Shown here piece after piece: positions 1 to 64,000 of a stretch of 64,000 bases of DNA. The notes beneath the pieces were generated by a model. The model was given only the letters and a program-made list of their open reading frames with translations. It was not told the DNA's origin and ran no database searches. The stretch's first letter is position 1, and every line of letters starts with the position of its first letter. The stretch is taken from NCBI GenBank assembly GCA_030247885.1, contig JAPDRO010000001.1, positions 620,001 to 684,000 on the forward strand. Direction: 5' to 3'. The position numbers and the translations under genes are program-made. The stretch is from Taxawa tesnikishii (nom. ined.). Taxonomy: Eukaryota > Ascomycota > Dothideomycetes > Dothideales.

Positions 1-164
1 GAGGAAAAGATCGACGGGCTCGTGACCGACAGGGCTAGGGACCGGGGCGCGGCCGTTGCAGATCTCCTCGCGATCATGCGGGTTAAAGCCGCATCTCACA
101 TGTATCGATGTATCGGCAATGACGAAGGAGTGGGGAGGGAGATGGAAATTTTGTCTTTGCTTAC

Positions 165-3100
165 CCTTTCCGCCCTCCCAGAAACCGTGACCACGCTTTC
201 CGATGAGCATCGAGTGACAGATGCCACAGTCTTCAGGGCGATAGTTCTGCTCGCGCGAGCCTAGAGCAAGTCCAGGTCAGATGATGTTCCACAATGTAGC
301 TCCAAGTCCAGGCCGTCTGTCTGGCCATGCGGAGGGCTGTGTTATACTTACAGCAACCACTACATGCCAACGTCAGCTGAGAGCATTCTTTTATGTCACG
401 GTTGAGAGAAGTGAGATGAACACTGGAGGCGCTTGGTACAGCCTCGACAAGGAGCCACGACGGTTCATGCAGCCATGGCTAAGCGCTGTAGAACGGCCGA
501 TGATAGACGCAGAAGGCGGGGAAGACGTGGACCGCGGGCCCGTGGGGAACCGGGGAAGCTTCCTTGGGATCAAGGGCTTTCGGGAAAGAATTTGACGCCA
601 AGGACGCGGCGAAAGAGAAGAAGAGGTACGTACCAGATCATCCTATTCGCATGCTCGTTTGGGTGATCGCTTGCTTCATCGTGGCACCTCTATCAATTCG
701 CCGTCAGTCTGCCGCCGATTGCCTGTCTGTGTCGAGGTGAAGTCGATGACTTACATCACATGCGAACACTTTACTGCAACAAGAAAACCTGATCACGAAC
801 GCGTCAATTCAAGAAGAGCAAAAACCGGAAGTGGATGTGCCCCAACTCACCGGAACCAACGGTAACTCTTGCTGTAGTGTGAGCAGCGGCCTCGTCGAGG
901 AAGTTCTTGCCCAGCGATGATCCCGAGCTTCTCTTTAATCTTCTTACGAGTAGGTCCACGACTGGCTCGGATAGCGGCAGCGCTGACCATGAGAAACTTG
1001 ATCTCTGGGATGCGAAAACTCATCCGACGATGGCACTCTCGACAGATGGCCATTGCCGACTCCCCACGTACAGAGACCACACCTGGTGCTGGATAAGGTG
1101 TCGAGCATTCCGAGCAAGTGGGAACAAAGTTGCTCGGCAGCATGTCAACCACTGTACAGCCATCAAGATCAAGGTATCCAGCTCTGGCAGAATTAGCGTG
1201 CATCATATCCATGCGGTAGCCGATGGCAAGATTGTTTGCGCATCTCTTGCAACTCTCGTCCCTCATGCCGGAATAATCGCCTCTAACGTTGTTGCGTATC
1301 CTTTCCACGTCCAGGAGGTCCTTGCAGCGCTCACACTTGACAGCAATGTTCAGGGAGACAAGTTCCAGCAGCTCAATACCGTGTAGCTCGAGGTGCGGGA
1401 AAGACAGAAGAACACCTCTTTCTGCCGGCGTAGATGTGGGTGCATGATCCGCACTCGCGTTCCCGGCTTGATCCTCGTCCTCTGTCTCGTCCCCGCTGTC
1501 ATAAGTGAACGAGTCATCATCGCTTGACACCTCGTCCTCCGCGTTCGGCAAAGCCCATTCAGGAGGCCGTGGTATGTGCTGCACATGTGCTTTCTCCTCT
1601 GGTAGGTTGCTCATGGACACTGCAGAAGTAGAACTTGTTTCCCTTGGCGAGTCAACGGTTGTCGTAACCTCCACGGACTGTGTGGGAAGCTGGGGTGTCG
1701 CTTCGGCCTGTGCTGTTGCCATTGCCTTCATGTGTTGAGACATGTGGTTGACATGCGTCAACAACGTTGCGTCCGGGTTCTGCTGTGCTCTTTGCTCAAA
1801 GGAACGTTCTATCTGTCTAGCAGAAGGATCCGAGATTCCTGGTAGCTCAATGCGACAGGGTTGTAGATTGTAAAGTTCAGGTACGATCAAGCGTAAGGTC
1901 CTCAACCCTCGAAGAGCTTCCGGCCAGTCATTCCTCCTTGGCGGCTCAAATGGAACGGTAAATGTCACACCATCACCCAATTGACTGAAGTTGGCCAGCT
2001 TGCCTAACCTAGCAATGAGCTGACGGATGTCTGCTTGCCGCTTCGCTTGGGCTTGCACCTTTTGCTCTGGTGTATAGTTGACCACTCGGACGTCTGGCAG
2101 AATAGCTTCTGGTTGTTTTGGAGGCGCCGAAAGAGTAACGAGCTTCGGCGTCTCTCCAGCACTCGGAGTGGGAGCGTTGCGGACAATCTTGATAGTGTCG
2201 AGCATCTGGCCTGAAAGCAGCTTCTCCAGCTGGGTATCCAGTCTGTTCATTAGACCTAGTAGGGTGGCGTTCGGTGAGCCTCCAGCTATATGATCAAATC
2301 CTCGTTCAACGTTGAGCTGAAACCCCTGGGCATTTCCTGATTCGTGACACGGAGGGTCGGTTTACCACCCGGGGATAGCCCGATGGAACACCGAGGACGC
2401 ATTCCAATGCTTCAATGTCAAACGGAAAGTCGGGGTCTGAAGGAACCATCTTGAACGTGAAATTGGTACCGTTCTGGGTGGACTCCTCCTCAGGCGCAAA
2501 TCGACGACGAATCTGTCCGAGCTGAAACTCCCTTGGATCCTCGACTTGCTTCTGCGGTGTAGGTCTGGGTACGATGCGAGACTTGTCTACTGTTGACGGT
2601 GCATACTGCCGCTGAGGGTTCTCGGTTACATTCCTAGGCCTCGCTGGAGCATTAGAAGTCGTTGGTATGGGCTTTGATTCGTTGCTGGCAGCAGAAATAT
2701 CGTGTATGAATGGACACGAATCACCTGCACGGCAGCCTACAGAAAGAGACAGTCAGTCGGAGGAAACCCGTAGCAGTGACTTCTCTCCAAGGCCATCACT
2801 CAGATTCCGAAGGCAATCGAATGCACCTCAGTGATTTCGGGGAGATCGCCACCGACTCCTGGATTAGTCGTGCTTAATGCTCCAACAGGGACAGGAACAG
2901 CTGGGCGAACCGTTCCATGGCTGGGGGACACGTTCTCCTGCTGCAGCGGGCCTCGTGGTTTGGGAAGAAGCAGCTCACTCACCAGATTTGGTCCCAAAAT
3001 ACCGACAAGGCTGCTTCCTCCTCCTCCTCCTCGGCTTCTGTGGATCCTGTTGCTGCGCGTTGCGTGGCTGAGGCAGGGTTGCCAACTCATCAGCGGTAGC

Positions 3101-3240
3101 CGAAGGCTGTTCTGTGGGATTTTCGTGAGCGTGACCGAAGCAGACCAGACTATGCAGCTTCGTCGGCGGACCTTTGCCAACGCATCAGCACTCCGCATCC
3201 ACGTACCCATATTCTGGTTCTGGTGCTCTCCTCCCGCCAT
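165..3240 (-). CDS. CCCH + RWD-like + CHY zinc-finger protein, 3' end off window
   Basis: Spliced minus-strand gene. Exons by eye: 3240-3207, 3111-2983, 2736-851, 788-755, 689-634, a possible 8-nt exon 359-352, and 260-165; all junctions are GT..AG and keep frame. Order of parts: CCCH finger split by intron 2 (CRYFGTKSG joined to CRAGDSCPFIHD), an RWD-like segment (FKMVPSDPDFPFD), an acidic Ser/Asp linker, then a C-terminal CHY zinc finger (CSHYSKSYRWFR, FSCCSKVFACD, RCHDEASDHPNEHANRM, SREQNYRPEDCGICH, GFWEGGKG). I know the architecture from fungal CHY-finger proteins; the molecular role is not established here. Start 3240 is the first ATG that splices in frame to the CCCH exon. The last exon is not identified and probably lies beyond position 1. 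Two one-base slips sit in exon 3, at C runs near 2,324 and 2,369. Confidence 0.85.
352..359 (-). other. Candidate 8-nt microexon of the CHY-finger gene
   Basis: The exon ending at 634 stops after TG of a Cys codon (MI-C), and the exon starting at 260 opens with GC TCG CGC GAG CAG (SREQ). The family needs about three residues between them. The 8 bases TGGTTGCT are flanked by TAG before and GTAAGT after on the minus strand. They give C-G-C-C-S-R-E-Q in frame, where relatives have C-G-(F/Y)-C-S-R-E-Q. The Cys in place of an aromatic residue is a mild oddity. Confidence 0.55.
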
Positions 3241-3547
3241 GGTTGCAGCTGTGTGGTTCCCTTCGCCAAGGACTCGCGCGGTCAGCTTGTATTGAGTGTT
3301 GTGCAAAGTAACGGGCCCGGAGGAACAACAGCTGTGGCGATGACGCCGGGGAAGCGTCGGAGACGTATTCTACGCCCTTCCAGACGCTTTATTAGCTACT
3401 GCTGCGTGAAGGCGTGAAGGCGTGGCGGCAGGTGACTGTTCTGAAGCTCGAACAGACTTGGCCACTGGCCGCGTGAGTCATATGCATGGATGGATACAGT
3501 ACAGGTACAGGTACAGTGAAGCAGCCCATGCTCCTCAGGCTGCAAGC

Positions 3548-3586
3548 ACAGTCGCAGTCACGGTCGCAGTCACAGTCACAGTCACA
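3548..3586. repeat. Short (CAGTCA/CAGTCG)n tandem repeat
   Basis: Six-base units alternating CAGTCG, CAGTCA and CGGTCG, about six copies. Noncoding context. Confidence 0.8.
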
Positions 3587-3809
3587 TTGATGACGGGTTA
3601 CGTATCGCCCGAGCTGCTTCCGATAGACGACGCATGTTTGCCGTGACACTGTTCTATTTGCATCTCAAAGTTACACGAAGTAGTCTTGGCCGTGACAGCC
3701 TGATCTCGTCCGCATACGAGTGCAGTACATCGTGCTCCTCCACAGTTACGCTTGGCTGAGTAAACAGACAAGCAAGTGGTCTGCAGACCCGACCGTTCAA
3801 GCATGAAGG

Positions 3810-3832
3810 CCAAGACCAAGACCAAGACCAAG
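3810..3832. repeat. Short (CCAAGA)n tandem repeat
   Basis: Nearly four copies of CCAAGA in an intergenic stretch. Confidence 0.8.
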
Positions 3833-4859
3833 CCCGGAGAAGGACATGTAGCGTGATTCACACGTCCCTGTTCTCTCCGAGATCTTGCGCAAGCGAATGG
3901 GAAAAGGCATCTAACGCATGTGGGGAACGGCTTCGCAGATTTGACAGCGGAGGCTGAAAACGAAAGGGAAGAGAAAAGGCGCGTCGGCAAGCATGTGCAA
4001 AGCTCTCGAGCATGAGCCGAGTTACGCTTCATCGGTGATCTTGGAGAAGACTAGATGCGGCTATCTGTTGTTGGGGCATACAGAAACAGGTAGCGAGGCG
4101 CCAACGACACCTTTCCTCCGTCACAGTTCCGTAACTGCTCTCCGGCATGCCCGCCAAGGGAAGATGAGAGGGTGTTCTTCTGTCTCGTTTTTCGCACTGT
4201 TCTGTGACCGCTAATTGGCCATGGAACAGAGCAGATGGGTGCGGATCACCATGCACGCCATGCAGAAGCGCGTATCTTTGCCCCGGCACAGCGGAATGTA
4301 GCGAGAAAAGGCGGTCAGAACCGTCTTCACGTGCCCACAACAAGGACCAATGCTGTTGTGTTTATTGAACCAGGTTAAGACACTGTGTTCTGGGGAAACG
4401 GTGGCGGTGCGGTGCGGTGTCAGAGTCACAAGCAAGCCGCTGCACAGCACTTGTGTAAAATGGCTGTTTTCGATTTGCATCCTGGCAAGCGTAACTTTGC
4501 CAACACGATGATTCCTCTATGTCCACCTACCATTAGAAGTACACGCGTTGCTTATGTATAGTAATACAGCCGAAAGCTGGTCGGGCCTTTTACTCCAAAG
4601 TAAAGGAGTTTCGGTCGCACTCGGCGCCGATGGAAATGATGCATGGAAACAGAATAAAAAAACGGCCGTGAACATATCATATGCCGATGCTGGTATCGAG
4701 TGCTCTTTTCCGTAAACCGAGATACCTGTCCCTGGCGTTGACCAAAACACCGCCAAGCACACCAAAACGCCACCACGCTATGTGACAAAGCACATGCCAT
4801 AAAAGCAAAGAACTCGCTCAAGTGCAACTGAGAAAAACAAGCAACGTATGGGTAGCTTT

Positions 4860-6484
4860 CTACCAGCCTTTGGCATGGTATTCTTGTAGACCGGCGTGGA
4901 AGTAGTCGTTGGAGAAGGGTTTCGCGCCGTTGTCATCCTTCGAGAGGTTGGGTTGCGGCTCTGGGAACTGCTTCAAGTTCTTGACGTCGTGCGATGTATG
5001 CCGGCGTTTGAGGGCAGCGATGTTCTGGCTGCTCTTGTGTTGACGCTCCCATAAGAGATTACGTCTGAGAGACTCTGTAAGTTCGGTAGAAAGCATGTTG
5101 CGGCGCGTTGTACGAGGGGAGAGCGCCAGTTGGTGAGTGTTGGAGGTGGTCATGATGATAGGCTTAGACCTTGATTGCTCCTGGTTAAGTGCTTGAGCAA
5201 TACCTTGAATTTGAGGTTGTGGTGACGATGCCAGTGAAGGTCCGTTGGGCGAGGTAGTCCGCGAGCGACGCAGTGCAGGCGAGGACCGTGAAGCGGCGTT
5301 TGCAAGCGCCTTTGCGCGATCTGGTTCGTGCATTAAAGAGGTGAGGAGGGAGCGGCGAGAGGTGAGATTGGGCCGTGAGTCCACCCGCTTGAACAAGTTC
5401 TCATCGTTGATTGAAGACTGGCCGCTCTCCGCAACGTCGTCTTCCCAATCAGAGGAGTCCTCGTCGTCCTCGATAACACTCTCGGAAACCTCTTCATCCT
5501 CCTCCTCGTCCGACTCGAACACGGGGCTGTCCTCCACAAGTCTAGTGGCGATCTCTTCCTTAAAGGAGGTCGTCTTCTTGTTAAGAGGCTTGTTCATTTG
5601 CTGGGTCAGTGACGAGACCGAGTTCCTGAGCATGTGACTCTCGAGTGAGCTCTCCTCCTCACCGGACGAGCTGCCCAAAGTAAACATAGCGGCCTTCTTC
5701 TTCTGGGATGGCTGAGCGTATTGCAACGATGTTTTGAGGATCGGCGTGGGCTGTGCGGCAGGAAGATGCGTCTGAGACCTGTACGACGATGGTTTGCCGC
5801 CTGGTTGAAACCCGCGTATGACGCTATGTGAACTCATCTCTGTCGAAGAGCTGTCAGAGGTTGCGGCGGGTTCGGATGCGTCGGATTCTACGGTTCTCAC
5901 GGTGGAGGCGGAAGATTCAAGAGGCTTGTTGAGAAGCGTTGATGTTTGCGTCGTCGGTTCAGAGTCGTGGGTCTCGGGCGTCGCACCTTCTTCTCGTAAT
6001 TCGGGAAGAGGCAAAGGCGCGAGCGGTTCGAGCGACTTCTTTTCCTTGATGGAGATGACGATTTTGGTCAGGTCGATGGGGGTGATGTGCTTTTCCCGGC
6101 CCCTACTCCTGCTGTCCGAAGAATCGCTTCGTCGCAGCTCGGGCCGGATTACGTGCTTCGGTGATGCTGCAGCGTCGTCAAGCTCGTCCGACGACACGGA
6201 GTCGAGGCTCGTGGACAGCTCGGGTGAATGTTCAGGAATGCAGGTGTTCTTGGTCCGTGACGGGAATGCACAGGAGCGTGCTTGGGTCTCGGGGCAGCAG
6301 CAAAGGTCTCTCGGTTCCAGAGTCTCCAGCTCAGGTTTTCCAGCCGTTTGCCGTCTTCCATTGCATCCGACACCTTTGAGAAGAGCGACCACATGCCCAT
6401 GAGACTCTCCACAGAGCGAGTGTCAATCGTTTTCACGTTATCGACCTCGATCTTTAATAACGAGCGTTCCGGCCGGAAAGGCAT
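4860..6484 (-). CDS. Fungal DUF1752/DUF3295 protein (AreA-like N-terminal motif)
   Basis: The frame opens at 6484 with MPFRPERSLLKIEVDNVKTI. Residues 28-60 hold the DUF1752 signature (SVESLMGMWSLFSKV then RLENLSWRLWNRETF), the segment also found at the N-terminus of AreA-type nitrogen regulators. The rest is a long Ser/Pro/acidic region with an ITPIDLTKIVISIKEKK block, AAMFTLGSSSGEEESS, an acidic run (ESDEEEDEEVSES) and a DUF3295-type end, FHAGLQEYHAKGW. No GATA finger is present, so it is not AreA itself; a cytosolic or nuclear regulatory role is only inferred. About 540 residues. The conserved start and body lie in different frames, joined if the AAA run (sense TTT) at 6,302-6,304 were one base longer, which restores NRETF-CCCPETQ. 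Confidence 0.85.
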
Positions 6485-6598
6485 TTTGGAGTGATTGATC
6501 TCCGTGGTGGAGAGAAAGCGAGCGTGGAGTAGGGTAGTGTGGCGTGGTGCGGATTAAGAGTGTTGTGCGTGGGCGATGGGTTGGGGATGTCGCTGTTT

Positions 6599-6599
<1 letters not shown>

Positions 6600-6631
<32 letters not shown>

Positions 6632-6632
6632 T
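6600..6632. repeat. (GGC)11 microsatellite upstream of the DUF1752 gene
   Basis: Uninterrupted GGC/GCC triplets about 120 bp upstream of the start codon at 6484, so likely in the 5' leader or promoter. Confidence 0.9.
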
Positions 6633-6900
6633 GTGTTGCGTCAAAGTGTCGCGATCGGCAACGCGGAGTGCTGAGAGCCCGATGCAGAGATCATAGGGGT
6701 TCTGCAAAAGCCTGCTATTGTTTCCGGCGGTGTACTGTAGTTAGCGGCAGCGACCTTTGCTCGGGTGCGAGGCAGAGACAGAGGCAGAGCAGCGGTAGCA
6801 GTAGTGCTGCAATGTCGTGCTGTGTCGGGTTGGGTTGGGTTGTGCTGAGTTGTGCTGGGTTGTGCTGTGAAAGCGTGGTGGAAAGTCCTTTGTGCGCGGC

Positions 6901-6937
6901 TGTTTGTGGTTTGTGGTTTGTGGTTTGTGGTTTGTGG
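6901..6937. repeat. (TGTTTGG/GTTTGTG)n 7-bp tandem repeat
   Basis: Five near-identical 7-bp units of GGTTTGT. A related run of GGGTT/GTGCT units lies just before it at about 6,826-6,870. Confidence 0.85.
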
Positions 6938-7462
6938 GCGGGCTGGGCTGGGCTGGGTGAGTTTTGTCGCTGTACGAGAAGGAGTCCACCTTAGTTACTC
7001 GTCGGACGGGCAGACGAGCAGACGGGGCTGCTGGAAGTGGGCGGCACGCTGCTTTTCTCTCTCTGACGCGCTTGACCGCAAACGCCTCTTTCCACGCTCC
7101 CGGACTGTCTACAGACAGACTCAAAGCTAGCAATCGGGGCAATTGGGCTTTGATCCGCGCGCCCTCAGATCCCTGCCCCTAACGAGGGCCAGGTCATCCG
7201 CACCATGACACGCCTAATCCCGGCCTAGCGTGGCACAAACCGTAGGGCCCAATGCCACGGCAGACCCAATCCGGTCAGAGCCAGAAGAAAGCACCCATGC
7301 CTTGATCATGGCCGTTGCGCTACGAGGGGATGCACCTCGGTCCAACTCCGCCGATACCACTATCAATTGCCGCCAGCAACAGCGCCGTCAGTGTCCATCA
7401 CGTACGTAATTTGCACATGCTTGCAGTGCTTGCAGAGCTGGCAGAGCTGGCAGGGAGTGTCT

Positions 7463-7487
7463 TACAACAACAACAACAACAACAACA
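7463..7487. repeat. (CAA)8 microsatellite
   Basis: Eight consecutive CAA triplets, no gene context. Confidence 0.9.
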
Positions 7488-7504
7488 CATATCTATGTGC
7501 TCAC

Positions 7505-7535
7505 TCCTCGCTCCTCGCTCCTCGCTCCTCGCTCC
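7505..7535. repeat. (CTCCTCG)4 tandem repeat
   Basis: Four copies of a 7-bp CTCCTCG unit, immediately after the CAA microsatellite. Confidence 0.85.
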
Positions 7536-10448
7536 GTGCGCCAGTCTCTCCCGAGCGGCACCGCCGCCCGCCTATCGCCGAGACGCACCATCGTGCGAAA
7601 CGGTGTTCTTTTTCAACCACACGAAGTCGCACCGAACACTGTCGCCCATTACCTGCAGCATGTGGGGTTACATCTGCTGAATGGCGGTGACGGTCCACAA
7701 TTTGACCGGACTAGAAACCATCGGTTCGTTTTCCAGAAGCCCCTAGTCGCGTTGCAACACCCGAGAGGCAGAGCCCGGCATAACACTGCAGTACAATAGG
7801 CAAGGGCTGACTACTACCATCTGCAACGGGTACTGTATCTATCAGCTCTGCGCAGGAACTGTCATCCGTTACATTGACTGGCATTGCCTGCAACTGAAGC
7901 TGGTCATCTGCCCACGCCTCTCATCAATCCCTGCAGAGCTCTCACGACGCTTCGCGGAACTTCACCACTGGCGCTGTACACGTGTCGTCGCTGACTCGCC
8001 CGTCTCGAGTGACTGACTGGTACGCGTAGCGAACAAACCCGATCGTGGTAGGACCTTTCTTGGCGGCGCAGCAACGGCAAAATCCAACGACGAGTCACGA
8101 GATTCCGCCGTGGCTTTTTTCCGGGCGATGCGATTCGGAGGTTGGGGAAGTCTCGAACATGGCTGTGGGAGGTGATCTGCTCCACGCAGAGCTGACCTGG
8201 AACTGTCAAATCCAAGACTAGTGCAGGAGACTAGTACAGTACGGCACAATACAGGATTCCACATACCTAAAACCTGCGTTCAGAGGGGCTGTGAAGCATC
8301 GCGTGCTTGATCGTTATCTGCTACTGCTATGGGGTTATGCTTCTTGAACTCACTTTCGGCAGCTCTGCCTGTTGCTTTTAGAGGGGTGCTCGATAGGCTG
8401 TTCGCGTTCCAACGCGCCTGACACGCGCCGACGGCATGTCACGCAGTTGGGTAAATCGTCGCCAAATCCGGCGAATGTTTGGGATACCGGAACACTACGA
8501 AGTGTGCGTGTGGTCCAGCGCTGCCTTCATATGAAACACGCCCGAATCACTCACTATAGCTGCGGAATAGTGACCGAATTCGCTGGTCACGAACGTTCGG
8601 TTCCATGCGCTGGCAGCTTCTAGTCAACACAGCATGCATGGTTTTCGCCGCAAGGCAGTCTTAAAGTGCAGATCTTGTGTTCCAAGCAGTTGTATGCACG
8701 CCGCTAACCTCGCCTCTGGTCATCTGCCCCTGGTTTCAACGAATTACACGACAGTTCCTCCCGCAGATCGCTGACCGGCAAGGAACAGCAACGTGGGGTA
8801 ATGCTTTGCGGAGAAATGTGGTTGATTGTTTTTCGGACTTAGATATCCCGAAAACTGTTCATGGCGCTCGTGGGTACGGCCCATAACAACAGGCAAGAAG
8901 CGACACACTCACGAGGAAGCCTACGATACCAGACATCTTTACTGCTGCGAGCAAAACGTTGCATCCACAGTGAAAGTCGATGTTACAGTCCACACACAGA
9001 GCACTGCCTAGGTAGTCGCTGCATTTATCCGACAACCGACAAGCGGTGGCAGGGTGGACGGAAGAGAGCAGGCAGTCCGCCCGAGGTAACACAAACACAA
9101 TCGACCAAACCAGACTGACCGGCTGCACGTTTCCGCTCCCGTAAAAGAACAATGCCTTCTTCCGGGGTTTGACACGTAGTGGCGCTGCGCCTGCCTTCAA
9201 GCGAACGTTGGACTTGCGCATGTGAAGTTGGTACCGGGACGTTTGTGGCACAACGCCGCATGCAAGGATGGATGGCAAGAGGGTACGACAACCGAAATCC
9301 TGGAACTGAGCCCCTGCCAGCTGCAACCTGGAGTGTTTGTGTGGGGAAAAGATGGAGGTGGTGAGCCATACGGTTGGTGACATACTGCCGCGCACTGGCG
9401 ACGTTTGACAAGCGGATGCCACTACTGGCTGTTTGGCAAAAAGCTGCGATTTGTAAAACTCTTGCCGTCTTGTCTCGTGGTTCGAGAGAAATCTCTCATT
9501 ATTAGCCTCCTTCAGAACCGCTTGATAGATAACCAATCGGATTTCGAGCCGCAGTATCAGCAGCCACAGTGTTCTCAATGCTCCAAGCAGCGCCAGAGCC
9601 GAGGGGTCGAGATATTGGGGATCTGATCCTCCTTTAGCGAGCCCCGGGATCCTGGGCCGACAACATTCCCATATGAAGGTGGGCATACCGTTTGCGAGGG
9701 GAGATGTGCCATTCCTTTCCCCGTGCCAACCCCGAGCCACCTAGCCTCTTCGAGTTAAAAACGCACTTCTACGGCTGCTTCGGTGTACGGGTCGGCTAAT
9801 GTCCTGTCTGGGGGCAGGAATGGCATGAATCACCCTCGCAAGCGTTACCGCTCCTGGTCCGTGGTTATCGGGCGGCGGTTCCACGGCCATGCACTGAATC
9901 GCAAACATGCGCCCGAGGCCTTGCTTTCCAACCCACATGCCCTTCCGCGGGCCGCCTTGTTTGACGCAACAATCCTGTCCAATATTTCCCAGTTTCTTCC
10001 CTCGATAGCGAGGAGTGGAGTTTCAGAGTGGGCGTTAGCCGGCCGGAAGAGGCAGGCTAAATGTAATTGTACGCCCTCAATAGGCATGCATGCATGCACG
10101 TTGGTTGTATGTTGCTTCGTCTTGCACAAAGAAGCCGCCGCCTGCATCGGCTGCCACGTTCGACAGCGGACTAACCCAAGCGAGGGGTCATGCTCCCACG
10201 GTCGTCCTTGCTCTGTTGCACACCGCAACAACCACAGGCCAGAAGCGCGGTCTCTTCTGCCGACGTCTTCCTGCATAGAGAAAGAACGGAGCGAGACAAG
10301 AGACGAATCTCGACTTTCAGGGACAGAGCACATGCATGCTGCCTCCGCGAAATGCAGCATAAGGCTTGTGTCCGGCCGTCACCGGCTCAAACGCAGCAAC
10401 AAATGCATGATCACCGACGCCGAACACTCATGATATACAACGCGCAGT

Positions 10449-10473
10449 GCCCATCGCGCCCATCGCGCCCATC
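10449..10473. repeat. (GCCCATCGC)n short repeat
   Basis: Nearly three copies of the 9-bp unit GCCCATCGC in a noncoding stretch. Confidence 0.8.
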
Positions 10474-11499
10474 AAGACCCGCGGAGATTCGCCGGATCGA
10501 CAGGGGCGCATATGCGGCGGACGGATCATGGCATCGCGCCGCCCCGTGAACGTTCATCATTGTCTTGATCAACAGCATCCCAAACTCTCGCTTGGGATGG
10601 GTCGTGACGAGGGCGTGGGATGCTTCATGCCATCGGGGACGGTCGTCGGTGATGTTGGCGGTGGCCGTCATCACGTCCGTAAGCTGTTGGTGGGTACTGG
10701 GTGGGATTGCACAGATCGCTCCGAACAATATCTCTTGGTCTGGTTCATCTGGTGAGCCACGTGCTAGAAGGATCAGAGCGTTATTCGATACAGGAACGTC
10801 TCCTGGTCACAAGGCATCCTCGCTCTCAACCTACTCATGGTCGTGTCTTGCAGCTCCATACCATAGAACATCATCGCCCGTGTCTGCTCGTTCACGATTG
10901 TTCCTACGTATCAGTGATTCAGCGCTGTCGTTCGTGCCGTTTGTCGGAGAACCGCAACCAGGAATACTCAAGGCTGGAAGGGCTACGGGCTACCCAGAGA
11001 AATGGGAGTGTACGGAGGGATCCTGACACTTGCCGACTGGCCTACGCCTTTTAATGTATCAAGCTCAAGGCAAGGTCTTTGCCAAAGCACCTGATAGGAG
11101 AGCTGTTGAGACGGCGATTGTTTGGAACGCTGCAATGCGTTGTGCTACATATTCGAAGTGCTTTTCAAGACTTGCGTTGACCACGACACTGCAGAAAGGA
11201 GCCCAACCGGGAAGGTAGCTTCCTGCTTTTCCTTCTCTTGCAACAGCGCGACGGTGGTCATCCATTTTAGATCGAGCAGAAGGGCGTATTGGACAGAGAT
11301 GCCACCGCGAGTCCCGCTAGCCTACGGAAACAGCATGGTGCGACTTGCTTCAACGGGGAGGACGGACCACTCCAGATCTCCTACAGTCCCAGTACCCACC
11401 CCAACAGAAGAACAAAGACTGTTTGTGATGCTTAATACTGTACCACGAGCTGGATGTACTCGGTAGAAGCCAAAAGTAAATCAAAATCTGGAGGTCTTG

Positions 11500-11822
11500 G
11501 CACGCTTTACTACCCCTTTCAACATTGAATATCTTAACAACTATACGTAGTATATACTATACATCGTCAAAAGTCTCGGAATTCTCCGAATCTAAATCCT
11601 ACCTTCTAATATACTACCCTATGTTTTATACTAGTAATACTAGTAATTTACTAGTAAATTAAGTATAAAATAGTTTAAAAATTAGAGATTTATATAGTTA
11701 TCTAAAAATAGTAATTTTCTTTAGTATTTAATATACTAGCTATTATTCTAAAGGTAAGCCTAAATCCTATTTACTATACTTATAATATAGTTATATATTA
11801 TATTACTACTAATATAATTTTA
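11500..11822. other. RIP-altered single-copy flank left of E1
   Basis: About 300 bp outside the terminal repeat of E1 loses CA/TG progressively from the host side. I see no second copy of it in the window. It fits spread of RIP from a duplicated element into adjoining unique DNA, as known in other RIP-competent fungi. The right flank (56,598-56,670) is much shorter. Confidence 0.6.
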
Positions 11823-11824
11823 TA

Positions 11825-12912
11825 ACGTATTTTATTACTAAGTAGTAACTTTCTATTAAGTAGTTACTTTTTATTAATATTATAACTATTATAAACTATT
11901 ATAATAATACTACTACGACGTAATATATAATTTACTTATAATAAAGGTATATTATACTTTACTATTAAGGCTACTTAAGTAACTTTTCTTAATAGTATAA
12001 AATACGCGTTTAAAGTATATAATATCTCTTAAATAATACTAAGATAATAATATAATAAAAAGCTTATATAACGTAATTATAAGCCTAACTTAAAGAAACT
12101 AAAGAAAATAAAGGAAGAAGTAATAGTAATACGTATACTTAAGTTAAACTTATAAGGAATAAGCGCTATAAAGACTATAATAAAAGAAATAGTTAATAAT
12201 TTACTTACTATATATAGTAAAGGACCTATTAGTAAGTACTAAGTAAATAGGTTTAAGACGCGTACTAAGGAAGTTAAGCTTTAACGTAGTCGTCTATATA
12301 ATTATTAGCGAGCCTTAAATAAAGACGTATATATTATAATACTTTAGTTTAAGTTAATTAAGAAAATAAAAAGAAGTATAATATCTTAAATAAAGATATA
12401 TATAACTTTAATAAGTCTAAGTTTATAATAGGTATAATTAACGCTTAAATAGTCTTTATAAACTCTAAGAAATAAAGTAATCTTAAGAAAATATAACTAA
12501 GTAACTAGAAGTAAATTATAATTATTTAAAGTATTTACGCTACTAAGTAAGCTATCTTACTTTTTATTATCTTTAATAGTAAGGTCCTTATATTAAGCTA
12601 GTATATAGACTTACTTTATAATTAAGTAATTAAGACTAGCGTTAATAACTAAATAATAAATAAACTTACTTTAAAGTAGTTAAAGTACTTTAATACGTAT
12701 ATAAAGGCGCGTACTATAAGCGTATATTACCTACTAATTATAGACGGTTATAAGAGTTATAGTAGTTATAACTTTTATAACTACTATAAAGAATAAAAGA
12801 TTATTATTCTTTATATATTCTTATACTTATTATACTTATTATAGTCGCTTAATATAGGCTATTTTGCTCCCTTAAAGTAAGTATATAACGTAAAGATTAA
12901 TAGTTAATTATA
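11825..12912 (+). mobile_element. E1 pogo/Fot1-like transposon, segment 1 of 3 (left end)
   Basis: Begins with ACGTATTTTATTACT after a TA target (11,823-11,824), matching the terminal repeat of E2. Plus-strand remains of a pogo/Fot1 DDE transposase: the CENP-B-type helix-turn-helix block at about 12,100-12,310 and the catalytic blocks, one near 12,395 reading YNFN-S-F and one near 12,738 reading LIIDGYKSYSS. RIP turned Gln and Trp codons into stops throughout. The frame is cut at 12,912 by the Ty3-type insertion. The three segments sum to about 1.86 kb, the length of E2 and E3. Confidence 0.85.
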
Positions 12913-12916
12913 TATA

Positions 12917-14762
12917 ACGTATTTTATTACTAAGCGGCTACCCCTACTAAGTAGCTACTCCTTACTAATATCGCGACTATTATAGACTATTACCTTCGTA
13001 CTATAATACTATATAAAGACATACTCTAGCCTATAATACTATTTAAAAGCGTTACTATCGTCTATATCTACTATTTCTATAGTATAAGTACGCGTATTAT
13101 AGCTAGTCTTACTATAACGTCTATAGTACCTCTACGCGCGTACCTTCTTTATAAGCTATTTAGTACCCTCCTTACTACTACTATCCTTTTCGGCTATTAA
13201 ATTCTATACGTTACTTACTATTAGGCTCTCCTCTATTCGAATGTACTTTCTTTTATAACTACGCTACTCTATTAACGCCTTAATCGACTTCCGAAGACTT
13301 GCGATTTCCCTTGTTTATAACTCTAATTTATAACTTATAATAGCTACGCCTTTAGTAAGCGAATCTATAGCTTATAAGAGAAGCGAGATAGGCGATTCTC
13401 TATACTATTATATTTGCTTATAAACTAGCGTTATTTACGCCTTTATCTCCTTTAAGTTAACTAGTATTTTAGACTCCTACGGAGTAACCTCTAATAGTGC
13501 GAGTGTCGGCGTACGAAGTACTACGTCGAGCTTTAATAGTACTCGCTCTAAGTCGTAAGGAACTAAACTAGCGCCTCTAAAGTTTACTAGGATATTTTCC
13601 TTTATAATTACCTTATTGAAAGTAGTACGAAAGGCTAGTAAGAAGGCCTCTTTCTTAACTTACGTAGTAAAGTACTATAACTAGCTATTAATCTCCGCGT
13701 TATACGCCTACTTTAAGGGGCAAAATAGCTTACGTTAAGCGACTATAATAAGTACGATAAGTGTAAGAGTATATAAAGAATAATAATCTTCTATTCTTTA
13801 TAGTAGTTATAGAAATTGTAACTACTATAGCTCTTATAGCCGTCTATAATTAGTAAGTAGTATATACTTACTTAACGCGCCTTTATATACGCGTTAAAGT
13901 ACTTTAACTACTTTAAAGTAAGCTTATTCGTCGTCTAGCTATTAGCGCTAGTCTTAATTACCTAATCGCGAGGTAGGCCGACGTACTAGCTCGATATAAG
14001 GACCTTACTATTAAAGATAATAAAGGGTAAGATAGCCTACCTAGTAGCATAAATACCTTAGATAATTGTAACTTACTCCTAGTTACCTAGCTATACCTTT
14101 TTAGAATTACTTCGTTTCTTAGAACTTATAAAGACTATTTAAGCGTTAATTATACTTATTATAAACCTAGACTTATTAAAGTTATATATATCTTTATCTA
14201 GGATATCGTACTTTTCCTTTGTCTTCTTAACTAGCTCGAACTAGGGCGTTATAATACGTACGTCTTCGTTTAAGGCTTACTAATAATCGTATAGACGACT
14301 ACGTTAAAGCTTAACTTCCTTAGTACGCGTCTCGAACCTATCTACTTAGTACTTACTAATAGGTCCTTTACTATACGTAGTAAGTAAATTGTTAGTTATT
14401 TCTTTTACTATAGTCCTTATAGCGCCTATTCCTCGCGAGTCTAACTCAAGTATACGTACTACTATCGCCTCCTCCTTTATTTTCTTTAACTTCTTCGAGT
14501 TAGGCTTATAGTTACGTTATACGAGCTTTTTATCGCGTTGTCGTCTTAGCGTCGTTTAGGGGACGTTATATACCTTAAACGCGTGTTTTATACTATTAGG
14601 AAGAGTTACTTAGGTAGCCTTAATAGTAAGGTATAGTATACCTTCGTTATAAGTAAATTGCGCGTTATATTATAGTAGCATTATTATAATAGTCTATAAT
14701 AGTTACGATGTTAGTAAGGGGTAGCTACTCGGTAGGGGTAGCCGCTTAGTAATAAAACACGT
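12917..14762 (-). mobile_element. E2 pogo/Fot1-like transposon, full length, RIP-degraded
   Basis: 1,846 bp bounded by ACGTATTTTATTACT on the left and AGTAATAAAACACGT on the right, with TA at 12,915-12,916 and 14,763-14,764 as the target duplication. The terminal repeats continue inward (GCGGCTACCCC against GGGGTAGCCGC). The transposase lies on the minus strand; the second catalytic block, reading LIIDGYKS, is near 13,835. It sits in the first bases of the Ty3-type left LTR. RIP-derived stops run through the frame, but it keeps more CG and GG than E1, so it looks less severely mutated. Also called Pot/Fot-like in other naming schemes. Confidence 0.85.
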
Positions 14763-14764
14763 TA

Positions 14765-14920
14765 AGGGTAGTTTATAGTAATATATAAAACGCTAGGACT
14801 TAGTAAATTATAGTAGAAACTAATTATTATCTTTCTCTAAGAGGGGCCTCGAGCTCCCTTATAAGTAAGACGAGTTTACTTTATAAGTAAGTCCTAGGTA
14901 TTATATAACTACTTATAATA
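14765..14920 (-). repeat. Left LTR of the Ty3-type fossil (after E2)
   Basis: Matches 20,938-21,094 in direct orientation, sharing for example CGCTAGGACTTAGTAAATTA and TTATAAGTAAGTCCTAGG. Its first four bases lie at 12,913-12,916, on the other side of E2. Confidence 0.85.
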
Positions 14921-17900
14921 GTTACCTTCCTCCTAGGTAAGTCGTCCTAGCTTATAGCGTTACTTTAGCTCGGCGCTAGTATTATATAGGGGCCCTATAG
15001 GCTAATATTAGCGTCGCGTATTTTGCCTAAATAATAACACTATAGGATTCTTAACTAATAAGAGTAGTAATACGCTTACATAATACTATTTACTTACTCG
15101 TATATTACCGTCGATTTACTTACGTATTATTAGTTATTATACTTCCTAAGACTCTATTTAAGCGCCTAATCCTAGCTTAACTAACTATACTAGTAAGTAA
15201 AAATAGTACTACTTTCTTATTACTAGTAGTTACCTTACGCGCTACTTCTTTTAACTTAAATATTTAACTTAAATAAAATACTTATAAGCGCTATATAATC
15301 TATATAGTTACTAAAGGTATTATCCCTAATATATAACGTATATATAACTTACTAACGCTTCGAATAAGTAATAAATATAATGCGAATTATAACCTTATAA
15401 TTATACGTAAATACTCTTACTATATCTAAGCCTATAAGCTTTATATAGTTATAACTAACCCTTAGCTCTTCCTAGTTATTAATAAGGTATACGTTACTTA
15501 TAAGAAATTAGTAAAGCTTTACTATATTAGTAGCGTTAAGAAAAAGGATATTATAAAGTTAAAGGAAGTTTTAACTTAGGCTTAAGTTACTACTACTATT
15601 ACCCTTAATACCTAGTAGTATAATCGTAATAAGGTCTCGAGTAATATTCCTTTAAAGTACTATTATATTACTACTAGTTTATAGTCCTTAAACTTAACTT
15701 ATTATAAGGAAGTAACTTATATTTACTTTACTCTTAAGAATATAAAAGTAGCGCCTTTAAGTTACCTTTATAATACCTCCTACTATATAATAAGAAATAA
15801 TAATAAATTTTAGGAGTAAAGAGCCTACGAACTCTTTCTTTCTTACTTATACTTTACTTTTATTATAACTATAACTTACTATTAGTTTACTTCTCCTAGC
15901 TAATATTTATTAGCCTTTTCTTCTTTTTCTTTACTTACGCTCCTTTTATACTTCGTAAGTAACTATCTTATCTTATAAGTTTCCTATATTATTTTCTAGT
16001 ACTTATTTATTATATTCCTTTAGTTAGCCTTTCTATTTTATAAGGAAGAATTTAATTTTCTTTCTTATTTTTCGGTCTAGTATTAGTTTTACTTTATACT
16101 CCTATTTACCTTTTATAAGGTCGAGTAATAGTAGCTCCTTTATTAGTTTACTATTATCTTACTTATAGTATACCTCGAGGAAAGATACGTAAAAGATATT
16201 ATAAATTCTATATACTAACGAGAGTACTAAGTAGTACGCCTATAATTCGATAGTAATAAGTACCTTAAAGGGCCTTATAAACTTATATAAAAGCTTCTTA
16301 TTTAGCTCGTTAAGCTAGAGATTTCTAGTTACTAGTATTACTATATTTCTAACTCTATATGTTTTTAGTTAGTATCGTTTATTATACGCTTTACTACTTA
16401 CTTTAAATACGCGTCTCTAGCGCTCCTCTAGCGCTACGTATTCTTTCTTTAGTTATTAAACTCGTTTTATAACTACTAGTACTCCTCCTTCTTTAAGCTT
16501 ATCTTAAGTCTTTATATAAAGTTTTAGATTATATTTATAAAGGGCGTAAAAGGGACTTATATAAGTAGTAAGGTACTTACTATTATTATAAGTAAACTTT
16601 ACTAATAGTAGCTATTTTACCTAGTCTACTTACTTATTACTATAATAATAGCGTAAGTATTACTTTAGCGTCTAATTTTGTCTTTTTATCTACCTATTTA
16701 TTTATAAGTAAAACGCTATATTAAGCCTTCGAGTTATATATACTATATAGTAAAAGTCTAACTAAAACGTACTTATAAATATAAAACCTCTATTTAATAC
16801 GATACTAGATAATATACTATACTAGTTAACTATATAGTTTATTACGAGATCGAGTATATTTAATATTATATAAGTCTTATTTATAGTAATATACTTTACT
16901 ATCTTTATATAGCAATTAATAACGACGAGGATTATATTATAAATACTTTCGCCTTTTTTACTTAGTAGTAAGTTTATAATAAAGTTTATAAATAGTTCCT
17001 ACTATAGCCTTATAAGATATAGTAAGGAAGTAAACTTACTATAAGGTTAGTAACGCTTTACTTTCGTCCTCTAATATACTTCGTATATACGTATATACTT
17101 AGCTATATTTACTTATAAAGATAGCTAGTAATACTTCCTCTTTAGTAAAGTAATAGTTTTTTCTTTATTAAAGTAGCTTACTAGTATATTATTATAGTAT
17201 ATACGTAATACTTATACGCGTAATACGTTATCTTTAAGTACGTAAAGAAAATTTTCTTTATATAAGAAGTTTCCTTTTAGTACTATATAGCTATATTACT
17301 AGTAACTTACTAGTAGCTCGTAATTACGAGGTCTTTATACTTTTAAGTTAAGGAGTCTTCTAAAAGAAATATAAGGATTATATCCTTAACTTTTAGCTAG
17401 GAATTATCCTAGGGGTTTTCTACTATAATAACTATAACTATAGTAATTTTAGGTAAGCCTAGTACTATACTAGTACTTTAGAGACGTCTTTCCTACGCTA
17501 CTTCTTAAGTAAGGAGTAACTAGTTAAAGCCTTTTCTTAATAAGAATTTAACCTTATCTTTATAATACTTTTTAAAGTATTTATAGCTATTATAGTAACT
17601 TGTTAGACTAATAGTAATTTACTTATATTATTACTTTACTCCTTTAGGGCTATAAGCTTATACTATAGTATAAGGAAGAAATAACTTATTATATTCTTTT
17701 TATATTATAGTCTAAGTACTTCGATAGCATATTAGCGGGATTTAGCTTTCCTACTTAATACTTAATTATAAAATTAAAAGTAAATAAGGTAATAACTTAT
17801 TTAGCTTACCTTCTATTAAGTTACTTTATCTTTATAAAACCCTTTAAGTTATTATAATCTAATAGTACTTAAATTGAGTATAAGGTTCCTTTAAGATAAT

Positions 17901-20900
17901 AGTGCTAATACTTAAAGGCCGCTATTATAGCTAGTAATTCCTAATTATATACTTCGTAATTTTACTTTACTAGAATTATCTTTTAAGACTAAAATACGAT
18001 TAGATACTAGTTCTTACTACTATTATAGTCTAGTAGTAACTAAGAAAGTATTACCCTTAAGGCGAACTTTAATATATTACTTTCGAACTATAGGCGTACT
18101 ACTAAGTTATAATATATTAAAATAGGGGCTTTTATAAACGCTATTTTTAACGTATAAAACGCCTTCTCCTTAGAGTTAGTCTACTAAATAAGCCCTAATT
18201 TCCTACTCTTATAACTACTCTTTAGTAACTTAATTAACGTAGTTACTTTCCTTAAGTAATTCTTAATAAACCGTCGATAAAAGTTAGTAAACCCTAGGAA
18301 CTATTATACGTTATAAATTATTTTTAGAGCTAACTATTTCTTAATAGCGCATACTTTACTCTTATTTATTACGACGCCTTTATAGCTTATAATAAAACCG
18401 AGGAACTTTACTTAATATACGAAGAATTTATACTTCTTTTAGCTTATAAATAGTATATACTTCCTTAGTCGTTTTAGTATAGCTTATAAGTACTTTATAT
18501 ACTCTTCCTTTATAGTATTATAAATAAGTATATTATCTAAATATACTATATAAGAAACGTCTACTAAACTTACTAACGCTTTATTAATATAAGCTTAAAA
18601 CGTTACTAAGGTATTAGTTAAGCTAAATAGTATAACTAGATACTTAAAGTATTTATAGCGCGTATAAAACGTAGTCTTTTACTCGTCGCCCCGCCTAATT
18701 AGTATACGATAGTAAGTATCTTTTAAGTCTAACTTAAAAACTACTACGCGCTACTAAGTTAATTTAAAGTCTTACTAATTAAAGGTAGTAAATAGCGATT
18801 CTTAATAGTAATCTTATTAAGACTTTTATAGTTAACGTATAGCCTTACGCTCTTATTTTTCTTCGAAACAAATAAGATTAGCGTACTTATTATAAACTCG
18901 AATTACTAGATCTAGCTATTTACTTAAGTAATAACTAAGTAATTTCGAAGTATTTTTAACTCCTTCTTAGAAAGGTTATATAGGGACTAAAAGAATAACT
19001 CCTTACCTTTTACTAAGTCGATTATATACGTTACCCCTTCGGGTCGTAAAAGGTTTACTATATCCTTATAGTTAAAAATAGCCTTTAAATTTATAACTTT
19101 TAAAGGTAAGGCCTCCTTATAAGACTCCTTACGTAGCTCTTTATATAGACTTTTACGTAGATATTTACGTAAACTCGTAATAGTTATATAGAAAATAGTA
19201 AAGACTTAAGGCTTTCCCTTATAGTCTTATATAAACTAGTTAGAGTCTAAGATCTAGTAAATACTATAAGTAATACTATAGCGCTAGTAATTTATACTCG
19301 AGTTAATAATAATACCTTCTTAATACTATTATAGCCTTCCTAGGATTACTAGTAGTCCCTTTACTTTTATTACATAATATAGGAAATCTATTTCCTTTTT
19401 AACTTTAATAGAGTTAGTAATTTAGATACGTAACTTATACGCTCTATAGTAAAATACTCTTAAGCCTTAGAAGGATTTTAGTTTTAAAAGGTTTATACTT
19501 TACTATAAGGCTAGATTATATTATAATATAAAAGCCTATAAGACGATATTATAGTTAGTAGTATTATCTAGTAAAAGGTAGTCTTTATATAACTACGAAG
19601 TATAATAACTTTACTTCGTAAGGAGACTATAAGTCGTACTTAAATTAAAAGGTAAAGGAAGTCTAGCGTTAGTCCTTTATTAACTTCTTCCCTTTTCTTA
19701 TATACCTTAGCGCTAGTTTATTAGTAGTAACCTTACGTATAGTAAGGTCGCTTTTAGCCTTTTCTTTCCTCGAGGCTTTATAGTCTTAAGAGTAATATCC
19801 TTTCTTATAATAATTATAGTACTTTACTTTACTTAGAAGTATAGATATTCTTTAGTCGCTTTTAATACGTAAGTAAGGCGCGGCCGTAAATAAGGTATAT
19901 ATATAGGTTATCTTACTAAGGCCTCTTTACTAGGCCTTAAGAATTTAATTCTTTTATAAAGGGTCGCTTATAAAGTAAGTATATACTACTACTAAGTTAG
20001 TCGTTAACTATTTTTATATAAGTTACTAAAGAGATTAACTCTTATCTTATATCTAGAAGGGTATTATACTTTATAATTAATAGGCGAAGTTTAGGCTATA
20101 ACTTAGTAAGTAAGTATTATATATACTACGCCTTTATATAAGTAGATATTTAATCTTCTAGTATAACTAAATAAGAAGTAAAACTAGCTACTATTTAGTA
20201 TTCCGTCTATTTTGCTACGTTATACTAATAGATTATAGTAAGGGCGTAGTTTACTAAATCCTCGATAAAGTCTATATAGAAAGCCTTAAACTAATTATAA
20301 GTACTTAGCTTATTTACGCTATATTACTAGTATTACTTCTTTACTACCTTACTAGTAAGGTATATAATACTATATAAGATCTTCGACTTTATTTATAGTA
20401 AAATAATAAGGATTTATTAAGTAAATAATATCTAGGGCGCGTATAAAGGTACGTACTTCTTTAAGGGTCTTCCCTAAAAGGAAGTTAATTCCTTTACTTT
20501 AATAAAGGACCTCGGCGCGCTAGGAGTAATTCGTATAAGATTCGACGACGCGCTACTATTAGTATTTATTCGCGAGGCTACCTTACTTATAGCGTTATTT
20601 ATTATCCTTAGTTATTTCTCTTTTTCTTCTTTTTATAAGTCTTATAACTTACTATCTTTATATAAGGAAACTATAAGCGTAGTACTAGTAGCGTAGTATT
20701 ACTAGATATTATTACTAATTTCTAGTTACTTTAACTCTTCTTCTTAGTTTAAATAAGTCTACTTTACGCGTACTTTTATAAGGCGTTTTACTAAGGTAAC
20801 TTATAATATAAGGACTAGTTTTCCTTACGTTTTACTATCGAGTTTTATTTAGCTTACTTATACTTCGACGTCGGCTATTATTATACTATCTATTAGGTTT

Positions 20901-20933
20901 TATAAGCTACTATTAAAGTAGAATAATTAGAAT

Positions 20934-21094
20934 TATAAGGGTAGTTTATAGTAACGTATAAAACGCTAGGACTTAGTAAATTATAGTAGAGACTAATTAT
21001 TATCTTTTTCTAAAGGAAAGCCTCGAGCTTTCTTATAAGTAAGACGAGTTTACTTTATAAGTAAGTCCTAGGCGTTACGTAACTACTCGTAATA
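20934..21094 (-). repeat. Right LTR of the Ty3-type fossil
   Basis: Direct repeat of the left LTR, about 161 bp, starting TATAAGGG and followed by the TTATA target duplication. E1 sequence resumes immediately after. Confidence 0.85.
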
Positions 21095-21099
21095 TTATA

Positions 21100-21561
21100 G
21101 TACTTTATTATATAAGTTAAGAAAGAGGCCTTCTTACTAGCCTTTTATATTACTTTTAATAAAGTAATTATAAAGGAAAATATCTTAGTAAGCTTTAGAA
21201 GCGCTAAGTTAGTTTCCTATAACTTAGAGTAAATATTATTTAAACTTAATATAGTACTTCGTATACTAATACTCGTACTATTAAAGACTACCTTATAAGA
21301 GTCTAAAATACTAGCTAATTTAAAGGAAATAAAGGCGTAAATAACGCTAGTTTATAAGCGAATATAACTATATAAAAATTTACTTATTTTACTTCTTTTA
21401 TAAGTTATAAATTTACTTATTAAAGGCGTAGCTATTATAAGTTATAAATTAGAGTTATAAATAAGGGAAATCGTAAGTCTTTAAAAGTCGATTAAGGTAT
21501 TAATAAAGTAGCGTAATTATAAAAGAAAGTATATTTAAATAGAAGAAAGTTTAATAATAAG
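21100..21561 (+). mobile_element. E1 pogo-like transposon, segment 2 of 3
   Basis: Continues the E1 transposase from 12,912. It aligns with the reverse complement of E2 from about 13,690 down to 13,230, sharing AAGAAAGAGGCCTTCTTACT. Interrupted at 21,561 by the Copia-type fossil. Confidence 0.85.
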
Positions 21562-21721
21562 AGTTAAACTAAGTACTTAACTATAACTAAATATATAATA
21601 GAACTAACTATAACTTATTAATTAATTAAGCTATTTATAACGGTAGCTAGGAGATAAAGAAATTCTCTACTTAGTTTAATAAGTTATATAACTATTTATT
21701 TAGACTAAGTAGCTATTATCT
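21562..21721 (-). repeat. Left LTR of the Copia-type fossil
   Basis: Starts AGTTAAACTAAGTACTTAAC and matches 56,127-56,286 in direct orientation, differing mainly by transitions. Confidence 0.85.
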
Positions 21722-24700
21722 CCTTTAAGTATAATAAGTAATTTAATAGTAAACTTTAGCTCCTCTTAAACTATTAACTTAAAAGGGTCGCCGCTAGTAA
21801 GGTATTAATAGCCTATATTTCTTAAGAGTAATATAAGCTATTATAATTACTTTAAGTAAGTATATATTACTATATATTTAGTATCTATAGTAGAGGTTAC
21901 TACTAACTTTTACTTCTTACTTATTTAACTAATTAGCCCTCCTCCGAGTATAAATATATTATTAAGGATAGAGATCCTATCTTATTTATTTATTATATAG
22001 TTAAAGTTAAAAAAGCTAGTTAGATATTAGTCTTAATATACTCTTAGAATAATTACTAAGTTAATATTTAATCTTAAGTACCTTAAGATTCCCTTAGTTA
22101 CCTTAGTATAAAACTCTACTAGATCTATAAGGTACTAGTTTAGTTTACTTAAGGCGAAGGTAATATTAAGCCTTATTAAAATACTAAGGTAAATTATCTT
22201 TCTAATTAAATACTAGTATTCTCTTTAGTTTACTCTTATATCTTAGGGTCTAGCTAGTCTTAGTATATCGTAACTATTTAATAGTACCTTTACTAAGTAA
22301 GCTTTATCTTTCTTTATATTATATTTAGTAAGAATATCTTTAATATAATAAGACTAGTTTATTTTAATTATTTTAGCCTTTTTATCTCTTATAATTTTTA
22401 CTTTAAAGATAAAGTTAATTTCTCTTAAGTCCTTAATCTTAAAGATAGAAGTAAAAGCCTCTTTAAACTATAAGATATTATTAATATTCTTATACGCTAC
22501 TTAAATGTTATTTACGTAAATAAGGAGAAGTATCTTCCTTTCTAAGTAAATTAAAAGATACGAGTTTACCTCGCTTTAAATAAAGCCTAGCTTCTAAAGC
22601 TATAGTATATAGTTCTAGTTTTAGTCTCTCGCTACTTACTTAAGACTATATAGACTCCTAAGAACCTTAAGTACTTAGCTAGGGGCGAGATTAATATTAG
22701 GTAAAAGTACTATATAAATCTCCTCCTTTAAGAATAACTTAGTAAAGGTATTATTAACGTCTACTTAATAGTAATTTAAATCCTCGATTATAATAATAGC
22801 TAGGAAGACTCTTAGAGTATTATACCTTAAGGTAAAAGTAAAAGTATATTTAAAATTAATACTATACTTCTAGGAGAATCCTCTTACTACTAGCCTAGCC
22901 TTTAGCTTATTTAGAGATTTATTTAAGTTAAACTTAGTATTAAAAACCTATTTACTTAATACGATATTATACCCCTTTAGTAAGGTAGCTATTTTAAACG
23001 TTACGTTTACTTATAAAGTATTTAGTTCCTTCTTAATAGCCTCCTTTTAGAATTCTTCTTAAATAAAGTTATAAATAGCTTTTAAATAAGTTCGTAAAAT
23101 TAAAATATTTATCTTACCTTTTACTATAAAAGTAAACTCCTCCTCTACTTAATTAACTTTAAAAAGAGTAATAACTTAACTTTATCCTTCTTTTATAAAT
23201 AGAGCTATAAGAGCCTTAGAAATCTTAGTTAACTTATAGTTAATTTCTAACTTATCTTTATTAAGATCTCCTCTTATTTTCTTAAGTATTAAGATTTCAA
23301 CGTAAGAGAAGACTTTCTTTAGTAAAACTAAGGTAAGAATCTTAATATAAGAGAATATAGTTTTTAGCTAAGTTAAAATAATTATTTCTCGCTCCTCTTA
23401 TTATAGTTCTTTTAATAGAGACTCTTCTTACTAAGTTATATAAGACTCTTCTTAATCTATAGTCTTAAGAAGCTCCTCCTACTATAGTATATCCTTATAA
23501 ATACTTAGTATAAGCTCTATTAGCTACCTCCTTAGTCTACTAATTAGCCTCCTCTAGGGTACTATATTTAAAGTAGATTTAACGAGTATATTAAGCTTAA
23601 TATTTCCTTTCTTTTTATCCTTAAAGAACTTAACTATTCTACTTATAATTATCTTTCTTATATCTAGTACTTAGAGCTTCTATTACTTAGTAGTACTTTT
23701 AATATAGCTTATAAAGACTTTAACTTTACTTTTATCTATTAGCTTATCTTATCTTAAGAATAAAGGTAGGGATTTTAGGTTTATATAAGTAATAACTTTA
23801 TAACCTTAGACTCTAATATAGTCGATTAATAAGGTAATTTTAATAAAAGCTTCCTTAAAACTAAGCTATCTACTATTAATAACTAGTCCGTTAGATATAA
23901 GGTTTTTAAGGTAAATATTAGTTTATATTACTTCAATTAAAACTTGTTTAGTAGCCTTATATCCTTAAGTATTACCCTTATATTAAACTTTATAGTCTAG
24001 TTACTTCTTTTAATAACTCTATTTTATAAAGATATTTAAGTAATAATAAACTATAGTTAGACTCCCTCTTATTTCTCTTACTCTTAAAAGACTTCCTTTA
24101 GCTTAGGAATATTATTACTTCTAATAGCCTTAAGCTTAACTTTACCCTAAAGTTTCGCCTTCTTCTTCTATTATTAAAGGTAAGTAGGAGCTTTATCCCT
24201 AGTCCTTAGTCTATAGATTTAGGCTTTCCTTAAGTAGTTATTTATAATAAGAAGGAATATAATATACTCTTATTATAATAGTTCGAATAGTTTATAAACA
24301 TTTATATAAACTAAGTTAAGTACCTTTAGCTTTCTTATTAAGAGAAGTCCCTTCTTATTCCTAATCTTAGTAAGCGTATAGATCTTATATTAATAGCTTT
24401 TATTAATTTAAATTAGTTTAGTAAGTATTATAACCTTATATAAGTTACTAATCTTTTTAGCCCTAAGATAAGTAAGCCTTTTATACTATAGTTAGTATCT
24501 CTACTTTTAGGCTATATCTTTTACTAGTACCTTTTCGGGACTATTTATTAGATCTTTATATAGCTCTAGGAGCTATGTAATATTTACCTTAGCTTTTATT
24601 AGTAAATCCTCGGGTATATTAGCTAGCTAATTACTCGGCTCTTAAAGCTATATAAATTCTACCTATTAGTAAGTAATCTTATCTCGTAAATTTAATAAAA

Positions 24701-27379
24701 TAGAACCTTAATAAGTACCTAATATAGCTCGAAACGTATGTTAATTATTTAGTAAGGTAATCTTATTTATAATATAAATACTACCTTTATACCTTACCTT
24801 TATTATAATATTTCCTTATTTGTCTTTTAAGTATATATTATCTTCGTTAAAGGTCCTATAGAGTCCGCTCTTATATATCTTTCTTCTAAATAATAAGTTA
24901 GCTCTAAGATTAAGAATATAGAGTATCTTTAATAAAAGGATTAAGTTCTTATTATTACGAAATCTTAATAAGTAAATTAGCGCGTTATAGTACTAATTTA
25001 CTCTCTAGTACTTAATTTACTAATCCTTATATCTTAGATTTACGTATCGAATTTATAATATATACTTCGATTTATAGTATTTATAGTTCCTAATATAACT
25101 ATTAATATCGCTTATAATAATCCTAATAGGATACTTAATATAATCCTAAGGTACGAGTCTTCTAGTTCTATTAAGATTCCTAGTAGAGTTACGAGGTATA
25201 AACTTAGTAAGTATATTATTACTATAGTTACTACTAAATCTTCCGTACTATACGTATAAATTAGTATAAGTATAAGAGATAATATAGTCGTATTATACGC
25301 TATTATAGAAATGTTTTATCTACTTAGGTTCCTTATTAAGCTTATTTAACTAGGCCCTTACTTATATATTTATTATATTAAAAGTCTTCTTAATTACGCT
25401 CTATAATATACTATTAAGTAGTTTATCCTCTAAAACTCTTTTATCTTAACTAACTATAAGTACTAATATCTCCTTATTTTCTTTACTATATATATTATAG
25501 TACTATATATATAGGCTACTTACGTTCCTAATTATACGAGTAACTTTAAGCTTAATATTCTTTTAGAGTTTACTCGAAGATATAACTTAGTAAAAGAATA
25601 CTTTTTCGCTAATCTTATTTATCTTTACCTTAATAGCCTTTAGTATAAATATAGTAAGGGATAATAACTTACTACTTATAAGTATAGATAGTATATATAG
25701 ACTAACACGCTAGCGCTTAGGGCTCCTATTACTAGCGTTTATAGTACTATTAACTTAAGTAGTAACTATAAGGGGTAATAACTAAGAGGATATAATAGTT
25801 ATAATAAGCGATAATAATTATCGAACGTTTCTATTAATACCTTCGTTACTACTACGAAGCTCTAAACTAAATATATTTATAATACGTTAAATTATATTAA
25901 AAAGGAATAAAAGTATAGTTTACCTTCTTTACTAAAGTTTAGTTTAATAAAGTTATTACTAAAAGTATAGCGCTATTAAGGAGCGACGTATTACTTAATT
26001 TTATTATCGACTATACTAAGCTATTTACGCGCCTAATATATTATAATAGTAAGGATATACTCGCGGCGAAGAGGCCTATTCTTACGTTACTATATATTCT
26101 AGTATCTATCGTATATACGCTATATAGTCTTACTACTTAGTATTTTCTACTTTAACTTATACGTTATATTAGTCTCTAATATACTAGTTATTTATAAGTT
26201 AATAATATACTCTATAGTTACTATTAAATAGAATAGTATATATAGTATTATATTCTAGAAGAATTTACTAGTATCCTCTCGACTTATAAGGCTATAATAT
26301 TTATAGTAGACCTTACTTATAATCTCGATAAATATTTTACTTAAGAAACGTTTCGCCTATTTAGTTATTTAGTACTTAGCGTAATAATATTAGTATAAGT
26401 ATTATAATAGTACCTTGTCGCTATCTTAGTAAAGGAAAGCTCTTACCTTTCCTTCCTTATATACTTATTACTTAAGGTAATTAGTATTATAAGACGTATA
26501 TTTACTAGTAGTATTTCGATTAATATAAGCGTTTATCTCTCTACGAGTAATAGTAAAGTAGTTATTATAAGCCGTTTTTATAAATTCGTATATTTAGATT
26601 TACGTTAATACTTCGAGGATAATTAAAAACATTATATACTTTAAAAACTACGGCCCTATATAAGGCGCGTAGTACTTTCGTCTCTAGGTTAACTTCTTAC
26701 TTAATAGACTAGACGTCTCTCTATATATCTTAAATAAGTTTATCCGTCTAATATTCGTTTTAAAATACTAAGTAAAATCTAGGGTATATTATCTCTTAAA
26801 AGAAAGTATAACCCTTAAAGTAAAAATAAATATAATACGAAGCTTAACTACTTTATAAACCTAAAATATAGTTAGAAGTAATAGTAACTTACTTCGATTA
26901 ATAATCTATTTAAGGTCTTTTCTTCCTTAATAAAAGAATACTAAAGGTTATATTATTTATATTCCTTAGCGCTCTTTTAGCTCTTAGTAGCCTCGCTTAA
27001 TACTACGAGATATTTAAACGAGACTTAAGTAATTAAGATTATAAATAAACGTAACTTCTATTTAAATTAAGTTATAATTAATACTATCTAATCCTTAGGA
27101 TAGCTTAGTAGTACTATAATATATAAGAGAGATTTAATAATATATACTAAAGATAGACGACGTATTAAACAAATAATTAGTAAAGTTTTACCGAGGTATT
27201 AGGATATAATATAATAAAACGAACGCGTTAATATAGTTAAGTTAAATAAAAAGAAGAAGAAAGTTTTATATATATAGACGCGTCTTAACGCTTCCTTTAG
27301 TAATTCGTAGTAGTTTAAGCTATTTACGTAACTCTTAGTAACTATATTAATAGTAGCCTTAGTAACTTCTTTAAGACTT

Positions 27380-27690
27380 ACTTTATTAGTAATCCTAGTA
27401 GTACTCCTAGTAGTAATCCTAGTAGTAATTTTAGTAGACTCTCTAGTAGCTTTTTAAGAATCGCTCTATTAGTAATCTTAGTAGTAATCCTAGTAGTACT
27501 CCTAGTAGACTCTCTAGTAACTTTCTAAGAATCGCCTTATTAGTACTCTTAGTAGTACTCCTAGTAGACTTTCTAGTAACTTTCTAAGAGTCGCCCTATT
27601 AGTAATCCTAGTAGTAATCCTAGTAGTACTCCTAGTAGACTCTTTAGTAGCTTTTTAAGAGTTACCTTATTAGTAATCTTAGTAGTTAGT
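27380..27690. repeat. P-left minisatellite, about 70-bp unit
   Basis: Four units built from AGTAATCCTAGTAGTACTCC followed by TAGTAGACTCTCTAGTA and a TTTTTAAGAATCGC-like end. The right P copy has fewer units at 53,360-53,560. On the minus strand it would encode a Pro/Gly/Leu-rich repeat. Confidence 0.8.
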
Positions 27691-29734
27691 ATTAATAAAG
27701 TAGTATTACCTTCTTAACTATTATTTAGTTATAGTACTTATTTATATAGTAAAACTCGTATAACTACCTTAGTTAAGTTATTATAACTATCGCCGTTAAA
27801 GTAAGTATTATAGTAAGTATAAGCTAATATACCTTAAAATAAGTAGTTTAGTAAACTATCTTATATAAAGAGACTATAAGTATTATACGTTCTATAGTTA
27901 TATTTATAAGTACTACTACCTTAAAGGTAGTAAATAATTATAATAAAAGGCGGTTTAGAACTTACTTTCTATTAGTATTATATATTAAGAGTATACTTAA
28001 AACTTACTATACGAAACTTTAAGCTCTTTCCTTATAGACATTAAATCGAGATAAGTCTCTCTTAATTACTTTAATCGTTAATTATAGTAGGCCTCTTATC
28101 TTCTTAATTTAATTTAATATAATTTAAGGCGCTATTTAACTCTTACTTTATAGTTAGTAATTCGACTAAGTATAATAGGAGTAAATCCTTTAAGGCGTAA
28201 TAATACTCTATTACTTTTACTCTAACTCTTATAATCTCGTATATAAAGCTAATAGCCTTAAACGAACTACTCTTAAGCGTAACTTATATAGACTCTATAG
28301 CTAGGATATAGTAGTATCTTTTCTTACTATTCCTACTCTTTATTTCTACGCTTTTAGTTTTAGTTTTATTTCTATCTTTATTACTAGCGCTACTAGTAGC
28401 TAGGCTAGTTATAGCGCGACTTATACTAAAAGTTAATTTAGCGTTACTATAAGTAACTTTACGCTCGTAGCTATGTTACTTAAAGTTTACGTTAATTTAG
28501 TATATTAACTTCTAAAACGACTCTTTTTCGTTATTTATTTATATAAATTATATAGTATCGCGGAATTAGTATACTATATCGTATTACTTTAAGACTATAG
28601 TAAAGATCTTAACCTCGACGTAATTTTACATTTTAATTATTATAATAAAACTCTTTTAGTAAGATATAACGCTACGAAGATTCTCTTAATAAAAGTATAA
28701 AAGTCGTAGTATTTTTAGTCGCTTAGTTATAAGTCTTATTTAATTATTTACGTAACTAATTAACTACTATTTTTACTAGTATTCTTTAACTTATAAGTTA
28801 AAGCTATAGTCGCATTAAAGGAGTATCTTTATAAGAGTATATATAAGTATTAAGTAGAGGCTTAGTTAATCTTCTTTAACTTATAAGGCCTTCGGGATTA
28901 GTTATATACGCCGTCTAGCTACTACTTATATATTCCTCTTATTTAAATAGTAAATATTCCTCGATATCTTATTCGTATTCTTTATACCTTTATAATCTAA
29001 TTATCTTATTAGCTTCGTAAAAGATAGTCCTTATAAGCTACGCTAACGTATATAGGAATTACTATTAGTACTTTACTTTAACCTTATTAATAGTATAAAC
29101 TTAACTCTTTATTTACCTACGTAAAAGGCCTCTCTTATTATGTTAATTAGTAGTCTAATATTAGTAATTTTTATAAAGTAATATTCTTCTCCTTTTCCTT
29201 TATTGTATTATATATATAGTTAAGTAATAAAGTAAGGTATAATTATAGTAAGCCTTATTAATCTTTCCTTTATATCTTATATACTCGTTCGTTTATATTT
29301 CTTCTTTACCTTTATACCTTAATAAATATCCTAGTAAGATTACTAGTAGGACTTACTTACTTCCTCGTTTATACTTTATAAACTTATTTCTTTACTTTCG
29401 TTTTATACTTCCTTACTAATAAAGTCTTCTATTTAGTTACTACCTTTCTTCCCTCTAGTTATATTTATATACTTATCCTTTACTACTACTTATCTTATTT
29501 ACTCTACTCCTTTATTACCTTAGTACTTAATAGTTACTACGTCTTATACTATATTTTCTTAAGTCTTTTAGATTTATATTAGTATAGAGACTCTATTTAT
29601 ATTATACGTTACGCGTTAGTTAATAACGCTATCTTTAGCTACTATTATAATATTACTTTCTTATCCTTTTATATTCGTATAAGTCGTCTCTATATATATA
29701 CTAATTACTTTATATTACTACTTTCTTATTACGC

Positions 29735-29835
29735 GTATTACTATCTTCTTATTACGCGCGTTATTACCTTTTATAATACGCGCGTTACTATCTTCTTATT
29801 ACGCGTATTACTACTTTTATAATACGCGCGACGTA
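29735..29835. repeat. P-left tandem repeat with TTATTACGCG units
   Basis: Alternating TCTTATTACGCGTATTACTA and TTTATAATACGCGCG units, CG-rich within AT-rich sequence. The inverted counterpart is at 51,215-51,330. Confidence 0.8.
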
Positions 29836-32800
29836 GACTTATACCTTACTACTAGTTCTTCTTTATTTTCTTATTTAGTACTAAATTTAGTCGCTATCTT
29901 ATATAGTTATTCTTATAGACTTTCTTTTACTAGTCCGAGGTATTTCTTCCTTTTACTTATATATATACTTATATTAGATTTTAACTTACTACGTAGAACG
30001 ATTATTTTACTTCCGCGCTATTACTATAAGTATACTTACTAATCTTGCCGCGTCCTTTACGCTACTACTTTCTAACTTAAATCCTTTAGTTAATTTTAAT
30101 AAGTATAATTCCTTTATATAAATAAAGAACTTACTTTAGTATTTTCTTATAACTAAGGGCCTAAGTAAGTTTAAAAGAAGTACTATAAAGGGATTTATAT
30201 ACGCTACTCTAAGTATAAATAAAGTTAACTAGTAAATTCTTAAGAATATAGTTATAAGTTATTTAAGGAATTTTAAATACCTTCGCGAGGGCTTCCTAAA
30301 GATACTCGTAGTTAAGCGCGAATACTTTAGTATTTAAAATAACCTTCTTAACGAAGTAAAAGGCTAAGCTATTTAGGAATTACTTTAAAAGAAGTCTTAA
30401 AAAAGCTACCTTAACTTTAGTATTACTTAGACTTATTTTATAAGAGTAAAAATAACGCGGACCTTATTAAGATAGTTATATAGTATCTTCTTTAAATATA
30501 CGTATAAGACGTAAAGTACAAGAATAAAAGTAATAGTAAGAGTAAATATAGTTAAGGTACTAGAAGTAAAAAAGAGTATATTTAACGTTATAGTTAAAAG
30601 TATATTTATTATTACGCTTAGAGCGCTTATAAAGCTAAATACGTAGTAGTATATATAGTACTATATTATTTACTAGTATAACTAACGATCTTAACGATAT
30701 AATTATTAGTAGCTTAACGTTAAAGAAGAATCTTAGCGATATACTTCTTATATTTATTTAAGTTAACTCTATTTACTTTAATATAAATATACTTATTAGT
30801 TTATTTATAACTATACCTTTACGCCTTAGTACTATCTATAATACTAATAAGAGTATATATAAGTTTAACCTTTTCCGTAAGTTAGCTTAGCGCTATTTTA
30901 GGAGCGTTTTACTACTAGTAGTTTAAGAGCTTATTACTTACGTTTAGTAATAAGTAACGCGTAAATTTTAGTAGTTTAACTTAATTATTAATCTTAAAGC
31001 GAACGTAAACGAAGCTAAATTAGCTAGCTTACTATATAATAGTATACTCCGAGAAGTATACTAAAATACCCTAGTCGATATTAAATAGCTCTAGATATTC
31101 GTTATATATAATCTTAACTATATTTAACTAATCCCTAAGTTTAAGCTCTATAAATAGAGAGTTATCTTAAATAAGTATACTTCGAAGAAGATAAATAAGT
31201 ATACTCTAGAGAATATAAAGGTAGCAAAGTTATTTATAAAGATTAAGTATTAACTAGTACTATTACTACCTCCTATAAAGCCGACGTATCGTTTTACTAT
31301 TAAGTTTATAATAATAAAGAATAATAGTTTAATATTAGAAAGTAACGATTTATTCGAGCTAGACGTTCCTTCTAGTTTAAAAAACTCTTATTAGCTAGAA
31401 AATAACTACGTTATTATAAAGAGAGTTACTCTTAAAAGAAAATAAAAAGAACTAAATAATAAGGTAAATAATAAGGCTCGTAAGAAGGCTATATACTTAA
31501 CTATAAAGTTTTTTAGTTAATTAGAAGTAATACTTATAAACCTAGCTTCTTAATAAAGTAAAAGTCGTCTATTACTCTCGATAGTAATTAGATAGTATAT
31601 AAGTAGCTATCGAGTAGTAATATTAAGGGCTTAGACTCTATTAATAGAAATAATAAAAGCGTAACTACTAATTTTTAAGCTCTAATATTAAGAGATTATA
31701 GTTTCGAATATAAGGAACTTACTCTTTAGTAAGTTACGTATTACTTCTTTAATAGTAATTCGAATAACTTTAACCTTATATATAGTATTTTTTATAAGGG
31801 CTAAAATAAGAAGAACTTCTTATTATCTTACTAGTTTTACTTTATAAGCTAGGCTTTAAAGGAAATACTTTCTAGTAGTCCTATAGTTTATAATACTTAC
31901 GATATAAGCCTTAGTAAGACTTATATTACTATCGCATAGCTCTAGGTATTTATATAAATAGTAGAGGAGTTAGGACGTCCTCTAGATATTAAAGTATACT
32001 CGAGCGACTACTTTAACTTTAAGATATTACTTACTTTATACGACTAGCTTAAAGACATTTAGCCGTAACTCGAAGTAGGCCTAAGCTTAATAGTTATTAT
32101 AAATAAACTATTCTTAATATAAATTAATAATATTCGCAAATTCGTCGGGGATAAGATTAAGATTATACTTACTAGTCTAAAGATAATAAAGAGAAACTAA
32201 GCCTTCTTTACTAAGGAGAAAACGTATTACTTTATAGATACTATTATTTAACTTAAAAGTATATACTATCTAAGCTAGAAGTAGTTAAAACTAAGGTATA
32301 TATAGTAGAGACTTAATATTCCTAAATTCTTTTTAGTTAGAAATTTACTTAAACGTAACCTTATTAAAGATAATAAGGAAGATAATAAAGGAAATATAAA
32401 TAGTATATAAAATGGCTCCTTACTATAGTTTAATAGCTATTTAAAATAGGTCGTACTTACGACCTTAAAGAAGCTTATAAGTAATATTTATCTTACTAAC
32501 TATTACTTTAAGGATAAGAAATATAACAAGTAATTTAGTAAAGTTACTTACAAAAATATAAGTAGTAAGAAGTAAAAGATAATAATACGCGTTTTAGTAT
32601 AAGAAAACCCTATTAATACTTCGTTTACGTACGTAATTATAAATAAGTTCTACGAATATATTAGCGTATTTAAGAGCGTTTAGTTAAATCTAGGCTTACT
32701 TTCGAGTACTTCGTAGTTTATATTTATTAGTAAAACGCTATTTAATAAGGTTACTTCGATTATAGGCTTATACTTTACTTCTAAAGCCTAGTACTTTAAC

Positions 32801-35800
32801 CTTAAAGATCCTAGAAAGTATATTATTAGAAACTAGACTTAGAGCTTTTCGTATTAGATAGCGAAAGTTACTAGTAATAAAACGAATCCTAGTAATAAGT
32901 AGTATAATCTAAATAAAATCGAGTTAAATACTTAAAAGTAAAGTTAACTTACTTATATTAAATAGCGCCTATTAAGAGCTAGCTTCTTATAACTTATAAC
33001 TACTACTAATATAGTCGTAAAAGAGTAGGGTAAGGTTAGCGCTACCTTACTTAGAAAGATAAGAGACGCTAGAGGCGAGGGCGACGATAAGGAAGACTAG
33101 ATAAATATTAGCGAACTTAATAAAGAAGGTCTTAAATAAGTTTAAATTCTTAGTAAAGTACTATAAGCTAGGACTATTAAGTATAACGTTAACTATCGAT
33201 AGCTTTTAAATATTAAGACTTACTTACGCGAAGAAGGTATAAGAGCTATACTAATACTATTATATTTAACGTTCGACTATATAGTTAGAATTTTAGAGAG
33301 AGAGATAAATTATCTAATACTTACTTAGTAGAAGGTCCTTATTAATATACTTAAGAAAGGTATAAGAAAGTCTAGTTTTAGTATATATAACTTTATAACT
33401 ACTTATTACTATTTTCGCGTCCTTATAGTCTTACTTTACCTTAAGAGACTTAAGGAAACTAATAAAGCTATACGTATAAAATTAGCGGAAAATATAACGA
33501 CTAAGATAGTACTAACGCTTTTAAAGGATCCTTAAAGTACTACTTTCTAGTAATATATAGTAGAGATTAACGCTATACTTATAATATAGAAGCTCTACGA
33601 GATTCTTAAGAAAGTACGAGCTTAAAATAACTTTACTAGTTAGTTTCTACGTAAGGTTATAATTAGTTCGTTTTTACCCTTTACTATTACTATAGTTAAG
33701 ATATAAATAATATAGTTACTCGAATAAAAAGCTAATAGTAACGCTCCTACCTAGGACTTCCTTAACTTTACTAATTTCTTAAAGGATATTAAGTTCGTTA
33801 ATTCCTAGACTAGTAATAAGCTCTAAGTAATTAATAACTTTAAGGGTACTAGTAACGAAGAGTATAAGGACGAGCCGAGAGCCTTATTAGCTATTATAAG
33901 CTAAATTAGTAGTAAAATAAATCTAGTTTCTAGTAACTATATTATTTTACTAGACTCTAACTAGACTATATAAAATATATCGTAGCTTATTTATTAAGTA
34001 AGATGCGCTAAGATAACGTAGAAGGTAAAGATTATAAAGTACTATTATATTATTTATAACTCTAAGTAAATCCGAATTTAAGGATAAATAAATAATCGTA
34101 TTATAAGCGCTAATAAGCTTTACGCTAAATTAGCTATATATAATATTAAGGAAGAAAAGCTTAAGAAGTATATAAATTAAGTAATTAATATTAGTAGCGA
34201 TAAGGAAGGTAATAATAATATATAAATAGAAGGTAATAATAGTAGAAGACTAGAGAATTATACTTATATAAATCTAAAAGAAAAAAATATATATAAATTA
34301 TTATTTTTAAAAGTAAATTATCTACGTAAATAAGATAGAAATTAATAAAGTACTTAAAACACTAAATCCTATTAGGATACTTAATAGAATCGAGCAAATA
34401 GTTTAATATATATAACGTATAAGGCAAAAACGCGAGAATATAAATACTTAGTAGGGCCGTATTATATTCGCGTCTTATAAAGCGTAACTACCTTAATTCT
34501 TTACTATTATACTATCATTTAAATAATAGTATTATAATACTAATATAAGTATACTCCTATATTAAAGACTAAGATTTAAGAGCGCCTCTAAGTTATTAAG
34601 GTATATTACCGCTTATATTACTACTTAAAAACTAAAGAATACCTTATAAGCTAAAGAGAGTATATATATAGCTTATAAAGATAGCGAATATACTAAAACT
34701 AATATATAATAGGCCGTATATTTCCTTTTATACTAGACGCCTTATATACTAATATAGCGTCTTAAGACTCTAATAAACTAAGTAGAGGCGATATTAACGC
34801 TATAGCGTACGAGGATACTATATATAACTTAATAAGCGACGGATTACCTTACGAAAGTATAAGAGAAAGTAATAGTAAATAAACGGAAGAAGACGAGAAG
34901 GTTAAAGAAGAGTCTAATAATAACGAAGAATATAACTTAACTAGGGACTTTATAAACTAGACGTAGATATTAGAGGCCCTCGACTTATAGCCTAGTAATA
35001 GTAGTAATAATAACGATAATATAACTCCTATTAATAAGTAAGAGAAAATAGCTAGTAAGGAAGCGGAAGACGTATATAGTACTACGTATAGTATAAGTTT
35101 TAACTTAATTTACTTAAGTAACGAAAGACTATTATTATTAGCGTTAAGTAAAGTATATAATAGTTTTAAAAAAAGATAGCTTTAAAAGTAGGCTCTTATA
35201 AGACGTAGTACGTATAGTATAGAGATTAAATATTAACGTATAGTTAATAGTATCTAGTTATAATATATAAAATATAATTAATTTAACGCTACTTAGAAAT
35301 TTCTAAGACTAGTTTAACTTTAACTTTACGCGATAAATATACTAAGAAAATATCTTTAAGAATAGGATTAACTACTTACTTAAGACCTCGAGACTAGAAC
35401 TCTTATTATAGCGCCTTAGCTAGAAGTTAGCTAACTAGCTATAAATAAAGATAAAAAATATACTTATAGTAGTAAATATTAGGTAGTAGTATATAAAGGA
35501 AATATAAGTACTAAGTAAGAGTAACTTAACTAAATATATAGTATATAGTTTATAGTATAAGGATCTAATATAAGTAGTTAAATTCTTCCTAGGTTATATT
35601 AGCTTTTAATATAACTTCTACTATAAGTTATATTACGTATAAATAGACGAGAACTATAACTATAAGAAGTATACTAATATACTATCTAGTAATTAGTAGT
35701 AAAACATATAGAAATAAGTTAACTTAATTATACTTAAAGTTACTATCGTACCTATTATTATCGTAAGTAATAAGACTAAGTTAACGCTTTAATTAAGAGA

Positions 35801-35819
35801 CTTATAAGCTTACGCTATA

Positions 35820-35902
35820 ACGTGTTTCACAAGTAAGTCGGCCACCCAAGTGAGTCGGCCACCTCGCGAAACTAGAACACCTGCGCAGCAACATTGCGCA
35901 AT
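35820..35902 (+). repeat. Left terminal inverted repeat of E3
   Basis: Inverse of 37,584-37,666 with about five mismatches. Starts ACGTGTTTCACAAGTAAGTC. The probable start codon of the transposase (35,901) overlaps its inner edge. Confidence 0.9.
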
Positions 35903-37544
35903 GCCTCAACAACGCAACGTGCAATACACCTACACTGAAGGAGATATATACCTTGCTATCTCTGATATTACATCCAAGCAAATTCAAAGCGAGAGACGCG
36001 CTGCAGCAGTATATACTGTGCCCCGATCAACGCTGCAAGACCGACGCGCTGGACGGCGCTCTCGACGCGACTACGAGCCGAAATCAAAGCGCCTTACAAA
36101 ACTAGAAGAGGAGGTGATAGTACAGCGTGTGCTAGACGAGAGTCTACGTGGCGTACCGCCCTCGAAGGGAAACATACGAGATATGGCGGATAAACTGCTA
36201 GGAGAGCGTGATGGGAAGCCTGTTGGCAAGAACTGGGTTGACAACTTCATTAAGCGTACGCCTGAGCTACGAACGCGATGGAGCCGTCCGTACGATCGCC
36301 AGCGAGCTGCCTGCGAGGATCCGGCGGTTATCCAGCCCTGGTTCGCGCTTGTTCAGTCAATGAAGGCGAAGTATGGTATCTCAGATGAGGACACCTACAA
36401 CTTTGATGAATCTGGCTTTCTAATGGGCAAGATATCGTCTCAGCTAGTTGTTACAGGCTCAGAGAAACCTGGTAAACAGAAGAAACTACAGCCTGGCGAT
36501 CGCGAGTGGGTTACCTTGGTACAAGGCGTCGGGGCTACGGGGCGCGTTATCCCACCCTTCATCATCTTCGCAGGCAAGGTCCTTATCTCAACCTGGTTCA
36601 ACGATCTACCTCGTGACTGGATTGTTGAGGTCTCCTCTACTGGCTGGACTAACAACAAGCTCGCGCTCGCGTGGCTTAAGCACTTCGATGCGCATACGAA
36701 GGCTTATACTGTTGGGGCATATAGGCTGCTTATTATTGACGGCCACGAGAGCCACTGCTCGGTCGAATTCCAGGATTACTGTAAGGAGAACAACATTATA
36801 GCTCTCTGTATGCCTCCACACTCCTCGCACCTACTGCAGCCACTTGACGTCGTCTGCTACTCGCTGCTAAAGCGCCTGTATGGCGACGAGATCTCAGCCT
36901 TGGCACGCAGTCGCGTTTACTATATCACGAAAGAAACCTTCCTAACTGCCTTTAAAGCAGCTTTTAAGAAGGCGTTCACACAGGAGAATGTCTGCGCAGG
37001 GTTTCGAGGCGCTGGGCTAGTCCCATACAACCCAGAGGCTGTGTTATCGAAGCTGGATGTAAGGCTGCGTACGCCAACGCCGCCTGCACCAGGTACAGTC
37101 GAATGGGAGGCGAAAACACCGCGCAACGCCAGCGAAATAGAGGCGCAGTCAACGCTAATTCGAAATCGCATGCAAAAACATCAGGGGTCTCCAGCAAGCT
37201 CTTTGGATGAGCAGGTTAGGCAGCTGACCAAGGGCGCTCAGCAGATAGCGCATGAGATGGTGTTAATGCGCGAAGAAACAGCGCGTCTGCGAGACGCAAT
37301 TGAGGCGGCCACAAAGCGCAAGAGCCGCAAAAGGCAATACGTACGGGCAGAGGAGACTCTAACAGTAGGTGAGGTAGCTGATCTGGTCGCTGCCAAGGAG
37401 GGTAGCAGTGGTAATGACGGCGAGAAGGCTGCGAAGAGGGTGCGCGTAGAGCGGCGTTGCGGCCGTTGCGGCGAGACTGGGCATAACTCCCGCACCTGTA
37501 AAGTAGAAATAGAGGATGCAGAAGATAGCGACGTTTCTGAATAA
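35901..37544 (+). CDS. Pogo/Fot1-like DDE transposase
   Basis: 547 residues from the ATG at 35,901 (MPQQRNVQYTYTEGDIYLAI); an in-frame ATG at 35,850 lies inside the terminal repeat and is the less likely start. Order: N-terminal psq-type helix-turn-helix (about 8-50), CENP-B-type DNA-binding domain (about 60-135, with GKNWVDNFIKRTPELRTRW), then the DDE_1 catalytic core. The acidic triad fits YNFDESGF (Asp169), LLIIDGHESH (Asp280) and LLQPLDV (Asp316). C-terminal coiled-coil-like stretch, then a CCHC zinc knuckle, CGRCGETGHNSRTC (about 520-533). It cuts and pastes the element at TA sites in the nucleus. No stop or frame break is seen and no RIP-type bias, so it may be active or only recently silent. 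Confidence 0.95.
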   Translation: MPQQRNVQYTYTEGDIYLAISDITSKQIQSERRAAAVYTVPRSTLQDRRAGRRSRRDYEPKSKRLTKLEEEVIVQRVLDESLRGVPPSKGNIRDMADKLLGERDGKPVGKNWVDNFIKRTPELRTRWSRPYDRQRAACEDPAVIQPWFALVQSMKAKYGISDEDTYNFDESGFLMGKISSQLVVTGSEKPGKQKKLQPGDREWVTLVQGVGATGRVIPPFIIFAGKVLISTWFNDLPRDWIVEVSSTGWTNNKLALAWLKHFDAHTKAYTVGAYRLLIIDGHESHCSVEFQDYCKENNIIALCMPPHSSHLLQPLDVVCYSLLKRLYGDEISALARSRVYYITKETFLTAFKAAFKKAFTQENVCAGFRGAGLVPYNPEAVLSKLDVRLRTPTPPAPGTVEWEAKTPRNASEIEAQSTLIRNRMQKHQGSPASSLDEQVRQLTKGAQQIAHEMVLMREETARLRDAIEAATKRKSRKRQYVRAEETLTVGEVADLVAAKEGSSGNDGEKAAKRVRVERRCGRCGETGHNSRTCKVEIEDAEDSDVSE

Positions 37545-37583
37545 TTATATACTGTTCTATAGACTGCTGTAAAGTGTTGTAGT

Positions 37584-37666
37584 GTTGCGCAATGTTGCTG
37601 CGCAAGCGTTCTAGTTTCGTGAGGTGGCCGACTCACTTGGGTGGCCGACTCACTTGTGAAACACGT
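37584..37666 (-). repeat. Right terminal inverted repeat of E3
   Basis: Inverse of the left repeat at 35,820-35,902. Ends ACACGT followed by the duplicated TA. Confidence 0.9.
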
Positions 37667-37699
37667 TATATATAATAGTTAGTAACCTTAATATAACGA

Positions 37700-40420
37700 T
37701 ATAATATTTAAACGAATAGCCTAGGTTAATATTATTAGTATTACTACTAATAGTTAATAAAGATAATATAAACTTAAGGAATAGGATATTCTATTAGTAT
37801 TTAGAAGAAGTCTTTAAACTAGTTATAAATACGTATAAATAAAGAGGAACTAAAATCTCCTACGCTAACGACTAAATAAGATAATACTTCCTAATAATTA
37901 CTATAATTATAATCGATTATAAGGAGTAAGTTAAGCTAATAAGCGTACTTAGTAGTTAATACTATATAATATATAAGATTTATCTTAATTTATAAGAGAA
38001 TCTCGAACTCTTAGCGCCCTAGTAAACTAAAGTAAATTCTTAGAATTATATTAAATATTAGTAATAGGCTATTCGTATTTATATAAGTTATAATAACCCC
38101 TCGAATATATTACTACTAGATGCTAAAGGAGAAGATAAGTAAGAGTTTAATAGTATATTAAAAGACTTAGACTTAGAACTAGACTTAGATAAGAGACTAT
38201 ATAATATTAACTACTTTATATTTAATATACTAAGTATAGAGATTTACTAATTACTTATAGTCGATATTCTTTACTAGCTTTTAAAGGGCGTTATAATATA
38301 CGTACTTACTTAAACTTAAGCGTTTATATTAAAGTATACGAAGAATAAGAAGGGTACTTAAATATATAAAGTAATAGAAAAGGTAAATATAAGAAAGAAG
38401 CGCTAAAAAGCTACTAATTCTAAAGTAACTAAAGTTATTATTAAGAATATTATTAATAAGTAATTCGTAGTAATTCCGCCCTTTTCGACGCTTTATATTT
38501 TTAAGAAGCTATTCGCTATTTCTTAATAGATTAGTGCCGAGCAAAAAGTATCCTATAGTAAATTATACTAGTATTTATACTATTACTTAAGGAAATTAGT
38601 ACTATAAAAGCGAAAGAAGTAATCCGTTTTATACGCGTAATAGTAGATTTTATTACTCTCGTAATATATAATAGTTATAATAAATAAACGCTACGTTACT
38701 TCGAACTTACGCTATATAAGATAAATTAATATAAGGAAGTATTTCGAGTATATTATAACTTAAAAGTAAAAGAAGACGAACGCTACTTTAACTTCCTTAA
38801 GTAATATACTTTAATATACTATGTTTAAATAATTTACTTATATAGTTACGCGCCTAATTAAGATATAAGCTATCTTAAATATAAGTACTATACTTATATA
38901 AAGGAGGGCTTTCGACGAATAAATAGAAAAGACGAGTAAAAAGATTAACTAATAAACTATTATTATCGTAGCCTAAATATACTTGTATTATAAGACCTTT
39001 TTAATAGTTATAAATAGAAGTTTATAATAGAGACTAGAAAGTAAGTAAAAGAGCCTATATTACCTTTTAAGACCTAGCCTATTACGACTATATTTAGCCT
39101 TCCTAGACTATATCGTCGAGCTAAGAAGTATTTATAGTAACTAGTAAGTAAAGTAATAGAGTACCTAGGTACTAAGGAGGGGTAATATTTTCGTTAGGTA
39201 ATAGCTATTTTTATACGTAAGAGTAAACTAAAAGAGATAATAATCGCGCCTATAGGCCTAGCGTCTTAAGAAGTAACTAATAAATCGAATAAGATAAAGC
39301 TTAATAATACGTAAGTAAATAACTATCCTATCTAGCTTTATTACTTTATTAAATATCGAAAGGAAACTAGTAATAACGCTAGCGACGAGGATATAATAAA
39401 GTAAAACTATACGTAATATATTTATAACTAGTAAAAGTCTAGCTAACTTAAATACAACTAAGTATAAGTATAAGAATATATAGACTTAGTATTAAACGAT
39501 TATAATATAATTATACTTACGTTTTAGGGACGCCTTTTAGTTTACTTTCGACTAATTATTACTATAAAGGATATCGAATCTACGTATTAAGGCTACGAGG
39601 AAGCCTATATTAATAATAATAATACGAAGAATAGTAAGACTCTATACTATAGTAATATATACGTAAATATTTATATAGTAAAGAAAGTAAATAGTAAGGT
39701 AAACGACGATTACGAGATAACTATAATTAAACCTTTAGTAATATACTTAAGTCGAGGTACGTTATAAGGAAGAAAAGTATATCTTTTAACTTAAGTTTAT
39801 TATACTATTTACGTAGTATTAATAGACGAGTATATCGAGTAAGTTAATAGGGATATATATATTAATAATACTACTAACTAAGCGACGTATAACTTTATTT
39901 ATAATAAGGATTAGGAAGAAAGGGTAATTCGTACTATAACTAAGTCGAAGATTAAAAGGATAAGAAGTTTACGTAATAGGGAAATAATAGTAGTATAAGT
40001 AGTAAGAGAGAAAAGAAAAGGGAAATAAAGGCATAAAGGCTAAGTATATCTAAAATAGAGTTTAAGAGATTAAAAGAGCTAAAACATTATAATATAGCGA
40101 GTAGAAAAAGAAGTACTAGAAATAAAGGAAGATATACGTAATAATAAAAGCGCCGTAAGTAATTAAGATAAATATAAGATATTTTACTAGATATCCTACT
40201 AGACGTCCTATTAGATATCTTACTAAATACTCTACTAGATATCCTACTAGATACCCTACTAAATATCTTACGTAATATCCTACGAAATATCCTACTAGAC
40301 GTCCTACTAAATATCCTACTAGATATCCTACTAGATATCCTACTAAATATCTTACGTAATATCCTACGAAATATCCTACTAGATATTTTACTAAATATCT
40401 TAGAATATAAAGACTTAATA
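37700..40420 (+). pseudogene. Plavaka-like transposase remnant in P-left
   Basis: RIPed coding block with recognisable Plavaka (CACTA-related) transposase features. Near 38,260 it reads VDILY-LLKGV (relatives: VDILHQLLKGV); near 38,785 YFNFLK, where relatives have HFNFPK-H; near 38,900 EGFRR-NRKD (relatives: KxFxRTNKRD). Most stops are Gln or Trp codons changed by RIP. The frame runs on into a 12-bp repeat encoding a four-residue motif at its C-terminus. The N-terminal side probably begins before E3. The family call rests on these spaced motifs and was not tested by a profile search. Confidence 0.6.
40176..40401. repeat. 12-bp tandem repeat in P-left, about 19 units
   Basis: Units of TACTAGATATCC with variants TACTAGACGTCC and TACGAAATATCC. 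It lies near the 3' end of the transposase remnant; in that frame it encodes a four-residue repeat. The inverted copy at 42,238-42,717 is twice as long. Confidence 0.9.
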
Positions 40421-42237
40421 TAAATCTTATAGTAAATATATAGTTAAGCGTAATAGAAAGAAGTAGTTACTTTCTATTAAGGCTAAGTTAAAGTCTAATT
40501 TACTCTATATTACTTTAACTTATAAATCTACGAATTTAAAAATAAGATTTTATAATAATTCTTATTTATTATTTCTACTATACCCTAGTAGTTTAAGAAT
40601 AAAACTCCTCTTCTTACTATAATCTTTCGTCTTAAAATATCTCGAAGTAGTCCCTTAAATAACTAGAGCTAGTTAGTTATATATAAACTTATACTAGTAT
40701 TAAAAGCTTAGCTTTAGTAAGGAACCTTACTTCTTACTTCCTTAGAGAAATAAGTAACCTCCTTAATAAGGTTTATAGACTCTTAATCTTAGCTTAATAA
40801 GTTTAACTCTATAGTCTAGGATCTACTTAAAGTTAAAGTTTCCTTAACTTTAAAGGCTTTATACTTCCTCTTTTTTTACTTTAAGCTTATTCTTTCTTAC
40901 TTTAAGTTTATAACTTCCTTATAGAGCTTATTAATTAGGTCTATTATGTCGTTATTACTCCTCTTTAGCTTAGCTTAAGACCTCTTTTATTTCCTTTTAT
41001 CCTTTACTATAGTCCTTATATCTTTAAGAAAAAGGTAGTTTTTAGCTAGTAGTTACTATTATAAAGATAATACTTAGCTTAATTTAGTAACTAAGATCTC
41101 TTTTATTAGACGTCTTTTATTATTAATACCTTTTAGTAAGAAGAGTAAATTAGCTAGCCTTAGTCTTAAGAGAAGCTTCTTTTCTTAAAGCTTAAGGATT
41201 AACTCCTTAATTAGTAGATTTATCTAAGTATTAATAGTATCTCTTATAATAGTATATTTATTTAGTAAAGCCTAAAGTAACTACTAGAGTCTCTTACTTA
41301 ACTTCTTAATAGCTACTATATTTAATTAAGTAGTAGTTACCCTCTTACTTAGCTTAACTAGTTAAGTTTATACTTTATTTATAGTTATCTTTAGACTTAT
41401 CTTATAGTTAATAAAATCCTATAAGTATTACCTTATTATTATTTAAAGCTTATCTAAGTATTTGTTCCTTAGCTCCTTTTATTTAGCTATAGCTATATCT
41501 AGGTCCTTAATTTAGTCTTAGTTATCCTTACTAATATAGATAGTAATTTAGTATTTAACTTTTATATTAGCTTAAATATAAAACGAGAAGGTAAGAAACT
41601 ATATAGTTATTATAAACTCTTCCCTTAAAGTTAAAGATAAAGTTATCGTCTATATACTTTCCTTTTCTTTTAATTTATTCTTAATAATAAACTAGATATT
41701 CTTTTCTATTAACTACTTTCTTATAAGTATAAACTATCTTTCTAAATTCCTTCTTATAAAAATAAAAACGAGTCTCTTTTTATTAAAGAATTCGTTTATT
41801 AAGCTTATTATAGTCGTTTATATAAATTAAAATAATATAGTAAAATCGAATTAGCGTAAAAGGGAAGGTAATAAGTTAGTAGACTTTAGTATCTATAAAA
41901 GTAAGGTAGACTCTATAATACTTAATAAGCTTATAGTAGTAAAGAGCTTTACTTAATATAACTAGTCTTACTACTTATTATAGTTCTTCTAGTTACTATA
42001 CTTTATAGTACTTAGTCTTACTACCTTATAGCCCTTCTAAGTACTAGTATACTTCTATAAGTAGTCTTACTACTTCTAGTACGTTACGAAATCCTATTTT
42101 TAGATTCGTAGATTCGTAAGTTAAGGTAATATAGAGTAAATTAGACTTTAACTTAGCCTTAGTAGAAAGTAGTTACTCCTCTCTACTACGCTTAACTATA
42201 TATTTACTATAAGATTTATACTAAGTCTTTATATTTT

Positions 42238-42717
42238 AGGATATTTAGTAGGATATCTAGTAGGATATCTAGTAGGATATCTAGTAAGATATCTAGTAAG
42301 ATATCTAGTAGGATATTTCGTAGGATATTTAGTAGGATATTTAGTAGGATATTTCGTAGGATATTACGTAAGATATCTAGTAGGATATCTAGTAGGATAT
42401 TTAATAGGATGTCTAGTAGGATATCTAGTAGGACGTCTAGTAGAATGTTTCGTAGGATATTACGTAAGATATCTAGTAGGATGTCTAGTAAGACGTCTAG
42501 TAGGACGTCTAGTAGGATATTTAGTAAGATATCTAGTAGGATATTTAGTAGGATATCTAGTAGGATATCTAGTAAGATATCTAGTAGGATATTTAGTAGG
42601 ATATTTAGTAGGACGTCTAGTAGGATGTTTCGTAGGATATTACGTAAGATATCTAGTAGGGTATTTAGTAAGATATCTAGTAGGACGTCTAGTAGAATAT
42701 CTAGTAAAATATCTTAT
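42238..42717. repeat. 12-bp tandem repeat in P-right, about 40 units
   Basis: Inverse of the 40,176-40,401 tract; unit GGATATCTAGTA with variants containing CGTCTAGTA and TTTCGTA. It produces a Ser/Arg/Ile-rich open frame on the plus strand (42,409-42,804) that is only a by-product of the repeat. Confidence 0.9.
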
Positions 42718-45219
42718 ATTTATCTTAATTACTTACGGCGCTTTTATTATTACGTATGTCCTCCTTTATTCTTAGTACTTCTTTTCCTACTCGCTATATT
42801 ATAATATTTCGGCTCTTTTAATCTCTTAAACCTTATTCTAGATATACCTAGCCTTTACGCCTTTATTTCCCCTTTTCTTCTCTCTTTTATTATTCGTACT
42901 ACTACTATTTCCCTACTACGTAAACTTCTTATTCTTTTAATCTTTAACTTAGTTATAGTACGGATTACTCTTTCTTCCTAATCCTTATTATAAATAAAGT
43001 TATACGTCGCTTAGTTAATAGTATTATTAATATATATATTCCTATTAGCTCGCTCGATATACTTATCTATTAGTACTATATAAATAGTATAGTAAACTTA
43101 AGTTAGAGAATATACTCTTCTTCCCTATAGCGTACCTCGACTTAGGTATATTACTAAAGGCTTAATTATAGTTATCTTATAATCGTCGTTCGCCTTACTA
43201 TTTACCTTCTTTACTATATAAATATCTACGTATATACTACTATAATATAAAGTCTTATTATTCTCCGTATTATTATCGTTAATATAGGCCTCCTTATAGC
43301 CTCGACGCGTAAATTCGATATCCTTTATAGTAATAATTAGTCGGAGGCGAACTAGAAGGCGTCTCTAAAACGTAAGTATAACTATATTATAGTCGTTTAA
43401 TATTAAGTTTATATATTCTTATACTTATACCTAGTCGTATTTAAGTTAGCTAGACTTTTGCTAATTATAGATATATTACGCGTAGTTTCGCTCTATTATA
43501 TCCTTATCGCTAGCGTTATTACTAGTCTCCTTTTAACATTTAATAAAGTAATAAAGTTAAATAAGATAGTTATTTACTTACGTATTATTAAACTTTATTT
43601 TATCTAAGTTATTAATTACCTCTTAAGACGCTAAGCTTATAGGCGCGATTATTATCTCTTTTAGTCTATTCTTACGTACGAAAATAGCTATTACCTAACG
43701 AAAATATTACTCCTCCTTAGTACCTAGGTACTCTACTACTTTACTTACTAGTTACTATAAATACTTCTTAGCTCGACGATATAGTCTAGGAAGGCTAAAT
43801 ATAGCCGCGATAGACTAGGCCTTAGAAGGTAATATAGGCTCTTTTACTTACTTTCTAGTCTCTATTATAGACTTTTATTTATAGTTATTAAGAAGGTCTT
43901 ATAGTATAAGTATATTTAGGCTATAATAATAATAGTTTATTAGCTAATCTTCCTACTTATCTTTTCTATTTATTTATCGAAAGTCCTCCTTTATATAAGT
44001 ATAATACTTATATTTAAGATAGCTTATATCCTAATTAAGCGCGTAGCTATATAAGCGAATTATTTAAACGTAGTACGTTAGAGTATACTACTTAAGGAAG
44101 TTAAAGTAACGTTCGTCTTCTTTTACTTTTAAGTTATAATATACTCGAAATACTTCCTTATATTAATTTATCTTATATAGCGTAAGTTCGAAGTAACGTA
44201 GCGTTTATTTATTATAACTATTATATATCGTAAGAGTAATAAAATTTACTATCGCGCGTATAAAATAAATTACTTCTTTCGCTTTCGTAGTACTAATTTC
44301 CTTAAGTAATAGTATAAATACTAGTATAATCTACTATAGGATACTTTTTTACTTAGCGCTAGTTTATTAAGAAATAGTAAATAGCTTCTTAAAAATACGA
44401 AGCGTTAAAAAGGGCGAAATCGCTACGAATTACTTATTAATAATGTTTTTAATAATAGCTTTAACTACTTTAGAATTAGTAGCCTTTTAGCGCTTCTTTT
44501 TACGTTTACCTTTTCTATTACTTTATATATTTAGGTACCCTTCTTATTCTTCGTATACTTTAATATAAATACTTAAGTCTAAGTAAGTACGTATATTATA
44601 ACGCCCTTTAAAAGCTAGTAAAGAATATTAACTATAAGTAATTAGTAGATCTCTATACCTAGTATATTAAATACAAAGTAGTTAATATCGTATAGTCTCT
44701 TATCTAAGTCTAGTTCTAGGTCTAAGTCTTTTAATATACTATTAGACTCTTACTTATCTTTTCCTTTAGCGTCTAGTAGTAATATATCCGAGGGGCTACT
44801 ATAACTTATATAAATACAAATAACTCGTCGCTAACGTTTAATACGATTTTAAGAATCTACTTTAGTTTACTAGGGTACTAAGAGTTTAAGATCCTCTTAT
44901 AAATTAGGATAGATCTTATATATTATATAGTATCGACTACTAAGTACGCTTATTAGCTTAACTTACTCTTTATAATTAGTTATAATTACGGCGATTATTA
45001 GGAAGTATTACCTTATCTAACTATTAGCGTAGGAGATTTTAGTTCCTTTTTATTTATACGTATTTGCGACTAATTTAAAGACTTCTTTTAAATACTAATA
45101 GAATATCCTACTCCTTAAGTTTATATTACCTTTATTAACTATTAGTAGTAATACTAATAATATCGACTTAGGCTATTTATTCGAATATTACGTCGTTATA
45201 TTAAGGTTACTAACTATTA

Positions 45220-45230
45220 TATATATAGCG
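45220..45230. other. Empty target site of E3 in P-right
   Basis: On the minus strand the sequence reads GCTTACGCTATATATATAAT. This equals the left flank of E3 (GCTTACGCTA) joined to TA and the right flank (TATATAAT), with one TA instead of two. It shows the state before E3 inserted in P-left. Confidence 0.9.
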
Positions 45231-48200
45231 TAAGCTTATAAGTCTCTTAATTAAAGCGTTAACTTAGTCTTATTACTTATAATAATAATAAGTATAATAG
45301 TAGCTCTAAGTATAGTTAAGTTAACTTATTTTTATATATCTTACTACTAATTACTAAACAGTATATTAATATACTTTCTATAGTTATAGTTCTCGTCTAT
45401 CTATATATAGTACGGCTTATAGTAAAGGTTATATTAAAAGCTAATATAGCCTAGGAAGAATTTAACTACTTATATTAGATCCTTATACTATAAACTATAC
45501 GCTATATATTTAGTTAAGTTACTTTTACTTAATACTTATATTTCCTTTATATACTACTACTTAATATTCGCTACTATAAGTATATTTTCTATCTTTATTT
45601 GTAGCTAGTTAGCCGACTTTTAGTTAAGGTACTATAGTAAGAGTTCTAGTCTTAGAGTCTTAAGTAAGCGATTAATACTATTCTTAGAGATATTTTCTTA
45701 GTATATTTATTACGTAAAGTTAAAGTCGAACTAGTCTTAGAAATTTCTAAGTAGCGTTAGATTAATTATGTCCTATATATTATAACTAGATACTATTAGT
45801 TATACGTTAATATTTAATCTTTATACTATATATACTATATCTTATAAGAGCCTACTTTTAGAGTCGTCTTTTCTTTAAAACTATTATATACCTTACTTAA
45901 CGCTAATAATAATAGTCTTTTGCTACCTAGGCGAATTAAGTTAAAACTTATACTATACGTAGTACTATATATATCTTTCGCTTCCTTACTAGCTATCTTT
46001 TCTCGCTTGTCGATAAGAGTTATATTATCGTTATTATTACTACTATTACTAGACTATAAGTCGAGGACCTCTAATATTTACGTTTAGTTTATAAAGTCCC
46101 TAGTTAAGTTATATTCTTCGTTATCGTTAGATTCTTCTTTAACTTTCTTATCTTCCTTCGTTTATTTACTATTACTTTCTCTTATACCTTTATAAAGTAA
46201 TTCGTTACTTATTAGGTCGTATATAATATCCTTATATACTATAGCGTTAATATTGCTTTTACTTAGTTTATTAGGGTCCTAAGACGCTATATTAGTATAT
46301 AAAGTATCTAGTACGGAAGGAGATATACGGCCTATTATATATTAGTTTTAATATATTTACTATCTTTACGAGTTATATATATACCCTCTCTAGCCTATAA
46401 GGCGTTCTTTAGTTTTTAAGTAGTAATATAAGCGGTAATATACCTTAATAACTTAGAGGCGCTCTTAAATCTTAGTCTTTAATATAGGGGTATACTTATA
46501 TTAATATTATAGTACTATTATTTAAATAATAGTATAATAGTAAAGAATTAAGGTAGTTACGCTTTATAAGATATAGATATAATACGGCCCTACTAAGTAT
46601 TTACGTTCTCGCGTTTTTACTTCGTACGTTACGTATACTAGGCTATCCGCTCGACTCTATTAAGTATCCTAATAGGATTTAGTATTTTAAGTACTTTACT
46701 AATTTCTATCTTATTTACGTAGATAGTCTACTTCTAGGAATAATAATTTACGTATATTCTTTTTCTTTTAGATTTATATAAGTATAATTCTCTAGTCTTT
46801 TATTACTACTACCTTTTATTTATATACTATTATCGCCTTCCTTATTACTACTAATATTAATTACTCGATCTATATACTTCTTAAGCTTCTCCTCCTTAAT
46901 ATTATATATAGTTAGTTTAGCGCGAAACTTATTAGTACTTATAATACGATCGTTTATTTATCCCTAAATTCGGATTTACTTAGAGTTATAAATAATATAA
47001 TAGTACTTTATAATCTTTACTTTCTACATTATCTTAGCGCGTCTTACTTAATAGATAAGCTATAATATATTCTATATAGTCTAGTTAAAGTCTAGTAGAA
47101 TAATATAGTTACTAAGAACTAGATTTATTCTACTATTAATTTAGCTTATAATAGCTAATAAGGCTCCCGACTTGTCCTTATACTCTTCGTTACTAGTACC
47201 CTTAAAGTTATTAATTACTTAGAACTTATTACTAGTCTAGAAATTAACGAACCTAATGTCCTTTAAGAAATTAGTAAAGTTAAGGAAGTCCTAGGTAAGA
47301 GCGTTACTATTAGCCTTTTATTTAAGTAACTATATTATTTATATTTTAACTATAGTAATAGTAAAGAGTAAGAATAAACTAATTATAACCTTATATAGGA
47401 ACTAGTTAGTAAAGTTATTTTAGGCTCGTACTTTCTTAAGGATCTTATAAAGCTTCTATATTATAGGCGTAGCGTTAATCTCTACTATATATTACTAGAG
47501 AGTAGTACTTTAAGGATCCTTTAAAAGCGTTAATATTATCTTAGCTATTATACCTTTCGCTAATTCCGTACGTATAGCTTTATTAGTTTCCTTAAGTTTC
47601 TTAAGGTAAAGTAAAACTATAAGGACGCGGAAATAGTAATAAGTAATTATAAAGTTATATATACTAAAACTAGACTTTCTTATACCTTTCTTAAGCGTAT
47701 TAGTAAGGACCTTTTACTAAGTAAGTATTAGATAATTTATCTCTCTCTCTAGAATTCTAACTATATAGTTAAACGTTAGATATAATAGTATTAGTATAGC
47801 TCTTATACCTTCTTTACGTAAGTAAGTCTTAATATTTAGAAGCTATTAATAGTTAACGTTATACTTAATAGTTTTAGCTTATAGTACTTTACTAAGAATT
47901 CGAACTTATTTAAGACTCTCTTTACTAAGTTTACTAATATTTATTTAGTCTTCCTCGTCGTTACCCTCGCCTCTAGCGTCTCTTATCTTTCTAAGTAAGG
48001 CGACGCTAACCTTACCTTACTCTTTTGCGACTATATTAGTAATAGTTATAAGCTATAGGAAGTTAACTCTTAATAGGCGCTATTTAATATAAGTAAGTTA
48101 ACTTTACTCTTAAGCGTTTAACTCGATTTTGTTTAGGTTATATTACTTACTACTAGGATTCGTTTTATTACTAGTAACTTTTGCTACTTAATACGAAAAG

Positions 48201-51200
48201 CTCTAAGTCTAGTTTCTAATAATATACTTTCTAAGATTTCTAAGGTTAAAGTACTAGGCTTTAAAAGTAAGGTATAAGCTTATAATTAAAGTAACCTTAT
48301 TAAATAGCGTTCTACTAATAAATATAAACTACGGAGTACTTAAAAGTAGGCCTAGATTTAATTAAACGCTCTTAAATACGCTAATATATTCGTAGAACTT
48401 ATTTATAATTACGCGCGCGAACGAAGTATTAATAAGGTTTTCTTATACTAAAACGCGTGTCGTTATCTTTTACTTCTTACTACTTATATTTTCGTAAGTA
48501 ACTTTACTAAACTACTTATTATATCTCTTATCCTTAAAGTAATAGTTAGTAAGATAAATGTTACTTATAAGCTTCTTTAAAGTCGTAAGTACGACCTATT
48601 TCGAATAGTTATTAAACTATAGTAAGGAGCTATTTTATATATTATTTATATTTCCTTTATTATTTTCCTTATTATCTTTAATAAGGTTACGTTTAAGTAA
48701 ATCTCTAACTAGAAAGAGTTTAGGAATATTAAGTCCCTATTACGTATACCTTAGTTTTAGCTACTTTTAGCTTAGATAGTATATACTTTTAAGTTAAATA
48801 ATAGTATCTATAAAGTAATACGTTTTCTCCTTAGTAAAGAAGGCTTAGTCCCTCTTTTTTATCTTTAAACTAGTAAGTATAATCTTAATCTTATCCCCGA
48901 CAAATTTGCGAATATTATCGATTTACGTTAAGAATAACTTATTTATAATAACTATTAAGCTTAGGCCTACTTCGAGTCGTAGCTAAATGTCTTTAAGCTA
49001 GTTATATAAGGCGAGTAGTATCTTAAGGTTAAAGTAGTTACTCGAGTATACTTTAGTATTTAGAGGACGTCTTAACTCCTCTATTATTTATATAAATACC
49101 TAGAGCTACGTAATAGTAATATAAGTCTTACTAAGGCTTATATTATAAGTATTATAAACTACGAGGTTACTAGAAAGTATTTCCTTTAAAGCCTAGTTTA
49201 TAAAGTAAAACTAGTAAGATAATAAGAAGTTCTTTTTATTTTAGCCCTTATAAAAAATACTAAATATAGAGTTAAGGTTATTCGAATCGCTATTAAAGAA
49301 GTAATATATAGCCTACTAAAGAGCGAATTCCTTATACTCGAAACTATAATCTCTTAATATTAAAGCCTAGAAATTAATAGTCGCGCTTTTATTATCTTTA
49401 TTAATAGAGTCTAAGTCCTCGATATTACTACTCGATAGCTACTTATATACTATCTAATTACTATCGAGAGTAATAAACGACTTTTACTTTACTAAGAAGC
49501 TAGGTTCGTAAGTATTACTTTTAATTAACTAAAAAACTTTATAATTAAGTATACGGCCTTCTTATAGGCCTTATTATTTGCCTTATTATTTAGCTCTTTT
49601 TATTTTCTTTTAAGAGTAACTCTCTCTATAGTAACGTAGTTATCTTCTAACTAATAGGAGTTTTTAAACTAGGAAAAACGTCTAACTTAAATAGATCGTT
49701 ACTTTCTAATATTAAACTATTATTTTCTATTATTATAAACTTAATAGTAAAACGACGCGTTAGCTTTATAGGAAGTAGCGATAATACTAGTCGATACTTA
49801 ATCTTTATAAATAGCTTCGTTACCTTTATATTTTCTAAAGTACGCTCGTTTATTTTCTTTAAAGTATACTTATTTAAGATAGCTTTCTATTTATAAAGCT
49901 CGGACTTAGGGATTAGTTAAATATAGTCGAGATTACGTATAATAAATATTTAGAGCTATTTAATATTAGCTAAGGTATTTTAGTATACCTCCTAGAATAT
50001 ACTATTATATAGTAAGCTAGCTAATTTAGCTTCGTTTACGTTTACTTTAAGATTAATAGTTAAGTTAAACTACTAAAATTTACGCGTTACTTATTACTAA
50101 ACGTAAGTAATAAGCTCTTAAACTACTAGTAGTAAAACGCTCCTAAAATAGCGCTAAGTTAACTTATAGAAAAGGTTAAGCTTATATACGCCCTTATTAG
50201 TATTATAAATAGTACTAAGGCGTAAAGGTATAACTATAGATAAACTAATAAGTATATTTATATTAGAGTAAATAGAGTTAACTTAAATAAATATAAGAAG
50301 TATATTACTAAGATCTTTCTTTAACGTTAAGCTACTAATAATTATATCGTTAAGATCGTCGGTTATACTAGTAGATAATATAGTACTATATATACTACTA
50401 CGTATTTAGCTCTATAAGCGCTCTAAGCGTAATAATAAACGTACTCTTAACTATAATATTAAACGTACTCTTTTTCTACTTTTAGTACTCTAGTTATATT
50501 TACCCTTACTATTACTTTTATTTTCGTACTTTACGTCTTATACGTATATTTAAAGAAGATACTATATAACTATCTTAATAAGGTCCGCGTTATTTTTACT
50601 CTTATAAAATAAGTCTAAGTAATACTAAAGTTAAAGCGACTTCTCTTAAGACTTCTTTTAAAGTAATTCCTAAATAGCTTAGCCTTTTACTTCGTTAAGA
50701 AGGTTATTTTAAATACTAAAGTATTCGCGCTTAACTACGAGTATCTTTAGGAAGCCCTCGCGAAGGTATTTAAAATTCCTTAAATAACTTATAACTATAT
50801 TCTTAAGAATTTACTAGTTAACTTTATTTATACTTAGAGTAGCGTATATAAATCCCTTTATAGTACTTCTTTTAAACTTACTTAGGCCCTTAGTTATAAG
50901 AAAATACTAAAGTAAGTTCTTTATTTATATAAAGGAATTATACTTATTAAAATTAACTAAAGGATTTAAGTTAGAAAGTAGTAGCGTAAAGGACGCGGCA
51001 AGATTAGTAAGTATACTTATAGTAATAGCGCGGAAGTAAAATAATCGTTCTACGTAGTAAGTTAAAATCTAATATAAGTATATATATAAGTAAAAGGAAG
51101 AAATACCTCGGACTAGTAAAAGAAAGTCTATAAGAATAACTATATAAGATAGCGACTAAATTTAGTACTAAATAAGAAAATAAAGAAGAACTAGTAGTAA

Positions 51201-51214
51201 GGTATAAGTCTACG

Positions 51215-51330
51215 TCGCGCGTATTATAAAAGTAGTAATACGCGTAATAAGAAGATAGTAACGCGCGTATTATAAAGGTAATAACGCGCGTAATAAGAAG
51301 ATAGTAATACGCGTAATAAGAAAGTAGTAA
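51215..51330. repeat. P-right tandem repeat with CGCGTAATAA units
   Basis: Inverse of the P-left tract at 29,735-29,835; alternating GTAATACGCGTAATAAGAAG and ACGCGCGTATTATAAA units. Confidence 0.8.
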
Positions 51331-53359
51331 TATAAAGTAATTAGTATATATATAGAGACGACTTATACGAATATAAAAGGATAAGAAAGTAATATTATAA
51401 TAGTAGCTAAAGATAGCGTTATTAACTAACGCGTAACGTATAATATAAATAGAGTCTCTATACTAATATAAATCTAAAAGACTTAAGAAAATATAGTATA
51501 AGACGTAGTAACTATTAAGTACTAAGGTAATAAAGGAGTAGAGTAAATAAGATAAGTAGTAGTAAAGGATAAGTATATAAATATAACTAGAGGGAAGAAA
51601 GGTAGTAACTAAATAGAAGACTTTATTAGTAAGGAAGTATAAAACGAAAGTAAAGAAATAAGTTTATAAAGTATAAACGAGGAAGTAAGTAAGTCCTACT
51701 AGTAATCTTACTAGGATATTTATTAAGGTATAAAGGTAAAGAAGAAATATAAACGAACGAGTATATAAGATATAAAGGAAAGATTAATAAGGCTTACTAT
51801 AATTATACCTTACTTTATTACTTAACTATATATATAATACAATAAAGGAAAAGGAGAAGAATATTACTTTATAAAAATTACTAATATTAGACTACTAATT
51901 AACATAATAAGAGAGGCCTTTTTACGTAGGTAAATAAAGAGTTAAGTTTATACTATTAATAAGGTTAAAGTAAAGTACTAATAGTAATTCCTATATACGT
52001 TAGCGTAGCTTATAAGGACTATCTTTTACGAAGCTAATAAGATAATTAGATTATAAAGGTATAAAGAATACGAATAAGATATCGAGGAATATTTACTATT
52101 TAAATAAGAGGAATATATAAGTAGTAGCTAGATAGTATATATAGCTAATCCTAAAGGCCTTATAAGTTAAAGAAAACTAACTAAGCCTCTACTTAATACC
52201 TACGTATACTCTTATAAAGATACTTCCCTAATACGACTATAACTTTAACTTATAAGTTAAAGAATACTAGTAAAAATAGTAGTCGATTAGTTACGTAAAT
52301 AATTAAATAGGACTTATAACTAAGTAACTAGAAATACTATAACTTTTATACTTTTATCGAGAAAATCTTCGTAGCGTTATATCTTACTAGAAAGAGTTTT
52401 ATAATAATCGAAATATAAAACTACGTCGAGGTTAAGATCTTTACTATAGTCTTAAAGTAATACGACATAGTATACCGATTCCGTAATACTATATAATTTA
52501 TATAAATAGATAATAGAAAAGAGTCGTTTTAGAAGTTAATATACTAAATTAACGTAAACTTTAAGTAACGTAGCTACGAGCGTAAAGTTACTTATAGTAA
52601 CGCTAAATTAACTTCTAGTATAAGTTACGCTATAACTAGCCTAGCTACTAGTAGCGCTAGTAATAAAGATAGAAATAAAACTAAAACTAAAAGCGTAGAA
52701 ATAAAGAGTAGAAATAGTAAGAAAAGATACTACTATATCCTAGCTATAGAGTCTATATAAGTTACGCTTAAAAGTAGTTCGTTTAAGACTATTAGCTTTA
52801 TATATAAGATTATAAGAGTTAGAGTAAAAGTAATAGAGTATTATTACGCCTTAAAGAATTTACTTCTATTATACTTAGTCGAATTATTAACTATAAAGTA
52901 AAAGTTAAATAGCGCCTCGAATTATATTAAATTAAATTAAGAAGATAAGAGGCTTACTATAATTAATAATTAAAGTAATTAAGAGAGACTTATCTCGATT
53001 TAATGTCTATAAGGAAAGAACTTAAAGTTTTATATAGTAAGTTTTAAGTATACTCTCGATATATAATACTAATAGAAAGTAAGTCTTAAACTACTTTCTA
53101 TTATAATTATTTACTACCTTTAAGGTAATAGTACCTACGAATATAACTATAGAGCGTATAGTACTTATAGTCTCTTTATATAAGATAGTCTACTAAACTA
53201 CTTATTTTAAGGTATATTAGCTTATACTTACTATAATACCTACTTTAACGGCGATAGTTATAGTAACTTAACTAAGGTAATTATACGAGTTTTACTATAT
53301 AGATAAGTACTATAACTAAATAATAGTCGAGAAGGTAATACTACTTTATTAATATTAAC

Positions 53360-53560
53360 TATTAGGATTACTAATAAGGTAACTCTTAGAAAGTTACTAG
53401 AGAGTCTACTAGGAGTACTACTAGGATTACTACTAGGATTACTAATAGGGTAATTCTTAAAAAGTCGCTAGAAAGTCTACTAGGATTACTACTAGGATTA
53501 CTACTAGGAGTACTACTAGGATTACTAATAAGGTAAGTCTTAGAGAAGTTACTAAGGCTA
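53360..53560. repeat. P-right minisatellite, about 70-bp unit
   Basis: Inverse of 27,380-27,690 but with about two to three units rather than four. Confidence 0.8.
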
Positions 53561-56126
53561 CTATTAGTATAGTTACTAAGAGTTACGTAAATAGCTCGGA
53601 CTACTATAAATCGCTAAAGGAAGCGTTAAGACGCGTCTATATATATAGAACTTTTTCCTTCTTTTTATTTAACTTAACTATATTAACGCGTTCGTTTTGT
53701 TATATTATATCTTAATACCTTAGTAGAACTTTACTAACTATTCGTTTAATACGTCGTTTATCTTTAGTATATATTATTAGATCTCTCTTATATATTATAG
53801 TACTACTAAGCTATCCTAAGAATTAGATAATATTAACTACGACTTAATTTAAATAGAAGCTACGTTTATTTATAATCTTAACTACTTAAGTCTTATTCGA
53901 GTATCTTATAGTATTAAGTAAGACTACTAAGAGCTAAAAGAGTACTAGGGAATATAAACGATATAACCTTTAGTACTCTTTTATTAAGGAAGAGAAGACC
54001 TTAAATAGATTATTAGTCGAGGTAAGCTACTATTACCTTTAGCTACATTTTAAGTCTATAAAGTAGTTAAGCTTTATATTATATTTATTTTTACTTTAGG
54101 AGTTATACCTTCTTTTTAAGAGATAATATACTCTAGATTTTACTTAATATTTTAAAACGAATACTAGATAAATAAACTTATTCGAGATATATAGAGAGAC
54201 GTCTAGTCTATTAAGTAAGAAGTTAACTTAGGGATAAAAGTACTACGCGCCCTATATAGGGCCGTAGTTTTTAGAGTATATAATATTCCTAGCTATCCTT
54301 AAAGTACTAACGTAAATCTAAATACGCGAATCTATAAGAATAGCTCGTAATAACTACTCTACTATTACTTATAAAGAGATAAACGCTTATATTAATCGAA
54401 ATACTACTAGTAGATATACGTCTTATAATACTAATTACCTTAAGTAATAAGTATATAAAGAAAGAAAGGTAAGAGCTTTCCTTTACTAAGATAGTAACGA
54501 GGTATCGTTATAATACTTATACTAACATTATTACGCCGAGTACTAAATAACTAAATAGGCGAAACGTTTCCTAAGTAAGATATTTATTAAGATTATAAGT
54601 AAGGTCTATTATAAACGTCGTAGCCTTATAAGCTAAGAGGATACTAGTAAATTCTTTTAGGATATAATACTATATATACTATTTTATTTAGTAGTAACTA
54701 TAGAGTATATTATTAACTTATAGATAACTAGTATACTAGAGACTAATATAACGTATAAACTAAAGTAGAAAATACTAAGTAGTAAGACTATATAGCGTAT
54801 ATATAACAAATACTAGGATATATAGTAACGTAAGAATAGGCCTCTTTACTATAAGTAAATCCTTACTATTATAATATATTAGGCGCGTAAATAGCTTAGC
54901 GTAGTTAATAATAAGATTAAGTAATACGTCGCTCCTTAATAGCGCTATACTTTTAGCGATAACCTTACTAGACTAGACTTTAGCGAAGAAGGTAAACTAT
55001 ACTTTTATTCCTTTTTAATATAATTTAACATATTATAAATATATTTAGTTTAGAGCTTCGCGGTAGTAACGAAGGTATTAATAGAAACGTTTAATAATCG
55101 TTATTACTTATTATAACTATTATATCTTCTTAGTTATTACCCCTTATAGTTATCGCTTAAGTTAGTAGTACTATAAACGCTAGTAATAAGAGCCCTAAGC
55201 GCTAGTATATTAGTCTATATATACTATCTATACTTATAAGTAGTAAGTTATTATTCCTTACTATATTTATATTAAAGGCTATTAAGGTAAAGATAAATAA
55301 AATTAGCGAAAAGGTATTCTTTTACTAAGTTACATCTTTAAGTAGACTCTAGAAGAATATTAAGCTTAAGATTACTCGCGTAATTAGGAATATAAGTAAC
55401 CTATATATATAGTACTATAATATATATAGCGGAGAAAATAAGGAGATATTAGTACTTATAGTTAGTTAAGATAAAAGGGTTTTAGAAGATAAACTACTTA
55501 ATAGCGCGTTATAAAGCGCGATTAAGAAGACTTTTAATATAATAAATATATAGGTAAGGGCCTAGCTAAATAAGCCTAGTAAGGAACCTAAGTAAATAAA
55601 GTATTTCCGTAATAGTATATAATACGACTACGTTATTTCTTATACTTATATTAATTTGTACGTATAGTACGAAAGATCTAGTAGTAACTATAGTAATAAT
55701 ATACTTACTAAGTTTATACCTCGTAACTCTACTAGGAATCTTAATAGAACTAAAGGACTTATACCTTAGGATTATATTAAGTATCTTATTAAGATTATTA
55801 TAGGCGATATTAATAGTTATACTAGGAACTATAAATACTATAAATCGAAGTATATATCGTAGATTTAATGCGTAAATCTAAGATATAAGGATTAGTAGAT
55901 TAGGTACTAGAGAGTAAATTAGTACTATAACGCGCTAATTTACCTATTAGGATTTCGTAACGTAACTCTTTTATATATAGGAATTATATTAGTCTTACTA
56001 CTTATAGTAGCCCTTTTAATATAAGTATTAATTATATTAGTCTTACTACTTATTATAGCCCTTTTAAGTATAAAATATACTATACTTAATTAAGTAGTAA
56101 GTTATTATAAACTTAAGCTTATAACT

Positions 56127-56286
56127 AGTTAAACTAAGTACTTAACTATAACTAAATATATAGTAAAACTAACTATAACTTATTAATTAATTAAGCTATT
56201 TATAATAGTAACTAAGAGATAAAGAAATTCCTTACTTAACTTAATAAGTTATATAACTATCTATTTAAACTAAGTAGCTATTATCT
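56127..56286 (-). repeat. Right LTR of the Copia-type fossil
   Basis: Direct repeat of 21,562-21,721. E1 resumes right after it. Confidence 0.85.
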
Positions 56287-56595
56287 TATAATAATAAGTA
56301 ATATATAAGATTTAATAACTTAAAAGAATAATAATAATAAGGAAGATATTAAATAACTTATAAAGAAAGTACGCGTATAAAGATATTATAAATATTATAA
56401 TAAGACTAGTTATAATATATATACTTATATTATAAAAATAATAAATTTAAACGATAGTAATATATTTAAATAATACTATAAACTAAAGTATCTTTTTATA
56501 TAGTATTATAATATAGAAGTAATAGTCTATAATAGTTACGATGTTAGTAAGGAGTAGCTACTTAGTAATAGTAGTTACTTAGTAATAAAATATAT
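56287..56595 (+). mobile_element. E1 pogo-like transposon, segment 3 of 3 (right end)
   Basis: Aligns with the reverse complement of E2 from about 13,230 to 12,917: the end of the transposase frame, then the terminal repeat AGTAATAAAA at 56,581-56,590. Closed by TA at 56,596-56,597, matching TA at 11,823-11,824. The ends of this single 1.85-kb element now lie 44.8 kb apart. Confidence 0.85.
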
Positions 56596-57007
56596 TAGTA
56601 TATTTATAAGTAAGATTTAAATTTAGCGAATTTCGAGACTTTTAACGAGGTACTATATATAGGCTTAAAATAATCGCATTAACTGTGCCAATTATCTAGT
56701 GTTAATTTTGTTTACTATGTAAACATCCGAAGCGTACAACAGCGGCAAAACTCCGAATCTTAATTTACTTTTGGATTTGCCGAGTAGAGTTCGGAAAGCT
56801 TTCCGGCCCCGCACTTTCACTTCCACTTTCACTTTTCCCCTGGAGATGTCCCCCGCATGCCAAGACCGCTGATATCCGCATCCGTGTATGACACGACGCG
56901 ACAGGAATCTCTTTCCGACAACCACTGTGTGCATACAGTATACCATCTTCCATAGTCACTGTGCCTCCAGCGCTTGTGTATCATCTCTCGTAGTCATCCA
57001 GTCTGCC

Positions 57008-58380
57008 ATGACAAGTCCAGTATGGCGCTCCGGCGCATCCAGAGCGCGCTCTCAGGTCTTTACTTCCCGCAGCCGCCTGCAGCAGCGAACCTACGCCTCA
57101 CATCCACCGAGTGCGCGCCTAAACATACCCACCGACTACTCTACTACTCCCTACTACATCACAGCTCGAAAGCAGCGCTCGCGAACCCGGAACTCTCACA
57201 AGCCGCCCGTGACGGCACAACAACTCGCCTCAATCTCTTTCAAGCCATCAACGCCGCCCTTTCGCACGCCCTCCGCACCGACTCACGTGTCTTGCTCTTC
57301 GGCGAGGATGTCGCATTCGGAGGCGTCTTCCGCTGCAGTATGGGCCTCGCTTCCGAGTATGGCGACGACCGCGTATTTAACACGCCGTTGAGTGAACAGG
57401 GCATCGTAGGCTTCGCCATCGGCGCTGCCATGGAGGGTATGCGGCCCGTTGCTGAAGTCCAGTTTGCTGACTATGTATACCCGGCGTTTGACCAGCTAGT
57501 TAATGAGGCTGCCAAGGCGAGGTTCAGGGCTGGCGTCAATGCGGAGGGGCAGAGCTGTGGAGGGTTGGTCGTCCGGATGCCGATTGGTGGTGTGGGTCAC
57601 GGTGCGCTGTATGCCTCCGTCGAATCCATCCTTTCCGTGTGCTGCAGCGAGAGTGTGTTGTGCTGACATGGCATCACGACCTGCCCAGGTATCATTCTCA
57701 GTCTCCCGAGTCGCTGTTCACGCACATCCCTGGACTGCGAGTAGTCGTTCCTCGATCTCCTTCCCAGGCTAAGGGTCTCCTGCTTGCAGCTATTGCCTGC
57801 AATGATCCAGTCATAGTCATGGAGCCAAAGATCCTCTACCGTGCATCCGTGGAACACGTACCAGCCGAAGCCTACGAGCTTCCTCTGAGTAAAGCGGAGA
57901 CGCTGAAGTCCGGCAAAGACGTAACCATCATCAGCTATGGCACGCCTCTGTACACCAGTTTTAATGCCATTGAGAAAGCAGAAAAGGACTTTGGCTGCAG
58001 CGTTGAGCTGATCGACCTTCGCACTGTATATCCATGGGACAGGTCTACGGTCATTGACAGTGTGAGGAAGACCGGCAGGGCAATCATCGTCCATGAGAGC
58101 ATGGTGAACGCCGGAGTCGGAGCTGAGGTTGCGGCTACAATACAAGAAGCGTGCTTTCTCAGGCTGGAAGCTCCGGTTCAGCGCGTCTGTGGTTGGAGTA
58201 CTCACATGGGTCTTGTCTACGAGGTGTGTAAACAATGAAGCCGGTTACACATCCTGGGCTAACTCCTCAGCGCTTCAACATTCCGGACGTTGCACGTGAG
58301 TGACAGCTGGAGGAATTGATAGCTCAACTAATTTCCGCGCAGGTGTTTACGATTCTATAAAGAGCGTCTTGAATTACTAG
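57008..58380 (+). CDS. BCKDHB: Branched-chain 2-oxoacid dehydrogenase E1 beta subunit, mitochondrial
   Basis: Beta subunit of the E1 decarboxylase of the branched-chain 2-oxoacid dehydrogenase complex, which breaks down Leu, Ile and Val oxoacids in the mitochondrial matrix. Exons: 57,008-57,608, 57,689-58,223, 58,271-58,295 and 58,343-58,380, all GT..AG. The start at 57,008 gives an Arg/Ser-rich presequence ([18 protein letters not shown]). Diagnostic blocks: [79 protein letters not shown] (across intron 1), [25 protein letters not shown]-terminus [21 protein letters not shown]. Presequence and body are in different frames, joined as STTP-LLHHSSK if the CCC at 57,149-57,151 were CCCC. It starts about 340 bp from the RIP island. 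Confidence 0.95.
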
Positions 58381-59078
58381 ATTGAGACGGTAGCTTGTTC
58401 GCTGATAGTCGAATACTGCAACGAATCATCGAGCACCGTGAGCACTGCTCACCTTATCGGCCATCTTTAGCTGATTATGAGATAGTTGGGCAGACTGCGA
58501 TTCCGTCAATTCCTACAACTCACCAACGTGTCCCTCATCGACGAGAGATTTTTGGTCGATTGCATTTCAACTAGGACCGCATAAGGTGGCATCCGTACAA
58601 GGAAGAGCAGCTCCTAGGCGACATTGTTGTTGTTTGGATCGACCTGGGGTACCCATTCTGCAGTTCCGTTACACCTTGCTGAAGCAAGGCCGTAGGCCTC
58701 TTCAGCGAGGATATCCTACCCCGACCGTATATACCTGGCCCATCAGCGTTTACAGTCAAAGTCGACAGCAAAGTCACCTAGCGGATGCCTGCTCCAACCC
58801 GATATCTCCCTCCAAGGATTGAAATAAAGAGCATGCAAAAGCGGCAGAAGTGTTCGACACCTTGGATTTTCGCGTGGTCACTGCAGTGTTAACATGATGG
58901 GTTGTTTCCTGAATTGAAGACAGCGGACCATCCGGTATCAGATGGTCTTTGCAATCAGTCATGCCAAAGAGTGGGCTTGGAATAAACGTTCCAGGCAGGT
59001 CTAGTGTCAGATGTCGGCGAAGCAAGCCGAGCGAAAGCTGCTGTAGCTACAGAACGGACACTGAAAGTGAATCTCCAA
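58381..59078. other. Convergent intergenic region
   Basis: 700 bp between the stop of the E1-beta gene and the stop of the SET-domain gene, which face each other. No frame with family resemblance; it should hold both 3' UTRs and terminators, which I cannot place exactly. Confidence 0.6.
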
Positions 59079-62000
59079 TCAACCGCGCGCTCGCCGACCT
59101 CCCCTTGGTCGACCTCGACCCCGTGACCTCTCTTCTTCCTCTTCAACGGCCTCCTCTGCAAAATCGCTGTCTTCGCTCATCTGTTCTGCTCCCTGAGAGT
59201 CTAGAACAAACTCCCCATCAGAGTCTGCCTCTGCCCCAGCTCCGGTGCCAGCAACATCCTCGTCGTCACCGCCAACGTTCTCCATCTCGACGCCCATCTC
59301 CACAACCTCGTCGAGACAGGGCACTTTGCGTTTACGACCAGCACCAGGCCTCGCTCCGCCGCGGGGTTTAGTGGTTTTGACCGCGGATGCATTACTCGAG
59401 CTCTTGGGGGCCGTCAAGTTCGCTGACTTCTTTGCCGTATTCTTCGCTCCTTTAGCTGCCTTGCCCTTCACCTTGCCACGCGACGGCTTCACAACCAGGT
59501 AACTGACGTCCTCGTTGTCGTACTCTTGAAACTCGTCGGGAAGCTCCTCGAACTCGTCGACCTGCGCCTGGATGCGTGCGTGCGGCGTCAGATGCGATGT
59601 CTTGGCGCTGCTGTCAGGATCATTGGCGATCATGTCGCGGTGATAGTTGGTGCCGTAGTTGAAGAAGAGCTCTTGACCCTTCTGGATGTTGCGAGAAGCG
59701 TACATGCCGATCCGATGCACCGTGTTGCACAGCATGATCTTCGGTTGTACGTTCTGCTTCTGCCCGCTTTGATGGTTGATGAAGCGTGTTTTGTTGCCCG
59801 CCGACGTGCCGTCGACTTCTTGATCTGCATAAAAACGTTAGCCTCAATCCTCTTGTCTGTTACAAATAGAAACCCCGGGAGACAGGTGCTAATACATTTG
59901 TTTAGGGTGAAGAGGTAGCTCAACTTCTGCACCGCGTAGACTGCACCTAGTCGATCGGCTTCCCCTTTGTCAGGATGGCCCCTGGTATTCGCCGATGAAC
60001 TCATTCTCTTTAATGTATTCGCCTGCGAATAGCCCGAAACCGTGAACTGCACTAGTGCCGAGCAGCGTGCGCCGCGGCTTGCCCCGCTGGATGTTAACAT
60101 TGTGGCATTGGGTGGCCTCCAGCTCTTCGTTGTACCTGTTTTCCGGATCTAAGACGACGTCCGCACCACAGTTGCCGCAGAGATCGGGATCACATTCTCT
60201 GTTCTCTTTGAAGCATGCGCAGCGGGAATCGGCGAAGCATACCATCTTGCCTTTCCGTGGCTTCGCTGCCGAACAGAGGCAGCCTCTGAACTGTCGCTCG
60301 CAGTCCAGACCACAGCCACAGCTCTTCTCGCAATGCACTTCATCACGAGCGCAGCGGCAGTTCGCCTCCGGATCCAGACATGACTTACCCGGGTGAAAGC
60401 ATGGTTGGAAGGGCGGGCGCATCTCGGAGTGAGGTGCTTTCGCATGACTCCTTCCATTACCTGGCATGAGATTAAGTGCATGCTTGTCTGACACCTCGTC
60501 TCCACTTGCCAGGTGCTGGGAGATGTTGACGTGCTTTCTGAAATTGACGTTCGGAGGGTAGACGATGTCGTTCGGATCGTCGTTTTCGCTTCGAGAGTCG
60601 TCCTCGGCGTCGCTGACAGGCGAAGCGCTTCGTTCGCGCATCTCTCCGTGGTAAGGGCAATCATGCCTACCATTCTTATTAGCAAAGGACGCGTATGCTG
60701 AGGAAGGAACTTACATATGGCAGACTCGGCAGGCGAGTGTTCGGTAGGCGATAGCGGCATCGCGGTAACCCGCCTCTTCCATGTTCAAGTTGGCATAGTC
60801 ACTTTGCCGTGCGATGTGCCATAGGTCGAAGTCTTCTTCCGCCGTGAAGACAGCGCAGGCCGCAGCAACGGTGAGGAGTCGCTCAGTAGTTGAAGGAGGC
60901 AGTTGCAAAAGGACCTTGACCCAACGCTCACTCTTCCGCGTGTCTTCCTCAATGAACTTGGCCCGGCCTTGCACTTTTAAAATCTCAGGTATATCAGAGG
61001 CCAGAAGGTAACGTAGGACATCGGCCATAGTACAGTCGCACTCTTGCAGAAAAGCCTCCACATATGGTGCATACTTTAAGGCACGCTCCACCTCCAGCAA
61101 CTGGAACATGCGCTCCGTAATGCCGTCATCGAAAGCTTCCCTCACCTCTGCATACGTGTCGACTGGCACATCATCACCAAAATGCGGCCATGCATGCAAC
61201 TGCCTCTGGTTGTAAACCAACACGTTCCTTCTCAAGCTGACGTAATGTGTGTAGTTGGGTACTTCTGCCGAGCGTGGAACACCCCCGAAATGTGTTATAG
61301 GAACACTGACAATCCTTTTGGGTAGTCTTGCAGCAGAGGGTGGTGCGTAAGTTTTCGTTTGCAGCTGAACGACTATCGTGGACTCTGTAGCTTCACTCTT
61401 TCTCTGTGATTTCTCCTGCACATCAGTCATGGAGCGAAATGGCGAACACTGGTGTTTGACGCCAATCATGCCACTTGCTAGTCCGATTTCCTTGTCCGTC
61501 GAGAGGACAGGTGCCAGTAGAGCCTTTGACCTATTCCGAAAGTTCCTTGCCTTTGCCAGCAGATTTTTGGTGATATATTCATGATCCTCGCGTAACTCCT
61601 TGAGATGCGCTCTGAGCCTGTCTCTAAGGATAGTTTGTAGGGCTTCTTGGTCATGCACAGGTAGCGGAACCCGATCGACAAGCTCCACCATGTCTTCCGC
61701 AACATCCTCAGGTGCCACGCTCCTCTCATCCGAGTCAGGAGGCAGTCGTGGGACCGCGTGTCGCCTCTCGCGATTTGCGGCAAGCACGAGAGCTGGCACC
61801 ACAAGACCTTCGTCGTCATGATCTACATCTGACTCCGGCTCACTGACGGGTAGCTCTATTGCAGATGTTGCTTCTTCCAACACTCCAGATAGCTGTCCTG
61901 TCTTCTCAGCGGAGACTTTTGCAGGAGGATGCTGTCCGTCGGGCGTGCTACTCCGGGGGTCCTTGCAGAATTGGTCTGGTCGGTCCCTCTCTGAAACAAA

Positions 62001-63297
62001 GATAGTGACCTTGCGACAGCATCGTCTGCTGCACCAGCCTCCGCTGATGGCACCTTAACCTCCCCAATGTTCTTGAGTCTTCTGTACCTTGCGCTTCCTG
62101 CGGCGTAGTCGGTTTTGGAGATTCCTCAGCCGCAGACCTCCCAATAGTATCGTCAAACAACGCTGCCCCTGCCTCAACCTCCTTAGACTCTGCACCTGGA
62201 GCCGCATCGTTGAAAGGCTTGTTACACTGACCCGGACCGTCACGTGCAGGAAACCCATGTTGCACATTGTCTTCTTTTCCATCTTCACCACCTGGTTCCG
62301 CGACAGGCTTACGTACAAAATCCAAATCCATCCCCTTTTTGCTTGCAAGGCCGTCGTGGGTATTGAACGGTCTTTGTGTGTGCTGCGTATTCTCGATTGC
62401 CCATCGAATCGGTTCGCGTGAAGAGGTCCTCGTTGGTTCGGCTGGCGGTGAAACAAGATCAACAATCTTCATGACTTCCGCGGGGTTCTGGGGTGGCGTG
62501 ACCGTACCGGCAGGCCATCTCCTGCTCGTAACCTGTCCGACAGCTTTCGGCGTGTTTCCTTCATTGGAAGGTGGTAACGTCCAACTCTCAGACACCAGAT
62601 ACGTGCTGTTTAGTCGAGAGGACTTCTCCTCCTGCATCAGTTGCCACATTTTGCCCCGCGCAGTAAGGTCAATAAGTGGCGCGGATGGTGGCTTCGAATC
62701 TGATGGTATCAGCTTCTGCCTTTTCGCAGAATCAGAAGAGCCGGCTTGTGATTTGCGTTTGAGCTCAGCAAAGTCTCCGCCGTAGATAGACATGGCGGCT
62801 TTTCCTTGGTCGAGAAGCTTTTTGGTCCGGCCTTTGATAGGGGTTCTGCCCAGGACATATCTCACGTCGTCCCTTTTCCCCAGCCGGGTGCTAGCACAAG
62901 ATGTTAGCTTAGAGATTTGCACGATACACATGATCGTGCCAAGACCAATGTTACGAAGTGTTGGTAAACGAGCAAAGGGATAGCATGCGGACAGTATGGT
63001 GATAGGGCAAGGGACACCAGCAGTGCAGACTTACCTTCCGGAGTACTGTTTGACTGTGTTCTCGGGTCTGGATTCTGTATCGGCAGATTGATATTGAAGG
63101 CGTCGGTCACCCTCAGACTCATTGTCGCTCGAAATTAAGATAGTTTTTGTGGTTCGTCTGGACTGTGATTTTTGGCGGACTGCTGGTCTCTCTTGGCCCG
63201 TCGCATTGTTTGAAGCCTCAGGTTTTGAGGACTGTGGATTCGCACGTCGAAATCGCCCACGTCCGGTTTCCAAAACCTCGATACCCTTGTCAGACAT
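59079..63297 (-). CDS. KMT6: E(z)/KMT6-type histone H3K27 methyltransferase
   Basis: Catalytic subunit of Polycomb repressive complex 2, setting H3K27me3 in facultative heterochromatin. Exons by eye: 63,297-63,035, 62,890-60,715, 60,666-59,896 and 59,824-59,079, GT..AG. A disordered N-terminus is followed by a conserved middle (THYVSLRRNVLVYNQRQLH), the pre-SET CXC Cys cluster (PCFHPGKSCLDPEANCRCAR to CDPDLCGNCGADVVL), then SET (GFGLFAGEYIKENEFIGEY, ADRLGAVY, AGNKTRFINH, ELFFNYG). The acidic/basic tail holds GGARPGAGRKRK, AT-hook-like. The start at 63,297 (MSDKGIEVLETG) is the first usable ATG, but RTSVEQI just upstream in frame may be coding, so an earlier exon is possible. SET reads through only if C runs at 59,979-59,982 and 59,962-59,965 were each one base longer (EYQG-AILTKG-EADRLG); runs at 61,955 and 62,062 need the same. 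Confidence 0.9.
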
Positions 63298-64000
63298 GAT
63301 CTGCTCCACCGATGTGCGCCTTTGTTGTGAACGTGGCGATGCGTTGGTGGGATGGCGCCCGCCTCTTCGAAACAAGGGGTTGTGTTGTGTCTGGTCCGTC
63401 CTGTGGATGCCGTTCGCTCTGGTGTCAAATGTGTAGTGAAAACCAGCAGAAGAGATGTATTGCAACCATAGCATATGTAAAGGAAGAAGATAACTGCGCG
63501 ACGGTAAGATGTCGAGCAACTACGTGAAATGGCGCTCAGTCGACATGACAATATCGTTAATACCTAACCTGTCGCATACTTGGCAGTTGGGTGTGCTCTC
63601 AGGATGTCGTCGCGTCGACGATAGTACTAGCCAACCACTGGTTTTCCCCGAAAGGGTTAGAGGCACGGTCTTATGCAAACGAGACCTACAGATGGTGGTT
63701 CGCGGTTCGCATGCATGCAAGCTTGCTGGGGTTTGATACTACAAATCCATTCATGACTCCATTGTCCGTTCGTGTGACTTCTATACTTTCTAATTGCATG
63801 TCTCTCATATACGCACACACCCAAACGAGCTGGTCCGCATTGTCCAATGTACGGTTGGCAGTTCCTGTACCGACAACACAAACCAGCAACATATTCAGAG
63901 ACACAACTAAAGCGTACTGTATCACTGATGAGCGCACAGCAAACGATCAACCAAGTCTGGTAGGTATGCAATGGCCGTATAGTGGCGAAGAGTCAGAGCA
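63298..64000. other. Upstream region of the KMT6 gene
   Basis: Probable promoter and 5' UTR of the SET-domain gene, possibly with an upstream coding exon between 63,298 and 63,450. Beyond that I see no supported gene. Confidence 0.4.

Follow-up and report, generated by a model that had tools for sequence, protein, structure and literature searches.

The window analysed here, a 64,000-nucleotide stretch of contig JAPDRO010000001.1 of Taxawa tesnikishii, contains two copies of one large element with terminal inverted repeats, lying in inverted orientation. Copy A (24953..40557, reverse orientation) was delimited by self-alignment with copy B (42082..55962, forward strand), by its ends and flanks and by ends found genome-wide. 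In the self-comparison A and B align over 8.3 kb (92.4% identity), 2.7 kb (89.7%), 2.6 kb (90.4%) and 0.36 kb (89%), overall about 90-92%, and the inverted pair reported in the first-pass annotation is thus real. The size of about 13.8 kb and the 1.5-kb spacer given there also stand: B measures 13,879 bp by the ends first proposed, or 13,881 bp with one extra terminal base per side, and the spacer runs from 40558 to 42081. This spacer belongs to another repeat that is RIPed and abundant, since a query of 40580-42080 finds at least 35 places, window counted, covering at least 99% of it. A is longer, at 15.6 kb, because it contains a 1.85-kb pogo/Fot1-type element (35820..37666, forward strand) with a 578-aa open frame, a DDE_1 domain and a TA target duplication. 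This is a later insertion and foreign to the large element. A neighbouring gene carries DUF3295, and this gene and the CpA-type RIP point to an ascomycete host.

The ends of B read (C)GTTACGAAATCC and GGATTTCGTAAC(G) and are flanked by a TA target duplication (42080-42081 and 55963-55964). A is flanked by AT (24951-24952 and 40558-40559), and its terminal sequences, ATTACGAAATCT and ATTATAAAATCT, have been changed by RIP. The earlier claim of common ends is correct in that one inverted repeat bounds both copies and the boundaries agree across the family, but the exact 12-mer is present in B only. In the window GTTACGAAATCC occurs exactly at the two ends of B and nowhere else, and with up to two mismatches we find 6 sites where chance alone would give 5.5, so the 12-mer by itself is weak evidence.

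It is the genome-wide agreement of the boundaries that makes the ends convincing. Among 20 left-end matches 17 start flush with the query, and the others start at base 2 (one match) or base 7 (two matches); among 19 near-full right-end matches 16 stop at the last base and three one base short. Fourteen pairs of ends could be matched, and all 14 have agreeing 2-bp target duplications (TA in nine, TT in two, AA in two, AT in one), an agreement that chance would give at about 0.11 per copy. TT and AA, together 4 of the 14, are non-palindromic and therefore direct repeats rather than longer inverted ends. Four pairs (C22b, A, C5 and the outer C10) require a terminal C or G to be read as RIP-altered. 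An 8-bp duplication suspected early on at A (TTCTTATT) was dropped, as 2 bp fits all 14. None of these 14 copies carries the segment with different ends. Outside the pairs, six left ends, five near-full right ends and three partial right ends have no partner, ends on C15 included. The flanks of 11 copies were compared, and only the two C29 copies have flank in common; since it is their left flank, 13 of the 14 are independent there. For the copy on C11 the alignment extends over no more than about 7.2 kb of the element, and a fragment of some 450 bp is all that is present at C7:789707.

A second family (family 2) has the same ends, CGTCACGAAATCC..GGATTTCGTGACG, and is little mutated. CGTCACGAAATCC has 11 exact sites in the genome and its reversed-pattern control none. 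Six of the 11 pair up into three complete elements of 14,345, 14,344 and 14,414 bp, with target duplications TA/TA, CT/CT and AC/GC, of which two are exact and one has a single RIP-type difference. In the family-2 copies on C11 and C30, stops of RIP type interrupt the transposase domain. Single exact 13-mer sites at C1:333187, C1:2621166 and C12:1179143, with flanks resembling genes and no second end to pair with, were treated as chance.

The first-pass annotation had proposed a Plavaka-like transposase, and the profile search agrees: PF18759 matches B at 44939-45517 with 46.9 bits (hmmscan), over the curated cut-off of 26.3, and a less mutated copy with 104 bits. Other scores are 90.3 bits for copy C10a, 101.5 for copy Y and 247.3 for the family-2 relative on C2; in the genome search with this profile, the control set gave one match, to Thermotoga, below the cut-off. 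The gene remains lie at 42918..45763 on the reverse strand of B (limits mapped from Y; tblastn with the C2 relative, E 1.6e-68) and at 35280..39974 on the forward strand of A, where the pogo insertion splits them (mapping and tblastn, E 3.4e-46). One frame of Y aligns to residues 31-913 of the open 917-aa frame of C2 with E 2e-125. The C2 protein has D173, D272, C288/C291, H531/H535 and E555, that is D, D, C(2)C, H(3)H and E in order, the D and E residues being assigned by analogy with RAG1; some of these positions are altered in Y. The transposases of the two families are 33% identical, a figure lowered by RIP. The transposase had no match in a sequence search of PDB. In six-frame Pfam scans of RIPed copies the transposase alone scored over the cut-off; PT repeat, PsbN and FUSC_2 matches fell below it and were taken as chance. 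The only other transposase domain detected within the element is that of the pogo element that inserted later in A.

Upstream of the transposase and on the same strand, a putative SNF2-type helicase region lies at 47027..49312 in B (reverse strand), corresponding to a gene of Y and placed by nucleotide alignment with Y only, and at 31733..34018 in A (forward strand), placed by the B-to-A alignment only. In the C2 relative both SNF2-rel_dom (31.9 bits) and Helicase_C (30.6 bits) exceed their Pfam cut-offs. By tblastn the helicase was found in half of the 12 window-family copies (Y, C10a, C3, C22b, C6a and C29b; shuffled queries 0 of 200), and at E 1e-3 there was no match in A or B themselves. 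The Helicase_C piece was matched on the same strand and upstream side at 12 of 16 Plavaka loci, once across a nested insertion, and no helicase match was found at the other four. When the N-terminal part of the helicase was searched against PDB, the matches fell mainly on its repeat tract (best E 2.7e-4), and an SNF2 protein, fft3, matched weakly (E 0.42). Towards the other end, a third, divergent gene block at 52314..52571 in B (forward strand) and 28473..28732 in A (reverse strand) was placed by alignment and corresponds to a 321-aa ORF of family 2. By tblastn this gene was found in two of the 12 copies, Y (E 2.7e-6) and C10a (E 1.3e-4), and DUF6532 is seen in three family-2 copies only, in one of them below the cut-off. 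Pfam matched neither gene in the window family (six frames of C10a, six frames of Y 305-13594, and two of the six frames of B). Homology in related copies bears out the coding remains noted earlier on both strands, with transposase and helicase on one and the third gene block on the opposite one.

Tandem Repeats Finder recovered the three tandem-repeat tracts previously noted, each in both copies. The subterminal array of 12-bp units spans 42237..42714 in B (forward strand, about 40 copies) and 40177..40399 in A (reverse strand, about 19 copies), and its length varies among the 12 copies read, judged by rough array span. The second tract lies at 53356..53542 in B (forward) and 27383..27686 in A (reverse), and the third, of 23/46-bp units, at 51216..51332 in B (forward) and 29713..29829 in A (reverse).

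Nearly all divergence among the copies of this family is RIP: over all pairs of 12 copies there are 84,874 transitions and 2,217 transversions (38 to 1). The ratio (CpA+TpG)/(ApC+GpT) is mostly 0.00-0.06 in the block against 1.08-1.28 well outside it, and the RIPed element has a GC content of 25% and broken reading frames. RIP would have converted nearly every CpA to TpA, yielding this GC content and the broken frames. The very few transversions between copies suggest that the family spread in a short burst of multiplication.

We consider it very probable that A and B inserted independently, were later killed by RIP and belong to a single family of large autonomous DNA transposons, of the cut-and-paste type, within the Plavaka group (EnSpm-like CMCT clade). 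This reading builds on the observed ends, target duplications, copy number, transposase and RIP, and on the linked helicase observed in related copies and in family 2. The DDE transposase encoded near one end would have the 13-bp terminal inverted repeats CGTCACGAAATCC as its recognition sites, and insertion by it would duplicate 2 bp of target DNA. The SNF2-type helicase beside it, and likewise the gene that is read divergently nearer the opposite end, may be the element's own accessory machinery, the helicase aiding transposition or opening silenced chromatin.

The annotation had also suggested cargo or a composite element, and a smaller Plavaka element might indeed have taken up host genes, the helicase and the third gene, to give the 14-kb form. 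The transposase gene makes up only about 2.8 kb of the 14 kb, and the genome contains a weakly matching, host-like open frame for a 954-aa SNF2 protein (C8:505227). Yet order and strand of transposase and helicase are common to both families, at a transposase identity of only 33% (lowered by RIP), and any capture must therefore be old and retained; moreover, the 12 copies read span 13.6-15.9 kb and none is transposase-only. Given the helicase-transposase link in both families and the divergent gene region, the additional DNA appears to be a fixed component of the element. Nothing that we saw pointed to host cargo or to a composite pair, and we regard capture as unlikely. The helicase and the divergent gene region would explain much of the seemingly extra DNA, and roughly half the 14-kb length is still without an assigned gene.

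The pair had further been described as a very large imperfect palindrome, and its opposite orientation 1.5 kb apart could reflect one unit, either a palindromic composite moved by its outer ends or a single inverted duplication; elsewhere, the two inverted C29 copies are identical over at least 834 bp across their left boundary. The differing target duplications of A and B, flanks that are unlike within the 300 bp compared and a spacer made of an abundant repeat point instead to two separate insertions and leave a single unit very improbable. Large fungal elements of the Starship, KDZ/Zisupton and CACTA kinds exist, and the captain domain of Starships is DUF3435 (tyrosine recombinase). Neither the six-frame translations of C10a and Y nor the ten family-2 frames scanned showed DUF3435, although RIP could mask a broken copy; a profile for KDZ (Kyakuja, Dileera, Zisupton; PF18758) gave no match in a search whose control was likewise silent; the duplications are of 2 bp, against 8 bp in Zisupton; and the ends do not start with CACTA. 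Although Plavaka transposases are related to those of EnSpm (PMC12730594), we think it equally improbable that the pair belongs to one of these other kinds.

The resemblance to En/Spm (CACTA) lies in a related transposase clade and in the 12-bp array near one end, as subterminal repeats are known in En/Spm; the present elements differ in lacking CACTA ends, in a 2-bp instead of a 3-bp duplication and in the tandem arrangement of the 12-bp units. Helicase genes are also carried by Inton, Enton, Academ, AcademH and KolobokH, whose transposases are generally placed in other groups, though Enton in particular might be related. Inton and Enton are described as encoding an SNF2 and Academ a RecQ helicase (PMC3627910), and AcademH and KolobokH as helicase-encoding DNA transposons (PMC10799480). 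Our elements are like Inton and Enton, compared by description and not by sequence, in being DNA transposons with their own SNF2 helicase gene. An SNF2 helicase in a DNA transposon is thus already known.

PlavakaA and PlavakaB, as described, share with our elements PF18759 and the D/D/C(2)C/H(3)H/E residues seen in the C2 relative, and the 2-bp duplication is that of PlavakaA, the duplication in PlavakaB being 2-3 bp (PMC12730594, Kojima 2025). Their ends, TGT..ACA in subgroup A and CATCA..TGATG in B, are unlike CGTCACGAAATCC, and we therefore file the present families under the Plavaka group and not under either subgroup; the helicase and DUF6532 region are further differences, and the Plavaka elements reconstructed there come from Agaricomycotina, whereas our host is an ascomycete (PMC12730594). 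The Plavaka of Marasmius oreades, likewise from a basidiomycete, are described as repetitive DNA elements with the same Pfam domain and TIRs (PMC8290104, PMC9674265). A whole-genome search for the TET/JBP domain of TET/JBP-bearing Plavaka (PF12851, E 1) gave no match; its control matched E. coli only, below the cut-off, and RIP could mask a broken copy.

KDZ and Plavaka elements have been termed understudied (PMC8290104), and the complete Plavaka families described in PMC12730594 are from mushrooms. The accessible text of the literature searched mentions no helicase-bearing and no complete ascomycete Plavaka. We tentatively suggest, at slightly less than even confidence, that both families form a separate ascomycete Plavaka-like lineage with CGTCACG ends, 2-bp duplications, a conserved gene set and its own SNF2 remodeller for reaching silenced, RIP-prone DNA. 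In this one RIP-active fungus the ends could be defined completely, together with the target duplications, a sister family with few mutations and a linked helicase, and RIPed and nearly un-RIPed forms of one architecture coexist in its genome. This opens the question of which element genes persist where genome defence is strong, and whether SNF2 helicases borne by transposons work against silencing.

The window (G000:C1:620001-684000, from a genome of 29.4 Mb in 34 contigs) contains an AT-rich block at about 11.9-56.6 kb, in which GC content is mostly about 25% as against about 54% outside. The RIP index, (CpA+TpG)/(ApC+GpT), lies mostly at 0.00-0.06 within the block and at 1.08-1.28 well outside, and inside the block it is raised only at a pogo element and at the block edges. 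Copies A (24953-40557, minus strand) and B (42082-55962, plus strand) both lie in this block in opposite orientation, with about 90-92% identity by self-comparison, which bears out the inverted pair of one element described in the first-pass annotation. Copy B measures 13,879 bp between the ends given there, and copy A owes its greater length to a pogo-type element of 1,847 bp inserted in its transposase gene. The pair had also been described as forming a very large imperfect palindrome. The spacer (40558-42081) is part of a different, abundant RIPed repeat, of which at least 35 places genome-wide, window included, match 99% or more of the query length. Both flanks of copy B are alike over 67-84 bp, and B therefore appears to be seated in a tandem-repeat part of this spacer repeat. 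Two insertions in a repeat-rich region thus appear to account for the pair, rather than a single palindromic unit. The stretches on either side of the A/B pair, 11810-24900 and 56100-56620, are made up of other RIPed repeats in a mosaic, and share pieces that recur in direct and inverted orientation with about 78-91% identity.

The insertion in copy A (35820-37666) is an un-RIPed pogo/Fot1-type element at a TA, with a 578-aa open frame and DDE_1 and HTH_Tnp_Tc5 domains. At a rounded identity of 100% it is found at 12 places in the genome, window included; some other matches have 94-99% identity and many are RIPed relatives at 71-81%. These identities indicate that the un-RIPed element multiplied lately and escaped RIP while doing so, and we infer that it entered copy A after the RIP of that copy.

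A genome-wide search for the element ends, as the first-pass annotation had proposed, was run with the left 154 bp and the right 362 bp of copy B, and gave 20 left ends, 19 near-full right ends and 3 partial ones. The boundaries are largely shared: 17 of the 20 left matches start at query base 1, and among the 19 near-full right matches 16 run to the last base. Pairing by orientation and distance joined 14 left and 14 right ends into 14 elements, leaving 6 left and 5 near-full right ends without a partner. Besides A and B, these are C10:410839-424935, C22:33893-47846, C22:234540-248137, C6:754929-770843, C11:678356-692669, C3:6565-20774, C29:724321-738197, C29:667964-681719, C24:208870-223404, C5:494422-521112, and a nested pair on C10, in which the 14,045-bp copy Y (C10:486462-500506) lies within a 28,095-bp span of the same family (C10:476555-504649), each with a separate 2-bp duplication. 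Interior comparisons cover 12 copies, the C5 and outer C10 elements being left out.

In all 14 elements the dinucleotide outside the terminal C/G is identical on both sides (TA in nine, TT and AA in two each, AT in one), where two random dinucleotides in this block agree by chance at 0.107; in four cases (C22b, A, C5 and outer C10) this requires the terminal C/G to be read as RIP-changed to T/A. The TA and AT duplications could alternatively be longer inverted ends, a reading that does not work for TT and AA. The two C29 copies share an identical left flank of at least 300 bp and an identical first 534 bp, and they therefore do not count as independent at this boundary. Across the left boundary these inverted copies (C29:667964-682019 and 724021-738197) are identical for at least 834 bp, beyond which the difference is about 9.5%; this may reflect gene conversion, an inverted duplication of recent date or an artefact of assembly.

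Copy Y, with a GC content of about 38%, is less mutated than the other copies and has the end sequence GGATTTCGTGAC. Exact matches to the pattern CGTCACGAAATCC number 11 genome-wide, against none for the reversed-pattern control. Six of them pair into three elements of a second, little-RIPed family (GC about 50% in the stretches read): C2:247317-261661 (14,345 bp, duplication TA/TA), C11:595884-610227 (14,344 bp, CT/CT) and C30:33730-48143 (14,414 bp), whose flanks, AC and GC, show what we read as a RIP-type difference. One further site is the right end of another second-family copy on C1, one belongs to Y and three are single. The second-family copies are about 95-98% alike over the 7-7.7 kb compared, and their right end occurs at 12 places.

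The PF18759 profile search, likewise proposed earlier, gave 17 matches at 16 loci. The match in copy B (44939-45517, minus strand, 46.9 bits) agrees with the Plavaka-like transposase recognised in the first pass. In the second family, the transposase domain has no stops in C2, 4 in C11 and 10 in C30. The 917-aa open frame of C2 scores 247.3 bits, and its residues 31-913 match one frame of Y with 33% identity (E 2e-125). Residues D, D, C(2)C, H(3)H and E of the expected motif can be assigned to positions 173, 272, 288/291, 531/535 and 555 of this frame, with RAG1 as the analogue and the motif as described in PMC12730594.

The profiles SNF2-rel_dom and Helicase_C (31.9 and 30.6 bits, each above cut-off) match open frames upstream of the C2 transposase that overlap and shift relative to one another. 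These helicase pieces match 6 of the 12 window-family copies read (Y, C10a, C3, C22b, C6a and C29b), each time in the equivalent position and with E values between 7e-4 and 6e-9, and 0 of 200 shuffled queries gave a match. They do not match copies A and B at 1e-3; there the region was located by nucleotide alignment. Genome-wide, the Helicase_C piece has 24 matches, of which 12 by position adjoin 12 of the 16 Plavaka loci on the same strand and the upstream side, one across the nested insertion; the loci without such a match are C22:65136, C29:739078, C11:680923 and C3:17714. Among the other 12 matches, four fall within window-family copies that were read (C22a, C29a, C29b and C6a), a fifth within a fragment of that family on C8, and five more at 4-10 kb from second-family right ends; C1:95617 is unplaced. 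The last lies in a 954-aa open frame that looks like a host gene; this SNF2 gene (C8:505227-505562) is possibly related to the helicase of the element. Two more Plavaka and helicase pairs, C10:471767-474410 and C18:21671-24312, are heavily RIPed and possibly form a third family.

At the end opposite the transposase, the second family has a divergent gene region with three open frames, which are 321, 162 and 229 aa long. The 229-aa frame matches DUF6532 with 25.5 bits (cut-off 24), a domain whose matches in this genome all fall in the three second-family copies, one of them below cut-off. In the window family, homology to this region is a single block in 2 of the 12 copies (Y, E 2.7e-6; C10a, E 1.3e-4). 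PMC8955403 lists DUF6532 with Plavaka and KDZ as additional domains in two Ganoderma genomes, which fits a transposon protein but falls short of proof.

Plavaka is placed in the CMCT clade together with EnSpm, Mirage, Chapaev, Transib and ESTA, and PlavakaA (2-bp duplications, TGT..ACA ends) and PlavakaB (2-3-bp duplications, CATCA..TGATG ends) are described from Agaricomycotina (PMC12730594). The present element resembles them in domain and duplications, and the second-family frame at C2 also in the motif residues, some of which are altered in copy Y; the ends are of neither type. Other DNA transposons are known to encode helicases, of the SNF2 type in Inton and Enton (PMC3627910, PMC10799480), so the principle of a transposon with its own helicase is already known. 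Our literature search, which mostly did not cover subscription papers, Repbase entries and supplements, found neither a helicase-bearing Plavaka nor a complete ascomycete one, and both may exist elsewhere. A 'plavaka transposase' is listed among secretome proteins of necrotrophic plant pathogens, the fungus being unnamed in the passage (PMC10156984).

The transposase would bind the 13-bp ends, and perhaps also a 12-bp array which starts about 155-165 bp inside one end and, as roughly counted from pattern occurrences, ranges in length from about 100 to 870 bp across the 12 copies. It would then excise the element and reinsert it with a 2-bp stagger, and a possible role of the SNF2-type protein is chromatin remodelling at the donor or target. 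The 66 pairs of the 12 copies differ by 84,874 transitions and 2,217 transversions, a ratio of 38, and transversions amount to 0.07-0.42% in pairs involving B or Y. These values therefore indicate that the window-family copies were nearly identical when they spread, and that RIP is the source of almost all their subsequent divergence.
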